Of a stretch of DNA of 64,000 nucleotides, positions 1-64,000 are shown piece by piece. Below the pieces are notes generated by a model, which had not been told where the DNA came from, made no database searches, and was given only the letters and a program-made list of their open reading frames with translations. Position 1 is the stretch's first letter, and each line of letters begins with the position of its first letter. A program made the translations under genes and the position numbers. This stretch comes from Hyphomicrobiales bacterium (lineage in GTDB: Bacteria; Pseudomonadota; Alphaproteobacteria; Rhizobiales; Beijerinckiaceae), in NCBI GenBank assembly GCA_900470775.1, contig UCBZ01000040.1:62295-126294 (forward strand), read 5' to 3'.

Positions 1-863
1 GAGGACGGCGCCGGGTTGTGCGCCATATGGACGCCGCGCTCGGCCAGCAGCCCGATGTCCTCGCGCGTGCAGAAGGTCCAGTGCGCGCAGGTCAGGTCCG
101 GGCCGAGGAAGCCTTCGCGGTCGAGATAGCCGGCCGGCGTCAGGCCGTGCGCTGCCTTCACCGCCGCGATCTCGCCGGTGCTCTGGGCGAGGTGGCAGGT
201 CCTTGTCAGCCCATGGCGCCGCGCCAGTTCCATGATCTTGCCAAGCATCGCCGGCGAGCAGTTGTCGGGCGCATGCGCCGCGACCTGGCAGCTGACCCGG
301 CCGTTGCGGGCGCCATGCCAGGTCTCGATCAGCTCCTGCGTGCGCTCGAGGAAGACGCGGCCGAAGGCCTCGTCGATGCCGTACTCACCGAAGCGGATCT
401 TGCGCGTGTCGATATCGGCGCAGCTTTCCGAGAGCCAGAGACGCATGCCGGTATCGGCCATGGCGCCGGCATAGGAGGGAACATGGCGGAAGGGATCGAC
501 CAGCGTGGTCGTGCCGCTGCGGATCGCCTCCAGGCAGCCGAGCGAAGCCATCACCGCCCGCTCATGGTCGCTCATCGTGTAGGAGACCGGCGACATGTAG
601 CGGTAGATGATCTCGCCATCCCAGTCCTCGACCGTGCCGCGCAGCGCGGTCAGGACGGTATGGGTATGGGCGTTGATGAAGCCGGGCAGGACGGCAAGCC
701 CGCGCCCGTCGATGCGCTCATGGGCCGGATAATCCTGCTCCAGCGTCGTGGCATCGCCGATCGCCGCGATCCGGTTGCCCGAGATGGCGATGGCGGTGTC
801 ATCCAGAATGCGGCGCTCGTCGTCGCAGGTGACGATCGTCGCGCCGGTGATCAGCAGGTCCAT
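1..863 (-). CDS. Amidohydrolase, TRZ/ATZ-cytosine deaminase-like (3' end outside window)
   Basis: Metal-dependent hydrolase of the amidohydrolase superfamily, probably a deaminase or chlorohydrolase-type enzyme acting on a nitrogen-rich ring. About 287 codons are visible from the ATG at 863, and the frame is still open at the window edge, so the C-terminal third is missing. The start of the barrel carries the metal-binding H-x-H (FINAHTHT, near residues 66-68) after a small beta-sandwich segment. Further candidate ligands are the His in HLAQSTGE and the His in CAHWTF. It reads leftward, downstream of a NodB-fold deacetylase with about 170 bases between them that hold a palindromic repeat. Its setting among hydantoinase and allantoinase-like genes supports a role in ring-nitrogen catabolism. 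The exact substrate cannot be read from the sequence. Confidence 0.85.
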   Translation of the reverse strand, partial: MDLLITGATIVTCDDERRILDDTAIAISGNRIAAIGDATTLEQDYPAHERIDGRGLAVLPGFINAHTHTVLTALRGTVEDWDGEIIYRYMSPVSYTMSDHERAVMASLGCLEAIRSGTTTLVDPFRHVPSYAGAMADTGMRLWLSESCADIDTRKIRFGEYGIDEAFGRVFLERTQELIETWHGARNGRVSCQVAAHAPDNCSPAMLGKIMELARRHGLTRTCHLAQSTGEIAAVKAAHGLTPAGYLDREGFLGPDLTCAHWTFCTREDIGLLAERGVHMAHNPAPS

Positions 864-910
864 GGTGGTTTCCGGTAGCTCTGTTGTAATCGGTATCGAC
901 CGTCCGTGCG

Positions 911-1005
911 GGTCGTCCCGGGCGGAGCGCAGCGCAGACCCGGGAACCATGCCTGAACCGTTCCGGAATGGGTCCCGGGTCTCCCTCCGGTCGCCCGGGA
1001 CGACC
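911..1005. repeat. Interspersed palindromic repeat, family A copy 1
   Basis: An imperfect palindrome of about 95 bases in the gap between two leftward genes. Its ends are inverted copies of GGTCGTCCCGGGCG. The interior contains TTCCGGAATGGGTCCCGGGT, which recurs almost unchanged at 18820-18838. It resembles the REP-like extragenic elements that are common in alphaproteobacterial genomes and may fold into a stable RNA hairpin. Confidence 0.7.
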
Positions 1006-1030
1006 GGCGTCTCTGCTTAGAGCCCAGCCT

Positions 1031-1906
1031 TTAGAGGCCCGCCGCCTTCTCATGGGCGAGGTAGTGCTCGGCGATCTCCTTGCCGGTCGCGACCCAGACA
1101 TCGCCGAAGCCGCGCGCCCGCGCCAGGAAGTCGCGCAGGATGCCGATCCGCATGGGCCGGCCGGTGACCTGGGGGTGCATCACCATGGTGACGAGCCCGC
1201 CCCATTCGCGGGTCTGGTCGAGCTCGCCGTTCCAGATCGAGCGCACATGCTCCTTGGGAAACATCGGGCGCGGGCTGTAGCGCTGCGAGAGCCCGTAGAG
1301 CCAGTCGTCGAAGGACATGTTGACCGGCAATTCGACCGGCCCCTTCGAGCCGTCGCGCAGCTTGTGGCGATAGGGCCGGATGTCGTCGCGGAAGGACGAG
1401 GAGTAGACGATACCGCGCTCGCGCAGGTATCCGAGCAACTGGTCGTAATTCTCGCCCGAAGGCGCGCGATAGCCGACGGGCACGACGCCGAGCACGCGCT
1501 TGAGCGAATCCAGCCCCTTGTCGATCTCCTCCTTGTCATCGGCGAATTCGGCAGGGTCGGGCCGCTTGTGCTGGTAGCCGTGATGGCCGACCTCGTGGCC
1601 GTCCCTGACGATCGCCTCGCACATTTTCGGATGCACATCGACGACCCAACCGGGAATGAAGAAGGTCGCCTTGACCTCGACCGAGCGGAGATATTCGAGG
1701 ATTTTCGGCACGCCGACGCGCTCCTCGTAGCCGCCGAAGGAGAGCGTCACCAGCCGGTCGGTGTTGGCGGCGTCGTGCTGCAGCCAGGCGGTTTCGCCAT
1801 CGACGTCGAAGGCCGGGAAGACGGCACAGCGCTTGCCAGCGGGCCAGGGGAAGTCCGGCGCCGGATCGGCGGGGTTGGCGATGCGCTGCGGAAAGACGGG
1901 GATCAT
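1031..1906 (-). CDS. NodB-fold polysaccharide deacetylase family protein
   Basis: A 291-residue carbohydrate esterase 4 / NodB-homology protein. The NodB metal motifs look intact: FDVDGET near residues 33-39 supplies the Asp pair, and HEVGHHGYQHKRPD near 104-117 supplies the two metal His residues. RAPSG lies near 147 and MVMHPQ near 249. This arrangement resembles the peptidoglycan deacetylase / amidase-like branch more than the metal-free PuuE allantoinases found later in the window. There is no signal peptide, so it probably acts in the cytoplasm, perhaps on a small C-N substrate. The start is the ATG at 1906. The surrounding genes favour cyclic amide or ureide metabolism over cell-wall modification, but this is inference. 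Confidence 0.85.
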   Translation of the reverse strand: MIPVFPQRIANPADPAPDFPWPAGKRCAVFPAFDVDGETAWLQHDAANTDRLVTLSFGGYEERVGVPKILEYLRSVEVKATFFIPGWVVDVHPKMCEAIVRDGHEVGHHGYQHKRPDPAEFADDKEEIDKGLDSLKRVLGVVPVGYRAPSGENYDQLLGYLRERGIVYSSSFRDDIRPYRHKLRDGSKGPVELPVNMSFDDWLYGLSQRYSPRPMFPKEHVRSIWNGELDQTREWGGLVTMVMHPQVTGRPMRIGILRDFLARARGFGDVWVATGKEIAEHYLAHEKAAGL

Positions 1907-1982
1907 CGCGTGTTCTCGCTTCGGAGCGGAAGCGGCTTCGACGAATTGGGTCCGCCCGCAGACCCGACGATAGCAAACAAAC

Positions 1983-2005
1983 GGCCGGCCACGAGGTGGC
2001 CGGCC
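1983..2005 (-). terminator. Rho-independent terminator after the alpha/beta hydrolase
   Basis: A perfect 10-bp stem, GGCCGGCCAC with a three-base loop, is followed on the minus strand by TTTGTTTG. It lies about 75 bases beyond the stop codon of the hydrolase gene that ends at 2081, so it most likely ends that transcript. Confidence 0.75.
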
Positions 2006-2080
2006 GGCATGGCGCTATCAATTATTCCGCCGGTCTATTCGCCGCGTTTATAGCGGGTGAAGAGACCGGCGGGCTGCATG

Positions 2081-2911
2081 TCAGGCCTGGATGAAGGCGA
2101 GCAGGTCGGGGTTCACCACATCGGGATGGGTGGAGCACATGCCGTGCGGCAGGCCCTCATAGGTCTTCAACGTGCCGTTCTTCAGAAGCTTGACCGCCAG
2201 CAGCGCCGAGTCGGCGATCGGGACGATCTGGTCGTCCGTGCCATGCATGACCAGGACCGGCAGGTCGATCGCCTTCAGATCCTCGGTGAAGTCGGTCTCC
2301 GAGAAGGCCTTGATGCAGTCGTAATGGGCCTTGGCGCCGCCCATCATGCCCTGCCGCCACCAGTTGTCGATGAGGCCCTGGGAGACCTTGGCGCCGTCGC
2401 GGTTGAAGCCGTAGAACGGCCCGGCCGGCACATCGATATAGAACTGTGCCCGGTTGGCGACGAGCGCGGAACGGAAGCCGTCGAAGACCTTGATCGGCAG
2501 GCCGCCGGGGTTGGTGTCCGACTTGAGCATGATCGGCGGCACCGCGCCGATCAGCACGGCCTTGGCGACGCGGCCCTTCTCGGCGCGGGCGACATAATGC
2601 GCGACCTCGCCGCCGCCGGTGGAGTGGCCGATATGAACCGCGTTTTTCAGGTCGAGCGCGGCAGCGAGTTCGGCGACGTCGGCTGCATAGGTGTCCATCT
2701 CGTTGCCGGTCGCGGTCTGCGATGAACGGCCATGGCCACGGCGATCATGCGCGATCACCCGGAAGCCCTTGTCGAGGAAATAGAGCATCTGGTTGTCCCA
2801 GTCGTCGGCGCTCAGCGGCCAGCCGTGATGGAAGACGATCGGCTGCGCGGTCTTGGGACCCCAATCCTTGTAGAAGATCTCGGTGCCGTCCTTAGTGGTG
2901 ATCGTGCTCAT
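2081..2911 (-). CDS. Alpha/beta hydrolase (non-heme chloroperoxidase/esterase-like)
   Basis: A 276-residue single-domain alpha/beta hydrolase. The nucleophile elbow is GHSTGG (Ser near residue 97). The oxyanion-loop region is HHGWPLS near 28-34, the acidic residue lies in HGTDDQIVP near 222-230, and the catalytic His is in GLPHGM near 255. Length and motifs match the cofactor-free haloperoxidase / arylesterase family, whose natural substrates are usually esters or lactones. There is no signal peptide, so it is cytoplasmic. It is divergent from the GlxA-type regulator that starts at 3036, and the two share a region of about 125 bases, so that regulator may control it. A terminator hairpin follows the gene. 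Confidence 0.9.
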
Positions 2912-3035
2912 CGTCTTGTCCCTTTCTGCTCGCTGGAGCGGCAGGATCGCCGCCGCTCGGTATGGACGTTATAGGGGTCGCCATGCACGGTGCCGCTTGG
3001 CGGAACCGACAATGTACAGCGGTGAAACTGACAAG

Positions 3036-4019
3036 ATGACGACAGGCCCGACCATTATCGCCGAGATCGGCGTCATCCTCTACCCTGACGTTCAGCTCGC
3101 CGCCGTCTACGGGCTGACCGACCTGTTCCGGATTGCCGGCGAGATGAGCGCGGCGCGCGGCGGGCCGACTGCGCCGGTGATCCGGGTCAGCCACTGGCGG
3201 CAGGCCGACAAAGGCGCCAAAATCGAATGCGCCTTCGACAGCCATCCGGGATCATTGCACAATCCGGGCCATCTGATCGCGCCGCCAAGCCTCGTCCTGC
3301 CCGGGAAAATGCAGCCGATGGACGGCTTCGCTGCGTGGCTGTCGGCCCGCCATGCCGAGGGCACGACGCTCTGCTCGGTCTGTGCCGGGGCGTTCGTGCT
3401 CGGCGAAACCGGCCTGCTCGGAGGCCGCCCCGCCACGACGCATTGGGCCTTCGCCGAGGCGCTGGCCGAGCGCTTTCCGACCATCCGGGTCGAGACCGAC
3501 CGCATGGTCATCGACGATGGCGATATCATCACGGCGGGCGGCATCCTGGCCTGGACCGATCTCGGCCTGACGCTGGTCGAGCGGCTGCTGGGGCCGAGCA
3601 CCATGCTGGCGACGGCGCGCTTCCTGCTCGTCGATCCGCCGGGGCGCACGCAGCGACCCTATGATCATTTCGTGCCTCGCCTCGACCATGGCGATGCCGC
3701 GATCCTGAAGGTGCAGCACTGGCTGCAGGCGACGGCAGCGAAGGCTCACGCCGTGCCGGCGCTGGCGAAGCGGGCAGGGCTGGAGGAGCGCACGTTCCTG
3801 CGGCGCTTCCGCAAGGCGACAAGCTTGCGTCCGACCGAATACGCCCAGCAGATTCGCATCGCCAAGGCGCGCGAGGCGCTGGAGCTGAGCCGGCGGCCGG
3901 TGGCGCAGATCGCCTGGGAGGTCGGCTATGGCGATGCCGCCGCCTTCCGAAAGCTGTTCCTGCGCATCACCGGCCTGTCGCCGGCCGATTACCGCAATCG
4001 CTTCGGCGTCGCGGCCTGA
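3036..4019 (+). CDS. GlxA-family transcriptional regulator (DJ-1/PfpI domain plus AraC HTH)
   Basis: A 327-residue two-domain regulator. Residues 1-190 form a DJ-1/PfpI-type domain; the segment around CSVCAGAFVLGETGLL is the nucleophile-elbow-like region, and TTHWAFAEALA follows it. The last 110 residues are an AraC-type double helix-turn-helix ending in the family signature (IAWEVGYGDAAAFRKLFLRITGLSPADYR). The start at 3036 follows GGTGA at 3021; an ATG at 3012 in the same frame is an alternative. It is divergent from the alpha/beta hydrolase at 2911, which is its likeliest target. GlxA-type regulators often respond to amine, amino-acid or quaternary-ammonium metabolites, but no ligand can be inferred here. 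Confidence 0.88.
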   Translation: MTTGPTIIAEIGVILYPDVQLAAVYGLTDLFRIAGEMSAARGGPTAPVIRVSHWRQADKGAKIECAFDSHPGSLHNPGHLIAPPSLVLPGKMQPMDGFAAWLSARHAEGTTLCSVCAGAFVLGETGLLGGRPATTHWAFAEALAERFPTIRVETDRMVIDDGDIITAGGILAWTDLGLTLVERLLGPSTMLATARFLLVDPPGRTQRPYDHFVPRLDHGDAAILKVQHWLQATAAKAHAVPALAKRAGLEERTFLRRFRKATSLRPTEYAQQIRIAKAREALELSRRPVAQIAWEVGYGDAAAFRKLFLRITGLSPADYRNRFGVAA

Positions 4020-4352
4020 TCAGGAGTATTCCGGCCGGCGCGGCGTGAACACGTCGAGATTGATCACCGGCTCGTCACCGACGACCTCGCCCCAATGCTC
4101 GACACCGGACGGGATCAGCACGAGCCCGCCGGGGCCGATCAGATGCTCCTCGCCGCCGATGAAGAAGCGGATCGTGCCGCTGATGATATAGGCGATCTGC
4201 TCATGGGGATGGCTGTGGGGCTTTGGCTCATGGCCAGGCATCAGCCGGTGCAGCGCCACCGTCGCGGCATTGCCGGAGAAGCCCTTGCGGTCGACGCCCG
4301 GACGCACCGGCGTCCACGGAATGCTGCTCCAGTCGATCTTGTGAATGTCCAT
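4020..4352 (-). CDS. Small cupin-domain protein
   Basis: A 110-residue single-domain cupin. Motif 1 is visible as HSHPHEQIAYIISGTIRFFIGGE (His pair near residues 46-48, Glu near 51), and motif 2 as PSGVEHW near 83. The residues needed to bind a metal are present. Such proteins may be isomerases, dioxygenase-like enzymes or ligand sensors, and the sequence does not separate these. It lies 44 bases downstream of the Liv-type permease gene at 4397-5275, in the same direction, so it may be the last gene of the hydantoinase/transporter operon. It abuts glxA-like tail to tail, with no bases between the two stop codons. Confidence 0.8.
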   Translation of the reverse strand: MDIHKIDWSSIPWTPVRPGVDRKGFSGNAATVALHRLMPGHEPKPHSHPHEQIAYIISGTIRFFIGGEEHLIGPGGLVLIPSGVEHWGEVVGDEPVINLDVFTPRRPEYS

Positions 4353-4396
4353 GGCGGATCTCCCGATTCAGGAATGGCGGCCGTCCGGGCGGTCGC

Positions 4397-5275
4397 TTAC
4401 TTGGCCGCGCCGAGGATGCCCGACGGCCTGATGAACAGGAACAGCAGCAGCACCGAGAGCGCCGCGACGTTCTTCAGGCCGGCGCCGAAGCCGACGATGG
4501 CGAGCGCCTGCAACAGCCCCAGCAGCAGCCCGCCGAGAAACGCGCCGAAGGGTCGGCCGAAACCGCCGACGATCGCGGCGATGAAGCCGCTGATCGCGAA
4601 GGGCACGCCGACATTGAAGGCGGTGTACTGGGTGGGCGTGATCAGGATGCCGGCGATCGCGCCCAAGGCCGCGCTCAGAGCGAAGGCCAGCGCCAGCATG
4701 CGCGAGACCGGAATGCCCTGCAGCGCAGCCGCCTCGCGGTTGATCGAGCAGGCCCGCATCGCCTTGCCGGTCCTGGTGAGGCCGAAGAAAGCGGCGAGCA
4801 GTCCGACGATCGCCAGCGAGCCGCCGACGATCCAGATCAGCTGGTAGCCGACGGCGACGGAGCCGAACATCAGCGGCGGCCGGTCGGTGAAGACCGGCAG
4901 GGTCTTGGGCTGGTCGCCGACCGCGATCAGGGTCAGCCGCTCGATCACGATCTGGGCGGCGAGCGTCGCCAGGATCATCACGAACATCGTCGCCTTGCGA
5001 TTCCACAAGGGCCGGACGACGACGCGCTCGATCGCGACGCCGAGCACGGCGACCGCCGCGATCGCGATCAGCGCTGCCACAGGCAGCGGCACGCCGCTCC
5101 GCGAAAACAGCACCTGGGTGATCATGCCGCCGAGCATCACGAACGCGCCTTGCGCGAAGTTCACGATGCCGCTGGCGTTGTAGATCACGCAGAAGCCGAT
5201 GCCGATCAGCCCGTAGACGCAGCCGATGCCGAGCCCGCTGACCAGAACCTGCGGAATATAGGACCAGTCAGCCAT
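4397..5275 (-). CDS. Branched-chain amino acid-type ABC transporter permease (LivH family)
   Basis: A 292-residue inner-membrane permease with about eight hydrophobic segments. It has the LivH-family N-terminus (GCVYGLIGIGFCVIYNASG) and the EAA-like cytoplasmic loop NREAAALQGIPVSRM. It is one of two membrane subunits of a five-gene importer, with LivM, LivG, LivF and the binding protein encoded just upstream. Its ATG at 5275 overlaps the stop of the LivG-type gene by eight bases, so the two are translationally coupled. The substrate is not necessarily a branched-chain amino acid: this family also carries amides, urea and aromatic compounds. The adjacent hydantoinase genes suggest a cyclic amide or related nitrogen compound. 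Confidence 0.92.
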   Translation of the reverse strand: MADWSYIPQVLVSGLGIGCVYGLIGIGFCVIYNASGIVNFAQGAFVMLGGMITQVLFSRSGVPLPVAALIAIAAVAVLGVAIERVVVRPLWNRKATMFVMILATLAAQIVIERLTLIAVGDQPKTLPVFTDRPPLMFGSVAVGYQLIWIVGGSLAIVGLLAAFFGLTRTGKAMRACSINREAAALQGIPVSRMLALAFALSAALGAIAGILITPTQYTAFNVGVPFAISGFIAAIVGGFGRPFGAFLGGLLLGLLQALAIVGFGAGLKNVAALSVLLLFLFIRPSGILGAAK

Positions 5276-6071
5276 GGGCCGCCTCCTGCGTGGCTGCGGG
5301 GTCCGGCGACGGCTTGCCGGTGCCGAGATAGGCCGCGATCACGGCCGGGTCGGCACGGACCTCGGCGGGTGTGCCTTGTGCGATCTTGCGGCCGAAATCG
5401 ACCACGACGACCCGGTCGGCCGTGTTCATCACCAGCGTCATGTCGTGCTCGATGAGGAGCACGCTCGTCCCGTCATCGGCGATGCGGCGGATGATGCGAG
5501 ACAAGGCCGCCGATTCCTCGGTGTTGAGGCCGGCCGCCGGCTCGTCGAGCAGGATGAGCCGGGGACCGGCCGCCGTGGCGCGCGCCAGTTCGAGCATGCG
5601 CTGACGGCCATAGGGCAGGCCCGATGCCGGCTCGTCCGCGAAGGCCGAGAGCCCCGCGAAGTCGAGCAGTTCGCGGGCCCTCGCATCGACGGCGGCCTCC
5701 TCGCGCCGCGCCGAGGCCGGCCGCAGCAGCGCGGCGAACAGCCCGGCCCTGCCCTGCAGGTGGCAGCCGACCTTGACGTTGTCGAGCACGCTCAGATCCT
5801 CGAACAGCTTGACGAGCTGGAAGGTCCGAACCAGCCCGGCAGTGGCGACCTTATGGGCGGGCAAGCCTGTGATGTCCTGCCCTTCGAACAGGATGCGGCC
5901 CGCGCTCGGGGGCAGCGCACCCGAGATCAGGTTGAACAGCGTCGTCTTGCCGGCGCCGTTGGGGCCGATCACGGCGGTGACGCCCTCGGCTGGGACCTCG
6001 AAAGAGACGTCGTCGACGGCGACCAGCCCGCCGAAGCGGCGCGTCACGCCTTCCAGTTTGAGCCGGCTCAT
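5268..6071 (-). CDS. ABC transporter ATP-binding protein (LivG family)
   Basis: A 267-residue ATPase. Walker A is GPNGAGKTT near residues 39-47. The signature region is the degenerate LPYGRQRMLELARA common in LivG proteins, and Walker B is LILLDEPAAGLN near 172-183. The H-loop is LLIEHDM. The C-terminal extension typical of LivG is present. The ATG at 6071 overlaps the TGA of the LivM-type gene (ATGA), and the stop overlaps the start of the LivH-type gene. It acts at the cytoplasmic face as a heterodimer partner of the LivF-type ATPase. Confidence 0.93.
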   Translation of the reverse strand: MSRLKLEGVTRRFGGLVAVDDVSFEVPAEGVTAVIGPNGAGKTTLFNLISGALPPSAGRILFEGQDITGLPAHKVATAGLVRTFQLVKLFEDLSVLDNVKVGCHLQGRAGLFAALLRPASARREEAAVDARARELLDFAGLSAFADEPASGLPYGRQRMLELARATAAGPRLILLDEPAAGLNTEESAALSRIIRRIADDGTSVLLIEHDMTLVMNTADRVVVVDFGRKIAQGTPAEVRADPAVIAAYLGTGKPSPDPAATQEAAHG

Positions 6072-7048
6072 GAGCGGCCTCGCGGGGCAAACAGGCTGGC
6101 AAGACCACGCGGCGCGTAGATCAGCAGCAGGATCAGCGCGGCGCCATAAGCCAGGTCCTGATAGTCCTTGAAGGCGCGGAAGGTCTCCGGCAGCAGGCTG
6201 ACGATCAGCGCCCCAACGAGCGGCCCCGCGACCGTGCCGATGCCGCCGACATAGAGCATCGTGAAGGTGACGATGACCATGTGCAGCCCGAAGACTTCGG
6301 GGCTGACATAGCCGACGACATGCACGAAGAGCGAGCCGGCGAGCGCCGCGAAGCCGGCCGAGAGCAGGAAGGCCATCAGCTTGTAGCGGGAGACGTCGAT
6401 GCCGAGCGCGGTCGCGGCCTCCTCGCTGCCGGCCACCGCCGAAAGTGCGCGGCCGAAGCGCGAGCGACGGATGCGCGCGGCGGCAAACGCGCAGGCCGCG
6501 ACGACGAGCGAAAGCATGACGAGTTGGCCCCGGTCGGAGGTGACCTCCCACGAGCCGATGCCGAAAGGCGGGATGCCGGAAATGCCCAGATAGCCCTGCG
6601 TCACCGACTGCCATTCGACCGTGATCTCATAGGTGATCAGCCCGATGGCGAGCGTGCCCATGGCGAGGTAGTGGCCCTTCAGCCGCAGCGCTGGAAAGCC
6701 GACGATGGCGGCTGCCAGCACGGCGGCGGCGATGCCGAAGACCATCGCGGGTAGGGGGCTCCAGCCATAGGTCGCCGTCAGCACGGCCGAGCCGTAGCCG
6801 CCGATCGCGGCGAAGGCGTTCTGGCCGAAGGACACCTGCGCGGCGAAGCCCATGAACAGGTTCAGGCCCGTCACGAAGACCGCATAGATCAGCGCAAAGG
6901 AGACCACGGTGGCGGCATAGCCGCCGACGACCATGGCGTAGCCGACCACGACCGCCGCAAACAGCCAGGGCAGCAGGCCGACGAGCCGGAACGGGCGCCG
7001 TTCAGGCGAAGTAATGCTGGGCGAGATCGTCATGGGATGTGATGTCAC
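6068..7048 (-). CDS. Branched-chain amino acid-type ABC transporter permease (LivM family)
   Basis: An inner-membrane permease of 321-326 residues with about ten hydrophobic segments. The LivM-typical GLNLFMGFAAQVSFGQNAFAAIGGYGSA lies in the N-terminal third, and the conserved loop DVSRYKLMAFLLSAGFAALAGSLF lies near the middle. A GTG at 7048 and an ATG at 7033 are both possible starts; neither has a clear Shine-Dalgarno sequence. Either one places the 5' end inside the LivF-type gene, an overlap of 32-47 bases, which fits strict translational coupling. The stop overlaps the start of the LivG-type gene as ATGA. Confidence 0.92.
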   Translation of the reverse strand: MTSHPMTISPSITSPERRPFRLVGLLPWLFAAVVVGYAMVVGGYAATVVSFALIYAVFVTGLNLFMGFAAQVSFGQNAFAAIGGYGSAVLTATYGWSPLPAMVFGIAAAVLAAAIVGFPALRLKGHYLAMGTLAIGLITYEITVEWQSVTQGYLGISGIPPFGIGSWEVTSDRGQLVMLSLVVAACAFAAARIRRSRFGRALSAVAGSEEAATALGIDVSRYKLMAFLLSAGFAALAGSLFVHVVGYVSPEVFGLHMVIVTFTMLYVGGIGTVAGPLVGALIVSLLPETFRAFKDYQDLAYGAALILLLIYAPRGLASLFAPRGRS

Positions 7049-7748
7049 GCGGATCGAGTTCGGCGACGATGCGCCCGAGCGAAAGCAGGTAGACGCGGCT
7101 TGCGAGTTCGAGCGCCAGCGGCGCCTTCTGCTCGACCAGCACGATCGCCAGGCCTTCGCGGTTCAGGAGGCCGAGCGTCTCCAGGATTTCTCCGGTGACG
7201 CGCGGCGCGAGGCCGAGCGAGGGCTCGTCCAGCAGCAGGAGCTTGGGCCCTGCCATCAGCGCGCGGCCGAGCGCGAGCATCTGCTGCTCGCCGCCCGACA
7301 TCGAGCCGGCAGCCTGCCCGAGCCGTTCCTTCAGGCGCGGAAACAGGGTGAGCACGCGCTCGCGGCGACGGTTGAACTCGGCCTTGTCGCGCAGGCGATA
7401 GGCGCCGAGTTCGAGATTGTCGGAGACGCTCATCGGGGCGAAGAGACCGCGTCCTTCCGGCACCAGCACGATGCCGCGCGAGGCGACGGCGACCGCGTCG
7501 CTGCGTGGCAGGACATCGCCCCGGAACCGGACCTCGCCGCTGTTGACCGAGAGCCCCATGATGGCGCGAAGCAAGGTCGATTTGCCGGCGCCGTTGGGGC
7601 CGAGAACGGCGACCAATTCGCCTTCGCCGATATGGAGATCGACCCCGTGCAGCGCCTCGACATGGCCGTAGCGAGCCGAAAGGCCGGTCGCGGCCAGAAT
7701 CGGCGGCGGCGCGCCCACCTGTGTCCTGGCCGCGACCGCCGGGCTCAT
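7002..7748 (-). CDS. ABC transporter ATP-binding protein (LivF family)
   Basis: A 248-residue ATPase. Walker A is GPNGAGKST near residues 48-56, the signature is SMSGGEQQMLALGRALM near 146-162, and Walker B is LLLLDEPSLGLAP. The LivF-typical VPEGRGLFAPMSVSDNLELGAY is present. It pairs with the LivG-type ATPase to power the importer. The start ATG at 7748 overlaps the stop of the binding-protein gene as ATGA. The order binding protein, LivF, LivM, LivG, LivH differs from the E. coli layout but is common in soil alphaproteobacteria. Confidence 0.93.
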   Translation of the reverse strand: MSPAVAARTQVGAPPPILAATGLSARYGHVEALHGVDLHIGEGELVAVLGPNGAGKSTLLRAIMGLSVNSGEVRFRGDVLPRSDAVAVASRGIVLVPEGRGLFAPMSVSDNLELGAYRLRDKAEFNRRRERVLTLFPRLKERLGQAAGSMSGGEQQMLALGRALMAGPKLLLLDEPSLGLAPRVTGEILETLGLLNREGLAIVLVEQKAPLALELASRVYLLSLGRIVAELDPRDITSHDDLAQHYFA

Positions 7749-8890
7749 TCCACCACCACCTTGACCTTGCCGGCCTCGATCGTCGCCAGCACGAAGGGGT
7801 TGCGGGTGATGCCCTGATGCAGGTCCGGCCGGAAGTTGTACATGCCGGTCGTCCCCTGGAAACCGGTCACCTCCTCATAGGCGGCGCGGACCTTCTCGCC
7901 CTCGAAGGACTTGGCCTTCTCGATGGCGGCGACCGTCAGCATGACACCGTCCCAGCCGCGCGAAGCCCAGTTCGGGTCACGGTCCTTGTACTTCTCGCGC
8001 CAGGGAACGAGGAACGCCTTGATGCCGGTCTTCAGATCGCCCTCCGGCAGCGCCTCATAGACCTGCGACGGCGAGGCAACGAAGAAGAACTTGTCGCCGA
8101 GCACCTCGGCGACGGGGCCGAACACGGCCAGATCCTCAAGACTCGTCAACAGAAGCATGTCGGCGCCGAGCTGCTTGATGTTCTTGGCGGCGGTCAGGGT
8201 CGTGCCGCCAAGGCCGATCTTCAGGATCGCGCCGGCACCCGCCGAGCGGGCCTTGCTGATCTGCACGCTCAGATCCGCGTCGTCCTGCTTGTACTGGTCG
8301 ACGGAGACGACCTCGATGCCGTATTTGGCCGCGTTGCGCTCGGCCACGCCCTTCTGGAGATTGGCGTAAGGGGTCGGGTCGTGCAGCACCGCGATCTTGC
8401 GGATTTGCGTCCTCTCCTTGAGGAATTCCAGCCGCTTGTCGACCTCGAAGCCGGCGGGCGGCAAGGTGGTGAAGGCCCAGGGCAGATGCTCGGCCTGCGT
8501 CGGCAGGATCGAGCACAGCATCATCGGCACCTTGGCGCGCAACAGCAGGCCAGCGGCGGCGAAATTGCCGGCCGAAACGCAGCCACTGACAAAGACGTCG
8601 ACCTTGTCCGAGCTCAGCATCTTCCGGTAGACGGTCACAGCCTCCTGGGGCTCGGAGCGGTTGTCCTCGACGACGACCTGAATCGTGCGGCCCATCACGC
8701 CGCCCTTGGCGTTGACTGCTGCGGCTGCGAGTTCGACGCCGTCGCGCCAGGCGCGGTCGACGGTCGCTGCATAGCCGGTGAGGCCGGCTGAGACGCCGAT
8801 CTTGTAGGGCTCCTGCGCGCTGGCGGTCTGCCCGCCGGCTGTCGCGATGCTGGCGGCTAGTCCGGCCGCGATAAGAGTCTGCTTCATCAT
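7745..8890 (-). CDS. Periplasmic substrate-binding protein of a Liv-type ABC transporter
   Basis: A 381-residue type I periplasmic binding protein. Residues 1-25 form a Sec signal peptide ending near TASAQ, and the mature protein starts at EPYKIGVSAGLTG, a typical beta-strand 1 of the LivK/AmiC fold. Later segments (VVVEDNRSEPQEAVTVYRKM, and a WDGVMLTVAAIEKAK helix near the C-terminus) match the family. It delivers the substrate to the permeases encoded immediately downstream, which its stop codon overlaps. The hydantoinase genes end about 100 bases upstream in the same direction, so it probably shares their transcript. The binding-pocket residues do not reveal the ligand. Confidence 0.9.
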   Translation of the reverse strand: MMKQTLIAAGLAASIATAGGQTASAQEPYKIGVSAGLTGYAATVDRAWRDGVELAAAAVNAKGGVMGRTIQVVVEDNRSEPQEAVTVYRKMLSSDKVDVFVSGCVSAGNFAAAGLLLRAKVPMMLCSILPTQAEHLPWAFTTLPPAGFEVDKRLEFLKERTQIRKIAVLHDPTPYANLQKGVAERNAAKYGIEVVSVDQYKQDDADLSVQISKARSAGAGAILKIGLGGTTLTAAKNIKQLGADMLLLTSLEDLAVFGPVAEVLGDKFFFVASPSQVYEALPEGDLKTGIKAFLVPWREKYKDRDPNWASRGWDGVMLTVAAIEKAKSFEGEKVRAAYEEVTGFQGTTGMYNFRPDLHQGITRNPFVLATIEAGKVKVVVE

Positions 8891-8994
8891 CTGTCCTCCC
8901 GGTTTCCTCTGGCGTCAGGCGGTAGCCCCGGTGCGGGGCTCCGCTTTTGTTCTTGGCTTGCGCAAGGTCTTGGTGTTCTGGCCGCTGGTCTTCG

Positions 8995-10563
8995 TCACGC
9001 AGCCGGCTTGCCGTAGCCGCCGCCCCCTGGCGTTTCCAGCAGCACGACGTCGCCGGCCTGCATGGTCAGCTTCTTCGCCTCGCTGACGGACTTGCCGTTG
9101 ACGAGGAATCGCCCAGCCGTCCCCGGCAGGCCGCCATCGATGCCGTCGGGTCCGCGCTCGAGCCGGCTCGGCACGGCGTTCAGCAACCAGGCATGGTCGG
9201 TGCGCATGTGGAACTGGATGATCTGGCCGTCGCCGCCCTGCATCCGGCCCTTGCCGCCGGAGCCCGGCCGCAACTCCTTGCGGTCGAAGACGATCGGCAT
9301 CGCCGCTTCCAGGATTTCGATCGGCACTGCCGCAACGCCGGTCGGATAGCAGGTGGCGCTCGGGCCCGGCTTGCCGGCGCGCGCGCCCATGCCGCCGGAA
9401 TAGTTGAACATCGACGAGGTGAAGGGTTCGCCATTGGGCTTGCGACCCTGGATCTGGATGGTCCAGACCGCGCCCGAACCCTCAGCCAGCACGCGCTCCG
9501 GCATGACCTGATGCAACGCCTTCAGGATCGGCATCGGCACATACATTCCCACGACATGGCGCGCGTTCACCGGAGCTGGATAGGCGCAGTTGATGATCGA
9601 GCCCACGGGCGCGCGTACCTCGATCGGCGCCAGCGAACCGGTGTTGTTGGGCAGGTCCGGGTTGAGACAGGAGCGGATCGCGAAGGTCGAATAGGCGTGG
9701 GTGTAGTTCAGCACGACGTTGATGCCGGTCGTCGTCTGCGGCGAGGAACCCTCGAAATCGACGATGATCGAGCCGCTCTCGACATCGACCGTCAGCGCCG
9801 TCTTCAGCGTGATGATCTCGCCGCCGGGCACGTCGAACGAGGTCTCGCCATGATAGGTGCCGGGCTTCAGCTTGCGGATGGCGTTGCGCGTCGCCTCCTC
9901 GGAGCGCTCGATGATCTCGTCCGACAAGGCCTCGATGTCGTCGATGCCGTAGCGCTCGCACAAGGTGATCAGGTGCTCGGCGGCGGCCTCGCCCGACGAG
10001 ACCTGCGCCGACAGATCGCCGAACACGGCGTCGGGTGTGCGGACGTTGCGGCGGATGATATCGTGCAGCATCTCGCTCGGCTTGCCGCGCTCATAGAGCT
10101 TGAGCGGCGGGATCCAGAGCCCTTCCTCATGCACGTCGCGGGCGCCGGCGCCGATGCCGTAGCCGCCGATATCGGTGTGGTGGATGGTCGAGCCGATATA
10201 GGCGAGCAGCTTCTGGCCGTCGAAGATCGGCGTCAGGATGGTGATGTCGAAGAAGTGTCCGGCCGACAGCCAGGGGTCATTGGTGATCAGCACGTCGCCG
10301 GGCTCGCAACGCCCCTCGAACAGGCGCACGAGATGCGCGCCGGCGATGGCGAGCGAGTTGATATGGCCGGGCGTGCCGGTATTGGCCTGCGCCACCATGC
10401 GGCCGCGCTTGTCGAACAGCGCGCAGGCGAGGTCGCCGGCTTCGCGCACGATCGGGCTGAAAGCGATGCGCTGCAGCGCCTTGGCACGCTCGTTGACGAT
10501 GCCGATCAGGTTCGACCAGAGGATTTCGAGTTCTACGCCGTCCATCGGAAGTGACTTTGCCAT
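8995..10563 (-). CDS. hyuB: Hydantoinase B / oxoprolinase family subunit
   Basis: A 522-residue protein covering the whole HyuB / 5-oxoprolinase C-terminal-half family. The start MAKSLPMDGVELEILWSNLI and the conserved blocks VREAGDLACALFDKRGRM, GTPGHINSLA, DPWLSAGHFFDIT and GSTIHHTDIGG are all present, and the glycine-rich end (LLETPGGGGYG) is intact. With HyuA it forms an ATP-dependent enzyme that opens hydantoins, N-methylhydantoin, 5-oxoproline or related cyclic amides; acetone carboxylase is a distant relative. Its start lies five bases after the hyuA stop. The Liv-type transporter genes follow. Confidence 0.93.
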   Translation of the reverse strand: MAKSLPMDGVELEILWSNLIGIVNERAKALQRIAFSPIVREAGDLACALFDKRGRMVAQANTGTPGHINSLAIAGAHLVRLFEGRCEPGDVLITNDPWLSAGHFFDITILTPIFDGQKLLAYIGSTIHHTDIGGYGIGAGARDVHEEGLWIPPLKLYERGKPSEMLHDIIRRNVRTPDAVFGDLSAQVSSGEAAAEHLITLCERYGIDDIEALSDEIIERSEEATRNAIRKLKPGTYHGETSFDVPGGEIITLKTALTVDVESGSIIVDFEGSSPQTTTGINVVLNYTHAYSTFAIRSCLNPDLPNNTGSLAPIEVRAPVGSIINCAYPAPVNARHVVGMYVPMPILKALHQVMPERVLAEGSGAVWTIQIQGRKPNGEPFTSSMFNYSGGMGARAGKPGPSATCYPTGVAAVPIEILEAAMPIVFDRKELRPGSGGKGRMQGGDGQIIQFHMRTDHAWLLNAVPSRLERGPDGIDGGLPGTAGRFLVNGKSVSEAKKLTMQAGDVVLLETPGGGGYGKPAA

Positions 10564-10568
10564 GGGAC

Positions 10569-12632
10569 TCAGCCTTTCGTGGCGACGATGCAGCCGAGCG
10601 CGTCGATCGTCGCGCTCCAGCCGGGGGGCAGCGCGGTCGTGGTCTCGCGCTCCTCGATGATGGCGGGCCCGGCGATGGTCTGGCCGGTGGCGAGCGCGGC
10701 GCGCTCATAGACGGGCACGGACTGGCCGTCCTCCCAGGCATGAACTGGGCGATGGCGCTTGGGCGCGCCGGCTGCGATCTGTGGCCGGGCTTGGCCGTCG
10801 AAATGCGGCAGGGGGCCGCGCGCGACGACGCGCCAGGTCACCAGTTCGATCGGCACATGCGAGGGGTTGACGCCATAGAGCGTCCGGTACGCCGTCTCGA
10901 ACTGCGCCGTCAGCATGGAGGCGTCGCGGCTCTGGCGCGGGTCGGTCTCGAAGATGATCGTGACCTCGTGCTGCTGGCCGACATAGCGCATGTCGGCTCC
11001 CACCAGGATAGTGACGTCGGCCGGCGCGCAGCCGGATTCGCCGAGCGCCGTCAGGCCCTCGCTCTCGAGATCGCCGATGACGCGGTCGACGCGGCTCCAG
11101 TCGAGATGGTCGACCCGCGTCAGGTCGCTGCGTACGAGATCGAGCCTGACCGGTGTGACCAGCGTGCCGAAGGCCGAGAGCACGCTCGATTGCGGCGGCA
11201 CGATCACCGAGGTGCTTTGCAGCAGGTCGGCGACGCCGCAGGCATGCAAGGGTCCGGCGCCGCCGAAGGCAAAGAGCGGCAGGCCGCGATAATCGACGCC
11301 GCGATCGGTGGCGTGGGTGCGCGCCGCCGAGGCCATCGCCTCTGTGACGATGCGATAGATGCCTCGCGCCGCCTGCACGGCGTTGAGGCCAAGCGCCTCG
11401 CCGAGTCGTGCGAGCGCAGCGTCGCAAGCGGCCTTGTCGAGCGACATGTCGCCGCCGAGGAAGTTCTCGGCATCGATCAGCCCGAGCACGAGGTCGGCAT
11501 CGGTGACGGTCGCGCTTTTGCCGCCGCGGCCATAGCAGGCCGGGCCCGGATTGGAGCCGGCGCTTTCAGGCCCGACCTTGAGCAGGCCGAGATCATCGAC
11601 ATGGGCGATGCTGCCGCCGCCGGCCCCGATCTCGATCAGGTCGATCGAGGGCACGGTGACCGGCAGGCCGCTGCCTTCGCGGAAGCGATAGCGCCGATCG
11701 ACCTCGAACAGCCCGGTGATCAGCGGCGTGCGGTTCTCGATCAGGCAGGCCTTGGCGGTGGTGCCGCCCATGTCGAAGGACATCAGCCGGTCGATGCCGA
11801 GCAGTTCCGCATAATGGCAGGCGGCAAGCGCGCCGGCAGCCGGGCCGCTCTCGATCATGCGGACGGGGTTCTTTCCGGCCGTCTCCGCACCGACGACGCC
11901 GCCCGAGGACAGCATGATCAGCGGCGTGTTGGCGAAGCCTTCCGTCCGCAGCCGATCGCTCAGCCGCTTGAGATAGGGCTGCGAGATCGGCATCGCATAG
12001 GCGTTCACCGTCGCGGTCGAGGCGCGCTGGTATTCGCGGATCTGCGGCGCGACCTCGGCCGAGGTGCAGATGAAGACGTCGTTGAGTTCCCGCGAGAGCG
12101 CGGCTGCGACGATCGCCTCGTTTTCGGGATTGGCGAAGCTGTTGAGGAAGCAGATCGCGATGGCGCGCGCGCCGCTGGCCCGGAGATCGACGGCGAGTTT
12201 CGTGATGTCCGCAGGGCTTGGTGCAAGAGCGACGGTACCGTCCGCCAGCACGCGCTCCCTGATGCCGAAAGTCAGATCGCGTGTCACCAGCGGCGCGGGG
12301 AACTCGATCTGCGGATCATACATGTCGTAGCGGTGCTCGTTGCGGATCGAGAGCACGTCGCGGAAGCCCTCGGTGACGACGAGCGCCGTCGGCAAACCCT
12401 TGCGCTCGATCAGCGCGTTGGTGACGACCGTGGTGGCGTGAACCACGACGCCGTCGATCGCGCCGGCCGCGATGCCGGCCTTGCCCATCACGGAATCGAC
12501 GCCGCGAAAGAAGCCTTCCAGCAGGTCGTGATGGGTGGTCAGCGTCTTGTCGACGCTCAGGCCTCCGCGCGAGTCGCGCAGCACGATGTCGGTGAAGGTC
12601 CCGCCGATATCGACGGCCAGCGAATAGGTCAT
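10569..12632 (-). CDS. hyuA: Hydantoinase A / oxoprolinase family subunit
   Basis: A 687-residue HyuA-type subunit. The N-terminal phosphate-binding motif is DIGGTFTDIVLRD (residues 8-20). A second actin-like ATPase block, SFDMGGTTAKACLIE, lies near 286, and GAGGGSIAHVD lies near 340. Length is typical for a free-standing HyuA; the eukaryotic 5-oxoprolinase is a fusion of A and B. It supplies the ATP-using half of the cyclic-amide hydrolase together with HyuB just downstream. It lies 12 bases after the IclR-family regulator gene, in the same direction, so the regulator probably heads the operon and controls it. Confidence 0.93.
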   Translation of the reverse strand: MTYSLAVDIGGTFTDIVLRDSRGGLSVDKTLTTHHDLLEGFFRGVDSVMGKAGIAAGAIDGVVVHATTVVTNALIERKGLPTALVVTEGFRDVLSIRNEHRYDMYDPQIEFPAPLVTRDLTFGIRERVLADGTVALAPSPADITKLAVDLRASGARAIAICFLNSFANPENEAIVAAALSRELNDVFICTSAEVAPQIREYQRASTATVNAYAMPISQPYLKRLSDRLRTEGFANTPLIMLSSGGVVGAETAGKNPVRMIESGPAAGALAACHYAELLGIDRLMSFDMGGTTAKACLIENRTPLITGLFEVDRRYRFREGSGLPVTVPSIDLIEIGAGGGSIAHVDDLGLLKVGPESAGSNPGPACYGRGGKSATVTDADLVLGLIDAENFLGGDMSLDKAACDAALARLGEALGLNAVQAARGIYRIVTEAMASAARTHATDRGVDYRGLPLFAFGGAGPLHACGVADLLQSTSVIVPPQSSVLSAFGTLVTPVRLDLVRSDLTRVDHLDWSRVDRVIGDLESEGLTALGESGCAPADVTILVGADMRYVGQQHEVTIIFETDPRQSRDASMLTAQFETAYRTLYGVNPSHVPIELVTWRVVARGPLPHFDGQARPQIAAGAPKRHRPVHAWEDGQSVPVYERAALATGQTIAGPAIIEERETTTALPPGWSATIDALGCIVATKG

Positions 12633-12644
12633 GCTCTCGCTCTT

Positions 12645-13433
12645 TCAGTCTTGCCAGGTCAGGCCGCGCGAGATTCGTCCGGCGGCGCCGACGACCTCAC
12701 GGATCTGTTCTGGATCGGGGACAGGCGTGATGAATTGCGTCGCACCGACGATCGCGATCGAGCCGACGAGCACATGGCGATGGTCAAAGACGGGCGCGGC
12801 GAGCGTGTTGACGCCGGTGATCACCTCGTCGGGCGCGGTGGCCCAGCCGCGCTCGCGCACGGTGTCGAGATCGGCGAGCAGGGCGTCCTTCGTGACGATC
12901 GTCGCCGGCGTCCAGGCTTGCAGCGGGCCGTTGGTGATCGCGGCCGTGCGATCCTGCGAGCCGAAGGCGAGCCAGATCTTGCCGTGGGCGCTGGCATGGA
13001 AGGCGAGGCGCGTGCCGGGGCGCGTCGCGAACTCGATCAGCGTGCGGCCCTGGATCAGCTCGAGGACGATCAGTTCGGCATCGATCGCGGCGCAGACCGT
13101 GACGGCCTGGCCGGTGCGGTCGCGCAGGGTCATCAGGTCCTCGCGGGCCGCGCTGACGATGTCGAAGCGCTGCCGCAGGGCCTCGCCCAAGACCATCAGC
13201 TTGATGCCGGCTTCATAGCGACCGGTCTCCGGCTCCTGCCGGACGAAGCCGTGCTTCTGCAGCGTCACCAGATGCCGGTAGATCGTCGCCTTCGACGACG
13301 AGAGCGCTTCGGCGATCTGCGCGAGCGCAGCCGGGCGGCTCTGCTGCACCAGATACTCGACCGCGCGGAGCGCGAGATCGAGCGTGCTGGTGCCGGCAGG
13401 CGCAGGTTTCCCCGAAGCTTTGTCAGGATCCAT
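12645..13433 (-). CDS. IclR-family transcriptional regulator
   Basis: A protein of 262 residues (271 if the ATG at 13460 is used). The N-terminal winged helix covers STLDLALRAVEYLVQQ through SSSKATIYRHLVTLQKHGFV; the C-terminal 170 residues are the IclR effector-binding domain (GKIWLAFGS, RGWATAPDEVITGVNTLAAPVFD). The ATG at 13433 is preferred because GAGGAA precedes it and a strong inverted repeat covers the upstream ATG. It probably represses or activates the downstream hyuA-hyuB-transporter genes in response to a pathway intermediate. The inverted repeat at its 5' end is the likely operator, which would make it autoregulatory. Confidence 0.9.
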   Translation of the reverse strand: MDPDKASGKPAPAGTSTLDLALRAVEYLVQQSRPAALAQIAEALSSSKATIYRHLVTLQKHGFVRQEPETGRYEAGIKLMVLGEALRQRFDIVSAAREDLMTLRDRTGQAVTVCAAIDAELIVLELIQGRTLIEFATRPGTRLAFHASAHGKIWLAFGSQDRTAAITNGPLQAWTPATIVTKDALLADLDTVRERGWATAPDEVITGVNTLAAPVFDHRHVLVGSIAIVGATQFITPVPDPEQIREVVGAAGRISRGLTWQD

Positions 13434-13452
13434 CAACGAGAGCGTTCCTCTG

Positions 13453-13476
13453 TGTTTCATTTCATATAATGAAACA
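13453..13476. promoter_or_regulatory. Candidate IclR operator (inverted repeat)
   Basis: A perfect 8-bp inverted repeat, TGTTTCAT-N8-ATGAAACA, in an unusually AT-rich stretch immediately upstream of the iclR-type gene. Its spacing of about 16 bp between half-site centres suits a dimeric winged-helix regulator. It overlaps the upstream alternative start codon. Confidence 0.6.
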
Positions 13477-13585
13477 TCATTTTGTTATTTGATACGCTAG
13501 CACAAAGACATTGCTCGTCAACCGCCTTGTGAGGGCGGGCAGGAGCGAGCGTATTGGGCCAGGGAAGGGCGCGCGTTGGCTCGTC

Positions 13586-14617
13586 TCAGGCGAGCATGTC
13601 ACGCACCAGCGGAATGACCTTCTCGCCATAGAGCGCGATGCTGCGCATCATCTTCTCATGCGGTAGCGGGCCGGCGCTGTATTTCATCTGGAAGCGCGAC
13701 AGGCCCAGCGTCTTGACGGTCGCGGCGATCTTGCGGGCCACGGTTTCCGGCGAACCGACATAAAGCGAGCCGTGCTCGACCTCCTGTTCGAACTCGGCCC
13801 GGCCCATCGGCGGCCAGCCGCGCTCGGCGCCGATGCGGTCGCGCATGCGCTTGTAGTCGGCGAACATCTCCTCGCGCGCCTGCTCGTCGGTCTCGCCGAC
13901 GTATCCGGGCGAATGTACGCCGATCGGCTGCACGGGCTCGCCAAGCTGCGAGAAGGCGCGGCGGTAAAGATCGGCGTAAGGCGTGAAGCGGGCGGGATCG
14001 CCGCCGATGATGGCAAGCATCAATGGCAGGCCGTAACGCGCCGCGCGGACGACGGATTCCGGGCTGCCGCCAACGCCGATCCAGGTCTTGAGCCGGCCGG
14101 TCTCGATCGGTGGGAAGACCCGCTGGTTGGCCAGGGCTGGGCGGATCGTGCCCTGCCAGGTCACGGCCTGCTGGCTGATCAGCGCGGCGAACAGATCGAG
14201 CTTCTCGGCAAACAGCGTCTCGTACTGGCTGAGATCATAACCGAACAGCGGGAAGGATTCGGTGAAGGAGCCGCGGCCGAGAATGACCTCGGCCCGCCCG
14301 TTCGAGATCGCATCGACCGTCGAGAAGCGCTGGAACACCCGGATCGGATCATCAGAACTCAGCACCGTGACCGCCGAGCCCAGCCTGATGCGGCTCGTCC
14401 GTGCCGCGATGGCGGCCAGCACGGTCTCCGGTGTCGAGATCGCGAAATCGGCGCGATGATGCTCGCCGACGCCGAAGAAATCGATGCCGAGTTCGTCGGC
14501 GAGCACCGCCTCGTCGATCAGGTTGCGGATCACCTGCGCATGCGGCAGCAGCGCGCCGTCCGATCCCGCAGTGATGTCGCCGAAGGTGTCGAGCCCGAGT
14601 TCGAGAGTGTCAGCCAT
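13586..14617 (-). CDS. LLM-class flavin-dependent oxidoreductase (luciferase-like monooxygenase)
   Basis: A 343-residue bacterial luciferase-like (F420/FMN-dependent) oxidoreductase. The TIM-barrel hallmarks are FGVGEHHRADFAISTPETVLAAIA near residues 46-70, LGSAVTVLSSDDPIRVFQRFSTVD near 77-100, and the loop GRAEVILGRGSF. An ATG at 14617 gives MADTLELGLDTFGD, the usual family N-terminus; longer readings upstream lack homology. It is divergent from the sigma-54-driven transporter operon, with 256 bases between. Members of this family oxidise amines, sulfonates and heterocycles such as uracil (RutA), so a ring-opening role is possible in this nitrogen-catabolic setting, but not shown. Confidence 0.88.
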   Translation of the reverse strand: MADTLELGLDTFGDITAGSDGALLPHAQVIRNLIDEAVLADELGIDFFGVGEHHRADFAISTPETVLAAIAARTSRIRLGSAVTVLSSDDPIRVFQRFSTVDAISNGRAEVILGRGSFTESFPLFGYDLSQYETLFAEKLDLFAALISQQAVTWQGTIRPALANQRVFPPIETGRLKTWIGVGGSPESVVRAARYGLPLMLAIIGGDPARFTPYADLYRRAFSQLGEPVQPIGVHSPGYVGETDEQAREEMFADYKRMRDRIGAERGWPPMGRAEFEQEVEHGSLYVGSPETVARKIAATVKTLGLSRFQMKYSAGPLPHEKMMRSIALYGEKVIPLVRDMLA

Positions 14618-14813
14618 GGCAAATCCGGAAGAGGGAGGGGTGATCGCCGTTGCGGCCGGGCGATCCTGCCGCGTGCTTATGCGCTGATGATGAAGCAGGC
14701 AGAATCCGCGACTCCACCAGCCCAGTTCCGCCACGGCGCCTGGGCCGCCCGTCATAGCAGGGCGGAGACCGGACTGTCAGGCGCGCAGCGGCGGCAGGGC
14801 CATGCAGCCAGCG

Positions 14814-14830
14814 TTGGCACGGCAGTTGCT
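14814..14830 (+). promoter_or_regulatory. Sigma-54 (RpoN) -24/-12 promoter
   Basis: TTGGCACGGCAGTTGCT matches the RpoN consensus YTGGCACG-N4-TTGCW at every defined position. The GG (-24) lies at 14816-14817 and the GC (-12) at 14828-14829. A transcript start is expected near 14841, about 33 bases before the ATG at 14874, which also argues against the longer upstream reading of that gene. No clear activator site was recognised upstream. Confidence 0.85.
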
Positions 14831-14873
14831 GGCTCCTCCGCTGCAGATTCCTCCCAGGGTTGTCGCCATTTCG

Positions 14874-15983
14874 ATGCCTATGCTTGCCGCACCCGCCGTG
14901 ATGACCGCCCAGCCGCTGACGCTGGACGGCATCACGCACAGCTATGGCGGCGGGCTCGCGGTCGACAATGTCACACTCGAGGTCAAGGGCGGCGAGCTCG
15001 TCGCCCTGCTCGGCCCCTCCGGCTGCGGCAAGACCACGCTGCTGCGGATCGTCGCCGGCTTCATCCAGCAGGGCAACGGCAAGGTCACGATCGACGGCCG
15101 GCCGATCGACACGTTGCCGCCCAACCGCCGTGAGATCGGCATCGTCTTCCAGAACTACGCGCTGTTCCCGCATATGACGGTCGCGGAGAACATCGCCTAT
15201 GGGCTCGCGGCGCGTGGCGAGAGCCGCGAGGTGCAGGCGCAGCGCGTCGCCGAGATGCTCGCCACCGTCCAGATGGGCAGCTTCGCCGACCGCAAGCCCA
15301 GGCAACTCTCCGGCGGCCAGCAGCAGCGCGTCGCTCTCGCCCGAGCGCTTGCCATGCGGCCGCGCATCCTGCTGCTCGACGAGCCCTTCGCCGCGCTCGA
15401 CAAGAACCTGCGGCTCGATATGCAGATCGAGATCAAGCGGCTGCAGCGCCAGTTTGCCCTGACCGCGATCATGGTCACGCATGACCAGGACGAGGCGATG
15501 GCGATCGCCGACCGCATCGCGGTGATGAGCCAGGGCCGGATCGAGCAGCTCGGCACGCCGGTGCAGGTCTATGACGAGCCGGCGACGCTGTTCGTCAACA
15601 ACTTCATCGGCTCCAGCAACCTCTTGAACGGCAAGGTCGAGGCGGCTGTCGATGGCGGCTATCGCGTCGCGCTTGCCAATGGCGCGGTCTGGACCGTCTT
15701 CTCGAAAGCCCGTTTCGAGCCTGGCCAACCGGTCGTCGTCTCGGTCCGGCCCGAGCAGATGCTGCTCGCCGACGAGCCGGCGCCCGACCGCATTCCCGTG
15801 ACGCTCAAGCTCAGCCTGCCGATCGGCGGCGAACTGATCCACGACGTGATCAGCCAGTCGGCCGACTCGCTCAAGGTCGCCATCGCGCGCCGCCCTGGCA
15901 TGGCGTCGGGCGGCACCGGCACAGCCTATTGCGGCCTCGCCGGCCACGCCCGCCCCGCGCTTTTCCCCGCTTCCAACCCCTGA
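14874..15983 (+). CDS. ABC transporter ATP-binding protein, polyamine/opine (PotA-like) type
   Basis: A 369-residue ATPase of the PotA/UgpC group with a C-terminal TOBE-like regulatory domain after about residue 240. Walker A is GPSGCGKTT near 52-60, the Q-loop region is FQNYALFPHMTVAENIAYGL, the signature is LSGGQQQRVALARAL near 147-161, and Walker B is LLLDEPFAALD. Starts at 14874, 14880 and 14901 are all in frame; 14874 is chosen because it best fits the predicted sigma-54 transcript start. It is the first gene of a rightward operon of seven genes and energises the two permeases encoded downstream. Confidence 0.92.
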   Translation: MPMLAAPAVMTAQPLTLDGITHSYGGGLAVDNVTLEVKGGELVALLGPSGCGKTTLLRIVAGFIQQGNGKVTIDGRPIDTLPPNRREIGIVFQNYALFPHMTVAENIAYGLAARGESREVQAQRVAEMLATVQMGSFADRKPRQLSGGQQQRVALARALAMRPRILLLDEPFAALDKNLRLDMQIEIKRLQRQFALTAIMVTHDQDEAMAIADRIAVMSQGRIEQLGTPVQVYDEPATLFVNNFIGSSNLLNGKVEAAVDGGYRVALANGAVWTVFSKARFEPGQPVVVSVRPEQMLLADEPAPDRIPVTLKLSLPIGGELIHDVISQSADSLKVAIARRPGMASGGTGTAYCGLAGHARPALFPASNP

Positions 15984-15997
15984 CCCGGAGACCTTTC

Positions 15998-17026
15998 ATG
16001 ACTGTCATGACCCGCCGCGACCTGATGGCCGGCGCAGCCGCGCTGGGCCTGGCCGGCATGCTGTCGGGCCGCGCCAGCGCCGCCGGCAGCCTCACCGCCG
16101 CGATCTATCCCGGCACCTGGGAAGAGGCCTATCGCGGCGTCGTCGCGCCCGAGCTCAAGAAGAAATACGCCGTCGACGTCGCCTTCGACGCGCTCTTCGC
16201 CGTCGATCAGGTCGCGAAGGTCCGCGCCGCGCGCGGCGTGCCCCCCTTCGACTGCTTCGTGCTCGATCCCGGCCCGGCGGCGGCTGCGATGCAGGCCGGC
16301 CTGTTCGAGCCGATCGACATCAAGAAGCTCAGCAACGCCGACAAGGTGCCGAAGGGCCTGATCACCTCGCATGCGGTGACCTGCAATGCTCAGGTCGTCG
16401 GCATCGCCTACAACCCGAAGAAGTTTCCCAACCCGCCCAAGACCTGGGCCGACCTGTTCAAGTCGCCTTACGTCGAGCGGTTGGGCCTGACCGGCTTCCA
16501 GACCACCTTCGGCACCGTCTCGCTGATCGAGATCGCCAAGGCTTTCGGTGGTTCGGAGGCGAATATGGACCCGGTCTTCAAGGTGCTGAAGGAGGCCGTG
16601 CCGAAGGTCGCCGCGATCGCGACGCCGGCTGCGCTGCCCGGCCTGTTCCAGCAGGGCCAGGTCGACATCATGTACGGCAACACCAACACGGTCGCGATCC
16701 TGAAGGGTCGCGGCGTCGACATCGCCTATATCGCGCCGGAATCGGGTTCGATCACCTTCCAGACCACGCTTCACATCGTGAAGGGCGCCGAGAACGTCGA
16801 CGCGGCCTATAAATACATCGACACCGCGATCTCGCCCGACATCCAGAACGCGCTGCAGAAGGCGCCCTACAACATGGTGCCGATCAACACCGACACGCCG
16901 CTCGATCCTTCCCTCGGCATCACCTCGCTCGACGAGCTCTCGAAGATGGTCACGCATGACTGGACCAAGATCAATCCGCAGCGTGCCGCCTGGATCGAGC
17001 GCTTCAACAAGGAGATCACCAAGTAA
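15998..17026 (+). CDS. Periplasmic substrate-binding protein (PotD-like)
   Basis: A 342-residue type II periplasmic binding protein. The N-terminus MTVMTRRDLMAGAAALGLAG is twin-arginine-like and ends near ASAAG, so export is probably by Tat. The mature start SLTAAIYPGTWEEAYRGVVAPELKKKY is typical of spermidine/putrescine- and opine-binding proteins. GGAG lies seven bases before the ATG at 15998. The C-terminal half includes the family-typical NAAYKYID-type helix (AENVDAAYKYIDTAIS). It lies 14 bases after the ATPase gene and 10 bases before the first permease gene. The likely ligand is a small nitrogen compound matching the PuuE-like enzyme downstream, but this is inference. Confidence 0.9.
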   Translation: MTVMTRRDLMAGAAALGLAGMLSGRASAAGSLTAAIYPGTWEEAYRGVVAPELKKKYAVDVAFDALFAVDQVAKVRAARGVPPFDCFVLDPGPAAAAMQAGLFEPIDIKKLSNADKVPKGLITSHAVTCNAQVVGIAYNPKKFPNPPKTWADLFKSPYVERLGLTGFQTTFGTVSLIEIAKAFGGSEANMDPVFKVLKEAVPKVAAIATPAALPGLFQQGQVDIMYGNTNTVAILKGRGVDIAYIAPESGSITFQTTLHIVKGAENVDAAYKYIDTAISPDIQNALQKAPYNMVPINTDTPLDPSLGITSLDELSKMVTHDWTKINPQRAAWIERFNKEITK

Positions 17027-17036
17027 GGACACGGCG

Positions 17037-17909
17037 ATGGCTGGCGCGGCTGTAGCGGCTACCGGTTCGTCCGGTGTGCCGGGGGAGAAGGTCGACTGGC
17101 GCCTCGCGGCGCCTCTCGGCCTGACCTATCTCGCCTTCTTCGCCGCGCCCTTCGCGATTCTGCTCGGCGTCAGCTTCTACGCCGATTCCGAGCAGACGCG
17201 GCTGGGCCTCGATTCCTGGACGAAGTTCTACGGCGACGCCTTCTATCTCAAGGTCATCCTCGACACGCTGAAGCTCGGCGTCTTCGCCGTCGTCGCGACG
17301 ACGCTGCTGGCCTATCCGCTGGCGCTGGTGTTTCGCGCCGCCAGTGCGCGTGCCCAGCGCGTGCTGATCTTCATCATCCTGATGCCGCTTTTGACCTCGG
17401 TCGTGATCCGCACCTTCGCCTGGATCGTCATCCTGGCGCGCGAGGGCGTGATCAACCAGACGCTGATCGGGCTGGGCATAACCGCGACGCCGCTCAACCT
17501 GCTGCAGACCGAACTCGGCCTCGTCATTGCGCTGACGCAGATCGAGATGCCGCTGATGCTGCTGCCCCTGCTGACGATCATGAACCAGATGGACCAGAAC
17601 CTGATCGACGCCTCGCGCGCGCTCGGCGCCTCGAAATGGCGGACCTTCTTTCGGGTCGTCCTGCCGCTGACCCTGCCGGGCTGGATCGCCGGCGCGACGC
17701 TGGTCTTCGCCTCGGCGACGACGGCCTTCATCTCGCAATCGGTGATCGGCGGCGCGCGCCTCGTCTACCTCCCGGCCCTGATCTACCAGCAGGTCACCGT
17801 GGTCTATAATTGGCCCTTCGCGGCGGTAGCCTCGCTGACGCTGCTCTTCACGGTGCTGGCGGGCATCATGGCGCTGGGCTGGCTCGGCCGCTTCGCGAAG
17901 ACGAGCTGA
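17037..17909 (+). CDS. ABC transporter permease, PotB-like
   Basis: A 290-residue inner-membrane permease with six hydrophobic segments. The cytoplasmic EAA loop is visible as LIDASRALGASKWRTFFRVVLPLTLPG near residues 196-222. The ATG at 17037 has AAGGA seven bases upstream; the longer frame that runs into the preceding gene is not homologous. It forms the translocation pore with the second permease starting at 17919. Confidence 0.92.
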   Translation: MAGAAVAATGSSGVPGEKVDWRLAAPLGLTYLAFFAAPFAILLGVSFYADSEQTRLGLDSWTKFYGDAFYLKVILDTLKLGVFAVVATTLLAYPLALVFRAASARAQRVLIFIILMPLLTSVVIRTFAWIVILAREGVINQTLIGLGITATPLNLLQTELGLVIALTQIEMPLMLLPLLTIMNQMDQNLIDASRALGASKWRTFFRVVLPLTLPGWIAGATLVFASATTAFISQSVIGGARLVYLPALIYQQVTVVYNWPFAAVASLTLLFTVLAGIMALGWLGRFAKTS

Positions 17910-17918
17910 GGTCAGACC

Positions 17919-18737
17919 ATGCAGCGCTCAACCCTCGGCGACGTCACCTACAACTGGGTCATCGGCTGTCTCGCTGGCCTCGCCATCCTGATCCTGGTCG
18001 GGCCGGTCCTGATCGTGATCGCGACCTCCTTCACCACCTCGCAGACTCTGCGCTTCCCGCCGCCGGAATTGTCGCTGCGCTGGTACGGCGAACTCTTCGA
18101 CCCCGTCCGCTCGGCCCAGATCCACATAGCGGCGCTGAACAGCGTCTGGGTCGCGGGCCTTGCCACGCTGATCGGCGCTGTGCTGTCCGTGCTCGCGGCG
18201 CTGGCGATTACGCGGGTGACAAGACCCTCGGCCCGCTTCATCGAGGCCAGCTTCCTGTCGCCGCTGATCCTGCCGACACTCTCCTACGGGCTGGCGGCGC
18301 TGATGTTCTTCTCCGTGCTCGGCATCAGGCCCTCGCTCAATCTGCTGATCGCCGGCCATCTCGTGGTGATCGCGCCCTTCATCTTCCGCACGACGCTGGC
18401 GAGCCTGACCCAGCTCGATCCCGTCCTGCTCGAGGCCTCCGCCAATCTCGGCGCGAGCCGCATCTATGGCTTCCGCCGCATCACCTTGCCGCTGATCGCG
18501 CCCGGCATCGCGGCCGGCTGCTTCCTCGCCTTCATCTCCTCGATGGACAATGTCCCGGTCTCGCTCTTCCTCTCCAACGCGCGCACCTCGATGCTGCCGA
18601 TCCGGATGTGGGGCATGATGGAATCGACGCTCGACGTCCGCATCGCCGCCATCGCCGGCGTGCTGATCCTGGCGACGCTCCTGCTGATGATCGTGATGGA
18701 CCGCCTGACCGGCCTGACCAAGCGCATGAGCGGGTGA
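17919..18737 (+). CDS. ABC transporter permease, PotC-like
   Basis: A 272-residue inner-membrane permease with six hydrophobic segments. The EAA loop is LLEASANLGASRIYGFRRITLPLIAPG near residues 170-196. GAGG lies a few bases before the ATG at 17919, which itself comes nine bases after the preceding stop. It is the second pore subunit of the importer encoded from 14874. A palindromic repeat follows in the 144-base gap before the PuuE-like gene. Confidence 0.92.
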   Translation: MQRSTLGDVTYNWVIGCLAGLAILILVGPVLIVIATSFTTSQTLRFPPPELSLRWYGELFDPVRSAQIHIAALNSVWVAGLATLIGAVLSVLAALAITRVTRPSARFIEASFLSPLILPTLSYGLAALMFFSVLGIRPSLNLLIAGHLVVIAPFIFRTTLASLTQLDPVLLEASANLGASRIYGFRRITLPLIAPGIAAGCFLAFISSMDNVPVSLFLSNARTSMLPIRMWGMMESTLDVRIAAIAGVLILATLLLMIVMDRLTGLTKRMSG

Positions 18738-18768
18738 TTGCCGAGCCGCTCGTTTGATTCAGCCTCGC

Positions 18769-18864
18769 CGTCATCCCGGACGCAGCGAAGCGGAGATCCG
18801 GGATCCATTCCTGAAGCGTTCCGGAATGGGTCCCGGGTCTCCCCTGCGGTCGCCCGGGACGACC
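18769..18864. repeat. Interspersed palindromic repeat, family A copy 2
   Basis: An imperfect palindrome of about 96 bases between the permease gene and the PuuE-like gene. It shares the core TTCCGGAATGGGTCCCGGGT and the right end CGCCCGGGACGACC with copy 1 at 911-1005. Inside an operon it could act as an RNA hairpin that stabilises or attenuates the upstream message. Confidence 0.7.
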
Positions 18865-18881
18865 TCGGATGAGAATGTACG

Positions 18882-19808
18882 ATGGAGACCTTTGTGACCT
18901 ACGACCGCGACCTGATCGGATACGGGGCCAACCCGCCCAATCCGCAATGGCCGAATGGCGCCCGCATCGCGATCAACTTTGTGATGAATTACGAGGAGGG
19001 CTCCGAGCCCTCGATCCAGGACGGCGAGGGCTATACCGAGCTCGGCCTGACCGAGGCGAACGGCCTGCCGACCGGGGTCAAGGGCCGCGATCTCGCCGGC
19101 GAGGGCATGTTCGCCTATGGCAGCCGCGTCGGTTTCTGGCGCTTGATGCGGCTCTTTCAGGAACGCGGGCTGCCGCTGACCGTGTTCGGCTGCGCGCTGG
19201 CGATCGAGCGCAACCCGGAGGCCGCCGCCGCGATCAAGGCCTCGGGCTTCGACGTATGCTGCCATGGCTGGCGCTGGATCAAGCACTACGACCTGACCGA
19301 GGAGGAGGAGCGCGAGCACATCGCCAAGGCGATCGTCTCGCTCAAGGCCACCGTCGGCGAGCGGCCGCTGGGCTGGTATTGCCGCTATGGGCCCAGCGTC
19401 AACACCCGCAAGCTCGTCGTGGAGGAGGGCGGTTTTCTCTATGATTCAGACGCTTACGACGATGAGTTACCGTATTGGAAGGTCGTCGACGGCAAGCCGC
19501 ATCTGGTCGTGCCCTATTCGCTGGTCAATAATGACGGCAAGTTCGGCTCGGGCTTCTTTGGCACCTCGAACGATTATTTCGATTGGCACAAGGACGCCTT
19601 CGACATGCTCTATGCCGAGGGCGCGACGCAGCCCAAGATGATGTCGGTCGGCCTCCACATGCGCCTGATCGGCCATCCGGCGCGCGCGGCGGGCCTCGCC
19701 CGCTTCCTCGACTACGTGCAGGGCCATCAGGGCGTCTGGGTGACGGGCCGGCTCGACATCGCCAAGCATTGGGCGAAGACGCATCCGTTTGCCGGAGAAC
19801 GCGCCTAG
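18882..19808 (+). CDS. puuE: PuuE-like allantoinase (NodB-fold, polysaccharide deacetylase family)
   Basis: A 308-residue protein, the usual length of PuuE, the allantoinase recruited from the polysaccharide deacetylase fold. Family blocks are clear: RDLIGYGANPPNPQWPNGAR, NYEEGSEPSI, YGSRVGFWRL, CCHGWRWIKHYD, GFLYDSDAYDDELPYW and VGLHMRLIGHPAR. The extended N-terminus that distinguishes PuuE from cell-wall deacetylases is present and there is no signal peptide. PuuE hydrolyses the hydantoin ring of allantoin to allantoate. Two related genes occur in the facing operon, so the substrate here may be allantoin or another hydantoin. It belongs to the sigma-54-driven operon from 14874, which suggests nitrogen-limitation control. 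Confidence 0.85.
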   Translation: METFVTYDRDLIGYGANPPNPQWPNGARIAINFVMNYEEGSEPSIQDGEGYTELGLTEANGLPTGVKGRDLAGEGMFAYGSRVGFWRLMRLFQERGLPLTVFGCALAIERNPEAAAAIKASGFDVCCHGWRWIKHYDLTEEEEREHIAKAIVSLKATVGERPLGWYCRYGPSVNTRKLVVEEGGFLYDSDAYDDELPYWKVVDGKPHLVVPYSLVNNDGKFGSGFFGTSNDYFDWHKDAFDMLYAEGATQPKMMSVGLHMRLIGHPARAAGLARFLDYVQGHQGVWVTGRLDIAKHWAKTHPFAGERA

Positions 19809-19822
19809 GCTCTCCCGCTTCC

Positions 19823-19929
19823 ACCGTCATTCCGGACAAGCCGCGAAAGCGGCGCCGCTCCGGAATCCATCGTAAGGTGCTGCCCCATGATGGATTCCGG
19901 GTCAGCGCTTCGCTGGCCCGGAATGACGG
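19823..19929. repeat. Interspersed palindromic repeat, family A-like copy 3
   Basis: A palindrome of about 107 bases between the PuuE-like and NHL-repeat genes. The ends are inverted copies of CCGTCATTCCGG. The interior repeats GGAATCCATC and its complement GATGGATTCC. It is related in layout to the copies at 911 and 18769 but has a distinct interior. Confidence 0.7.
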
Positions 19930-19956
19930 CGCATTTTTGATCGAACGAGGATTCCC

Positions 19957-20808
19957 TTGCCCAAACCCGAACTCATCGTCGCCCTCGGCGACGCGCGCTA
20001 CCTCGTCGAGCGGCCTTTCGGCTCCTGGCCGCAGAATTCCGGCTTCGTCACGGATGTGACGGTCGATTCCCGCGGGCATGTCTTCGTCATGCTGCGCCAC
20101 GACCCGCTCACCCAGCCCAACGATCCGCGCGTGATCGAGCTCTCGCCCGAGGGCGAGTATATCGGCGGCTGGGGCGGCGACCTGATCGCGGATTCGCACA
20201 TGCTGACGGCCGATGCGCAGAATCGCATCCTCTGCGTCGATCGCGACATGCACGAAATCATCATCTGCTCGGTGAAGGGCGAGAAGCTTGGCGCGCTCGG
20301 CCAGCGCGGCGAGCCCGCGGCGCCGTTCAATCATCCCACCGACGTGCATGTCTCGTCCTGGGGCGACATCTACATCGCCGATGGCTATGCCGCGAGCCGC
20401 GTGCACCGCTTCTCGGCCTATGGCGTGCATATCCAGAGCTGGGGTTCGCAGGGCAGCGGCGACGGCCAGTTCGGTTGGCCGCATGCGATCTGGACCCATG
20501 CCGATGGCCGCGTCGTCGTCGTCGACCGCACCCATAACCGCGTCCAGGTCTTCGACCATAATGGCGGCCATCTCGCGAGCTGGACCCATTTCTATCAGCC
20601 CGTCGCGATCTGGGGCGACGCCGACGGCAACACCTATGTCACCGACATGATTCCGAGCCTGCAGAAGATCGGCCCGGCCGGCGAAAAGCTCGGCCGTTGC
20701 CGGCCCTTCCTGAACGGCGCCCACGGCATCTTCGGCATGGCGAACGGCGACATCCTGCTGGCCGAGGTCAATCCAAGCCGGATCACGCGGCTGGTGAAGC
20801 TGGACTAG
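19957..20808 (+). CDS. NHL-repeat beta-propeller protein
   Basis: A 283-residue protein made of NHL-type repeats, each of the form VDSRGHVFV, ADAQNRILCVDRD, VSSWGDIYIADGYAASRVHRFSA, THADGRVVVVDRTHNRVQVFD and GDADGNTYVTD. This predicts a six-bladed propeller, most like the peptidyl-amidoglycolate lyase / NHL group. The start is a TTG at 19957, supported by GAGG seven bases upstream; there is no earlier ATG in frame that fits. No signal peptide is evident. It lies between a PuuE-like allantoinase and an amidohydrolase in one operon. A ureidoglycolate-lyase-like or carbinolamide-lyase role is possible by analogy with the amidoglycolate lyases, but this is speculation. Confidence 0.82.
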   Translation: MPKPELIVALGDARYLVERPFGSWPQNSGFVTDVTVDSRGHVFVMLRHDPLTQPNDPRVIELSPEGEYIGGWGGDLIADSHMLTADAQNRILCVDRDMHEIIICSVKGEKLGALGQRGEPAAPFNHPTDVHVSSWGDIYIADGYAASRVHRFSAYGVHIQSWGSQGSGDGQFGWPHAIWTHADGRVVVVDRTHNRVQVFDHNGGHLASWTHFYQPVAIWGDADGNTYVTDMIPSLQKIGPAGEKLGRCRPFLNGAHGIFGMANGDILLAEVNPSRITRLVKLD

Positions 20809-20816
20809 TTCGCGCA

Positions 20817-22355
20817 ATGACGACGCAGATCATCTGGGGCGGGACGCTCCTGACCGGCTTCGACGCCGATGGCGAGCCGATCATCCATCGCGATGCCGGC
20901 GTGGTCTGCGAAGCCGGAATCGTCGTCGCGACCGGCCCGGTGGCCGAGCTGAAAACGCGCTACCCGGAGGCCGAGGTGACCGGCGGGCGCGATTTCGCGA
21001 TCACGCCCGGTTTCGTCAATTCCCATCACCATGTCGGTCTGACGCCGCTGCAGCTCGGCTCGCCCGATCATCCGCTCGAACTCTGGTTCGCCAGCCGCAT
21101 CGCGCTGCGCGATGTCGATCTCTATGCCGACACGCTGTTCTCGGCCTTCGAGATGATCGAGAGCGGCGTCACCACGGTGCAGCATCTGCACAGCCGCGCG
21201 CCGGGCACGCCGGCCGACATCCTTGCCGCCGCCGAGAAGGTTATCGCGGCCTATCGCGACATCGGCATGCGCGCCTCCTATTCGATGGCGCTGCGCGACC
21301 AGAACCGTCTGGTCTACGAGGCCGACCAGGATTTCGTCGCGCGGCTGCCCGAGGAATTGCGGCCCGCGGCGAGCGCCTTCTTCCAGCGCTTCACCGTGCC
21401 GCTTTCAGATCAGGTCGCGGTCTTCGACGAACTCCTTGCACGCCATGGCAAGGGCGACCGCATCCGCGTCCAGATCGCACCGGCCAATCTCCACTGGCTC
21501 TCCGAAAAGGCGCTGGAAACCACCGGCGAACTGCAGCGTCGCACCGGCCTACCGGTCCATATGCATGTGCTCGAGACGCCCTATCAGAAGGCCTATGCAA
21601 GCAAGCGCACTGGGGGCTCGGCACTGGCCCATCTCGACAAACTTGGCCTGCTCGGCCCGCATTTCACCATCGGCCATGGCGTCTGGATGAGCGAGGCGGA
21701 TATCGAGCTGGCGGCCGAGCGCGGCGTCTGCGTCTGCCACAACTGCTCGTCGAACTTCCGGCTGAAGAGCGGCATGGCGCCGGTCAACCGCTTTCTCGCG
21801 CGCGGCGTCCCCGTCGCCATCGGCATCGACGAGGCCGGCATCAACGACGACCGCGACATGCTGCAGGAGATGCGGCTGGTGCTCCGCGCTCATCGTGAGC
21901 CCGGCATCGATGCGCCCCATCCGTCGCCGGCGCAGGTGCTGAAGATGGCGACCGAGGGCGGTGCCGGCACCACGCCTTTTGCCGGCAGGATCGGCCGGCT
22001 CGAGCCCGGCCTGGCCGCCGATCTCGTGATGTTCGACTGGCCGGCCGTGACCTGGCCCTATCAGGATGAGGCGCTCGGCTTCGTGGAGGTGCTGGTCCAG
22101 CGCGCCAAGATCAAGGCAGTGCACAGCGTCATGATTTCAGGCGAGTGGGTCTATCGCGAACGCCGCTTCACGAAGCTCGACCGCGACGCCGTACTGGCCG
22201 GCCTCGCCGAGGCGTTGGCTAGGCCGAAGACTTTGGCCGAGACCGACCGCATGGCGCTCTCGCAGGCGCTGCTGCCGCATGTCCGCCGCTTCTATGACGG
22301 CTATCTCGACGGGCTCGGCGACGAGCCGCACTACCGCCCGAGTGGGCGCTTCTAG
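20817..22355 (+). CDS. Amidohydrolase, cytosine deaminase/TRZ-ATZ-like
   Basis: A 512-residue amidohydrolase with metal ligands visible as FVNSHHHVGLTPLQ (near residues 68-70), HMHVLETPYQK (near 247), FTIGHGVWM (near 285) and GIDEAGINDDRDM (Asp near 339). The N-terminal beta-sandwich and the C-terminal strand GRLEPGLAADLVMFDWP are intact. It is likely to deaminate or dechlorinate a nitrogen heterocycle, or to open a cyclic amide. The start is the ATG at 20817, nine bases after the NHL gene. It is the last gene of the rightward operon and meets the racemase gene of the facing operon tail to tail, with 13 bases between. Confidence 0.88.
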   Translation: MTTQIIWGGTLLTGFDADGEPIIHRDAGVVCEAGIVVATGPVAELKTRYPEAEVTGGRDFAITPGFVNSHHHVGLTPLQLGSPDHPLELWFASRIALRDVDLYADTLFSAFEMIESGVTTVQHLHSRAPGTPADILAAAEKVIAAYRDIGMRASYSMALRDQNRLVYEADQDFVARLPEELRPAASAFFQRFTVPLSDQVAVFDELLARHGKGDRIRVQIAPANLHWLSEKALETTGELQRRTGLPVHMHVLETPYQKAYASKRTGGSALAHLDKLGLLGPHFTIGHGVWMSEADIELAAERGVCVCHNCSSNFRLKSGMAPVNRFLARGVPVAIGIDEAGINDDRDMLQEMRLVLRAHREPGIDAPHPSPAQVLKMATEGGAGTTPFAGRIGRLEPGLAADLVMFDWPAVTWPYQDEALGFVEVLVQRAKIKAVHSVMISGEWVYRERRFTKLDRDAVLAGLAEALARPKTLAETDRMALSQALLPHVRRFYDGYLDGLGDEPHYRPSGRF

Positions 22356-22368
22356 CTTCGCCGATCGC

Positions 22369-23025
22369 TCAGAACCCCCGCATGAAGCGCTTCTGCGCCA
22401 GCCGGACGGCCGCGGGAATCGGCGCGATGATCGGCACGGGAAAGCGCAGATTGAGCGATTGCGCCGCCTGTCCCAGTGGGCCGCCGCCGATGACGATCGC
22501 CTCGGCGCCCATGGTTTCGATGGCATGGGCGCAGGCCTTGGCGAGGGCTTCGACCAGCGTTTCGTGATCGGCCATTACGGCATGGACGTCGCCTTCCGTC
22601 AGCGCGACGCCGCGCATCGTGGCGCCATGGCCGTAAGCCTGCGCCAGCGCCGTGATCGAATCAACGAGGTCGGGCGTCGTGGTCACCACGGCGAAGGGCC
22701 GCTTGCCGGAGCCGGCCTCCGCCATGCCGGCCTCGGCAATGCCCGTGACCGGGCATGACAGCCGATGCCGCAGTCCCGCCAGTCCGGGGTCGCCGAAGGC
22801 CGAGATGATGACGCCGTCCGGGGGGACGGATGCGATTGCGCCGGCCAGCGCCTGCACGGCCTTCGCCGCCTGCACCAGGGCCTCCTCGTTGGTGATCAGC
22901 GGCACGCCATAGGGCGCGCTCATCGCGTCGATCAACGTGCTGCGCGGCGCTGCCGCCTGGGCGATGGCGCGCATCATGCCGGTGGTGGCGGCGTTGGTGT
23001 TCGGGTTGATCAGGAGCAGGCGCAT
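22369..23025 (-). CDS. Asp/Glu/hydantoin racemase family protein (HyuE-like)
   Basis: A 218-residue racemase-fold protein. The N-terminus MRLLLINPNTNAATTGMM is the hallmark of the hydantoin racemase branch, and the later IGGGPLGQAA block near residue 180 is also typical. These enzymes use a cysteine pair; here the first candidate Cys is in RLSCPVTGI near 99, but the usual second Cys position (the GGGPL region) shows no Cys, so racemase chemistry may be altered. The likely ligand is a hydantoin, allantoin or a related ureide. The start overlaps the stop of the preceding deacetylase-like gene as TGATG. It is the last gene of the leftward sigma-54 operon. Confidence 0.82.
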   Translation of the reverse strand: MRLLLINPNTNAATTGMMRAIAQAAAPRSTLIDAMSAPYGVPLITNEEALVQAAKAVQALAGAIASVPPDGVIISAFGDPGLAGLRHRLSCPVTGIAEAGMAEAGSGKRPFAVVTTTPDLVDSITALAQAYGHGATMRGVALTEGDVHAVMADHETLVEALAKACAHAIETMGAEAIVIGGGPLGQAAQSLNLRFPVPIIAPIPAAVRLAQKRFMRGF

Positions 23026-23933
23026 CAGGGGCTCTCCGGCATGGCGGCGATGAAGGCGCGTGCGATCTCCGCACGGCCCGCGATCCAGAGTCTGTCGCGC
23101 CGCGCCGCCAGCAGGTTCAGGATATCGCGGAAGGCCGCGAAGCGCGCGGGCCGACCGACGATGCGCAGGTGGAAGCCGAGATTGAGCAGGCGGGGCAGGC
23201 CGCGCGCGGCCTCCGCCTCCAGCACGTCGAGCGCGTCGGTGACGTACTCCACCATCTCGCTTGCCCGCACGAAGCCGTTGGGGTGGAAGAATTTCATGTC
23301 GTTGCTGTCGAGCGAATAGGGCACAACCAGCAGCGGCTGCCCCGGCAAAGTCCGGTCCCAATAGGGCAGGTCGTCGTCGAAGCCGTTGGAGGTGTAGAGG
23401 AAGCCGCGCTCGGCGAGGAGGGACCGCGTCCATGGGCTCTCGCCGCCGCGGCAGAAGAAGCCGACGGGGGCGACGCCGGTCGCGCTCGTGATCGTCGCGA
23501 TGCAAGCGTCGATATCGGCGGCCTCGGCGTCCTTCGTTTCGTAATCGGCATGCGGCCGCCAGCGCCAGCCATGCACCGCGGGCTCGTGACCCCGCGCCAC
23601 GACCGCGCGCGCCAGCGCAGGCACCCGCTCGACGGCGCGTCCGCAGAAGAAGATCGTTGCGGTGATGCCGGTCTCGTCGAGCGCGTCGAGCATCCGCCAG
23701 AGCCCGGCGCGCATGCCATAGCCGAAGATCTGCTCCTGGCCCTGGTCGCGCTTGCCGGCCGGCACGACGCTGATGACCTCGCCCATGCTCTCCGAACGCG
23801 GATCGCCGTCGCCGACCTGAAGCTCGGCGCCCTCCTCGAAATTGATCACGACGGAGACGGCGAGCTTGCCGCCATTGGGCCAGGTGATGTCGGGCCAGGC
23901 GCCGGCATAGCCTTCGAGGTCGCGCAGGGTCAT
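23025..23933 (-). CDS. PuuE-like NodB-fold hydrolase (paralogue 2)
   Basis: A 302-residue paralogue of the PuuE-like protein at 18882. Shared blocks are MTLRDLEGYAGAWPDITWPN, INFEEGAEL, GYGMRAGLWRMLD, HEPAVHGWRWRPHAD, GFLYTSNGFDDDLPYWD and LNLGFHLRIVGRPARFA. There is no signal peptide, so it acts in the cytoplasm. It most likely hydrolyses a ring amide or hydantoin, but the substrate pocket differs from paralogue 1: for example a Cys-Arg pair replaces the Trp-Tyr-Cys stretch after the second strand. It lies 42 bases after paralogue 3 and overlaps the racemase gene as TGATG. Confidence 0.83.
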   Translation of the reverse strand: MTLRDLEGYAGAWPDITWPNGGKLAVSVVINFEEGAELQVGDGDPRSESMGEVISVVPAGKRDQGQEQIFGYGMRAGLWRMLDALDETGITATIFFCGRAVERVPALARAVVARGHEPAVHGWRWRPHADYETKDAEAADIDACIATITSATGVAPVGFFCRGGESPWTRSLLAERGFLYTSNGFDDDLPYWDRTLPGQPLLVVPYSLDSNDMKFFHPNGFVRASEMVEYVTDALDVLEAEAARGLPRLLNLGFHLRIVGRPARFAAFRDILNLLAARRDRLWIAGRAEIARAFIAAMPESP

Positions 23934-23975
23934 GCCGGGAACTCTAGATCAGGTGCGGCAGGGTTGGGAACCGGC

Positions 23976-24884
23976 TCAGCCCTTGCCGAGCGCCGCTAGC
24001 CAATGACGCGCGATGGCATCGCGGCGCGCGAACCAGACGCCGGGCTTGCTCGCCGCATGCGCCAGGAAACGTTCGAGCCCGCCGATGCGTCCCGGCCGAC
24101 CGATGATGCGCAGGTGCAGCCCCACCGACAGCATCCGCGGCGCCTCACCGCCCTCTTCATAAAGCTGGTCGAAGGCGTCGATGCAGTAGCGCGCGAAATC
24201 ATCGCCGAAGACGAAGCCGCCGCCACGCTGGAAGCGCATGTCGTTGGTGTCGAAGGCATAGGGCAGGACGAGATGCTCGGCGCCCTCGACATCCACCAGA
24301 TAGGGAAGGTCGTCATTGTAGGCGTTGGAATCGTAGAGGAAGCCGCCATGCTCGCGCAAGAGCCGGCGGGTGTTCACCGAGGTAGCCGAGCGCGTATGCC
24401 AGCCGACTGGGGGTGTCCCAGCGGCCTCGGTAATCGCAGCGACCGTGCGCGCGATTGCCTCGCATTCCTGGGCCTCGCTCATGTCGGCATGGCGCTCCCA
24501 GCGCCAGCCATGGGCGGCGACCTCATGCCCGTCCTCGACGCCCTCGCGCGCCAGCCACGGCGAAAGGGCCAGGCACCGGCCATTGGCGTTGAGCGTCGCG
24601 CTGACGCCGTATTGCTTCAGCAAGGCGCGAATGCGGGGCCAGCCGGCGCGCGGGCCGTACTCAAAATGCGACTCCATGCAGAGGTCGCGGACGCCGGTGA
24701 TCTCCTCGACGACCTCGTAGACGCCCTCATTGCGCTCGTCGCCCTGGCCGATCGAGAGCTCCGCGCCCTCTTCGACATTGACGACGACGGAGACGGCGAG
24801 ACGCGCGTCGCCCGGCCAGCGGATTGCAGGCGGATGGCCGCTATAGCCGCGGAAATCGCGGTCGGTCGTGGGGGCAGGCGGCAT
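23976..24884 (-). CDS. PuuE-like NodB-fold hydrolase (paralogue 3)
   Basis: A 302-residue PuuE-like protein. Recognisable blocks are RDFRGYSGHPPAIRWPGDAR, VNVEEGAELSIGQGDERNE, FEYGPRAGWPRI, HEVAAHGWRWERHADMS, GFLYDSNAYNDDLPY and VGLHLRIIGRPGRIGG. It is closer in pattern to paralogue 1 than to paralogue 2 around the DSNAYNDDLPY motif. The ATG at 24884 overlaps the stop of the preceding permease gene as TGATG, so the enzyme is made in step with the transporter. It probably processes the imported ligand. Confidence 0.85.
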   Translation of the reverse strand: MPPAPTTDRDFRGYSGHPPAIRWPGDARLAVSVVVNVEEGAELSIGQGDERNEGVYEVVEEITGVRDLCMESHFEYGPRAGWPRIRALLKQYGVSATLNANGRCLALSPWLAREGVEDGHEVAAHGWRWERHADMSEAQECEAIARTVAAITEAAGTPPVGWHTRSATSVNTRRLLREHGGFLYDSNAYNDDLPYLVDVEGAEHLVLPYAFDTNDMRFQRGGGFVFGDDFARYCIDAFDQLYEEGGEAPRMLSVGLHLRIIGRPGRIGGLERFLAHAASKPGVWFARRDAIARHWLAALGKG

Positions 24885-25684
24885 CAGAGATCGGCCATGC
24901 GGCGCAGGCCCACCAAACGGTCGCCGATGACGAGCACGGCGGCGGCGAGCAGGATCAGCAGGGCCGAGATCGCCGCGATCGTCGGATCGGGGCTTTCCTC
25001 GACATATTGCAGCATCTGGATCGGCAAGGTCTTGGTCCAGGCGTTGGTGAAGAAAATCGAGATCGGATAATTGTCCATCGAGGCGAGGAAGGCGAACATG
25101 CCCGAGGTCAGGAAGGCCGGCGCCAGTGCTGGCACCAGCACCTTCATCACCGCCTTGGGGTAGGGCAGGCCGAGCGTGCGGGCAGCATCGATCAGGGTGA
25201 AGTCGAACAGCGACAAGGCCGCATAGACGGTGCGCACCACATAGGGCAGCGTGATCACGACATGGGCCAGGATCAGGCTCGCCCACACATCGCGCAAACC
25301 GGCGGCGCGGAAGGTCTCCAGCATGGCGATGCCGATGACGAGGCCCGGCAGCATCAGCGGTGAGACCAGGAAGGTGACGATCGCATCGCGCGCCTTGAAC
25401 TGGCTGCGCAGCAGGCCGATGGCGCAGAGTGTCCCCAGCACCAGCGCGACCGCGGTCGAGAGAGCCGCGAGCTGGACGGAGGCCCAGACCACCGGCCAGA
25501 GCTCGCGCGAGCGGCCGAGCGCCTGATACCAGCGCAGCGACCAGCTCGGCGCCGGCAGGGTGAAGACGGTGCTCGACCCGAACGAGACCAGCACCGTCAC
25601 GACCAGCGGCGTCAGCAGGAAGACGACGGTAAAGGCGGCCAGGGCCCAGACGACGGCAGAGGCGATGCGCTCGATGGCAGTCAT
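24884..25684 (-). CDS. ABC transporter permease, PotC-like (second system)
   Basis: A 266-residue inner-membrane permease with six hydrophobic segments. The EAA loop is LIDAARTLGLPYPKAVMKVLVPALAPA near residues 165-191. The ATG at 25684 overlaps the stop of the upstream permease as ATGA, and its own stop overlaps the deacetylase-like gene as TGATG. It is the second pore subunit of the importer whose binding protein is encoded at 27587-28636. Confidence 0.92.
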   Translation of the reverse strand: MTAIERIASAVVWALAAFTVVFLLTPLVVTVLVSFGSSTVFTLPAPSWSLRWYQALGRSRELWPVVWASVQLAALSTAVALVLGTLCAIGLLRSQFKARDAIVTFLVSPLMLPGLVIGIAMLETFRAAGLRDVWASLILAHVVITLPYVVRTVYAALSLFDFTLIDAARTLGLPYPKAVMKVLVPALAPAFLTSGMFAFLASMDNYPISIFFTNAWTKTLPIQMLQYVEESPDPTIAAISALLILLAAAVLVIGDRLVGLRRMADL

Positions 25685-26520
25685 GAGGCGCCTCCCAGCC
25701 GTTTCGACAGCGCCGCGCTTCCAACCACCACGGCGACCGTCAGCACAAGCAGCACCACGGCGGTGGTCGAACCGAGCTGTTCGTTGCGCATGAACAGGAA
25801 CGACCGGCCTGTCAGCGTCGCCAGCGTCTGGAAGCGGTCGCCGATCAACAGGTTCGGGATGACGTACATCGAGGCCGCCATCGAAAACACGAAGGCGATG
25901 CCGGTGACGATGCCCGGCAGGGACAGTGGCAACGCGACCTTGAAGAAGCGATAGAGCGGCGAGGCGCCGAGCGTCGCCGCCGCTTCGCCCAGGCGCGGGT
26001 CGACCAGCTTCAGCACCGAATAGATCGGCAGGATCATGAAGGGCACGAAGACATTGGCGGCGCCGATCACCAGCCCGGCCTCGGTGAAGAGCAGCCGCTG
26101 CGGTTCGCTCCACAGGCCCAGGCCCGTCATGAACTGCGACACGACGCCGTCGCGGCGCAGCACGATCTGCCAGGCGAAGGCCTTGACCACGACGCCGACC
26201 GACAGCGGCAGGATGATCGCGACCAGGATGAGCGCCTGCGCCACGCCGCCGGCGCGCGCCAGCGCCAGCGCCGTCGGATAGCCGATGAAGAGGCAGACCA
26301 GCGTCACCAGCACCGCGATGCGGACAGTGTTCCAGATCACCGTCCAGCTGAACGGATCGGACAGAAAGCTGATGAAGGGGGAAAGCGAGGGCATGCCGCC
26401 GACCATGACGCTGCGCCCGAGCAGGACGATCAGCGGCACGCCATACACGACTGCGAGATAGAGCACGGCTGGCAAAGCGAGCAGGATGACGGGGTCGATG
26501 CGGCGAGCCGAATTCATCAA
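25681..26520 (-). CDS. ABC transporter permease, PotB-like (second system)
   Basis: A 279-residue inner-membrane permease with six hydrophobic segments. The EAA loop is LGEAAATLGASPLYRFFKVALPLSLPG near residues 182-208. It overlaps the ATPase gene upstream and the PotC-like gene downstream, each as ATGA, giving a fully coupled cassette. Confidence 0.92.
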   Translation of the reverse strand: MMNSARRIDPVILLALPAVLYLAVVYGVPLIVLLGRSVMVGGMPSLSPFISFLSDPFSWTVIWNTVRIAVLVTLVCLFIGYPTALALARAGGVAQALILVAIILPLSVGVVVKAFAWQIVLRRDGVVSQFMTGLGLWSEPQRLLFTEAGLVIGAANVFVPFMILPIYSVLKLVDPRLGEAAATLGASPLYRFFKVALPLSLPGIVTGIAFVFSMAASMYVIPNLLIGDRFQTLATLTGRSFLFMRNEQLGSTTAVVLLVLTVAVVVGSAALSKRLGGAS

Positions 26521-27584
26521 GCCGCCTCCGACGCCGGATAGAGCAGCGTGTCCTCGACCGACCAGGACATCTCGAGCGGCGTGCCGGGTCCGGCTGCGGC
26601 CGGCAGGGCCGGGGCCTCCACGAGGATCTGCCCGCCTTGCGGCGACTGAAAATGCAGTTGCACCCGTGCGCCCTGGAAGGCGGCGTCGACTAGGCGCGCC
26701 TCGATCCGGTTGACATGGCTGTGGTCCAGCACGATGCGCTCGGGCCTGACGCCGATCAGAACGGGGCTGCCCGGCAGGAAATTGCCTTTGGCGCGCATCG
26801 GACCGGACTCGGTCGCGACCGTGACGAACCCGTCCGCCGCCTCCGTGACCTTGCCCGGCAGGCGCGTCGATAGGCCGACGAATTCGAGCGCGAAGGGCGT
26901 GGCCGGCTGCCGGTAGATCTCGGCCGGCGTATCGAGCTGCTCGATGCGGCCCTTGTACATCACCGCGATCCGGTCCGACATCGTCAGCGCCTCGTCCTGG
27001 TCATGGGTGACGAAGATCGCGGTCGTGCCGACCTCGCGCAGCAGGCGCTTGAGATCGATCTGCATGGTCTCGCGCAGCTTGCGGTCGAGCGCCGAGAAGG
27101 GCTCGTCGAGCAGCAGCAGCTTCGGCCCGACGACGAGTGCTCGCGCCACAGCGACGCGCTGCTGCTGCCCGCCCGAGAGCGCCTTGATCGAGCGGTCGGC
27201 ATAGGCGCTCATCTGGACGAGCGCGAGGAAGCGCCCGACCGCCGGCGCGATCTCGGCGGCGGGCGCCCCGCGCGCCTTCAAACCGAAGGCGACGTTCTCC
27301 GCCACTGTGAGATGCGGGAACAGCGCATAGCTTTGGAACACCACGCTGACGTCGCGCTTATGCGGCGGGCGACGCGTGATGTCCTCTCCATCGAGGGCGA
27401 CCTTGCCCTGGTCGGGTCGCATCAGCCCGGCCACGATGCGCAGCAACGTGGTCTTGCCGCAGCCCGAGGGACCGAGCAGCGAGATGAACTCGCCCCGGCT
27501 CATCGAGAGATCGACGCCGTCCAGCACCGTTGCCGCGCCGAACGTCTTCGCCGCCCCGGCGACGGAGAGGAACCCGTCCGCCAT
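26517..27584 (-). CDS. ABC transporter ATP-binding protein, PotA-like (second system)
   Basis: A 355-residue ATPase. Walker A is GPSGCGKTT near residues 38-46, the Q-loop is FQSYALFPHLTVAENVAFGLK, the signature is LSGGQQQRVAVARALV near 135-150, and Walker B is LLLLDEPFSALD. A TOBE-like domain occupies the last 110 residues. It is a paralogue of the ATPase at 14874. It lies two bases after the binding-protein gene and overlaps the first permease gene. Confidence 0.93.
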   Translation of the reverse strand: MADGFLSVAGAAKTFGAATVLDGVDLSMSRGEFISLLGPSGCGKTTLLRIVAGLMRPDQGKVALDGEDITRRPPHKRDVSVVFQSYALFPHLTVAENVAFGLKARGAPAAEIAPAVGRFLALVQMSAYADRSIKALSGGQQQRVAVARALVVGPKLLLLDEPFSALDRKLRETMQIDLKRLLREVGTTAIFVTHDQDEALTMSDRIAVMYKGRIEQLDTPAEIYRQPATPFALEFVGLSTRLPGKVTEAADGFVTVATESGPMRAKGNFLPGSPVLIGVRPERIVLDHSHVNRIEARLVDAAFQGARVQLHFQSPQGGQILVEAPALPAAAGPGTPLEMSWSVEDTLLYPASEAA

Positions 27585-27586
27585 GC

Positions 27587-28636
27587 TCAGATCGCCATCT
27601 CGCGGTCCCAGCGCTTGACCCAGTCATTGCGCTGGGCGGCGACATTGGCCCAGTCGATTTGATGGATCTTGACGTCGGCGCCCAGGCCCTCGGGCTTCGG
27701 CACCGCCTTGTTGGTGGCGAGCGAGAACGTCGGGCCGGCAAGCTTGTTCTGCAGCTCGGCGCCGAGCAACTCGTTGACATAGGCGAAGGCGAGTTCGGAT
27801 TGCGGGGCGCCCTTGATCACCGCGATGCCCGACGGCATGGCGAAGACGCCTTCCTTGGGCGCTGCGAGGTCGATCGGCGCGCCCGCCGCCTTGCGCTCCA
27901 GCACATAGGACGACATTGCCGGCCCGATCATCCAGGCCTCGCCCTGTTCGAGCAGATTGAAGGCCTGCGGTTGCTGCGTGTAGATCGTCAGCAGGTTGGA
28001 CTTCAGCGTAGCCAGCTTCTTGAAGCCGGCATCGGTGTCCTTCTGCACGCTCTCCATCGTGCCGCCAGTGAGCAGCCCGGCCACGAACAGCGACGGCAGG
28101 CCTTCGGTGTTCTGGAGCGAGGGGATGACGATCCTGCCCTTGTACTTCGGGTCGAACATCTCGGCCCAGGAGGAGGGCGGGGTCTTCATCGCGCTTTTGC
28201 TGTAGGCGACGCCGAGCCAGGGCTGCAGGTAGTTCGCCCACATTCCGTCCATATGGGTGGAGCCGGGCAGGAGATCTGCGAGGTTGGGCGCCTTGGCCGG
28301 CGTGAGCGGGTCGAGCAAGCCTTCCTTTACGGCAAGGATCATCACCGGATCGTCCATCTGGACGACAGACATGTACTGGCTGCCCTTGTTCTTCTGCATC
28401 TTTTCGAGATTGACGAGCGAGCGCGTGCCCTCGAACAGGATTTTGCAGTTGTACTTTTTCTCGAAGGCGGGAACGACGATCTGCTCAACCCAGGGCTTGT
28501 GGCCGGCCGCGCCGCCGACGACCAGCTCCTTTGTTTGTGCCCGCAGCACGGACGGAGCGGCGATCAGCGTCGCGGCGCCGGTTGCGGCCTTGAGCAGTCC
28601 GCGGCGGGTCGGCTGGCCCTCGAAAAGCTTCATCAT
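27587..28636 (-). CDS. Periplasmic substrate-binding protein (PotD-like, second system)
   Basis: A 349-residue type II binding protein with a twin-arginine-type signal (PTRRGLLKAATGAATL, cleavage probably after VLRAQ near residue 34). The mature start KELVVGGAAGHKPWVEQIVVPAFEKKY fits the spermidine/putrescine-opine family. The ATG at 28636 follows AAAGG; an adjacent ATG at 28633 is equally readable. It is the first gene of the leftward operon, with a sigma-54 promoter 58 bases upstream. Unlike the facing operon, the binding protein here precedes the ATPase. Confidence 0.9.
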   Translation of the reverse strand: MMKLFEGQPTRRGLLKAATGAATLIAAPSVLRAQTKELVVGGAAGHKPWVEQIVVPAFEKKYNCKILFEGTRSLVNLEKMQKNKGSQYMSVVQMDDPVMILAVKEGLLDPLTPAKAPNLADLLPGSTHMDGMWANYLQPWLGVAYSKSAMKTPPSSWAEMFDPKYKGRIVIPSLQNTEGLPSLFVAGLLTGGTMESVQKDTDAGFKKLATLKSNLLTIYTQQPQAFNLLEQGEAWMIGPAMSSYVLERKAAGAPIDLAAPKEGVFAMPSGIAVIKGAPQSELAFAYVNELLGAELQNKLAGPTFSLATNKAVPKPEGLGADVKIHQIDWANVAAQRNDWVKRWDREMAI

Positions 28637-28693
28637 GGTCTGGCCTTTCAGCTTCGACGCGCTCCCAGGCGGCGCGGACATCCGAAAGGCTTC

Positions 28694-28710
28694 AGCAACC
28701 GCCGTGCCAA
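28694..28710 (-). promoter_or_regulatory. Sigma-54 (RpoN) -24/-12 promoter
   Basis: On the minus strand this reads TTGGCACGGCGGTTGCT, a full match to YTGGCACG-N4-TTGCW. It differs from the site at 14814 only at one spacer base. Transcription is expected to start near 28683, about 47 bases before the binding-protein gene. Confidence 0.85.
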
Positions 28711-28828
28711 GCGGGTGCCATTCAAAGAGAATCAGGAAAGTGGATTTTCGATCAGGCGCTTAGGCCACGATCCGCATTCAGTTTCCCGGCGAATGAACAC
28801 AGGCAGGTGACAGGTCGACGCGTCAATT

Positions 28829-28859
28829 TTGTGCACAATCGCTAACGAAATGTGCATAA
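28829..28859. promoter_or_regulatory. Candidate tandem GntR/FCD operator
   Basis: A perfect 10-bp palindrome, TTGTGCACAA (28829-28838), is followed by a near copy, ATGTGCATAA (28850-28859). The TGCA centres are 21 bp apart, two helical turns. The pair lies between the leftward transporter operon and the rightward GntR gene, about 80 bases before the latter. Confidence 0.5.
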
Positions 28860-28936
28860 AGATCGGCGCACCGATGATATGATGGTGGCTGCCCTGGCCC
28901 CGCTCTTGGGAAAGCCCAAATCGTCTGCGGGCACGA

Positions 28937-29692
28937 ATGTGCGTTATGACGGATGACATGAACGAAGCGACGATTCACGCGATCCTGTCCCGATTCCTCC
29001 TCGCCGGCAGCCTGCCGGGCGGGATGAAGCTTGGCGAGCATCGTCTGGCCGAGATATTCGGCGTCAGCCGCGAGCGCATCCGCAAGGTGCTTCACCGGCT
29101 CGGCCATGAGCGCCTGCTGGAGATCGTCAAAAACCGGGGCGCCTTCACCATCGAGCCGGATCTGCGCGAGGGGCGCGTGGTCTACGAGGCGCGGCGCATT
29201 CTTGAAAGCGGCATGGTCGCCCATCTCGCCGACAACCTGACCGAGGCGCAGATCGCCCGCTTGCGCGAGCATGTCGAGGCGGAAGCCGATGCGATGCGAC
29301 GCGGCGACCAGCCGACCTGGCTCAGGCTTTCGGGCGATTTCCATTTTCTGCTGGCGGACATGATCGGCAACCCGATCGTTCAGCGCCAGGCCAACGAGCT
29401 GATCAGTCGGACGATGATGCTGGTGAGGCGTTATGAGACGACGGCCGGCTCGGCCTGCGGCTGCGAGGAGCATCGCGACATCTTCAAGGCGCTGGCGGCG
29501 GGCGAACGCAACAAGGCCGTCAAGGCGATGAGCAGCCACCTGTCGCTGGTCGAGACGCGACTGCGGCCGATCGTCTGCGACGATGCGAGCCCGCCGATCG
29601 AGGCGATGCTGGCCCAGGAGATCGCAGCATATGGCGCAGAACCGCACCTGCCCCAGCCGCGGATCGGCCCGGACGCCGGCGCCGTCGCCTGA
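28937..29692 (+). CDS. GntR-family transcriptional regulator (FCD domain)
   Basis: A 251-residue FadR/FCD-type regulator. The winged helix covers LPGGMKLGEHRLAEIFGVSRERIRKVLHRLGHERLL (residues 29-64). The all-helical FCD domain follows, with LSGDFHFLLADMIGN and the metal-ligand-like EEHRDIFKALAAGE. In-frame ATGs at 28937, 28946 and 28958 are all plausible and none has a strong ribosome-binding site. It is divergent from the second transporter operon and the tandem palindrome between them is a likely operator. Inference: it represses the leftward operon and itself until a ureide or hydantoin-type ligand is present. Confidence 0.88.
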   Translation: MCVMTDDMNEATIHAILSRFLLAGSLPGGMKLGEHRLAEIFGVSRERIRKVLHRLGHERLLEIVKNRGAFTIEPDLREGRVVYEARRILESGMVAHLADNLTEAQIARLREHVEAEADAMRRGDQPTWLRLSGDFHFLLADMIGNPIVQRQANELISRTMMLVRRYETTAGSACGCEEHRDIFKALAAGERNKAVKAMSSHLSLVETRLRPIVCDDASPPIEAMLAQEIAAYGAEPHLPQPRIGPDAGAVA

Positions 29693-29776
29693 GCGTCCCG
29701 GCGCATCCGGCGGGATTGTCGTTGCACCGTGCGTCAAGGCGTCCGATGGTCGGCTGCCTGGTCAAGGAGCCGTCCG

Positions 29777-30370
29777 ATGCGTGCCTTCCTGCTCTCCCTC
29801 GGCCTGGCTCTGTGCTGCCAGGCGGCCTTCGCCGCTGAGCCCCAAAGCCGCTACAGCTCGATCGAGAACAAGGCCTGCAAGTTCCAGCCGATCGGCAAGC
29901 AGGTCGGCGACGACGACGATCAGTCGAAGACCTGCCCCGGCCTCGGCGAGGCGCAGGTCCTGGTGCGCGCCTTCGGCACCCGCGTCAGGATCGGCTTCGC
30001 CTGGCGGGGCGCCCCGGCGGTGAAGCCGGTTCCGGCCGTGGTCGAGGCCTGGAGCGCCGGCAGCAAGGTCGAATGGCGTGGCACTGGCCCCGCGGCCGGC
30101 TTTGCGCCCTATGCGGCGACGGTGCGGATGCTGTTCCCCAAGGAGGACAGCCCGCAGGTCGGCCAGCAGGTGCTCGCCGTGATGCGTGTCGCCCGTGGCG
30201 AGGCCTGCCTGGTCGGCGCGGTCGACATCCGGGCGAACCGGAACGCCTATGAACTGGCGCGGGCCATGGCCGATCGCGCCCCGGCCTTCACCTGCGGCAA
30301 GGATCGCCCTGCTGTTGCGGGAACCGCAACCGAATGGGCCCAGCGCCTGCTCGCGCCGATCGCGGACTGA
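29777..30370 (+). CDS. Secreted protein of unknown function
   Basis: A 197-residue protein with a Sec signal peptide (MRAFLLSLGLALCCQAAFAA, cleavage near residue 20). The mature part begins EPQSRYSSIENKACKF and holds paired Cys residues near 31, 49, 133 and 170, which suggests disulfides in the periplasm. The strands suggest a small beta-rich domain. AAGGAG precedes the ATG at 29777; a longer reading from 29729 would mask the signal peptide. I do not recognise the family. Similar small secreted proteins are widespread in Hyphomicrobiales. Confidence 0.72.
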   Translation: MRAFLLSLGLALCCQAAFAAEPQSRYSSIENKACKFQPIGKQVGDDDDQSKTCPGLGEAQVLVRAFGTRVRIGFAWRGAPAVKPVPAVVEAWSAGSKVEWRGTGPAAGFAPYAATVRMLFPKEDSPQVGQQVLAVMRVARGEACLVGAVDIRANRNAYELARAMADRAPAFTCGKDRPAVAGTATEWAQRLLAPIAD

Positions 30371-30490
30371 GGTCGGAAGCCTCTCGCCAGTCCTCCCGCG
30401 GGCAGCCGCCATCACGCGGACGCGACGTTACAGGTCGCTGCGGCGCGGTTATCGTCCGGCGCGACATCATCCGATTCCGTGGAGCCCTCG

Positions 30491-31198
30491 ATGACCGATC
30501 TGTCCGCTTTTCCGATCACGGCGCGCTGGCCGGCTGAACACCCCGACCGCATCCAGCTCTACTCGCTGCCGACGCCCAATGGCGTGAAGGTCTCGATCGC
30601 GCTGGAGGAACTGGGCCTTCCCTACGAGCCCCACACCATCGACATCGGCAAGAACGAGACCTGGGGGCCGGAATTCCTCTCGCTCAATCCCAATGGCAAG
30701 ATTCCCGCGATCATCGATCCCCACGGACCGGGCGGAAAGCCTTTCGGCCTGTTCGAGTCGGGCGCGATCCTGATCTATCTCGCCGAGAAGACCGGCAAGC
30801 TGCTCTCGCCCGATCCGGCGACGCGCTACGAGACGATCCAGTGGGTGATGTTCCAGATGGCGGCGGTCGGGCCGATGTTCGGCCAGCTCGGCTTCTTCCA
30901 CAAATTCGCCGGCAAGGACTATGAGGACAAGCGCCCGCGCGATCGCTACGCCGCCGAGAGCAAGCGCCTGCTCGGCGTGCTCGAAACCAGGCTCACGGGC
31001 CGCGACTGGATCATGGGCGCCGATTACAGCATCGCCGACATCGCGCTACTCGGCTGGGTCCGCAACCTCATCGGCTTCTATGGTGCGGGCGAGCTGGTCG
31101 ACTATGCCAGCCTGAAAGCCGTGCCGGCCTGGCTGGAGCGCGGCTTGGCGAGGCCGGCCGTGCAGCGCGGGCTCGACAGCCCCAAGCGGCCGGGTTGA
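30491..31198 (+). CDS. Glutathione S-transferase (YfcG/YghU-like)
   Basis: A 235-residue GST. The thioredoxin-fold half carries LYSLPTPNGVKVSIALEELGLPYEPH, where the TPNGxKV motif marks the Nu/YfcG class, and NPNGKIPAIID followed by ESGAILIYLAE supplies the cis-Pro and the Glu-Ser glutathione-binding pair. The helical C-terminal domain includes GADYSIADIALLGW. These enzymes often act as disulfide-bond oxidoreductases on glutathionylated substrates. The ATG at 30491 has GGAG ten bases upstream. Confidence 0.92.
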   Translation: MTDLSAFPITARWPAEHPDRIQLYSLPTPNGVKVSIALEELGLPYEPHTIDIGKNETWGPEFLSLNPNGKIPAIIDPHGPGGKPFGLFESGAILIYLAEKTGKLLSPDPATRYETIQWVMFQMAAVGPMFGQLGFFHKFAGKDYEDKRPRDRYAAESKRLLGVLETRLTGRDWIMGADYSIADIALLGWVRNLIGFYGAGELVDYASLKAVPAWLERGLARPAVQRGLDSPKRPG

Positions 31199-31209
31199 GG
31201 ACCGTCGGC

Positions 31210-31566
31210 ATGGCGATGACGATTTACGGCATCAAGACCTGCGACACGATGAAGAAGGCGCGCTCCTGGCTGGAGACGCAGGGGATCAGCCATGCCTTCC
31301 ACGACTACAAGGCTGAAGGCATCGACCGCGCCTCCTTGGAGCGCTGGGTCGCCGAGCATGGCTGGGAGACCGTGCTGAACCGCGCCGGCACGACCTTCCG
31401 GGCCTTGCCGGATGCGGACAAGCAGGGGCTCGATGCGGGCAAGGCCATCGCCCTGATGCTGGCGCAGCCCTCGATGATCAAGCGCCCGGTGCTCGATCTC
31501 GACGGCCGGACTCTGGTCGGCTTCAAGCCCGAGATCTACGCAACGGCGCTTAGCTCGCGGGCTTGA
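31210..31566 (+). CDS. ArsC/Spx family reductase-like protein (YffB-like)
   Basis: A 118-residue protein with the ArsC fold. The N-terminus MAMTIYGIKTCDTMKKARSW carries the single redox Cys (near residue 11) in the KTCDT motif typical of YffB-like proteins. LDLDGRTLVGFKPEIY near 95-110 is the C-terminal family block, and the arsenate-binding Arg triad of true ArsC is not evident. It is probably glutathione-linked rather than a dedicated arsenate reductase. It follows the GST gene by 11 bases, so the two may be co-transcribed, and overlaps the end of pstS on the other strand by 17 bases. Confidence 0.88.
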   Translation: MAMTIYGIKTCDTMKKARSWLETQGISHAFHDYKAEGIDRASLERWVAEHGWETVLNRAGTTFRALPDADKQGLDAGKAIALMLAQPSMIKRPVLDLDGRTLVGFKPEIYATALSSRA

Positions 31567-32593
31567 GGCTCGTCGCCCAGTAGTCCTTGACCTGCTTCAC
31601 CAACGCGTCCGGCAAAGGCACATAGCCGAGCGCGGTTGCATCAGTGCCACCGGTCTCGAGCGAGAGCCGGAAGAAGTTCAGAACGTCGCGGGTGCGCCTC
31701 GTTAGCGGCTTGGGAACGAGCGCGAAGGTGGTCGCGACGATCGGGTAGGCCTGGGCGCCGGGCGCGTCGGTCAGCATCAGCGCGAAATCCCGGGTCGAGC
31801 CCCATTCGGCGCTGGCGGCAGCTGCCTGCAGGCTCGCGGCATCGGCCTTGACGAAGTTGCCGGACTTGTTCTGCACCAGCCCGTAGGTCAGGCCGGCGCG
31901 CAGGACCTGGCCGAGCTCGATATAGCCGATCGAATTCTTGATCCGCCCGATGGCGGCCGCGACGCCTTGTGTCCGTTCAGCTCCGGCGCCGGTCGGCCAG
32001 GCCACCTGCGTGTTGGCGCCGATCCGGTCGCGCCATTCGGGGCTGACCTTGGCGAGATAATCGGTCCAGTTGAAGGTCGTGCCCGAGCCGTCCGAACGGT
32101 AGATCACGTTGATCGCGGCGTCGGGCAGCTTGAGCTCGGGATTGACCGCGGCGATCGCGGGATCGGACCAGCGCTTGATCTTGCCGAGATAGATGTCGGC
32201 GAGTAGCGCTCCTGTGAATTTCATCTGGCCGGGGGCGACGCCGTCGATGTTCACGACGGGGACGATGCCGCCCATCACGATCGGGAACTGGACGAGGGCT
32301 GTCCGGGTCAGCTCGTCGGGCGAGAGTGGCCGGTCGCTCGTGCCGAAATCGGTGGCTCGCTGGGTCACGCGGACCTCGCCGCCGAGCGAGCCGACCGGCT
32401 CGTAATCGACGCCGATGTCGAGCGGCAGCATCTCGGCGCCGTCCGATTTGGCGATCCGGTAGTTCTGCGCCCATTTCCCGATGACCGGGAAGGCGAAGGT
32501 CGAGCCCGCGCCGGTCAGGGGCTCCGCCTGGCCGGGCGAGACCGAGGACGCCAGCAGCGCGCCAGCGAAAGCAAGAAGGACCAGAGGCTTCAT
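31550..32593 (-). CDS. pstS: Phosphate ABC transporter substrate-binding protein PstS
   Basis: A 347-residue phosphate-binding protein with a Sec signal (residues 1-23, ending SPGQA). The mature start EPLTGAGSTFAFPVIGKWAQNY and the phosphate-site blocks RATDFGTSDRPLS and YRSDGSGTTFNWTDYLAKVS are diagnostic. AGGGAG precedes the ATG at 32593. It stands alone here, without pstCAB next to it, so it may serve a remote transporter or be a second copy. Confidence 0.92.
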   Translation of the reverse strand: MKPLVLLAFAGALLASSVSPGQAEPLTGAGSTFAFPVIGKWAQNYRIAKSDGAEMLPLDIGVDYEPVGSLGGEVRVTQRATDFGTSDRPLSPDELTRTALVQFPIVMGGIVPVVNIDGVAPGQMKFTGALLADIYLGKIKRWSDPAIAAVNPELKLPDAAINVIYRSDGSGTTFNWTDYLAKVSPEWRDRIGANTQVAWPTGAGAERTQGVAAAIGRIKNSIGYIELGQVLRAGLTYGLVQNKSGNFVKADAASLQAAAASAEWGSTRDFALMLTDAPGAQAYPIVATTFALVPKPLTRRTRDVLNFFRLSLETGGTDATALGYVPLPDALVKQVKDYWATSLKPAS

Positions 32594-32736
32594 CGCGAAC
32601 TCCCTGCGACCGAAAGCGGGCGAAAGGCCGATCCCGGCCCAGCCCACGATGCCATTGCTAGGCCGCGGCGATGACGGAGCCGTGACGCCGCCGGCATGCG
32701 TGAGGGGATCGGCGCGCAAGACTGGCCGTTCCGGAA

Positions 32737-33618
32737 TCAGGCCTTCTTTCGCTGTGCCCCTGATGCGATCGCAATGCCCGACAGCACCGCTATCAGTCCG
32801 ATGATGACGTGCCAGCCGACCGGTTCGCCGAGAAGCAAGGCACCGGTGATGGCGGCGCTGACCGGATTGACCGTGACGGAGACCGCGACGCGCGTTGGCG
32901 TGGTGCGCCCGAGCGCGAAGGACCAGAGGAAGAAGGCGAGCGCGCTGCCGACCAGCCCGACATAGCCGAAGGCGAGCCATTGGGCCGGCCCGGTGTCGGC
33001 GAGCCGATGCAGGCCACCCGTCGCGGCGGAAAGGCAGATCAGGCCGATCGCGCCGACGGCCATCGCCATGGTCGTGAAGGTCGTCGGACCGGAGCGCGCG
33101 ATCAGCGGCTTCGACCAGACGCTGTAGAACGCCATGCATAGCGCCGCGCCCATCATCAGCAGGTCGCCGCGCCAGGCCTGCGCCGGCGCGCCGGAAAGGC
33201 CGGTCGCCAGCGCCAGCGCGACGCCGGCCATCGCGATCAGGACGCCGATGCTTTTCCGCCAGGTCAACGGCTCGACCCGAAGCGCCGCAGCGACGACCAT
33301 CGTCAGCAGCGGCAGGGTCGAGAGCGCCAGCGCGCCGCGCGCGGCGGTCGTGAAGATCAGCGAGGCGTTGAACAGGATTGGAAACACCCCGAAGAACAGC
33401 GCCCCCAATCCGGCAACCAGCAGCCAGTCGCGACGGGCGGGCCAGGCTTCGGCCTGAAGCAGTGCCAGCGGCAGAAGCCCGAGGAAGCCGATGCCGAAGC
33501 GAAGCGCGCCGAGCGTCATCGGGTCGGTCCGGCCGACGACGAAGCGCGTCGCCGCGATCGACGTGCCCCCGATCGCACTCGACAGCATCGCCGCCAGAAC
33601 GCCCAGAAGCTCACTCAT
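32737..33618 (-). CDS. EamA/DMT-superfamily transporter
   Basis: A 293-residue ten-helix drug/metabolite transporter, with two EamA repeats (residues about 1-135 and 150-285). The second ends with the family-typical GALLLGEPVGWHVIIGLIAVLSG. Substrates of this family are usually metabolites exported across the inner membrane. The ATG at 33618 has GGAGA upstream. It is divergent from a LysR-type gene, which probably regulates it. Confidence 0.88.
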   Translation of the reverse strand: MSELLGVLAAMLSSAIGGTSIAATRFVVGRTDPMTLGALRFGIGFLGLLPLALLQAEAWPARRDWLLVAGLGALFFGVFPILFNASLIFTTAARGALALSTLPLLTMVVAAALRVEPLTWRKSIGVLIAMAGVALALATGLSGAPAQAWRGDLLMMGAALCMAFYSVWSKPLIARSGPTTFTTMAMAVGAIGLICLSAATGGLHRLADTGPAQWLAFGYVGLVGSALAFFLWSFALGRTTPTRVAVSVTVNPVSAAITGALLLGEPVGWHVIIGLIAVLSGIAIASGAQRKKA

Positions 33619-33711
33619 CGCCGGTCTCCACATTGTCGTTGCACCGGTTCTGCGGGATAAGAGATAAATCAGGGAATGGAATTTCCGGCATAAGCCTGAT
33701 CAGGAAACGTG

Positions 33712-34569
33712 ATGAGCGTCGCCAGGCTCGATCCCGATCTGCTGCAGGCCTTTGTGGCCGTCGCCGAGCTGCGCTCGTTCACCCGCGCCGCAGCCCAGCT
33801 CAACCGCACCCAGTCGGCGGTCAGCATGCAGGTCAGGCGGCTGGAGGATCGGCTCGGGTCGGAACTCCTCGTCCGCAGCACGGTCCACGTCGAACTGAGC
33901 CCTCCCGGCGAAGCGCTGATCGGCTATGCCCGGCAGATCCTCGCCATCAATGCGGAAGCCGTGGCGCGGCTGACCGAGCATCGGCTCGAAGGCCAGGTCC
34001 GGCTCGGCGTCATGGATGACTATGGCACGCTCGTCATCCCGCCATTGCTGGCGAGTTTTGCCGCGCTCTATCCCTGCATCCAGGTCGAGATGCAGACCGG
34101 CCTGACCGGGACCATGACGGAGCGTTTGGGCGAGACGTATGATCTCGTCATCGCGATGCATCCGGAAGGGCAGGGTGGCGGGACCTTCCTCCGGCATGAG
34201 CAGGCGGTCTGGGCCGTGGGCGCGACGCGCTCGGCGCTGGCGCAGCAGCCGCTGCCGGTCGCGCTCTATCCGCAAGGCTGCCTGTTCAGGGAGTGGGCGA
34301 CGGCCGAGCTCGATCGCGCTGGCCTGCGCTGGCGGCTCGCCTTCGTCAGCCACAGCCTCGGTGCGGTCGAGGCGGTGGCGGCGCAGGGGCTCGCGGTCAC
34401 CGTGGTCAAGGCCCGCACCTGCCCGCCGACCTTGCGGATGCTGAAGCCGGAAGACGGTCTGCCGCCCTTACCGAAGGCCGACATCCGGCTGCACTGCGCT
34501 GCCAGCCCGTCGCAGGCGACGACGCTTCTCGCCGCGCACCTCGTCGCGGACCTGGCTCGCGTACCGTGA
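33712..34569 (+). CDS. LysR-family transcriptional regulator
   Basis: A 285-residue LysR regulator. The N-terminal HTH is LLQAFVAVAELRSFTRAAAQLNRTQSAVSMQVRRLEDRLG (residues 10-49). The effector domain includes VRLGVMDDYGTLVIPPLLASFAALYP. AGGAA lies six bases before the ATG at 33712; a GTG at 33709 is directly before it. A perfect palindrome CCTGATCAGG at 33695-33704 lies just upstream and may be part of its own binding region. It is divergent from the DMT transporter gene, the probable target. Confidence 0.9.
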   Translation: MSVARLDPDLLQAFVAVAELRSFTRAAAQLNRTQSAVSMQVRRLEDRLGSELLVRSTVHVELSPPGEALIGYARQILAINAEAVARLTEHRLEGQVRLGVMDDYGTLVIPPLLASFAALYPCIQVEMQTGLTGTMTERLGETYDLVIAMHPEGQGGGTFLRHEQAVWAVGATRSALAQQPLPVALYPQGCLFREWATAELDRAGLRWRLAFVSHSLGAVEAVAAQGLAVTVVKARTCPPTLRMLKPEDGLPPLPKADIRLHCAASPSQATTLLAAHLVADLARVP

Positions 34570-34629
34570 ACGGGTGACGAGCGCGGGCGGCACTTCCTTC
34601 GCGGACCGCACTGCTTTAACGCGCAGTCC

Positions 34630-35826
34630 ATGAAGACTGACATCATGACAACCGACGCCAGCACAACTGACACCACGGCAGCCGAAGCCAGCGCGGCCGA
34701 CTTCACCTTCCATCTGCACGCGCGTGATGGCGCGGCCCGCACCGGCGAGATCCGCATGCCGCGTGGCGTGATCCGGACGCCGGCCTTCATGCCTGTCGGT
34801 ACGGCTGCGACGGTCAAGGGCATGTACCCCGACCAGGTCAGGGCGCTTGGCGCCGATGTCGTGCTCGGCAACACCTACCATCTGATGCTGCGCCCCGGTG
34901 CCGAGCGGGTCGCCAAGCTCGGCGGCCTGCACCGCTTCATGAACTGGCCGCACCCGATCCTGACCGATTCCGGCGGCTTCCAGGTGATGTCGCTGGCCAA
35001 TCTGCGCAAGCTGACGGAGGAGGGCGTCACCTTCCAGTCGCATATCGACGGCTCCAGGCACATGCTTAGCCCCGAGCGCTCGGTCGAGATCCAGAACCTG
35101 CTCGGCTCGGACATCGTCATGCAGCTCGACGAGTGTGTTTCTCTACCCTGTGAGGACAAGGTCGCCGAGAAGGCGATGCGGCTGTCGTTGCGCTGGGCGG
35201 AGCGCTGCAAGGCGGCTTTCGGGAACCCGGCGGGCAGGGCGCTGTTCGGTATCGTCCAGGGCGGTTCCGTGCCGGCCCTGCGCGTCGAGAGCGCGCGCGA
35301 ACTCGTCGCCATGGACCTGAAGGGCTACGCCATCGGCGGGCTGGCCGTCGGCGAACCGCAGCACGTCATGCTGGCGATGATCGAAACGGTCGAGCCGCAT
35401 CTGCCGGTCGAGAAGCCGCGCTACCTGATGGGCGTCGGCACGCCCGACGACATCGTCCAGGCGGTCTGCCGCGGCATCGACATGTTCGATTGCGTGATGC
35501 CGACGCGGGCCGGCCGTCACGGCCAGATCTTCACCCGCTTCGGGCGGATGAACCTCAAGAACGCCAAACATGCCGACGATCCGCGCCCGGTCGACGAGGC
35601 GTCCTCCTGCCCGGCGGCGAACGGCTGGTCGCGCGCCTATCTCCACCATCTCGTCAAATCCGAGGAGATGCTCGGCAAGATGCTGCTGACCTGGGTCAAC
35701 CTGGCCTATTATCAGGAGTTGATGGCGGGGCTTCGCGCGGCGATCGCAGCCGGACGGCTGGCGGATTTCGTGGCGCAGACGAAGGAAGACTGGGCGAAGG
35801 GCGACACCGCCGGCGAGCCGGCGTGA
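34630..35826 (+). CDS. tgt: tRNA-guanine transglycosylase (Tgt), zinc site degraded
   Basis: A 398-residue bacterial Tgt that exchanges guanine-34 of GU(N) tRNAs for preQ1 in queuosine synthesis. Catalytic elements are intact: [10 protein letters not shown] near residue 115, FGIVQGGSV near 200, and the nucleophile Asp in [16 protein letters not shown] near 285. The C-terminal zinc site is not: the C-x-C-x2-C motif of E. coli Tgt reads SSCPAAN here, leaving one of three Cys, and the fourth ligand His (in the LNTIHNLRYY region) is Val in [10 protein letters not shown]. The N-terminus has an Ala/Thr-rich extension of about 20 residues. Its stop overlaps the GTG start of the following membrane-protein gene. 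Confidence 0.95.
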
Positions 35827-36608
35827 TCGACCCCTGGTTTCTGCTGCTGGCCCTGAAGATGGCGACCGCGGCGGCGGTCGTCGTCGGTTGCTCGCTGCTG
35901 GCCGAGCGCAGCGGCCCGATGATCGCCGCGATGATCGCGACCCTGCCGATCTCGATCGGCCCGGTCTACATCTTCCTAGCCCTCGACCACGACGCAGCCT
36001 TCATTGCGCAGGGCGCGCTCGGCAGCATGAGCGCAAACCTCGCCAATGCGGCTCTCTGTCTCGTGTATATCCCTCTGGCGCAACGTTTCGGCACGCTCGT
36101 CTGCCTTGGCGCGGCCGTGCTGGCCTGGCTCGCGGTGCTGTTCCTGCTGCGCGTTCTGGAGCCGTCCTTCGCCGTGCTGCTGATCACGACGGTCGTGGTC
36201 TATGGCTGCCTGCACGGGCTCTTTCGACATTATCGCGCGGCCAGGCCGAAACATCAGCCGAGCCGGCCCTGGTATTTGATTCCGATGCGGGCCGGCTTCG
36301 TGGCGACGCTCGCCGCCGTGGTGACCACGCTCAGCGCGCAGGTCGGTCCGGTCTGGTCGGGAGCTCTGGCGGCACTGCCGGTGGTGTTGACGAGCATGAT
36401 CGCGATGCTTCAGCCCCGGATCGGTGGGCCGGCGATGGCCGCCGTCCTCGCCAACAGCGCGCTCCCCCTGATCGGCTTCGGCATGGCGATCGGCTCGGTT
36501 TACCTGGCCGCCGTGCCGCTCGGCTCAGCCCTGGCGCTGACGCTCGGGCTCGCCATCAGCCTCGCCTGGAATCTCGGGCTGATGCGCCTAAGCCGTGGCG
36601 GGCGCTGA
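35823..36608 (+). CDS. Polytopic membrane protein of unknown function
   Basis: A 261-residue, very hydrophobic protein with about eight transmembrane segments and short loops. The start is a GTG at 35823 that overlaps the tgt stop (GTGA), so it is translationally coupled to tgt. The segment [25 protein letters not shown] and the repeat-like [18 protein letters not shown] suggest two related halves, as in small permeases. I do not recognise a named family. Coupling to tgt hints at a queuosine-related link such as precursor transport, but nothing in the sequence proves it. Confidence 0.78.
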
Positions 36609-37520
36609 GCGCCGCCAGGACGCGATGAACAGCCCGCCGATGATCAGCCCGATGCCGGCGACCTGCAGCCCGGTCGGGATTTCGCCGAGGACGGGGATGC
36701 CCAGGAGCGTGCCGATGACGGGGATCATCGGCGGGAAACGCCCTGCCACGGACGGCCCGAGCGCGCGGGCCGCCAAGCTCCACAGCCACAGGCCGAGCAC
36801 GACATTGAGCACGCCCTGGTTCAGCCCATGCAACACGATGACCCACCACGGCGCGACATCGAAGCCGCGGAAGAAGAACAGCGCGTAGAACGGCAGATAG
36901 GCCATCGACAGCACCGCGACGACGCTCGTCACCTTCAGCGCATCGAGCCGCCAGAGCTGGACCAGCAGCGGATACATGCCCCAGATCAGGCCGACACCGA
37001 CGAAGCAGAGATCGCCGAACAGGATCGACGGATTGGTATGGGTCGTCCCGGCGATGCCAAGGCAGACCAGGCCGAGCAGAACACCGATGATGCCGAGCAC
37101 CAGCTGTCGCGTGATCAGGGCCCCGAACAGCGCGACGCTGCCGATGATGCTGATCACCGTCACCAAGCCGGGTCCGATCGTCGCGCCGTGGGCCGCAGGT
37201 GCATAGGTGACGCCGGTCAGCAGCAGGAAGCTCATCGGGAAGCCGCTCATCAGCGCCAGCGTGATGCCGCGTCCCCAGCCGACGCCGCCGCATGTGGTGA
37301 CGCCGCGTGCCAGGAAACCTGGCAGCAGCAGCAGGCCCGCGACGCCGAAGCGCAGGGCGAGAAGATCATGCGAGGTCAGGCCGTTGAGGACGGCATGGCG
37401 ACTGATGACGAAATTGGAGCCGAAGATCAGCATGGCCAGCATCATGCCGGCAAAGGCCAGCCGCCAGCGCCGCTTCTCGCGGCTCTGGTTCGCTTCGGAC
37501 AACGGTGCCGTCTGATCCAT
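36588..37520 (-). CDS. EamA/DMT-superfamily transporter
   Basis: A 310-residue ten-helix DMT transporter with two EamA repeats. The N-terminal repeat begins LAFAGMMLAMLIFGSNFVIS. The C-terminal repeat holds VLGEIPTGLQVAGIGLIIGG. It is convergent with the preceding membrane-protein gene, overlapping by 21 bases at the 3' ends. The start is the ATG at 37520, after a 31-residue hydrophilic tail at the N-terminus. The substrate is unknown. Confidence 0.87.
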   Translation of the reverse strand: MDQTAPLSEANQSREKRRWRLAFAGMMLAMLIFGSNFVISRHAVLNGLTSHDLLALRFGVAGLLLLPGFLARGVTTCGGVGWGRGITLALMSGFPMSFLLLTGVTYAPAAHGATIGPGLVTVISIIGSVALFGALITRQLVLGIIGVLLGLVCLGIAGTTHTNPSILFGDLCFVGVGLIWGMYPLLVQLWRLDALKVTSVVAVLSMAYLPFYALFFFRGFDVAPWWVIVLHGLNQGVLNVVLGLWLWSLAARALGPSVAGRFPPMIPVIGTLLGIPVLGEIPTGLQVAGIGLIIGGLFIASWRRSAPATA

Positions 37521-37721
37521 CCCGCCGGTATCGCGCGAATGCCGGCGCGGCGTTAGCGCCGCAGGTGCATGGCGCCTGCGCATGTTCGCGGATGCAGCAT
37601 GGAGGTCGGCGCAGCGGCAGAAACAATTGGAGACGAAGCACCGCAATTGCTCCCCGCTTCGGCCGTTCTCGCGCCGGGCCTCCCGTGCTTTCTGTGCAGG
37701 TTCATGGAGGGATTTATCGAC

Positions 37722-38408
37722 ATGTCGGGTTCGATCTTCACGGGGGCGGCGGGCTTCCTGCGCGGCGTCGGCAACCAGGCGGCGATCTCTGTCGCTGCGT
37801 CTGCCCTTGCGGCGGTGCTTCTTGCGCTTCCGGGCGGGATTTCGCTGCCGTTCACGGGCTCGGCTGCCGAGCAGAGCGATATCGGCCGGGGCAGCTCCGA
37901 TGGCTGGGTCTCGCCGGTTGCGTCCGACGGCAAGATCCGTGCGCGCCATCAGGACGCGGCGGGCGGCGATGCGCCGCTGCGGGCATCGGATCTGCCGGGC
38001 CTGCTCAGCCCGGCCGCGATCGTGATGCCGATGATGCTCGAATGGACTCAGCCGGTCGTCGAGATCGCAGCCCTGCCGCAAGCCCGGTCCACTGCCGCAA
38101 CCGAACCACGCGCCCGTCTCGTCCAGGCGCAGGCGCAGGCGCTTCCGCCCCGCCGGCCCGCGATCGAACGCGCCGTGGCGGTATCCGATACGGCGCCGCT
38201 TCAGATCGCACCGGCCTCAGTGCAGGTCGCGGCGAATGCTCCCGCGACGAGTGAGGTGGCAAGACCACCGCAGCGCAGCGTGCTGGGCGTGACCATGCCC
38301 GCACCGGTGTCCCGCGTCGGCGATGCGGTCTCCGGCGCGGTCGGCCTGGTCGGCGCGGCGGGGACCTGGACGCTGTCGCGCGCGTCGGACCTGCTGCCGC
38401 GTCTCTAG
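37722..38408 (+). CDS. Alpha-proteobacterial protein of unknown function with one N-terminal hydrophobic segment
   Basis: A 228-residue protein. Residues 15-40 (VGNQAAISVAASALAAVLLAL) form a hydrophobic segment that may be a signal anchor. The rest is rich in Ala, Pro and Gln, with little predicted structure until a short hydrophobic C-terminus (GAVGLVGAAGTWTLSRASDLLPRL). GGAGGG lies nine bases before the ATG at 37722, and ATGs further upstream lack such a site. No family is recognised. Codon use is like its neighbours. Confidence 0.6.
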   Translation: MSGSIFTGAAGFLRGVGNQAAISVAASALAAVLLALPGGISLPFTGSAAEQSDIGRGSSDGWVSPVASDGKIRARHQDAAGGDAPLRASDLPGLLSPAAIVMPMMLEWTQPVVEIAALPQARSTAATEPRARLVQAQAQALPPRRPAIERAVAVSDTAPLQIAPASVQVAANAPATSEVARPPQRSVLGVTMPAPVSRVGDAVSGAVGLVGAAGTWTLSRASDLLPRL

Positions 38409-38466
38409 AGCGTTTTCAAGCGAAGTGGATACCGGTTCGCATGAAGAAAACGCGTCAGCTATGCTC
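38405..38466. repeat. Interspersed repeat, family B copy 1
   Basis: An element of about 60 bases between a hypothetical gene and eno. It contains AGAGCGTTTTCAAGCGAAGT, ACCGGTTCGC, and an internal inverted pair CGTTTTC/GAAAACG. A related sequence lies in the opposite orientation at 40509-40565. Such elements are abundant in Hyphomicrobiales genomes. Confidence 0.6.
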
Positions 38467-38471
38467 TGGCC

Positions 38472-39827
<1,356 letters not shown>

Positions 39828-39976
39828 TCAATCCGCGCGCCAGCAGGCCACGGCGGCGGAATCCAGCGAGACCGCCGTGCAACATCGGGCACGTTCGCCT
39901 TGTTCTCGCCAGGCTCCGGCCCGCGTCTTGCGGTTCTGCCGATGTTTACAGCCGACTGTTTCATCGGGAGACGAGA

Positions 39977-40102
39977 ATGTTCCGGATCATGCCCAATAGC
40001 CCCCGCCCGTCCCTGGCGGTCGTCCTCGCCTCGGTCGCCGTCACCCTGGCGTGGTGGGCGGGACTGTGTGCGTTCGCTGGCCGGGCCGTCTGGTTCTGGT
40101 GA
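39977..40102 (+). CDS. Small membrane protein, 41 residues
   Basis: A 41-codon frame with a good ribosome-binding site (GGGAG, nine bases before the ATG). The peptide has a short polar head (MFRIMPNSPRPS) and one hydrophobic helix (LAVVLASVAVTLAWWAGLCA). It ends directly before the stop of the convergent 75-residue membrane-protein gene, with no gap. No family is recognised. Its size makes the call tentative, but the spacing and hydrophobic pattern support a real gene. Confidence 0.5.
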   Translation: MFRIMPNSPRPSLAVVLASVAVTLAWWAGLCAFAGRAVWFW

Positions 40103-40330
40103 TCAGGAATCATCCTCGGTGCGGACATAGCCGCCGACGAGGAAGCCGCTCTGGAGCGCGAAGAGGTAGCCGATCCAGACCAGGATGCTGAAGAAGCCGA
40201 ATTCGTCGCGCACCAGCCAGAGCGGGATCATGACGAGCGTCATGGCCAGGCTCGCCGCGATGATCGCGAGGTAGTTATAGGACAGGCCGATCAGGATTCC
40301 GATGAGAAACAAGATACCGGCAATAATCAT
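40103..40330 (-). CDS. Small membrane protein, 75 residues
   Basis: A 75-residue protein with two hydrophobic helices (IIAGILFLIGILIGLSYNYL and a second from ILVWIGYLFALQSGFLVGGY) separated by a charged loop (WLVRDEFGF), ending in an acidic tail. The family is not recognised. It is convergent with the 41-residue gene and lies upstream of a repeat-containing gap. Confidence 0.65.
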   Translation of the reverse strand: MIIAGILFLIGILIGLSYNYLAIIAASLAMTLVMIPLWLVRDEFGFFSILVWIGYLFALQSGFLVGGYVRTEDDS

Positions 40331-40508
40331 CGGTCGGCTGAATCGCTTGTCCAGGAGGCCGCAGTGACATCTGCCGGCTGGAGAAGCGTCGTAGCGGGGT
40401 GACCGCTCCGATCCTGTTTACGGTCGCGGCGCGATTTGAATCAAATTGACGGCACGTAGCGGGTTGGTGCGCGTTGCATCCTGCCGAAGCGCTGCTTCGG
40501 GCACCCGC

Positions 40509-40565
40509 CGGCAAAGCTCGGCATGGCGAAAACCGGTTCCCACGGCCTCGCGCAATGCTCTAGAA
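40509..40565. repeat. Interspersed repeat, family B copy 2 (inverted)
   Basis: The minus strand reads TCTAGAGCATT followed at a similar distance by GTGGGAACCGGTTTTCG, matching the layout of the copy at 38405 in the opposite orientation. It lies just before queF. Confidence 0.5.
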
Positions 40566-40589
40566 GGCTGCAAACCTCAGGAGCCTCCG

Positions 40590-41045
40590 ATGTCGATCGA
40601 CGCCTCGACCCTGCAACTCGGGCAGCATGCCGAGCTGCCTGCTTCGCCCGACCAGGCGCGCCTCGACCGCGTGCCCAATCCGCACCAGGGCACGTCCTAT
40701 CTCGCGCGCTTCACCTGTCCTGAATTCACCTCGATCTGTCCCGTCACCGGTCAGCCCGATTTCGGCATCCTCGTCATCGACTACCTGCCGGGCCGGTGGC
40801 TGGTCGAATCGAAGTCGCTGAAGCTCTATCTCGGCGCCTTCCGCAACCATGGCGCCTTCCACGAGGACTGCACCGTGGGGATCGGCAAGCGCCTCGTCGA
40901 ACTGCTCGAGCCGGAGTGGTTCCGGATCGGCGGCTACTGGTATCCGCGTGGCGGCATCCCAATCGACGTGTTCTGGCAGACGGGCGAGCCGCCGAAGGGC
41001 CTATGGCTTCCCGACCAGGGCGTCGCGCCCTATCGCGGGCGCTAG
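40590..41045 (+). CDS. queF: NADPH-dependent 7-cyano-7-deazaguanine reductase QueF
   Basis: A 151-residue unimodular QueF that reduces preQ0 to preQ1, the substrate for Tgt encoded 5 kb to the left. The catalytic Cys is in [14 protein letters not shown] (near residue 51), the family motif [21 protein letters not shown] covers 74-94, and the NADPH-binding block is visible near it. GGAG lies five bases before the ATG at 40590. A longer reading from 40446 has no homology and crosses a repeat. Confidence 0.95.
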
Positions 41046-41209
41046 GCGTCCGGCCCGAGCGAGCCGTTTGCCGCGATCATTGCCACCGGCGCAGTGTCCT
41101 TTGCCCGGCAGGCGCATTGCTCATGAGAGCATGCCTATACGCGGAGACGAGATTCCGTTCCGGCTGCTGCCGAAATGTGACGATGTCCGGGCGCGAAAGC
41201 CGATACGGC

Positions 41210-42424
41210 TCAGGTGCGGCTGCCGGCCAGCGGCATGATGCGCGGCGTGACGTAGCCGAACACCACGATCGCAACGGAGAACAGCAGGATCGCCGCACCG
41301 GTCCCGATCAGGTGCATCGCCGATCCCATCACCAGCGGGCCCATCGCCTGACCGAGGAAGAAGCAGCAGGCGAACAGCGCCATCGCCGAGCCGCGCGCGC
41401 TTGGCGCAAGCTCGGTCGCCTGCGCCTGGAAGGTGCCGTGCAGCAGGAAGAAGCCGAAGCCCTGCAGACCGAAGAGCGGGATCGCGCTCCACCAGGGCCA
41501 GTCGAAGGCGAAGAGGGCGAGCCCGATGGCGCAGATCACGCCGCCGGTGCGGGTCATCAGCTTCGGCCCGAGCCGCTCGACGAGGATGCGGGTCGACAGG
41601 CCGTACACCAGGCAGCCGAATCCCATGCCGGCGATGACGAGACCCGCCTGTGCCGGGCCGACGTCCGAGCGCTCGAACAGGATCGCGGCGACATAGGCCG
41701 GGATGCCGAACAGCAGGATTCCCTCGATGATCACCAGGCCGTAGAGCAGCTTGGTCCTCGGGTTGGAGAAGACGGTGCGATAATTGGCGAGCGCGCCGGA
41801 GAGGCTGAGTTTCTGGCGCGTGACGTTGCGGCGGGGTTTCAGCACCACCGCAACGAGGATGGCCGCCAGCGTCGCGATGAGCGCCGCCGAGAGGAAGGCG
41901 GCGCGCCAGCCGATATGCGTCGCGATCAGCCCTGAGCAGGCCGAGCCCGACATCTGCCCGATGATCATCAGCACGGTGAACCGGCCGAGCGCGATCTGGC
42001 GCTCCTGCATCGGCGCCCGATCTCCGATCGCTGCCATTGCGATCGGGATGATCCCGCCCGACGCGACGCCGGTGACGGCCCGCACCACGGCCATCACCTC
42101 GAAGCTACCGGACAGGGCGGCGACCGACGAGAACAGCGCCAGGGCCAGCAGGCAGATCAGGATCGTGCGGACCTTGCCAATCGCGTCGGCGAGCGGGCCG
42201 AGGAACGGCTGGCCCAGCGCATAGGATAGCGAGAAGGCCGTCACCATCATCACGATGTGAGGGACGCTGCGGCCGAACTCACCGGCGAGCGTCGGGATCA
42301 GCGGATCGATGATCCGCATGGTGAAGGTCGAGGCGAAGCCACAGGCGCCGAGAACCAGGATGAGCGGGGTCAGGGAGATGGGCGCCGGCGCGGAGGGCGG
42401 CGCCGGTGCGGGCGTGTCAGACAT
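41210..42424 (-). CDS. MFS transporter
   Basis: A 404-residue major facilitator permease with twelve hydrophobic segments. The MFS motif A equivalent is GPLADAIGKVRTI near residues 75-87. The central loop includes KPRRNVTRQKLS. The start ATG at 42424 overlaps the end of kdsA by eight bases (ATGTCTGA), so translation is coupled. The substrate is unknown. Drug efflux is common for this type. Confidence 0.9.
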   Translation of the reverse strand: MSDTPAPAPPSAPAPISLTPLILVLGACGFASTFTMRIIDPLIPTLAGEFGRSVPHIVMMVTAFSLSYALGQPFLGPLADAIGKVRTILICLLALALFSSVAALSGSFEVMAVVRAVTGVASGGIIPIAMAAIGDRAPMQERQIALGRFTVLMIIGQMSGSACSGLIATHIGWRAAFLSAALIATLAAILVAVVLKPRRNVTRQKLSLSGALANYRTVFSNPRTKLLYGLVIIEGILLFGIPAYVAAILFERSDVGPAQAGLVIAGMGFGCLVYGLSTRILVERLGPKLMTRTGGVICAIGLALFAFDWPWWSAIPLFGLQGFGFFLLHGTFQAQATELAPSARGSAMALFACCFFLGQAMGPLVMGSAMHLIGTGAAILLFSVAIVVFGYVTPRIMPLAGSRT

Positions 42425-43289
42425 AAGCCAGCGTAGGCTTGGCCTTGGCCTTGGCAAGTCGATCAAAGCCTTGCAGCTCTGCGATCAGCGCAGGGAAGGC
42501 GCTCAGCGGCACCATGTTGGGGCCGTCGCTGGGTGCGTTGTCGGGGTCTTCATGCGTCTCGATGAACACGCCCGCGACGCCGACCGCGACTGCAGCCCGC
42601 GCCAGAACACCCACGAATTCGCGCTGGCCGCCGGAGGACGAGCCCTTGCCGCCCGGCTGCTGCACCGAATGCGTGGCATCGAAGATCACCGGCGCGCCGA
42701 TCGTCTGCGCCATGATCGGCAGCGCGCGCATGTCGGAGACCAGCGTGTTGTAACCGAAGGACGCGCCCCGTTCGGTCAGCATGACGTTGGGGTTGCCGCT
42801 CTCGGTGATTTTCGCGGCGACATTGACCATGTCCCAGGGCGCCAGGAACTGACCCTTCTTCACATTCACGACACGCCCGGTCTGCGCCGCCGCGACCAGC
42901 AGGTCGGTCTGCCGGCAGAGATAGGCCGGGATCTGCAGCACATCGACGCATTCCGCCACGGCGGCGCATTGGCCTGCTTCGTGCACGTCGGTCAGGACGG
43001 GCAGTCCGGTCGCTTCGCGGATTTCGGCGAAGACGGGCAGGGCGGCCTTGAGCCCCATGCCGCGCTCGGCCCGCACGCTGGTCCGGTTGGCCTTGTCGAA
43101 GGAGGTCTTGAACACGAGGCCGATGCCGAGCCGGTCGGCGATCTCCTTCAGTGCAAAGGCCATCTCGAGCGCATGTTCCCGGCTTTCCATCTGGCACGGG
43201 CCGGCGATCACGGAGAGCGGCAGGCTGTTGCCGAAGCGAACCGGAGACGGCAGATCGGCGCCGATGGAGACGATGGCGTTGGCGGTCAT
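42417..43289 (-). CDS. kdsA: 3-deoxy-8-phosphooctulonate synthase
   Basis: A 290-residue KdsA that condenses arabinose-5-phosphate and phosphoenolpyruvate to KDO-8-phosphate for lipopolysaccharide. Diagnostic blocks are [74 protein letters not shown] and [11 protein letters not shown]. The ATG at 43289 starts the usual N-terminus. It overlaps the MFS gene. Enolase, which makes its substrate phosphoenolpyruvate, lies 2.7 kb away. Confidence 0.97.
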
Positions 43290-43567
43290 GGGCGGCGTCC
43301 CCTTTGCGGTCAGGCGCCGGGCTTATGTCCGGCGGGGCCGGTGGGTCAAGCCAAACCGCCTGCAATGCGGATAAGCTGCGACATTGCGTCGAACGGACTG
43401 GCGAAGCAGCGGCGAGGTCTGTAAATTCATCGGCGAGGCATTATGTCGGGTGGGAACGCCAGGGACCGATCTTGAGAACAATGGCAGCCATGACCAGGCA
43501 GGCAGGGAACATCGGGGCGTCGGGCGATGCCGTGCCGCCGCCGGCTGCCCTGGTCGAACCGAGGGGA

Positions 43568-43909
43568 ATGGCCGATCGCCCCAAGCGGCCGCCGCCACCG
43601 ACCGATGGCGGCCGTGACGGGACCGGCACGGCTGTCCTGACCCGGACCCGAACCCGCAAGCCGAACCTCTATCGTGTCCTGCTGCTGAACGACGACTACA
43701 CCCCGATGGAATTCGTCGTTCACGTTCTCGAACGCTTCTTCCAGAAGGACCGTGCCGCTGCCACCCAGATCATGATGCATGTGCATCAAAACGGCGTCGG
43801 CGAATGTGGTGTCTTTACCTACGAGGTCGCCGAGACGAAGGTCACGCTCGTCATGGATCTTGCGCGCAAGCACATGCATCCGCTCCAATGCGTGATGGAG
43901 AAGAAGTAG
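43568..43909 (+). CDS. clpS: ATP-dependent Clp protease adaptor ClpS
   Basis: A 113-residue adaptor that delivers N-degron substrates to ClpA. The core [46 protein letters not shown] and [10 protein letters not shown] are the standard ClpS blocks. The ATG at 43568 gives the usual length and has GAGGGG very close upstream. An in-frame ATG at 43481 would add 29 residues of low complexity. It lies 48 bases before clpA and is divergent from kdsA. Confidence 0.94.
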
Positions 43910-43957
43910 AGTTTTGAGTTCGCTCACCCAATCGAAATCGGAATAGGAGCGCAATCC

Positions 43958-46507
43958 GTGCCGAGTTTCTCGCGCAGTCTCGAACAGGCGCTTCACCGGG
44001 CCTTGGCGCTCGCCAATGAGCGCCACCACGAATACGCCACGCTGGAGCATCTGCTGCTCGCCTTGGTCGATGACCAGGACGCAGCCGCAGTGATGCGGGC
44101 CTGCAGCGTCGATCTCGATACGCTCAGGCGCAACCTCGTCGATTACATCGACGCGGAACTGGCCAATCTCGTTACCGACGGGCGTGACGATTCGAAGCCG
44201 ACCGCCGGCTTCCAGCGCGTGATCCAGCGCGCCGTCATCCATGTCCAGTCGTCGGGTCGCGAAGAGGTGACCGGCGCCAACGTGCTCGTCGCCATGTTCG
44301 CCGAGCGCGAGAGCCACGCCGCCTATTTCCTGCAGGAGCAGGACATGACCCGCTACGACGCGGTCAACTACATCAGCCACGGCATCGCCAAACGCCCGGG
44401 CGCCAGCGAGCCGCGGCCGATCCGCGGCGTCGAGGAGGAGCCCGAGCAGCAGCGCGATTCGCGCGCCGCCGATCAGGGCAACGACGCCGACAAGGACAAG
44501 AAGAAGAAGGAAAGCGCGCTCGACGCCTATTGCGTCAACCTGAACCGCAAGGCGCGCGACGGCCGCATCGATCCGCTGATCGGCCGCGAGGCCGAGGTTC
44601 AGCGCACCATCCAGATCCTCTGCCGCCGGCAGAAGAACAACCCGCTGCTGGTCGGCGAGCCCGGCGTCGGCAAGACCGCAATCGCCGAAGGCCTCGCCCT
44701 CAAGATCATCCGCGGCGAGGTGCCCGAGGTGCTGGAGGACGCGACCGTGTTCTCGCTGGACATGGGCACACTGCTGGCCGGCACGCGCTATCGCGGCGAT
44801 TTCGAGGAACGCCTCAAGCAGGTGATGAAGGAGATCGAGGCCCATCCCAAGGCGATCATGTTCATCGACGAGATCCACACGGTGATCGGCGCTGGCGCGA
44901 CCTCGGGCGGGGCGATGGATGCCTCCAACCTGCTCAAGCCCGCGCTCGCCTCCGGCGGGCTGCGCTGCATCGGCTCGACCACCTACAAGGAATACCGCCA
45001 GTATTTCGAGAAGGACCGCGCGCTTGTCCGCCGCTTCCAGAAGATCGACGTCAATGAGCCGTCGATCCCCGACGCGATCGAGATCCTCAAGGGGCTGAAG
45101 CCCTATTTCGAGGAGTTCCACAAGCTGCGCTACACCAACGACGCCATCAAGGCGGCGGTGGAACTCTCGGCGCGCTACATCCATGACCGCAAGTTGCCGG
45201 ACAAGGCGATCGACGTGATCGACGAGACCGGCGCCTCGCAGATGCTGGTGACCGAGAGCAAGCGCAAGAAGGTCATCGGCGTGAAGGAGATCGAGGCTGC
45301 GATCGCGACCATGGCGCGCATCCCGGCCAAGACGGTCTCGAAGGATGACGCCGAGGTTCTCCGCAACCTCGAAACTACGCTGAAGCGCACGGTCTACGGC
45401 CAGGAAAAGGCGATCGAGGCGTTGTCCTCGTCGATCAAGCTGGCGCGGGCCGGCCTGCGCGACGGCGAGAAGCCGATCGGCTGCTATCTCTTCGCTGGTC
45501 CCACCGGCGTCGGCAAGACCGAGGTCGCCCGCCAGCTCGCGGCGTCGCTCGGTGTCGAGACGGTGCGCTTCGACATGTCCGAATACATGGAGCGGCACAC
45601 GGTTTCGCGGCTGATCGGCGCGCCTCCGGGCTATGTCGGCTTCGATCAGGGCGGCCTTCTGACCGACCAGATCGACCAGCACCCGCATTGCGTGCTGCTG
45701 CTCGACGAGATCGAGAAGGCCCATCCGGACCTGTTCAACATCCTGTTGCAGGTGATGGACCACGGCAAGCTGACCGACAACAACGGTAAGCAGGTCGATT
45801 TCCGGAACGTCATCTTGATCATGACGACCAATGCCGGCGCTGCCGACATGGCCCGCAACGCCTATGGCTTCACGCGCCAGAAGCGCGAAGGCGACGACAC
45901 CGACGCGATCAACAAGCTGTTCGCGCCGGAATTCCGCAACCGGCTCGATTCAGTGATCTCCTTCGGCCATCTGCCGAAGACGGTCGTCGCCCGCGTCGTC
46001 GACAAGTTCGTGCTGCAGCTCGAGGCGCAGCTCGCCGATCGCAACGTCACGATCGAGCTTTCGGACGAGGCGCGCGAATGGCTGGTCGAGAACGGCTATG
46101 ACGAGGCAATGGGCGCAAGGCCGATGGCCCGCTTGATCCAGCAGACGATCAAGACGCCGCTGGCCGACGAGGTCCTGTTCGGGCGCCTCAAGAACGGCGG
46201 CGCGGTCAAGGTCGTGGTGGTGCAGTCGGAGACCGGCATCAAGGTGCTGGGTCTCGAATTCCCCGATGGCCCGGTCAAGCCCAAGCCGGAGAAGGATGTC
46301 GCCGCAGCCGCCGAGCAGCGTGCCCGCAAGCCGCGCGCCAAGGCGTCATCGGCGTCAAAGCCGGCCTCGACCGGTCCCCGCCGAGGCGATGGCGGGGCGG
46401 GAGGCAAGGCCGGGAAGGGGGATGGCGGCGGCAAGCCGCCCGTCGAGGCGCCCAAGGCGCAGCGTTCGGTCCGCACCGTCCCCAAGGTCCCCCTGACGAA
46501 GGCTTGA
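43958..46507 (+). CDS. clpA: ATP-dependent Clp protease ATP-binding subunit ClpA
   Basis: An 849-residue AAA+ unfoldase, longer than E. coli ClpA (about 758). Domains in order are the N-domain (1-150), D1 with Walker A GEPGVGKT near 234, D2 with Walker A GPTGVGKT near 513, and a ClpP-contacting loop region. The last 75 residues are an Ala/Lys/Pro/Gly-rich tail absent from E. coli ClpA. The GTG start at 43958 has TAGGAGC ten bases upstream. With ClpP, encoded elsewhere, it degrades proteins delivered by ClpS. Confidence 0.96.
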
Positions 46508-46511
46508 GAGC

Positions 46512-46790
46512 GTGTTCTTCAGGCGCAAGACCGACACTCTGCTCGCTCATGCGGCGGAGCCCGCACCGGAGCGGACCGCTCCGGTGCGCAAGGAAAAGCT
46601 GAGCTGGTTCGAAAAGCGCGACCGGCGACGCCGGCGGCGCAAGGCGTTCGAGGAGGTCCTCGGCTGGATCCTCGTCCCCGCCTTCATCTATGGGATCTAC
46701 CTCGCGGTGAAGGCCGTCGGTGGCATCCCCAAGGAGCTCGTCGATTTCGGCAACGAGCTGATCGGCATCCTCTTCAAAGGCGGGCGCTAG
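46512..46790 (+). CDS. Small basic membrane protein of unknown function
   Basis: A 92-residue protein. A basic N-terminal half (KEKLSWFEKRDRRRRRRKAF) precedes one hydrophobic helix (VLGWILVPAFIYGIYLAVKA). The start is a GTG at 46512, four bases after the clpA stop, so it is probably translated from the clpSA message. Its family is not recognised. Confidence 0.6.
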   Translation: MFFRRKTDTLLAHAAEPAPERTAPVRKEKLSWFEKRDRRRRRRKAFEEVLGWILVPAFIYGIYLAVKAVGGIPKELVDFGNELIGILFKGGR

Positions 46791-46844
46791 AGGGCGCTTT
46801 GGCCTGACGAGACGGTGCCGCGCGGATCAGGGCGTGCGTGACCT

Positions 46845-47834
46845 CTACTTCGTACTGATCGTCGAGCGAACGAATTCAGCGACCGCAGCGGTCGCCGCTT
46901 TGGTCGCCTCGGGATCGAAGCCGACGGTCGGCCCGATGCTGACGCAGTCGTCGGTATAGGCGAACGGCTTCTGCGTCGCCTCGTTGATCAGGACGGCGCC
47001 TTCGTTTTCCCGGATTTTGCACGCCCGCACCGACTGATCGGCTTTGGTCGGCACAGGCGGATTGGCGCCCAGGGGATTGTCGAACCCGTGTTCGGCGTTC
47101 GGATACTCCGTCAACTGCACATCCGCGCCGGCCTGTTTCAGGCGTGCGATGTAGGTTTTGCAGGCGGAAACCGGGTTGTAGTTGTCGGGTGAGCCGTGAA
47201 AGATCCGGATCGGCTTGCCTGAGACCTTGTCGTCGTCCCGGTACGTCGTTCCGCAGTCGGGATAGAAGACCACATAGGACGCGAAATTCACGCCGCTCTT
47301 GTTCCAGAGTTTCTGGAAGCGTTCGACGCTGGAGTAGAGCGCCGCTTGCCCGCCGCGCGAGAAGCCCACCATGACGATCTTGTCGGGGGCGACGCGTGGA
47401 TGTTTGCCGAGAATTTCAAGGGATTTGTAGATATCGAGAATGAAGTTCAGACGCCCGAGCGACGCCTGCTTGTCGCCGACGCCGGTGAAGCCGCGTCCCG
47501 TGACGCCATCGATGACGAATGTCGAGATGCCGGCCGCGTTGAAGAGCCTCTTCCAGTACTGAACATTCCCTCCGATGCCGCCGGAGCCATGCATCAGGAC
47601 GGCGACGGGCAGTCGCCCGTTGCCTTGGGCGATGGCCAGCTCGCCCGTGACGACGGCAGCCTTCGCATTCTGGTCACCGGATAGAAATTGGCTGTCGCTC
47701 AAAGTCAGCGTGGGGATCGAAAAAAGCTCGACCCTGGCCGGCAAATCCTTCGGAGCGGCCTCCTGCGCGGATACCGCCCCTGCTGACACAAAGGTCGCGA
47801 GGACCATGGCGCTGATACGCGAATATGATCCCAT
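46845..47834 (-). CDS. Secreted alpha/beta hydrolase (dienelactone hydrolase-like)
   Basis: A 329-residue hydrolase with a Sec signal (residues 1-23, ending VSAQE). Catalytic elements are the nucleophile elbow VGFSRGG near 156-162, the HGSGGIGGN oxyanion region near 81, an Asp in HGSPDNYNP and the His in NAEHGF near 247. The mature protein is probably periplasmic. The family covers dienelactone hydrolases and related carboxyl-ester hydrolases, and the substrate is unclear. It is convergent with the small membrane protein gene, 54 bases away. Confidence 0.88.
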   Translation of the reverse strand: MGSYSRISAMVLATFVSAGAVSAQEAAPKDLPARVELFSIPTLTLSDSQFLSGDQNAKAAVVTGELAIAQGNGRLPVAVLMHGSGGIGGNVQYWKRLFNAAGISTFVIDGVTGRGFTGVGDKQASLGRLNFILDIYKSLEILGKHPRVAPDKIVMVGFSRGGQAALYSSVERFQKLWNKSGVNFASYVVFYPDCGTTYRDDDKVSGKPIRIFHGSPDNYNPVSACKTYIARLKQAGADVQLTEYPNAEHGFDNPLGANPPVPTKADQSVRACKIRENEGAVLINEATQKPFAYTDDCVSIGPTVGFDPEATKAATAAVAEFVRSTISTK

Positions 47835-48174
47835 AACGTCCTCCCCATTGGTACCTGGGCTTTATTCGGTGAATCCAGTTCACACCCATGGCAGGCGAAG
47901 AATTGTACCGGGCGGCTTACGCGTCAAGGCGGCGATCATCGGGGCCTTCGGTCTCGTCTCCTATTGGGGGACGGAAGGAGCTTTGCGCCTCGCCGTCGGC
48001 CGCTCGGGCCCGGCTTGCAGCGCCAGGTTTCACCAATCATGCCCTGCATGGAGCGCGGGGCCGCTCGGCTACCGGCGCGCCCGCGATGCCGTTGGGCTGA
48101 GCTAGAACGGTGACCGTCGTCCATTCGTCCGACCGGACCTCGAACCGCCCCCACGCCCCAGCCGCGCGAAAGTC
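47835..48174. other. Intergenic gap without a recognised gene
   Basis: 340 bases between the secreted hydrolase and azlC. Short frames exist (for example 47888-48100 on the plus strand), but none has a family match, a good ribosome-binding site or codon use like the neighbours. The divergent promoters of the two flanking genes must lie here. No repeat or RNA gene was recognised. Confidence 0.6.
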
Positions 48175-48912
48175 ATGATGAATCCACCGCCAGACCGGGA
48201 CTGGAAGCGCGTTGCGCTGGCCGGCATGCGCGATGCGCTGTCCCTGCCGGCCTGGGTCGTCGGCTTCGGGCTGATCGGGGTCGGCTCGCTCGCCAGCGAT
48301 GTCGGCTATCCCGTCGAGGTCGCGGTGCTGTCGACCATGCTGGTCTGGGCCGGCCCGTCGCAGGTGATCTTCTTCGCTTCGATCGCGGCCGGCGCCGCCT
48401 GGAGCGCGATCGCGATCGCGGTCGGCTTTGCCTCGCTGCGCTTCCTGCCGATGACCGTCGCGATCCTGCCGCTGCTGCGGCGGCCGGGACAGGGTATCTG
48501 GGTGCAGCTTCTGCTGGCGCATTACGTCGCCGTGACGTCCTGGACGGAGGGGCTTCGGCGCCTGCCGGACGTGCCGCCGCAGCAGCGGGTGGCCTATTTC
48601 CTCGGCTTCGCTAACACCTGCATGGCGACGAGTTCGATCGGGACCTTTCTCGGCTACTACCTGATCGGCGCCTTGCCGATTCCCTTTGCCGCCGGTCTGA
48701 TGTGCCTGACGCCGATCTTCTTCTTGGCCTCGCTCTCGGCCGGCTTGCGCCATCGCGGCGATGCCGCGGCGATCGTGCTCGGGCTTGCGCTCGCGCCGAT
48801 CTGCGACCGCTTCATCGGCGGCGGCTTTGACCTGATCGTGGCCGGCCTGATCGCTGGCAGCGTCGCCTTCGCGCTGCGGCCGCGAAAGCGGGCGAGGCCC
48901 GAGCAATCATGA
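48175..48912 (+). CDS. azlC: AzlC-family branched-chain amino acid exporter subunit
   Basis: A 245-residue AzlC protein with about seven hydrophobic segments. Family features are LPAWVVGFGLIGVGSLASDVG near the N-terminus, WAGPSQVIFFASI near 60, and SLRFLPMTVAILP near 85. Adjacent ATGs at 48175 and 48178 are both readable. Together with AzlD it forms an exporter of branched-chain amino acids or analogues such as azaleucine. Its stop overlaps azlD as ATGA. Confidence 0.9.
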   Translation: MMNPPPDRDWKRVALAGMRDALSLPAWVVGFGLIGVGSLASDVGYPVEVAVLSTMLVWAGPSQVIFFASIAAGAAWSAIAIAVGFASLRFLPMTVAILPLLRRPGQGIWVQLLLAHYVAVTSWTEGLRRLPDVPPQQRVAYFLGFANTCMATSSIGTFLGYYLIGALPIPFAAGLMCLTPIFFLASLSAGLRHRGDAAAIVLGLALAPICDRFIGGGFDLIVAGLIAGSVAFALRPRKRARPEQS

Positions 48913-49271
48913 CCCAGCCGATTCCCTGGCTTGATGGGCCGCTTTGGCCCTATCTAGCCTTGCTGCTCTTCGCGGTGTTGCCGACCGAAATCTGGCGCTG
49001 GCTCGCGGTCATCTTCTCGCGGCGCATCGACGCCGATTCACCGGCGCTCGATTGGGTCAGGGCGGTGGCGACCGCCTTGCTGGCCGGCATCGTCGCCAAG
49101 CTGATCGTGACGCCGCCAGGCGCGCTCGCAGCCGTGCCGCTGCCGCTGCGGATCGCAGCGCTGGCGGTCACGCTCGGCATCATGCTGTTCGATCGCAGGC
49201 GGGTGATGCTGGCGGTGCTGGCCGGCGAGGCGACGCTGATCGGCGGGGCGTGGTGGCTCCTGCCGGGCTGA
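48909..49271 (+). CDS. azlD: AzlD-family small subunit
   Basis: A 120-residue protein with four hydrophobic segments, the expected size of AzlD. The sequence LYLALLLFAVLPTEIWRWLAV-like start (PYLALLLFAVLPTEIWRW) and the closing LFDRRRVMLAVLAGEATL fit the family. Coupling to azlC by ATGA overlap supports the pairing. Confidence 0.88.
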   Translation: MTQPIPWLDGPLWPYLALLLFAVLPTEIWRWLAVIFSRRIDADSPALDWVRAVATALLAGIVAKLIVTPPGALAAVPLPLRIAALAVTLGIMLFDRRRVMLAVLAGEATLIGGAWWLLPG

Positions 49272-49280
49272 CTTCAGCGA

Positions 49281-49709
49281 TCAAAGTTCGTCGAGCGCAT
49301 CCCTGATCTTGTCAGCATTCGCCATCAGCACATGCAGCTTCTCCATCGACCCCGTATGGGGCCGCAGCGCCACGCCCTCATGGCGCGGCATGACATGCAC
49401 ATGCATGTGAAACACCACCTGTCCGCCGGCTGCCTCGTTGAACTGCTGGATGGTGACGCCATCGGCATCGAAGGCGGCCTTTACCGCGCGAGCGAGCTTT
49501 TGCGTCGTCAGCGCGACCGCCTTCAGCGCATCCGGCGGCGCATCGAAAACATTCCGGCAGGCGACCTTCGGGATCACCAGCACATGGCCGTCGGCGCGCG
49601 GCATGATGTCCATGATCGCCAGCGTCTCGGCGTCCTCATAGACGGTGTGCGACGGCAACTCACCGCGCAGGATCTTGGCGAAGACATTGGCGTCATCATA
49701 GGCGGTCAT
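49281..49709 (-). CDS. HIT-family nucleotide hydrolase
   Basis: A 142-residue histidine-triad protein. The HIT motif is VVFHMHVHVMPRH near residues 96-108, and the N-terminal FAKILRGELPSHTVYEDAETLAIMDI block is typical of the HINT/YcfF group. These cytoplasmic enzymes hydrolyse nucleoside phosphoramidates or dinucleotides. The ATG at 49709 is chosen because residues before it, in the longer frame, are not conserved. It is convergent with azlD, nine bases apart. Confidence 0.93.
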   Translation of the reverse strand: MTAYDDANVFAKILRGELPSHTVYEDAETLAIMDIMPRADGHVLVIPKVACRNVFDAPPDALKAVALTTQKLARAVKAAFDADGVTIQQFNEAAGGQVVFHMHVHVMPRHEGVALRPHTGSMEKLHVLMANADKIRDALDEL

Positions 49710-49787
49710 GCGAGATCCGGGGCAGGCGAGGGGGTGGTGGCGGGCACCAGCCTGTCGCGGCCGGGCCGGTCGCGTCAAGGTCTCGTA

Positions 49788-50603
49788 TCAGCGCCGCAGC
49801 GTCGGCAGCGGGCCTGCCGGCCTTCCATGCAACGGCAGCACCTCGGCCAATTCGGCATCGAGCACGAGGTCGTCGCAGGCGCCGAGTACCCAGAGCGCCG
49901 TGGCCTCGAAGCGCAGCACCGATACGTCCCACCAGCGCTCGATCAAGGCCGCCAGGGCCGCGGTCTCCGCGACGTCGAGGCAGTCGGTCAGGTTGTAGAG
50001 CCCGACCAGATAGAGATCGCCGGGCTGTCGCCCGAATGCCGACTGGATGGCCTGAAACGGATTGGCCCCGCCGCGCATCTCGGGATAAGCCCGCAGATAA
50101 AGCCGGCCCCGGTTGACGTTGCCCGAGAACAATCCGCGCAGCTCGACCCGGAACGGACCCGTACGGAAAAACGCCTCGCGCACGGCCCGGTCGATCGCCG
50201 GAGCGTCCCCGGTCGAGAGCGTGCCGCACAGCGTCGCATGCAGCCGGTCGGCTCGTCGTGGCACAATGTCCCAGGCAATCTTCCGCGCGAACGGCGCGCG
50301 CCGCATCTCATCATCGAGCCGCGCGAGCGGCTCGGACGCGGCCAGCGCGGCCTCGTCGATCGGCAGAACGGCTGAAAACACCCTCGGATGCCGGCCCATC
50401 TCGTAGGAGCGGCCCTCCTGCCGGGCGATCACGCCGGGGTGCTGGGGGGCGACCAGCGGCAGATGGGCGAGACGATAGGGCTCGTCGAGCTGCAGGCCCT
50501 CGCCGGGTACAAAAACGGTGCGGCTGCGTAGATAGCCGAATTCCGCGTCACTGCAGAATAGGGTGGCATCGCCTCGCGAGGCAGGTTCGGTTGCATCATT
50601 CAT
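49788..50603 (-). CDS. Protein of unknown function with a 2H-phosphoesterase-like half-motif
   Basis: A 271-residue protein. The central segment DRLHATLCGTLS (near residue 118) followed by FRVELRGLFSGNVNRGRLYLRAYP resembles the first half of a 2H/LigT phosphoesterase domain, with the HxT motif. The second HxT/S expected about 80 residues later is not visible, so the enzyme may be inactive or this may not be that family. The ATG at 50603 overlaps the acetyltransferase stop as ATGA. It is the last gene of the RidA-GDPD-acetyltransferase operon. Confidence 0.6.
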   Translation of the reverse strand: MNDATEPASRGDATLFCSDAEFGYLRSRTVFVPGEGLQLDEPYRLAHLPLVAPQHPGVIARQEGRSYEMGRHPRVFSAVLPIDEAALAASEPLARLDDEMRRAPFARKIAWDIVPRRADRLHATLCGTLSTGDAPAIDRAVREAFFRTGPFRVELRGLFSGNVNRGRLYLRAYPEMRGGANPFQAIQSAFGRQPGDLYLVGLYNLTDCLDVAETAALAALIERWWDVSVLRFEATALWVLGACDDLVLDAELAEVLPLHGRPAGPLPTLRR

Positions 50604-51847
50604 AGGTGTTGCCTGTCTTGGGCGTCGTCTGTCTTGCGAAACGGACTCTCGGCCGCGAGCGCGTCTTGTGCTTGCGCGATCTGCTGGCGTTCCCCGCCGA
50701 GATAATGCGCCACCGCGCGCCGAAGTCCCGGATCGGCAAGATGATGGAAGGAGCGGGTCACCACGGGCCGGTAGCCGCGCGCCAGCTTGTGCTCGCCCTG
50801 CGCGCCGGCTTCGACGCGGGCGAGCTTGTGCGCGATCGCATAGTCGATTGCCTGATGGTAGCAGAGCTCGAAATGCAGAAAGGGATGATCCTCGATGCAG
50901 CCCCAGTTCCGGCCATAGAGCGTATTGGCGCCACGGAAATTGATCGCGCCGGCAATGTAACGTCCGGCGCGCCGCGCCATCACCAGCACGATGCGCTCGC
51001 TCATCGCCGCCCCGACTGCCGAAAAGAAGGCACGGTTGAGATAGGGGCGGCCCCATTTGCGCGCGCCTGTATCCTCGTAGAAGGAGTGGAAATCGTCCCA
51101 GACGGCCTCGGTCAGGTCGCTGCCCGACAGGGCCTCCACCGTGATCCCGGCCGACAGCGCCTCGCGACGCTCGCGCTTGAGCGCCTTGCGCTTGCGCGAG
51201 GCCAGCGTCGCGAGGAAATCGTCGTAAGTGGCGAAGCCCTCATTGCTCCAGTGGAATTGCAGATCGTGCCGTTCGAGATAGCCGGCCTCGCGCAACGTCG
51301 CGATGTCGGGCTCCTGCGCGAAGGTGACATGGACCGAGGAGGCCTCGGCCTGGTCGCGCAGTGCCTCCAGCCCCGCGATCAGTCCGGCCCGGGCCTCTTC
51401 CGACCTGGGGCCGTCGGCGACCAGCAGGCGCGGCCCCGTCGCCGGCGTGAAGGGGGCTGCGACCTGTAGCTTGGGATAATAGCGCCCGCCGGCGCGCTCA
51501 TAGGCGTCGGCCCAGCTATGGTCGAAGACGTATTCGCCCTGGCTGTGGCTCTTGAGAAAGCTCGGTGCGGCGGCCAGCAACGTGCCCGAGCCATCCTCGA
51601 CCAGGAGATAGGCCGGCGACCAGCCCGAGCGCCCGCCGACGCATTTGCTGTCCTCCAGCGCGCGCAGGAATTCATGCGACACGAAGGGATTGTCGCGGTC
51701 GAGCCCTGCCGCGACTGGCTGGCAGGACAGGCCCAGCGCTTCGCCCAGCGCGCCCGGATTGGCGCAGGCGTTCCAGGCCCCGGCCGGCACGGTCTTCAGC
51801 GAGGTCGTGACGCGGACCCGAAGGTCGCCTCCCTCGCCGGTGCTCAA
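50600..51847 (-). CDS. GNAT-type/peptidoglycan-biosynthesis-like acetyltransferase (COG3146 group)
   Basis: A 415-residue protein with a FemAB/GNAT-like fold. Recognisable parts are ASRKRKALKRERREA near residue 219, the block GRNWGCIEDHPFLHFELCYHQAIDYAIAHKL near 307-337, and EAGAQGEHKLARGYRPV near 340-356. The family is widespread in proteobacteria, with a proposed role as N-acyltransferase. It overlaps both neighbours by ATGA, and sits between GDPD and the 2H-like gene. Confidence 0.85.
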   Translation of the reverse strand: MSTGEGGDLRVRVTTSLKTVPAGAWNACANPGALGEALGLSCQPVAAGLDRDNPFVSHEFLRALEDSKCVGGRSGWSPAYLLVEDGSGTLLAAAPSFLKSHSQGEYVFDHSWADAYERAGGRYYPKLQVAAPFTPATGPRLLVADGPRSEEARAGLIAGLEALRDQAEASSVHVTFAQEPDIATLREAGYLERHDLQFHWSNEGFATYDDFLATLASRKRKALKRERREALSAGITVEALSGSDLTEAVWDDFHSFYEDTGARKWGRPYLNRAFFSAVGAAMSERIVLVMARRAGRYIAGAINFRGANTLYGRNWGCIEDHPFLHFELCYHQAIDYAIAHKLARVEAGAQGEHKLARGYRPVVTRSFHHLADPGLRRAVAHYLGGERQQIAQAQDALAAESPFRKTDDAQDRQHL

Positions 51848-52626
51848 GGCGTGAAGCCCTCGAACACCATCTGGTCGGCGTGGCGGGCCGCCTTCTCGCG
51901 ATCGGCTGGCGTGCGTACCGTCCAGGTCATCAGCGGCATACCGAGCGCGTTGCGGCAGAGATAGGGCGCCGCGCTTTCGAGATCGACGACCTTCCAGGAC
52001 AGGAAGTCCGGCCGGCTCTCGCCGAAATGCAGCAGATTGGCCATGGCGTGGCGCTTGGCATCGTCGAGATGGGCGTAGTCGTCATAGATGGAATAGTCGT
52101 TCATCGCGACGATGCCGCGCGGGATCGCAGGCGCCAGATCGCGCAATGCCGTCACGATATCGGGATCGAACGACTTGAACACGATCGGCTGTCCGGCGCG
52201 GCCCGCGACGATCTCGGCGGCCCGGCGGGTAAGGGCGAGGTCGCCATCGAAGCGGCTCTTGATCTCGATCACCAGCGGCACCCGCCCGGCGATGAGGTCG
52301 AGAAAACCCGCCAGCGTCGGGATTTTGGCCTCGCTGCCTTTCAGCGTCATCGCAGCCAGCGCGTCCGCCTTCAGCGACGCGACCTTGCCGGTCTGCGCCG
52401 TCAGCCGGTCGAGCACGAAATCATGGAACACCATGGCCTCGCCATCGGCGCTGAGCTGGACGTCGCATTCGATGCCGAAGCGGCCGGCGATGGCAGCCTC
52501 GGCGGCCGGAATGCTGTTCTCGATCACGCCGGCGGCCACGTCATGCAGGCCGCGATGGGCGATCGGGCGGGCAATCAGCCAGCCCAGCCCGGACTGCGAA
52601 TGTTCGCTCATGGACCGGTCGCGCAT
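51844..52626 (-). CDS. Glycerophosphodiester phosphodiesterase
   Basis: A 260-residue GDPD enzyme that hydrolyses glycerophosphodiesters to glycerol-3-phosphate and an alcohol. The catalytic core is PIAHRGLHD near residue 21, ENSIPAAEAAIAGRFGIECDVQLSADG near 36-63, and VFHDFVLDRLT near 67. There is no signal peptide, so it is probably cytoplasmic. The stop overlaps the acetyltransferase start and the start overlaps the RidA stop, which fits a single coupled operon. A second ATG at 52611 is possible. Confidence 0.92.
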   Translation of the reverse strand: MRDRSMSEHSQSGLGWLIARPIAHRGLHDVAAGVIENSIPAAEAAIAGRFGIECDVQLSADGEAMVFHDFVLDRLTAQTGKVASLKADALAAMTLKGSEAKIPTLAGFLDLIAGRVPLVIEIKSRFDGDLALTRRAAEIVAGRAGQPIVFKSFDPDIVTALRDLAPAIPRGIVAMNDYSIYDDYAHLDDAKRHAMANLLHFGESRPDFLSWKVVDLESAAPYLCRNALGMPLMTWTVRTPADREKAARHADQMVFEGFTP

Positions 52627-53099
52627 CAGGCGATCTCGAACATCGCCTCGACCTCGACGGCCGCGTCGGCCGGAAGTTCGGCGACGCCGATGGTCGAGCG
52701 GGCATGGCGCCCCTTGTCGCCGAGCACCTCGACCATCAGGTCCGAGGCGCCGTTCATGATCGCGGGCAGGGCGGCGAAATGCGGCGCGGCGTTGATGAAG
52801 CCGCCGAGGCGTACGCAGCGCGTGATCCGGCCGAGGTCGCCGCCGAGCGCGGCCTTGGCCTGGGCGAGCACATTGATCGCGCAGAGCCGCGCGGCCTCCA
52901 GACCGGCCTCGTTGAAGATCTCGGCACCGAGCTTGCCCTTGTGGACATCGGAGAGCTTGCCGTCGAGCCCGAAGCAGATCTGGCCCGAGATCACCAGCAG
53001 ATTGCCGGTGATGACATAGGGCACGTAGTTCGCCACCGGAGCGGCGGGCGAGGGCAGGGTGATGCCGAGTTCGGCAAGCTTGGCGTCGACGGCATTCAT
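52626..53099 (-). CDS. RidA/YjgF-family enamine/imine deaminase
   Basis: A 157-residue RidA-type protein. The N-terminal block LAELGITLPSPAAPVANYVPYVITGNLLVISGQ and the ending STIGVAELPADAAVEVEAMFEIA define the longer RidA subgroup. It hydrolyses reactive enamines and imines in the cytoplasm. GGAG lies seven bases before the ATG at 53099, and longer readings upstream are not conserved. It is the first gene of the operon RidA, GDPD, acetyltransferase and 2H-like, and is divergent from eipB. Confidence 0.88.
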   Translation of the reverse strand: MNAVDAKLAELGITLPSPAAPVANYVPYVITGNLLVISGQICFGLDGKLSDVHKGKLGAEIFNEAGLEAARLCAINVLAQAKAALGGDLGRITRCVRLGGFINAAPHFAALPAIMNGASDLMVEVLGDKGRHARSTIGVAELPADAAVEVEAMFEIA

Positions 53100-53320
53100 C
53101 AGGGGAACTCCACCGGGGGCAGGAGCCTTTCGGAGGCGCGAAGCCAGGCCCAAAGGCGCATGTCTTTCATGGCCGATGCCCGGCCGGGCCGCAAGCACCG
53201 GCGCCATGCTTGCAAGGCAGGGACGGTTGCCGGGCCGTGCTGTGTCGGACTGCCTTGTTTGCGCCATTGCGGCATTGCACCTAGATTCAGGTGCCTCAGG
53301 AAACGAAAGCGGCGGTCGTC

Positions 53321-54175
53321 ATGAACATGAACGGGCTGGGCGTGACAGGATTTGGCCTTGTGGGACTCCTTGCCGTTGCGGCGGTGTCGGCGATCGGCCC
53401 GGCCATGGCCCAGCCGCAAGCCACGGGCCGCGTCGTGCTTGTGCCGCACCGCGCCGTCTATGACCTGGTGCTCGACGGCGGCAAGGCCGCCAAGAATGTC
53501 GAGTCGGCCCGCGGCCGCATCGCCTATGACTTCACCGGCGATGCCTGCGAGGGCTACGCCCTGTCGTTCCGGCAGGTCACGCAGCTCCAGAGCGGCGAGA
53601 GCGGGCCGCGCACCATCGATGCGCGCACGACCAGCTTCGAGGCCGGCGATGGCGCGAGCTACCGCTTCAAGACCGAAAGCTCGGCCAGCGGCGCACCGAC
53701 CGAGACGGTCGATGGCCTCGCCAGCAAGAGCGGCGATGGCTACGAGGTCAAGTTGAGCACGCCGAAGGCCGAGACCCATCGCGAACCGCTCGCGGCGCTG
53801 TTTCCCAACGCCCAGATGAAGGCGGTGATCCAGGCCGCCCGCGCCGGCCAGAACACGCTGAACGTCAGGCTCTATGACGGCGCCAATGGCGGCAAGGACC
53901 TCTACGAGACGCTCTCCGTGATCGGCCGGAAGGTCGAGGCCAAGCCGGCCGAGTCCCCCCTGCAGCGGCCCGAATTCGAGAATCTGGCGCGCTGGCCGGT
54001 GACGATGTCGTATTTCAAGGTCGGATCGGGTGAGGCGACGCCGTCCTACACCATCTCCTTCGAGCTCTACGAGAATGGCGTCACCGGCGCCGTCAGGCTT
54101 GACTATGGCAGCTTCGCCCTGCTCGGCACGCTCACGCGTCTGGATCTTCTGCCTCAGGCCGAGTGCGGGAAGTAG
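53321..54175 (+). CDS. eipB: EipB-family (DUF1849) cell-envelope integrity protein
   Basis: A 284-residue periplasmic protein with a Sec signal (residues 1-30, ending AMAQ). The mature part starts [15 protein letters not shown], the signature of the EipB family, which adopts a beta-spiral fold. The Cys in [13 protein letters not shown] and the last-residue region QAECGK are positioned as the conserved disulfide pair of EipB. It helps maintain envelope integrity in Brucella. In-frame ATGs at 53321 and 53327 are both possible. The 3' end overlaps dinB on the opposite strand by 44 bases. Confidence 0.92.
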
Positions 54176-55505
54176 CCGAGCCGCTGCCGGCCCGCTGGGG
54201 CAGGCGCAGGCTGAGCCCCTTGCCGATCGCGGCATCGCCGAAGCGGGCGCGCAAGCTGTCAAGCGCGCCCTCCATCGCCTTGAGCCGCGGCGTCGCGACA
54301 TCGGCAAGGTCGCCATGGTCGGCGTCCTCGGGACCGGTCAGGTCGCTCGCGCCGATGCCGATCAGCCGGTAGCGCGGCCCGTTGCATTCGCGCTTGAGCA
54401 ATTCGCGCCCGGCCGCGAACAGGCGCGCTGCAAGCTGCGTCGGCTCCGGCAGGCGGCTGGCGCGGGTGATCGAGTGGAAATCCGCTGTCTTCAGCTTCAG
54501 GGTGATGGTTCGCCCCGCAAGCTCCTGGTGTTTCAGCCGTTTCGAGGTCTTCTCGCAGAGCCGCCAGAGCACCGGCTCAAGCTCGTCGAAGCGCGACAGA
54601 TCGACGTCGAGCGTGGTCTCGCTGGATACGCTCTTGGTCTCACGGTCGGGAGTGACCCGACGCGTGTCGATGCCGTTGGCGAGGTTCTTCAGCCGCGGAC
54701 CATCCTTGCCGGCCAGCCGGAACAGCTTGTCGACATCAGCCTCGCGCAGGTCGCCGATCAGCCGGAAGCCGGCCTCGGCGAGCTTCGCGGCGCTCGCCTG
54801 TCCGATGCCGGGAATCAGCCCGACCGGCTTTCCCGCCAGAAACGCCACGGCCTCCGCCCGGCCGATGACGGAGAAGCCGCGCGGCTTGTCCATGTCGGAC
54901 GCGACCTTCGCCAGAAACTTGGCATAGGACAGGCCCACTGACACCGTGATTCCGATTTCCGTCTCGATCCGCTTGGCGAAGCGCGCCAGCGTCACGGCCG
55001 GGCTGGCATGGTGCAGCAATTCCGTGCCGGCGAGGTCGAGGAAGGCCTCGTCGATCGAGATCGGCTCGACCAGCGGCGTCAGCTCCTGCATCAATCGGCG
55101 CACCTGCCGGCCGACCGCGACATATTTCGCCATGTCGGGCTTGACCACGATCGCCTCCGGGCAGGCCTTGAGCGCCTTGAACATCGGCATGGCCGAGCGC
55201 ACGCCATAGGTCCGGGCGATGTAGCAGGCGGTCGAGACGACGCCGCGCTTGCCGCCGCCGATGATCACCGGCTTGTCGAGCAGGGACGGATCGTCCCGCT
55301 TCTCGATCGCCGCATAGAAGGCGTCGCAATCGATATGGGCCAGGCTCAACGCGTCGCGCTCGGAGTGGCGCAGCAGGCGCGGCGAGCCGCAGGCCGGGCA
55401 ACGCCGTGGTTCGGAGGCGCTGCCGTCATGGTCGCTCAGGCAGTCGCGGCACAGGACCCGCCGCACCACGGCGGGTAGAGCTGTCGCGGGGACAAGGTCG
55501 CTCAA
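54132..55505 (-). CDS. dinB: DNA polymerase IV (DinB) with N-terminal zinc-ribbon-like extension
   Basis: A 457-residue Y-family polymerase for translesion synthesis. The catalytic blocks are [21 protein letters not shown] (near residues 55-75), [20 protein letters not shown] and [13 protein letters not shown] (near 147). The little-finger region follows. About 50 residues precede the usual start and carry two CxxC pairs (CRDC near 19-22 and CPAC near 36-39), which looks like a zinc ribbon. The start is the ATG at 55505, overlapping the DUF3572 gene as ATGA. The convergent 3' overlap with eipB is unusual. Confidence 0.94.
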
Positions 55506-55792
55506 GACGGCTCGCCGGGGGGCTGCCCGCTGAGCCGCTCGCGGGCCTGCGCCACCGCCTCCGGACTCACGCCCAGATTTCCGGCAAACTCCAGCAGAAG
55601 CGAATCGCTGCCGCTGATATGGTCGAGAACTGCGGCGAGGAAGCCCGGGTCGCTCGCTGCGGCCCGCAGCGTCGCGGGGCCGAGCCCTGTCGTCGCCAGG
55701 AACGGCTCGAGCCGCTCCGGCTCAGCCGCGAGGAAGCCCAGCGCCCGCAAAGCCAGCGTTTCGGCGTCCTCCATGCTGGGCGGTCGAGCCAT
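55502..55792 (-). CDS. DUF3572-family protein
   Basis: A 96-residue helical protein matching the DUF3572 pattern ([33 protein letters not shown], later [22 protein letters not shown]). Its function is unknown. It is coupled to dinB by ATGA overlap, an arrangement I would expect in many Hyphomicrobiales, and is divergent from divK. Confidence 0.82.
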
Positions 55793-55949
55793 GGCGTCGG
55801 GTGCTCCATCGTTCGCGTATTGGGCGAGTCGCGTATCAGGTTTGCGTTTCGTCAACGGCTCGCATGCTAGAGCATCATTGAACGAGGCCGCCAGCTTGGA
55901 CAATCCGGATCGATCCGGCATGTCCGTGGCGCAAATGAAGGGCGGCATC

Positions 55950-56318
55950 ATGAAGACGGTTCTGATCGTCGAGGATAACGAGCTCAACATGAAGCTCTTC
56001 AACGACCTGCTCGAAGCGCATGGCTACGCCACGCTGAAGACCGCGGACGGCATCGAGGCGATCGAGCTGGCGCGCGCGCATCATCCCGATCTGATCCTGA
56101 TGGACATCCAGTTGCCCGAGGTTTCGGGGCTCGAGGTCACCAAATGGATCAAGGAGGACGATACGCTCAAGTCGATTCCCGTCATCGCGGTCACGGCCTT
56201 CGCGATGAAGGGCGACGAGGAGCGGATTCGCGAGGGCGGCTGCGAGGCCTATCTTTCGAAGCCGATCTCGGTCGCGAAGTTCCTGGAGACCGTCCGCGCC
56301 TATGCCGGCACAGCCTGA
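55950..56318 (+). CDS. divK: Single-domain response regulator DivK
   Basis: A 122-residue receiver protein almost superimposable on Caulobacter DivK. It has the acidic pair in [14 protein letters not shown] (near 6-19), the phospho-Asp in [19 protein letters not shown] (Asp near 53), the Thr in [19 protein letters not shown], and the Lys in [13 protein letters not shown]. It acts in the CtrA cell-cycle phosphorelay. The ATG at 55950 follows AAGGGCGG; upstream ATGs are not conserved. It lies 18 bases before pleD. Confidence 0.97.
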
Positions 56319-56336
56319 GCCTCTGAAAGTAAACCC

Positions 56337-57713
56337 ATGTCAGCGCGCGTTCTTGTCGTCGACGACATCGTCACCAACGTAAAGCTTCTGGAAGCGAAGC
56401 TTTCGGCTGAGTATTTCGACGTCGAGACCGCGCTCAACGGGCCCGACGCCCTGGCGATCTGCGAGCGCGGCGAGACCGACATCGTCCTGCTCGACGTGAT
56501 GATGCCTGGCATGAACGGCTTCGAGGTCTGCCGCCGCCTCAAGAACGCGGCGACGACCGCACATATTCCGGTCGTGATGGTGACCGCGCTCGACCAGCCG
56601 GGCGACCGGCTGAAAGGGCTCGACGCCGGCGCCGACGATTTCCTGACCAAGCCGCTCGACGACACTGCGCTGTTTGCCCGCGTGCGCAGCCTGGTCCGGC
56701 TGAAATCGATGACCGACGAGCTGCGCAACCGCGCGCTGGCCTCGCGTCGGCTCGGCATCGCCGATCCGCTGGCCGCTGCGGCCCTGGAAACCGGGCTGAA
56801 CGGCCGCATCCTGCTGGTCGAGGACCGGCCGAGGGTGAGCGAACGCCTGGAAACCGCGCTGTCGGCCTTCCATGTGGTCGAGATCGAGCCTGACCCGCAG
56901 CAGGCGCTTTTGCGCGCCGTCGAGGGCGAATTCGACAGCGTCGTCGTCAGCCTCGATCTGAACGGCTATGACGGGCTGCGCCTGTGCAGCCAGCTTCGTT
57001 CGCTGGAGCGCACCCGCAATGTCTCCGTCCTGATGATGGGCGAGGCCGAGGATCGCACCCGCATCCTGCGCGGTCTCGAGATCGGCGCGCATGATTTCCT
57101 GATCCGGCCGATCGATCGCAACGAACTGGTGGCCCGCGTCCGCACGCAGGTCCGCCGCAAGCGCTTCACCGAGAAGCTGCGCGACAGCGTGCAGTCCTCG
57201 ATGGAGATGGCCGTGATGGACCAGCTCACCGGTCTGCATAATCGCCGCTACATGGATACCCGCATGGCGTCGATGTTCGATGAATCGGCGCTGCGGGCGC
57301 GGTCTCTGGCCTTGCTCGTCCTCGACATCGACCGCTTCAAATCCGTCAACGACAGCTGGGGCCACGATGCGGGCGACGAGGTCCTGCGCGAATTCGCCGA
57401 CCGGGTCCGCGCCTGCACGCGCGGCATCGATCTCGTCGCCCGGATGGGCGGCGAGGAGATCGTCGTGGTGCTGCCCGATACGGCGCTCGATGCCGCCTAT
57501 GCCGTCGCCGAACGCATCCGCGAACGCGTCGAGGCCGATCCCTTCGGCATCCAGGGCAATGCGCGTACGATCCCCGTGACGGTTTCCATCGGCGTCTCGA
57601 GCCGCCGCGCCGGCGACGTCTCGCCCGCCGAGATCATGAAGCGTGCCGATGACGCGCTGTACCGGGCCAAGGCGAGCGGCCGCAACCGCGTCATCGCTGC
57701 CAACGCGGCCTGA
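56337..57713 (+). CDS. pleD: Response regulator and diguanylate cyclase PleD
   Basis: A 458-residue protein with domain order REC (1-120, phospho-Asp in DIVLLDVMMPGMNGFEVC), a degenerate REC (about 155-275) and GGDEF (about 290-455). The active site is MGGEEIVVVLP, and RGID five residues before it is the RxxD inhibitory site for c-di-GMP. It synthesises c-di-GMP at the developing pole in Caulobacter. It is probably co-transcribed with divK. Confidence 0.97.
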   Translation: MSARVLVVDDIVTNVKLLEAKLSAEYFDVETALNGPDALAICERGETDIVLLDVMMPGMNGFEVCRRLKNAATTAHIPVVMVTALDQPGDRLKGLDAGADDFLTKPLDDTALFARVRSLVRLKSMTDELRNRALASRRLGIADPLAAAALETGLNGRILLVEDRPRVSERLETALSAFHVVEIEPDPQQALLRAVEGEFDSVVVSLDLNGYDGLRLCSQLRSLERTRNVSVLMMGEAEDRTRILRGLEIGAHDFLIRPIDRNELVARVRTQVRRKRFTEKLRDSVQSSMEMAVMDQLTGLHNRRYMDTRMASMFDESALRARSLALLVLDIDRFKSVNDSWGHDAGDEVLREFADRVRACTRGIDLVARMGGEEIVVVLPDTALDAAYAVAERIRERVEADPFGIQGNARTIPVTVSIGVSSRRAGDVSPAEIMKRADDALYRAKASGRNRVIAANAA

Positions 57714-58017
57714 CGCCGAACGCTGCTCAAACCCGAGTTCTGCTCGCGCGCAAGCATCGACTGGTTACGCGGTAAGGTTAAGCATCGATGAACATTGGTG
57801 AATCGATGGTATTCGATTGATTCGGCTGCGCCCGGCTGCAAGGGTCTTTGTGACGCAGCGATATTTCCGCTGCCTCGCGACGCCCCTCGGGTGCTCAGGT
57901 CCGCCGCATCTCCTGGGAAACCGGAGGGCTCGGCCGGTCGGTTGCGGATAGTCTGGCCTCCTCAGAACCGCCGCCGGCCGGCCACCTCTCACATGCTACG
58001 TGTCACGTGCCCACTTC
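57714..58017. other. Intergenic gap without a recognised gene
   Basis: 304 bases between pleD and a small leftward gene. It includes an AT-richer patch at about 57765-57825 with two inverted ATCGAT copies, and otherwise ordinary GC-rich sequence. No terminator, RNA gene or conserved frame was recognised. Confidence 0.55.
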
Positions 58018-58164
58018 TCAGCCCTGGAAATAGCGCGAGAGCAGGGCCGGCAGCCCGTAACCGATGGCGCCGAAGACCGCCAGAATTCCAACCAGCAGCA
58101 GGGCAGCGCCGACGCGATTGCCCAGGAAGCGCGACGAGTCGATCTCGACGATCAGCTTCAGCAT
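58018..58164 (-). CDS. Small membrane protein, 48 residues
   Basis: A 48-residue protein with one long hydrophobic helix (VGAALLLVGILAVFGAIGYG) after a short amphipathic start (MLKLIVEIDSSRFLG). GAGGCGC lies just before the ATG at 58164. The pattern is that of a single-pass inner-membrane peptide. The family is not recognised. Confidence 0.55.
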   Translation of the reverse strand: MLKLIVEIDSSRFLGNRVGAALLLVGILAVFGAIGYGLPALLSRYFQG

Positions 58165-58592
58165 GCGCCTCAGCGGCCCATGTGAGCCGCTATGATGGGT
58201 GGGCTTCCGGTCGCCGATGGTCACTGCGATGGGTTCCGAAGGTGTTGGGCCGAGGAGGGCGGTTAAGACGAGGGGTAGGTCAAGGCATGGGCCGGCGCGC
58301 GAGCGTTCTGGCAATGCAACGAGGCGACCATACTTCCGCGCAACTGGTCACAACTGGTCAGGACCGGCTCGTAATTCAAGTTTGGCATCGATATCCGCGC
58401 GCGAGAGTGACATATTCGCCGCATTCGCCGGAAAATCCGCCGGCCTGGCACGAGCCGGCGGCGTCGTTCCATGTTGCGATGCAGCATGTCTATCCCCGCC
58501 CCCCGGTATTGCATGATATCCTGATGACGATTCGCACCCTGCTTGTGGATGCGAAGATGCTGGCCTGACATCCTCAATCACTGGAGCGACCC
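58165..58592. other. Intergenic gap without a recognised gene
   Basis: 428 bases without a convincing gene. Frames on both strands lack ribosome-binding sites and homology. A short direct repeat (two copies of AACTGGTCA, about 58341-58360) is the only structure noticed. It may hold divergent promoters for the flanking small genes. Confidence 0.55.
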
Positions 58593-58919
58593 ATGCGTAT
58601 TTTCGCATTGGCGCTCTGCCTCACGGCATCACCGTGGGGTGGAGGGCTTGTCTACGCGCATAGTTGGTACCCCTATGACTGCTGCAGCGACCGCGATTGC
58701 TGGCCCATGGGGCTGGACGTCGACGCAAGAGAGCCTGATCCGCGCATCGTGCCCGGCGGCTACCTGACCCATGACGGACATTTCGTCCCCGAAAAGGCGA
58801 CGCGCGTCTCCAGGGACGGGCGTTTTCACATCTGCCGCAGCGGGGGAACGCTGACCGGCACGGTGATCGCGCCGTCGCAGAGACCGTTCTGCCTGTTCGT
58901 GCCGAAGCCGTCCTACTAA
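58593..58919 (+). CDS. Small secreted protein of unknown function (CCSDRDC motif)
   Basis: A 108-residue protein with a Sec signal (residues 1-22, ending VYAHS). Immediately after it comes HSWYPYDCCSDRDCWP, a Cys-rich motif, and later Cys residues near 81 and 100 suggest two disulfides or a metal site. GGAG lies seven bases before the ATG at 58593. The HSWYP-CC pattern is seen in small secreted proteins of this bacterial order, function unknown. Confidence 0.78.
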   Translation: MRIFALALCLTASPWGGGLVYAHSWYPYDCCSDRDCWPMGLDVDAREPDPRIVPGGYLTHDGHFVPEKATRVSRDGRFHICRSGGTLTGTVIAPSQRPFCLFVPKPSY

Positions 58920-58958
58920 GGCCGCCGGGCCAAAGGCTGTCGGAAGCGCGAGGCGGGC

Positions 58959-59192
58959 CTAGAGACCGGCCGCGCGCCGAAGGGCATCGTTGACGCGATC
59001 CTGCCAGCCGGGGCCTTCGCTCTGGAAGTGTTCGAGAACGTCGCTGTCGATGCGCAGCGACACGAGTTCCCGCGCGCCGGGCACCGCCGGCCGCTTCACG
59101 GCGGGAGGCGCCACCTTCGGCGTGGCTGCGGAGAACAGCGCTTCGGCCTTGTCGCGGGCGCTGACGGGGCGGCGGGTCCGGTCGATGCTCAT
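58959..59192 (-). CDS. BrnA-like antitoxin-family protein (no BrnT neighbour)
   Basis: A 77-residue protein. The C-terminal half (ELVSLRIDSDVLEHFQSEGPGWQDRVNDALRRAAG) fits the ribbon-helix-helix end of BrnA antitoxins, which bind DNA and neutralise the BrnT RNase toxin. The usual BrnT gene immediately upstream is absent: the next gene in that direction is rpmG, preceded by a terminator. The ATG at 59192 is preferred over a longer reading. It may be a solitary DNA-binding regulator or the remnant of a toxin-antitoxin pair. Confidence 0.72.
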   Translation of the reverse strand: MSIDRTRRPVSARDKAEALFSAATPKVAPPAVKRPAVPGARELVSLRIDSDVLEHFQSEGPGWQDRVNDALRRAAGL

Positions 59193-59222
59193 GTCGTCGC
59201 GGTCTTTCCGAGGATGGACAAC

Positions 59223-59250
59223 AAAAAACCGCCCGGGAGAGGGCGGTTTT
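59223..59250 (-). terminator. Rho-independent terminator after rpmG
   Basis: A perfect 10-bp stem (AAAACCGCCC with its complement, six-base loop) followed on the minus strand by six T residues. It lies 34 bases beyond the rpmG stop. Confidence 0.85.
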
Positions 59251-59283
59251 GAATGGCGAGCCAAATCAACAGGCGAAATCGCC

Positions 59284-59451
59284 TTACTTGATTTTGGTTT
59301 CCTTGAACTCGACGTGCTTGCGCGCGACGGGGTCGTACTTCTTCATCGACATCTTCTCCGTCATCGTGCGCGAGTTCTTCTTCGTCACGTAGAAGTAGCC
59401 GGTGTCGGCGGTCGAAAGCAGCTTGATCTTGATGGTCACGGCCTTGGCCAT
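59284..59451 (-). CDS. rpmG: 50S ribosomal protein L33
   Basis: A 55-residue L33 of the zinc-free (C-minus) type: [20 protein letters not shown] starts the protein, followed by [28 protein letters not shown], with no CxxC pairs. It is a component of the 50S subunit near the E site. The short gene is followed by a strong terminator and is downstream of the NUDIX gene in the same direction, 168 bases apart. Confidence 0.97.
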
Positions 59452-59619
59452 GGGGATATCCTCGAACCATGTGGGGCTGGTGAGGCCCACGGGAAATGAT
59501 AAAGGCCGGGCGAGCCCGGCAAACCGTCGGGCGTCGGAATGCCGCAAAGGCCCGTCGAAGTCAAGAAAGAATGGCGCGGCGCGCTGCGGTTTCGCAGCTT
59601 GGCGCAGTACAGCCCGCCG

Positions 59620-60354
59620 TCAGAGCTCCTCGCGCACGAAGCTGCCCTTCTTCTCCCAGAAGAAGGGGACCGGCAGGTAGGGCGCGAAGCCCCCGGCGAT
59701 GCGGACCTCGACCTCCTGGATGATCACCTTGGTGATGGTCGGCAGGTCGAGCAGCTTGGCTTCCTCGAAATCCACCCAGACCAGATCGATCAGCTCCGAA
59801 TCGGGGCCGACGACATTCTCGATTCGCTTGGTGCTGGCAGAGGCGTCGACCGTGAAGAAGCGCGTGTCGAAGCGCTTCGGCCGGCGCGGAGGCGTGATGG
59901 CGCGGGCCACGAAGGAGACGGCGGAGAGATCCGGGTAGATGCCGTGGCCGGCAAACTCGCTCCAGCTTCCGGCAGGGGGCCTCTCCGGCGCCCCATAGTC
60001 GGGCGAACCGAAGAGCAGACCGGTCTCCTCGAAGGTCTCGCGGATCGCGGCCAAGGCCAGCGCCCGCGCCTTGGAAGAGGTCGGTCGCACGGTGCGCGCG
60101 CAGAGCCTGTCCTCGCAGATCTGCGCGAGTGCGCCGGTCGCCGTCATCCGGCAGTCGCCTGGATCGACGCGGCCGCCGGGGAAGACGTATTTGCCCGGCA
60201 TGAACTTGTGGCCGGGATGGCGCTTGCCCATCAGGATGCGCGGCTTGGCGGCGCTGCGATCCAGGATCATCATCGTCGCGGCATCCCTGGGGCGGATGTT
60301 GCTGGCGACACGGACGCGTTCGGCCTGGGTCAGGGTGACGGCGTGATCGTTCAT
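59620..60354 (-). CDS. NUDIX hydrolase
   Basis: A 244-residue NUDIX-fold protein. The NUDIX box is AAIRETFEETGLLFG near residues 106-120, preceded by YVFPGGRVDPGD. The enzyme hydrolyses nucleotide diphosphates linked to another moiety; the exact substrate is unknown. The ATG at 60354 overlaps the DUF983 stop as ATGA, so it follows DUF983 and rnr on one message. Confidence 0.92.
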   Translation of the reverse strand: MNDHAVTLTQAERVRVASNIRPRDAATMMILDRSAAKPRILMGKRHPGHKFMPGKYVFPGGRVDPGDCRMTATGALAQICEDRLCARTVRPTSSKARALALAAIRETFEETGLLFGSPDYGAPERPPAGSWSEFAGHGIYPDLSAVSFVARAITPPRRPKRFDTRFFTVDASASTKRIENVVGPDSELIDLVWVDFEEAKLLDLPTITKVIIQEVEVRIAGGFAPYLPVPFFWEKKGSFVREEL

Positions 60355-60797
60355 GAGGGACGGACCGTTGGAGGAAGGGGCTGGCGCTCGGCCGCGTCGG
60401 ATACACCGCCGAAGCCATGCATCCGCATCGCCCATTGCAGGCCGATGACGCCGCCCTTGACCGGCTGCATCAGCAGCAGCGACAGGATCACGGTCAGCGC
60501 CGGCCAGATCGCCATATGCAGTCCCATCGACCAGTCGGCATATTTCTCGGCGAGCAGGATGCCACCCACGATGATGTGGCCGACGATGGTGATCACGACA
60601 TAGGGCGGCAGATCGTCGGCGCGTTGATAGTGCATCGGTTCGCCGCAGGCGGCGCAGGTATCGACCGGCTTCAGGAAGTCCCTGAACAGGCGGCCCTGGC
60701 CGCAAGCTGGGCATCGACCCTTCAGGCCGTTGCCGATTGCGCTGCGCCAGTCCCGCTCTGGTGGAGCGCCGGCGGGGGTATGGATCTGGACGGCCAT
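60351..60797 (-). CDS. DUF983-family membrane protein
   Basis: A 148-residue protein with a zinc-ribbon-like start (GRCPACGQGRLF near 28-39 and DTCAACGEPMHY near 46-57) and two hydrophobic helices in the second half. It matches DUF983 proteins usually encoded beside rnr and a NUDIX hydrolase. Its function is unknown. Start and stop overlap both neighbours. Confidence 0.9.
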   Translation of the reverse strand: MAVQIHTPAGAPPERDWRSAIGNGLKGRCPACGQGRLFRDFLKPVDTCAACGEPMHYQRADDLPPYVVITIVGHIIVGGILLAEKYADWSMGLHMAIWPALTVILSLLLMQPVKGGVIGLQWAMRMHGFGGVSDAAERQPLPPTVRPS

Positions 60798-63184
60798 CAG
60801 CGCCTCTTGCCCGTCTTCGGTTTGCCGGATTTGCCGCGTCCCGGCTTGCCGGCGCCGGGCCGGCCGGGTCCGCTTTTCCCCGCACCACTTTTCCCTGCGC
60901 CAGTCCTGCCCGGCCCGAAGGGCGAGGCCGGCCGGCCTGCTCCCGAGAAGGCACCGCGGCTGGCCCGGACAGCGGAGCGCACAGCGCCCTGGCGCCCCTC
61001 CGAGAGCAGCTCGAAGCGCAGCGCTCCCGCGACCGGTGCTGCCTCGACCAGCTTGACATGGACCCGGTCGCCGAGCCGGAAGCTCTCGCCGGTGCGCTCG
61101 CCGATCAGGGCATGCACGGCTTCGTCATAGCGGTAATAATCGGCGCCCAGCGTCGAGGCCGGAATGAAGCCGTCTGCGCCGGTGCCGTCGAGCTTGATGA
61201 AGAGGCCGGCGCGGTGGACCCCCCCGATGCGCCCGTCGAAGGAGGAACCGATCTGGTCGGCGAGGAAATGCGCGATCAGCCGGTCGGTGGTCTCGCGCTC
61301 GGCCGCCATGGCGCGGCGCTCGGCCGCCGAGATCCGGGTCGAGACCTCGCGAAGCGCCTCGAGCGTCGTGCCTTTGGGCAGTCCGTCATCGCCGAATTTC
61401 TGGGACGAGATCAGGGCGCGATGGACGATGAGGTCGGCATAGCGCCGGATCGGCGAGGTGAAATGGGCGTAGCGGCGCAGGTTCAGGCCGAAATGGCCGT
61501 AATTTTCGGCGACATATTCGGCCTGGGCCTGAGTTCGCAGCACGACCTCATTGATGAAGGTCTCGTTCTCCGAGCCCTTGATCATCCCCAGGATGCGGTT
61601 GAACAGCACCGGCCGCAGCGCGCCATCCTTCGGCAGCTTGATGCCGATCGAGGCCAGCACCTCGCCGAGCGCCCGCATCTTCTCGACCGAGGGCTCGTCA
61701 TGGCAGCGGTAGATCAGCTGGCTGCCGGCTTTCTCCAGCGTCTCGGCAGCGGCGACGTTGGCGAGGATCATGAACTCCTCGATCAGCTTGTGGGCTGCCA
61801 GCCGCTCGGGAACGATGACGCGATCGACCGAACCGTCGGCTTTGAGGATCAGCTTGCGCTCCGGCAGGTCGAGATCAAGCGGCTGGCGCGCATCGCGGGC
61901 CCGCGACGCGACGCCATAGGCCGCCCAGAGTGGCATCAGGATGGTCTCGCGAACCGCCATCGCCTTCTCGTCGCCCTGGCCATCGATCGCGGCCTGCGCC
62001 TGCTGGTAGGACAACTTCGCGGCCGAGCGCATCAGGATGCGGTGGAAAGAGTGGCTCTTCTTCGAGCCGTCCGCCTTGAGCACGAGCCTGACCGCCAGTG
62101 CCGGCCGGTCTTCGCCCTCGCGCAGCGAGCATAGATCGTTGGAGATGCGCTCGGGCAGCATCGGCACGACGCGATCGGGAAAGTAGACCGAGTTGCCGCG
62201 CTCGAGCGCCTCCCTGTCCAGCGATGACCCCGGCAGGACATAGGCTGCGACATCGGCGATCGCGACCGTGACGACATGGCCGCCGGGATTGTCGGGATCG
62301 TCGTCGGGCGCGGCATGGACCGCGTCGTCATGATCCTTGGCGTCGGCCGGGTCGATCGTGATCAGGGCTAAGTCGCGCCAGTCCTCGCGTCCCGCCGTGC
62401 CGGCCGGCTTGACGGCATCCGCCTCGGCGATCGTCGCCGGCTGGAAGACGTTCGGGATGCCATGAGCATGGATCGCGATCAGGCTGACGGCGCGCTCCGA
62501 TTTCAGCGAGCCCAGCCGCTCGCGCACCTGCGCCTCAGGTGGGCCAAAGCGGCTCTCGCTGCGCAGTGCGACAGAGACGAGATCGCCATCCTCGGCACCG
62601 CCGGTCTGGCCCTTGGGGATCAGCGCTTCGCGCCCTTGCGCTTTCTTGTCGATCGGGATCAGCCGGCCCGAGCCGTCGGGGAGGGCGCGGAAGATGCCGA
62701 GCACCTGGGCCTTGCCCTTGCCCATCACCTTCAGCACGCGGCCGGAATAGGAATAGCCGTCGACGCCTTTGAGGCGTGTCAGCTTGAGCAGGACCTGGTC
62801 GCCGATACCCGGCGCCGGGGCGGCATGGCGCTTGGCCCGGAATTCGCGCTGGCGCTCGATCAGGATCTTCGGCGGCGTGCCCTGATCGGCCTCGTTCCAC
62901 TCCAGCGGCGCGGCGTAAGGGTCGCCGTCGCGGTCCTTGCCCTTGATCTCGCAGAGCAGCACCGGCGGCAGCACGCCGCGCGGATGCACCGGCCGCTCGA
63001 CGCCGTCGCCGCCGGTCTCGCCCTCTTCCTCGAGGTCCTTGAGGAGGCGCTTCAGCCAGATCTTGCCGCCGCCCGACAGACCGAAAGCCTTGGCGATCTC
63101 GCGGCGGCCGACCTCGCGCCCGGCCTGCCGCTCGGATTCGATGAAGTCGAGGATCGCCTCGCGGCTTGGTTCAGGCGCGGACAA
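60797..63184 (-). CDS. rnr: Ribonuclease R
   Basis: A 795-residue 3'-5' exoribonuclease. Domain order is an N-terminal winged helix (GRREIAKAFGLSGGGKIWLKRLL), cold-shock-like domains, the RNB catalytic domain (metal ligands in TIDPADAKDHDDAVHA, later RYAHFTSPIRRYADLIVHR), an S1 domain (GSSFDGRIGGVHRAGLFIKLDGTGADGFIP) and a long Lys/Gly/Pro-rich tail. It degrades structured RNA and takes part in rRNA quality control and 16S 3'-end maturation in other bacteria. The start is TTG at 63184; an ATG slightly upstream is out of frame and starts a short overlapping frame. A peculiar leader lies further upstream. Confidence 0.96.
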   Translation of the reverse strand: MSAPEPSREAILDFIESERQAGREVGRREIAKAFGLSGGGKIWLKRLLKDLEEEGETGGDGVERPVHPRGVLPPVLLCEIKGKDRDGDPYAAPLEWNEADQGTPPKILIERQREFRAKRHAAPAPGIGDQVLLKLTRLKGVDGYSYSGRVLKVMGKGKAQVLGIFRALPDGSGRLIPIDKKAQGREALIPKGQTGGAEDGDLVSVALRSESRFGPPEAQVRERLGSLKSERAVSLIAIHAHGIPNVFQPATIAEADAVKPAGTAGREDWRDLALITIDPADAKDHDDAVHAAPDDDPDNPGGHVVTVAIADVAAYVLPGSSLDREALERGNSVYFPDRVVPMLPERISNDLCSLREGEDRPALAVRLVLKADGSKKSHSFHRILMRSAAKLSYQQAQAAIDGQGDEKAMAVRETILMPLWAAYGVASRARDARQPLDLDLPERKLILKADGSVDRVIVPERLAAHKLIEEFMILANVAAAETLEKAGSQLIYRCHDEPSVEKMRALGEVLASIGIKLPKDGALRPVLFNRILGMIKGSENETFINEVVLRTQAQAEYVAENYGHFGLNLRRYAHFTSPIRRYADLIVHRALISSQKFGDDGLPKGTTLEALREVSTRISAAERRAMAAERETTDRLIAHFLADQIGSSFDGRIGGVHRAGLFIKLDGTGADGFIPASTLGADYYRYDEAVHALIGERTGESFRLGDRVHVKLVEAAPVAGALRFELLSEGRQGAVRSAVRASRGAFSGAGRPASPFGPGRTGAGKSGAGKSGPGRPGAGKPGRGKSGKPKTGKRR

Positions 63185-63215
63185 CGCTGCGGCTCTCGAT
63201 AATGCTTGGAGTCAT
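63171..63215 (-). CDS. Short upstream frame overlapping the rnr start
   Basis: A 14-codon frame, MTPSIIESRSVVRA, starting at ATG 63215 with AGGAG eight bases upstream. It ends at a TGA inside rnr, in a different frame, after passing over the TTG start of rnr at 63184. Its ribosome-binding site looks better than that of rnr itself, so rnr translation may depend on re-initiation or coupling. Confidence 0.45.
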   Translation of the reverse strand: MTPSIIESRSVVRA

Positions 63216-63290
63216 GATCATGCTCCTGATGTGGCATGCGCATCGCCGCGATACCAGAAGCTGCGTCGAATGGCTCCCCTGCAGCGTCGG

Positions 63291-63326
63291 AAAAGAAAGA
63301 AGGGCCGCCCTTTCGGACAGCCCTTC
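63291..63326 (-). terminator. Rho-independent terminator or attenuator upstream of rnr
   Basis: On the minus strand, GAAGGGC and GCCCTTC pair around a 14-base loop and are followed by TTTCTTTT. It lies 48 bases beyond the short Trp-containing frame and about 107 bases before the rnr start, so it either ends a separate small RNA or attenuates rnr. Confidence 0.7.
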
Positions 63327-63373
63327 CATTGTCGAACCGCAGCCCCGGTAACCGGGCCTGAAGATTCAAAAGC

Positions 63374-63451
63374 TCACGCGGAACAAGACCCCCACTTGGA
63401 AAGAGTCCAGGTCCACCCGCTTTGAACCAGCGGCTGATGACAATGAGACAC
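63374..63451 (-). CDS. 25-codon leader frame upstream of rnr
   Basis: A GTG-started frame of 25 codons with a remarkably strong ribosome-binding site seven bases upstream. The peptide starts MSHCHQPLVQSGWTW and has three Trp and two Cys. It is followed by a small hairpin (GGCCCGG-TTA-CCGGGGC-like, 63343-63358) and then the terminator at 63291-63326, the layout of an attenuator or of a peptide-coding small RNA. No family is recognised. It could also be a non-translated RNA whose leader merely resembles a frame. Confidence 0.5.
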   Translation of the reverse strand: MSHCHQPLVQSGWTWTLSKWGSCSA

Positions 63452-63467
63452 TGGATCACCTCCTTTC
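63452..63467 (-). promoter_or_regulatory. Extended Shine-Dalgarno element complementary to the 16S rRNA tail
   Basis: The minus strand reads GAAAGGAGGTGATCCAG across 63451-63467, complementary without a mismatch to the last 17 bases of bacterial 16S rRNA (CTGGATCACCTCCTTTC). Ordinary sites pair over only 4-7 bases. A perfect -35 box TTGACA lies upstream at 63517-63522 on the same strand, though the matching -10 is unclear. Confidence 0.65.
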
Positions 63468-63742
63468 AGTTGTTACCGACAAGATCAGGCTAGGGCGATT
63501 CTCGGCCCCGCGTAAATGTCAAAAAACGCGCTGCCGGCTAGGCTGCAACAGGCGGCGGGAACGCCGGAAACGGTACATTGCGCGGCACTGCTCATTTTAA
63601 CGCCGGTATGACTGCCTATAATTTCATCAAATCTCGGTGCGTCGCATGATTTTTGCGTGTCCCCGGTCTCTCGCCGCAGGAAATGCCGTTAGAATGCGTC
63701 ATCCGGCAGAGACTTGTCGTTCCGTAACGTCTGGTTGTGCCG

Positions 63743-63758
63743 TTGGCACGTCGCTTGC
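63743..63758 (+). promoter_or_regulatory. Sigma-54 (RpoN) -24/-12 promoter of urtA
   Basis: TTGGCACGTCGCTTGC matches YTGGCACG-N4-TTGC, with GG at 63745-63746 and GC at 63757-63758. The expected transcript start is near 63770, about 66 bases before the urtA ATG. This predicts induction under nitrogen limitation. Confidence 0.85.
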
Positions 63759-63835
63759 GAGCCGCCTGCCTCGGGCCGGGGAGGCCCGCCGCCGCCCACT
63801 CAAGGGCGCGGCAAACCAGGGATGGTTCGGGGGAT

Positions 63836-64000
63836 ATGTCCGTGAACACCACACGTCGCGTTATTTTGGGCGCCGCTCTCGCGGGCGCCACTGTTCTGGG
63901 CTCCTACCTGCCGGCAGCGGCGCAGGAGACCATCAAGGTCGGCATCCTCCACTCGCTCTCGGGCACGATGGCGATTTCCGAGACGACGTTGAAGGACGTC
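63836..64000 (+). CDS. urtA: Urea-type ABC transporter substrate-binding protein UrtA (3' end outside window)
   Basis: The first 55 codons of a periplasmic binding protein. The N-terminus [20 protein letters not shown] is a twin-arginine-type signal, ending near PAAAQ. The mature start [20 protein letters not shown] is the hallmark of UrtA, which binds urea for the UrtBCDE importer. GGGGG precedes the ATG at 63836. The sigma-54 promoter upstream fits nitrogen control of urea uptake. The gene runs off the window, so the rest of the operon is not visible. Confidence 0.88.

Follow-up and report, generated by a model that had tools for sequence, protein, structure and literature searches.

Two convergent sigma-54-type transporter-hydrolase operons: a candidate nitrogen-scavenging pathway for cyclic ureides or imides in Alphaproteobacteria

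Introduction

Hydantoin-utilisation (hyu) clusters comprise a racemase, a hydantoinase and a carbamoylase. The other described systems closest to the locus reported here are the PuuE allantoinase (TIGR03212; PDB 3cl6, with close relatives 1z7a and 3s6o), the allantoin racemases AllR/HpxA (PDB 3qvj, 5lfd), the peptidyl-alpha-hydroxyglycine amidating lyase PAL (3fvz), and the Pseudomonas putida imidase and Aspergillus nidulans HxnM, which are cyclic imide hydrolases according to excerpts of one report (PMC9304392). Here we describe a 64,000-nucleotide stretch of a Hyphomicrobiales genome (contig UCBZ01000040.1; hereafter the window), in which two convergent ABC-transporter/hydrolase operons, denoted A and B, occupy 14.81-28.71 kb. 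The window was compared with 80 related loci (1.44 Mb), several of which are broken by contig ends, affecting absence counts, and with a sample of 67 genomes of the genus. We lean towards a single catabolic pathway, divided between A and B, that scavenges nitrogen from cyclic N-C(=O)-N or imide compounds.

Organisation of the two operons

Operon A (+ strand) encodes, in order, an ABC ATPase (14874..15983; Pfam ABC_tran; start uncertain, 14874 or later), a periplasmic binding protein (15998..17026; Pfam SBP_bac_8/6, in a frame open from 15929), a PotB-like permease (16956..17909; Pfam BPD_transp_1; open frame, start uncertain), a PotC-like permease (17919..18737; BPD_transp_1), the PuuE-family protein PuuE-A (18882..19808; TIGR03212), an NHL six-bladed propeller protein with a PAL-like fold that is possibly a lyase (19957..20808; Pfam NHL), and Amh, an ATZ/TRZ-type amidohydrolase (20817..22355; Pfam Amidohydro_1). 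Between the transporter and enzyme genes lies a dispersed palindromic repeat (18755..18865), a hairpin with arms of 30 nt and 73 matches in its own genome. The leader of the operon A binding protein appears twin-arginine-like when judged by eye.

Operon B (- strand) encodes a binding protein (27587..28636; Pfam SBP_bac_6/8; frame open to 28681), an ABC ATPase with a TOBE_2 domain (26517..27584; Pfam), a PotB-like permease (25681..26520; Pfam BPD_transp_1), a PotC-like permease (24884..25684; BPD_transp_1; 35% identical to an operon A permease), PuuE1 (23976..24884; TIGR03212), whose ATG overlaps the stop of the upstream permease gene by 1 nt, PuuE2 (23025..23933; TIGR03212), and an Asp/Glu/hydantoin-racemase-family protein, hereafter rac (22369..23025; Pfam Asp_Glu_race). 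The stop codons of the two operons are 13 bp apart (22355/22369). An earlier note on this DNA called the operons near mirror images, which holds roughly; the order of the ATPase and binding protein genes is, however, reversed between them, and the paralogues are old, with identities of 50% (ATPases), 25% (binding proteins), and 34% and 35% (permeases), so the duplication was not recent.

Both importers resemble polyamine and aminoethylphosphonate importers, though they fall under the cut-offs of those families; the operon A ATPase is nearest to NCBIfam PhnT2/PotA, the operon A permeases to PotB and PotC, and the operon B permease at 24884..25684 to PotC, each below cut-off. Assignment as a PotABCD polyamine importer was rejected, the NCBIfam cut-offs being missed.

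In the same region as operon A, and in the opposite direction, are hyuB and hyuA of the hydantoinase/oxoprolinase family (8995..12632, - strand; Pfam Hydantoinase_A and _B) and the IclR regulator of this adjoining hydantoinase-type operon (12645..13460, - strand; Pfam). Assignment of hyuA/hyuB as the caprolactamase CapAB was likewise rejected (489 and 179 bits against NCBIfam cut-offs of 1000). The ring-opening context proposed earlier is supported by HyuA/HyuB inside the window and by an M20 carbamoylase-family gene just left of it, which scores 240.4 bits against the TIGR01879 cut-off of 204.

Promoters and regulators

A sigma-54 (-24/-12) promoter, found by pattern match and conserved in relatives, precedes the first gene of both operon A (14814..14831, + strand) and operon B (28693..28710, - strand). 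Each has the -24 GG / -12 GC consensus with correct spacing, and the likely first start codon follows at a distance of 43 bp in operon A (14874) and 57 bp in operon B (28636). Their common sequence, TTGGCACGGC[A/G]GTTGCTG, has one difference in 18; with three or fewer mismatches allowed it finds only the two promoters in the window, against 0.12 matches expected by chance. The core TGGCACGNNNNTTGCW has exactly two exact matches in the 5.55-Mb genome, both at these promoters, and its reversed control has none in the whole genome.

Among homologous loci, a site retaining at least 10 of 12 positions is found upstream of the A ATPase gene in 31 of 35 and upstream of the B binding protein gene in nine of ten; one locus (L055) has a clear A ATPase orthologue (68%) and lacks the site. 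Near-consensus sites in the 80 related loci mostly (34 of 46) precede counterparts of operon A or B, and further such sites stand before amh (L006), a GntR-led operon A (L004) and puuE2 (L078). The genome has six other relaxed sigma-54 sites: four immediately precede the gene of a binding protein, another stands before a LysR gene with such a gene next in line, and the last lies directly before a MocR-type regulator. Gene content and promoter matches thus confirm two convergent transporter-hydrolase operons with matching sigma-54 promoters, as the earlier note had described, and conservation in relatives, together with the presence of rpoN in the genome, indicates that these promoters are real.

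The genome also encodes NtrC; its strong bEBPs number four, namely NtrC, NtrX and FlbD, each above its own NCBIfam cut-off, and one orphan response regulator. No NtrC-like dyad is common to the upstream stretches compared, 31 for operon A and 10 for operon B, so the case for nitrogen control is made by elimination. The operons are probably controlled by sigma-54/NtrC, with a local GntR regulator acting in addition on operon B. This GntR/FCD-family regulator (28937..29692, + strand; Pfam FCD and GntR; below the NCBIfam phnR_burk/NanR cut-off) is divergent from operon B. The palindrome TTGTGCACAA (28829..28838), approximately 130 bp upstream of the operon B promoter, is its probable operator; it recurs at the same position in three relatives (L002, L003, L008) and is absent from the rest of the 80 loci.

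The hydrolases and the NHL protein

PuuE-A, PuuE1 and PuuE2 score 394.8, 315.3 and 265.3 bits with TIGR03212, all below its cut-off of 424.6 bits, while the genome's canonical PuuE, located elsewhere with UraD, scores 530.8 bits. Previous labelling as PuuE-like allantoinase is therefore not upheld; the observation that PuuE-family proteins adjoin importers stands for both operons. Group-specific motifs (GWYCRYGPSxNTR in 42 of 42 PuuE-A sequences, GWHTRSA in 36 of 37 for PuuE1, and GFFCRGxESxWTR in 78 of 81 for PuuE2) mark the three, at the level of sequence, as separate PuuE subfamilies, and for PuuE-A the tree agrees with the motif.

Ordinary additional use of allantoin or other purine ureides, with the PuuE copies as redundant allantoinases, would be consistent with the 48% identity between PuuE-A and the canonical PuuE, with the PuuE-A score of 394.8 bits against the cut-off of 424.6, and with PuuE allantoinase 3cl6 being its nearest solved structure. 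This is nonetheless unlikely, as the canonical PuuE-UraD pair and an HIU hydrolase, also above cut-off, are encoded elsewhere in the genome, each copy has its own distinct motif, and no allantoicase or ureidoglycolate gene is named in A or B by Pfam or NCBIfam.

The Pot/Phn-type importers could instead point to polyamines, amino sugars or glycated amines as substrates that are taken up and then de-N-acylated by NodB-fold deacetylases, PgdA homologues being reported next to polyamine importers in excerpts of one study (PMC3084791). Genes for SIS (GlmS/FrlB-like), PfkB-kinase and BtpA/SgcQ proteins, which occur together in 20 of the 80 loci (two of them, L004 and L006, from Bosea), would also fit. 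Yet the three PuuE copies are far closer to 3cl6 (E 7e-107, 9e-84, 3e-66) than to PgdA 3qbu (E 6e-12, 6e-15, 1e-8), an allantoin-racemase fold and an ATZ/TRZ amidohydrolase better suit ring chemistry, and SIS, PfkB and BtpA queries from L044 have no tblastn match (1e-15) in the window or the stretches searched to its left; we regard de-N-acylation as improbable. The co-presence of the SIS, PfkB and BtpA genes in relatives is unexplained by a pure hydantoin pathway.

In Amh, H70, H72, H250, H287 and D338, which we take to be the metal-ligand His/Asp residues of ATZ/TRZ amidohydrolases, are invariant in 42 of 42 sequences; these residues and the Amidohydro_1 domain place Amh in that family, and it reaches none of the NCBIfam cut-offs listed. 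The model of the NHL protein has a six-bladed NHL fold (pLDDT 93), with PAL (3fvz) giving the top TMq (0.84) among the 50 matches listed, and many of its His, Arg and Asp residues are invariant across 20 relatives.

A racemase fold without its cysteines

The surprising part of the system is rac, which matches allantoin racemase 3qvj with a TMq of 0.93 and 32% identity and has A76 and G181 where the catalytic Cys79 and Cys184 of KpAllR align. In 29 of 29 rac orthologues Ala and Gly likewise take the place of the two cysteines; both cysteines are also missing in eight of nine distant relatives, the ninth having both. The ligand contacts Asn12, Thr118 and Thr119 correspond, with a deduced numbering offset of 3, to N9, T115 and T116, which are present in rac and all 29 orthologues. 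The suggestion in the earlier note of two stereoisomers, given the racemase, is unsupported because both catalytic cysteines are gone.

Gene linkage in relatives

In 23 of the 80 loci, 15 of which are without the A transporter block, puuE2 and amh lie on one strand within 6 kb, and in 15 loci puuE1, puuE2, rac and amh run together along a single strand over no more than 9 kb. Because enzymes encoded here by two operons share one gene row in these relatives, A and B most likely constitute one pathway. Linkage across the 80 loci is not strict: at the thresholds used, 51 are without rac, 39 without amh and 11 without another PuuE. Of the 67 genomes of the genus, 15 carry puuE2 at an identity of 78% or more, and PuuE-A accompanies it at 88% identity or more in 14; four of the 15 are without rac at a threshold of at least 66%, rac occurs without puuE2 in two genomes (G003, G009), and PuuE-A without puuE2 in two others (G006, G038). 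By record titles, module hosts span many Proteobacteria, mostly Alphaproteobacteria, with several arrangements and one promoter type.

These data bear on the proposal that A and B work in parallel on two stereoisomers, or on two related ureides, with a racemase as the link; that proposal is in keeping with two complete importers, two promoters of the same type and a racemase-family protein. We judge it highly unlikely, because the A and B enzyme genes share a strand in those 23 loci and form one row elsewhere; the cysteine loss also argues against it, as does OpaE, a Cys-dyad family member whose double Cys-to-Ser mutant retained 0.3% activity or less according to excerpts of its description (PMC12661438).

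Proposed pathway

The pathway uniting A and B is most likely one of nitrogen scavenging from a cyclic ureide, imide or iminohydantoin. Each half has its own sigma-54 promoter, and expression would require RpoN together with an activator, for which NtrC is the most likely candidate; the divergent GntR regulator would add substrate control on operon B. The two Pot/Phn-type importers would take up related cyclic substrates. Amh may act on a ring amidine or amine by hydrolysis or deamination, giving hydantoin- or imide-like rings that the three PuuE subfamilies may then open. Having neither catalytic cysteine, rac would bind a hydantoin-like intermediate without racemising it. An accessory lyase function is probable for the NHL propeller of operon A, and the ureido or carbamoyl products are possibly finished by the M20 carbamoylase. 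What the data show is the layout of the operons, the conservation of their promoters, the linkage of the genes as a module, the families of the proteins and the cysteine loss in rac; the class of substrate, the order of reactions, NtrC as activator and the roles of rac and the NHL protein are inferred.

A more specific version, which is rather a long shot, is that the undescribed pathway consumes 5-substituted (imino)hydantoins such as guanidinohydantoin/iminoallantoin (products of oxidised guanine) or their nucleosides. Here Amh, nearest in kind to deaminases of 8-oxoguanine, other aminopurines or triazines, would turn the imino ring into a hydantoin, and the paired PuuE subfamilies would open one ring after another. 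On the same ring, rac would catalyse a reaction that is new and involves no racemisation, while the NHL propeller would be a lyase of the hydroxyglycine/ureidoglycolate type; PfkB, BtpA and SIS proteins of relatives would process the nucleoside sugar.

A single scavenging pathway of the broader kind would be a route otherwise hidden by annotation as 'allantoinase', 'racemase' and 'polyamine transporter'. The three PuuE paralogue groups offer material on substrate change within one fold, and the strict conservation of a racemase fold without its catalytic dyad presents a clear puzzle. The promoters provide a practical handle for substrate discovery, through an rpoN-dependent reporter tried against ureides and imides.

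Comparison with known systems

The island PuuE copies are homologous to PuuE allantoinase over their whole length and share its core motifs (N-x-EEG, HGWRW or HGYRW, and GLHxRxxGxP), but differ in scoring below the equivalog cut-off and in their subfamily-specific loop motifs. HxnM and the imidase share the wider fold family with these copies and set a precedent for opening a non-allantoin cyclic imide; they are structurally closest to HpPgdA, according to the same excerpts (PMC9304392), whereas the copies described here lie nearer to PuuE. PAL and the NHL protein, likened by fold, are both six-bladed NHL propellers, with PAL ranking third by Foldseek E-value behind a structural NHL protein. 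Compared with AllR/HpxA, rac keeps the fold and the ligand-contact residues but neither catalytic cysteine. Like hyu clusters, the locus combines a racemase-family protein and candidate ring-opening hydrolases, with HyuA/HyuB and a carbamoylase-family gene nearby; unlike them, it has no dihydropyrimidinase-type hydantoinase named in A or B by Pfam or NCBIfam, so that ring opening would fall to PuuE-type proteins, alongside a racemase-fold protein devoid of its cysteines.

Architecture of the two operons and their promoters

Read rightward (+) from 14.81 kb, operon A encodes an ABC ATPase, a binding protein, two permeases, a PuuE-like protein (PuuE-A), an NHL protein and an ATZ/TRZ amidohydrolase (Amh); operon B, read leftward (-) from 28.71 kb, encodes a binding protein, an ATPase, two permeases, two PuuE-like proteins (PuuE1 and PuuE2) and an Asp/Glu/hydantoin-racemase-family protein (gene rac). 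Their stop codons are 13 bp apart, and several adjacent open frames of operon B overlap by 1 to 4 nt (1 nt for permease/puuE1). An earlier note described two convergent transporter-hydrolase operons with matching sigma-54 promoters, and this observation was verified; the note's interpretation of it is supported in part. The transporter paralogues of the two operons are only 25-50% identical and are thus old, which rules out a recent duplication in which one operon would be a fresh copy of the other. A 111-bp palindromic dispersed repeat (18755-18865), with 73 matches in the same genome (some copies counted in both orientations), separates the last permease gene of operon A from puuE-A and may uncouple transporter from enzyme expression.

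The two promoters (18 bp) differ at a single base. Within the 5.55 Mb genome the exact promoter core occurs twice, at operons A and B, and a relaxed core eight times; of the six further sites, four immediately precede a binding-protein gene, one (593 bp beyond the left window edge) precedes a LysR gene that has a binding-protein gene after it, and one precedes a MocR-type regulator. Both strands of 80 loci related by a PuuE2 match (1.44 Mb) were scanned for the promoter. At least 11 of 12 matches were found at 46 sites, 25 ahead of the A ATPase and 9 ahead of the B binding protein, with single sites ahead of amh in L006 (in which no A block was found), of a GntR gene heading operon A in L004, of puuE2 (L078) and of a weak (24%) binding-protein match (L071); the other 8 were ahead of none of the compared genes. 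At a threshold of 10/12, a site is present in 31 of 35 A-ATPase loci and 9 of 10 B-binding-protein loci, the upstream sequence available for L018 being 3 bp. The four A-ATPase loci that have no such site are L055 (68%), L054, L074 and L079, of which the last three (50-53% matches) are probably other ATPases rather than A orthologues. The 10/12 match counted for L004 is probably not the true promoter of that locus, where a 12/12 site lies ahead of the GntR gene. The conserved placement of sites in related loci rules out matches by chance; the promoters are real and are held by selection.

Linkage of the enzyme genes

The 80 loci are the best 80 of 172 from one PuuE2 scan of genome contigs and all hold puuE2, the query, so that every proportion given for them is conditional on its presence. 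puuE2 and amh lie on the same strand, at most 6 kb apart, in 23 of the 80, and 15 of these 23 have no A transporter block. In 15 of the 80, a stretch of at most 9 kb carries all four of puuE1, puuE2, rac and amh on the same strand; among these are loci of Skermanella (L023, L031), Aureimonas (L016, L019), Roseobacter (L044) and Paracoccus (L072, L077). Among 67 genomes of the Bosea-type genus, for which the presence sets were compiled by hand from match listings, PuuE2 (at least 78% identity) is found in 15, 14 of which also have PuuE-A (at least 88%); two genomes have PuuE-A without PuuE2. Of the 15, 11 have rac (at least 66%), as do two genomes that lack PuuE2. Linkage of the puuE/rac/amh module is not strict: at the thresholds used, rac is missing from 51 of the 80 loci, amh from 39 and any other PuuE from 11. 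The transporter is an interchangeable part of the module, being of A type, of B type, or of a third ABC type that accompanies SIS, PfkB and BtpA/SgcQ genes; a Roseomonas locus (L050) instead has a binding protein of TRAP type together with relatives of hyuA/hyuB. Operons A and B most likely serve one pathway rather than two.

By tblastn, SIS genes are found in 24 of the 80 loci, PfkB in 21, BtpA in 25 and all three in 20. In L014, L016, L023, L044 and 16 more loci, the SIS (GlmS/FrlB-like), PfkB-kinase and BtpA/SgcQ genes lie close to the puuE genes and point to a sugar link in these relatives; no description of a BtpA/SIS/PfkB operon was found in the open-access literature searched. In L015, an N-carbamoylputrescine-amidase-like (nitrilase-family) gene (12847-13935) adjoins genes of operon B; downstream of it lies a gene for an amino-acid-type binding protein.

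Amh, judged by its sequence, is a metal-type amidohydrolase; the residues which we take to be its metal ligands are identical in 42 of 42 sequences, and it reaches none of the NCBIfam cut-offs listed. The NHL protein is confidently modelled as a six-bladed propeller, and among the 50 structure matches listed the closest by TM-score is peptidyl-alpha-hydroxyglycine amidating lyase (PAL), the top matches by E-value being structural NHL proteins. We offer, as a hypothesis only, that the modelled protein might act as a lyase, together with the link between PAL-type and ureidoglycolate-lyase chemistry on which this draws.

A racemase fold without the catalytic cysteines

The rac protein matches allantoin racemases along its whole length, and superposition of its model gives a TM-score of 0.93. 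In the allantoin racemase KpAllR, the published account gives Cys79 and Cys184 as catalytic and Asn12, Thr118 and Thr119 as ligand contacts (PMC12661438). The two cysteines correspond to Ala76 and Gly181 in the rac protein, and all 29 of 29 orthologues (47-86% identity) have Ala and Gly there too; the state common to all orthologues rules out a gene broken in one strain. The contacts align to N9, T115 and T116, residues that the window protein shares with every one of the 29 orthologues. Eight of nine distant relatives (30-36%) likewise have Ala and Gly and one has both cysteines, the T116 position being Phe or Leu in all nine. L004, L006, L018, L020, L021, L030, L037 and L052 carry, near module genes, members of a second and more distantly related group of racemase-fold proteins that also lack the cysteines, with Ala and Gly in their place and Phe where T116 would stand. 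No description of racemases lacking both cysteines was found in the open-access literature searched.

The most economical reading of these alignments is that the rac protein still binds a hydantoin-like ring and has a different chemistry or a non-catalytic role. The suggestion in the earlier note that the operons handle two stereoisomers rested on the racemase and, with the catalytic cysteines replaced throughout the orthologues, loses its basis; the sigma-54 promoters of that reading stand.

Regulation

An RpoN gene is present in the genome. There are seven Pfam sigma-54-activator matches. The four strong ones are all on other contigs and comprise NtrC, NtrX and FlbD (each over its cut-off) and an orphan response regulator. 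The three weak ones score 23.5-28.6 bits, over the Pfam cut-off of 20.2; one of them is on the window's contig but beyond the window, and one, the sole match within the window, is ClpA. A local activator is thereby rejected, and by elimination NtrC is the likeliest activator of both operons. No conserved NtrC-type dyad was found upstream of the promoters in the 31 A and 10 B upstream stretches compared.

Operon B is flanked by a divergent GntR/FCD gene. Between this gene and the operon B promoter lies TTGTGCACAA, which has the same position in L002, L003 and L008 and is absent elsewhere in the 1.44 Mb of related loci; it is a probable local operator, to which a regulator would bind.

Flanking genes of the island

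To the left of operon A are an IclR regulator, hyuA/hyuB and a branched-chain-type ABC importer. At the left edge of the window, on the minus strand, are a NodB-fold (polysaccharide-deacetylase-like) protein (1031-1906), relatives of which also occur close to the module genes of L003 and L015, and another ATZ/TRZ amidohydrolase (3-950). A luciferase-like monooxygenase (13586-14755, minus strand), over the NCBIfam subfamily cut-off (TIGR03858), also adjoins operon A in L001 and L002. Past the left window edge is an M20 carbamoylase gene scoring over its subfamily cut-off. The own-genome stretch left of the window (L097, on contig C90, which also carries the window) holds at 3468-9703 a relaxed sigma-54 site, LysR, a family-5 binding protein, the M20 carbamoylase, a protein that has two matches of RidA type and an open frame DUF1028-like by eye, probably an additional uptake and hydrolysis unit of the island. 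Overall, the region has the look of an island for cyclic amides and ureides.

The proposed pathway and its relation to known PuuE systems

On balance we favour, with some reserve, one sigma-54-dependent pathway for scavenging cyclic ureides or imides, divided between the two operons. Catabolism of (imino)hydantoin or oxidised guanine, with a new activity on the racemase fold, is improbable. The word guanidinohydantoin is absent among the matches listed from the open-access literature searched. That literature also yielded nothing on Bosea with sigma-54 and allantoin and, in its titles and abstract openings, no PuuE paralogue cluster resembling the module.

The canonical PuuE of the genome, on another contig, is fused to UraD, adjoins HIU hydrolase and scores 530.8 against TIGR03212, whereas PuuE-A (394.8), PuuE1 (315.3) and PuuE2 (265.3) are all below the cut-off of 424.6. 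Each has its own loop motif: GWYCRYGPSxNTR for PuuE-A (42/42 sequences), GWHTRSA for PuuE1 (36/37) and GFFCRGxESxWTR for PuuE2 (78/81). PuuE1 is not one clade in the midpoint-rooted tree, the root of which is placed by a very long branch. All three island proteins retain core motifs in common with the PuuE allantoinase of known structure (3cl6). The three are best regarded as separate PuuE subfamilies that have probably neofunctionalised. A report on HxnM (PMC9304392) describes opening of other cyclic imides within the wider PuuE-related family.
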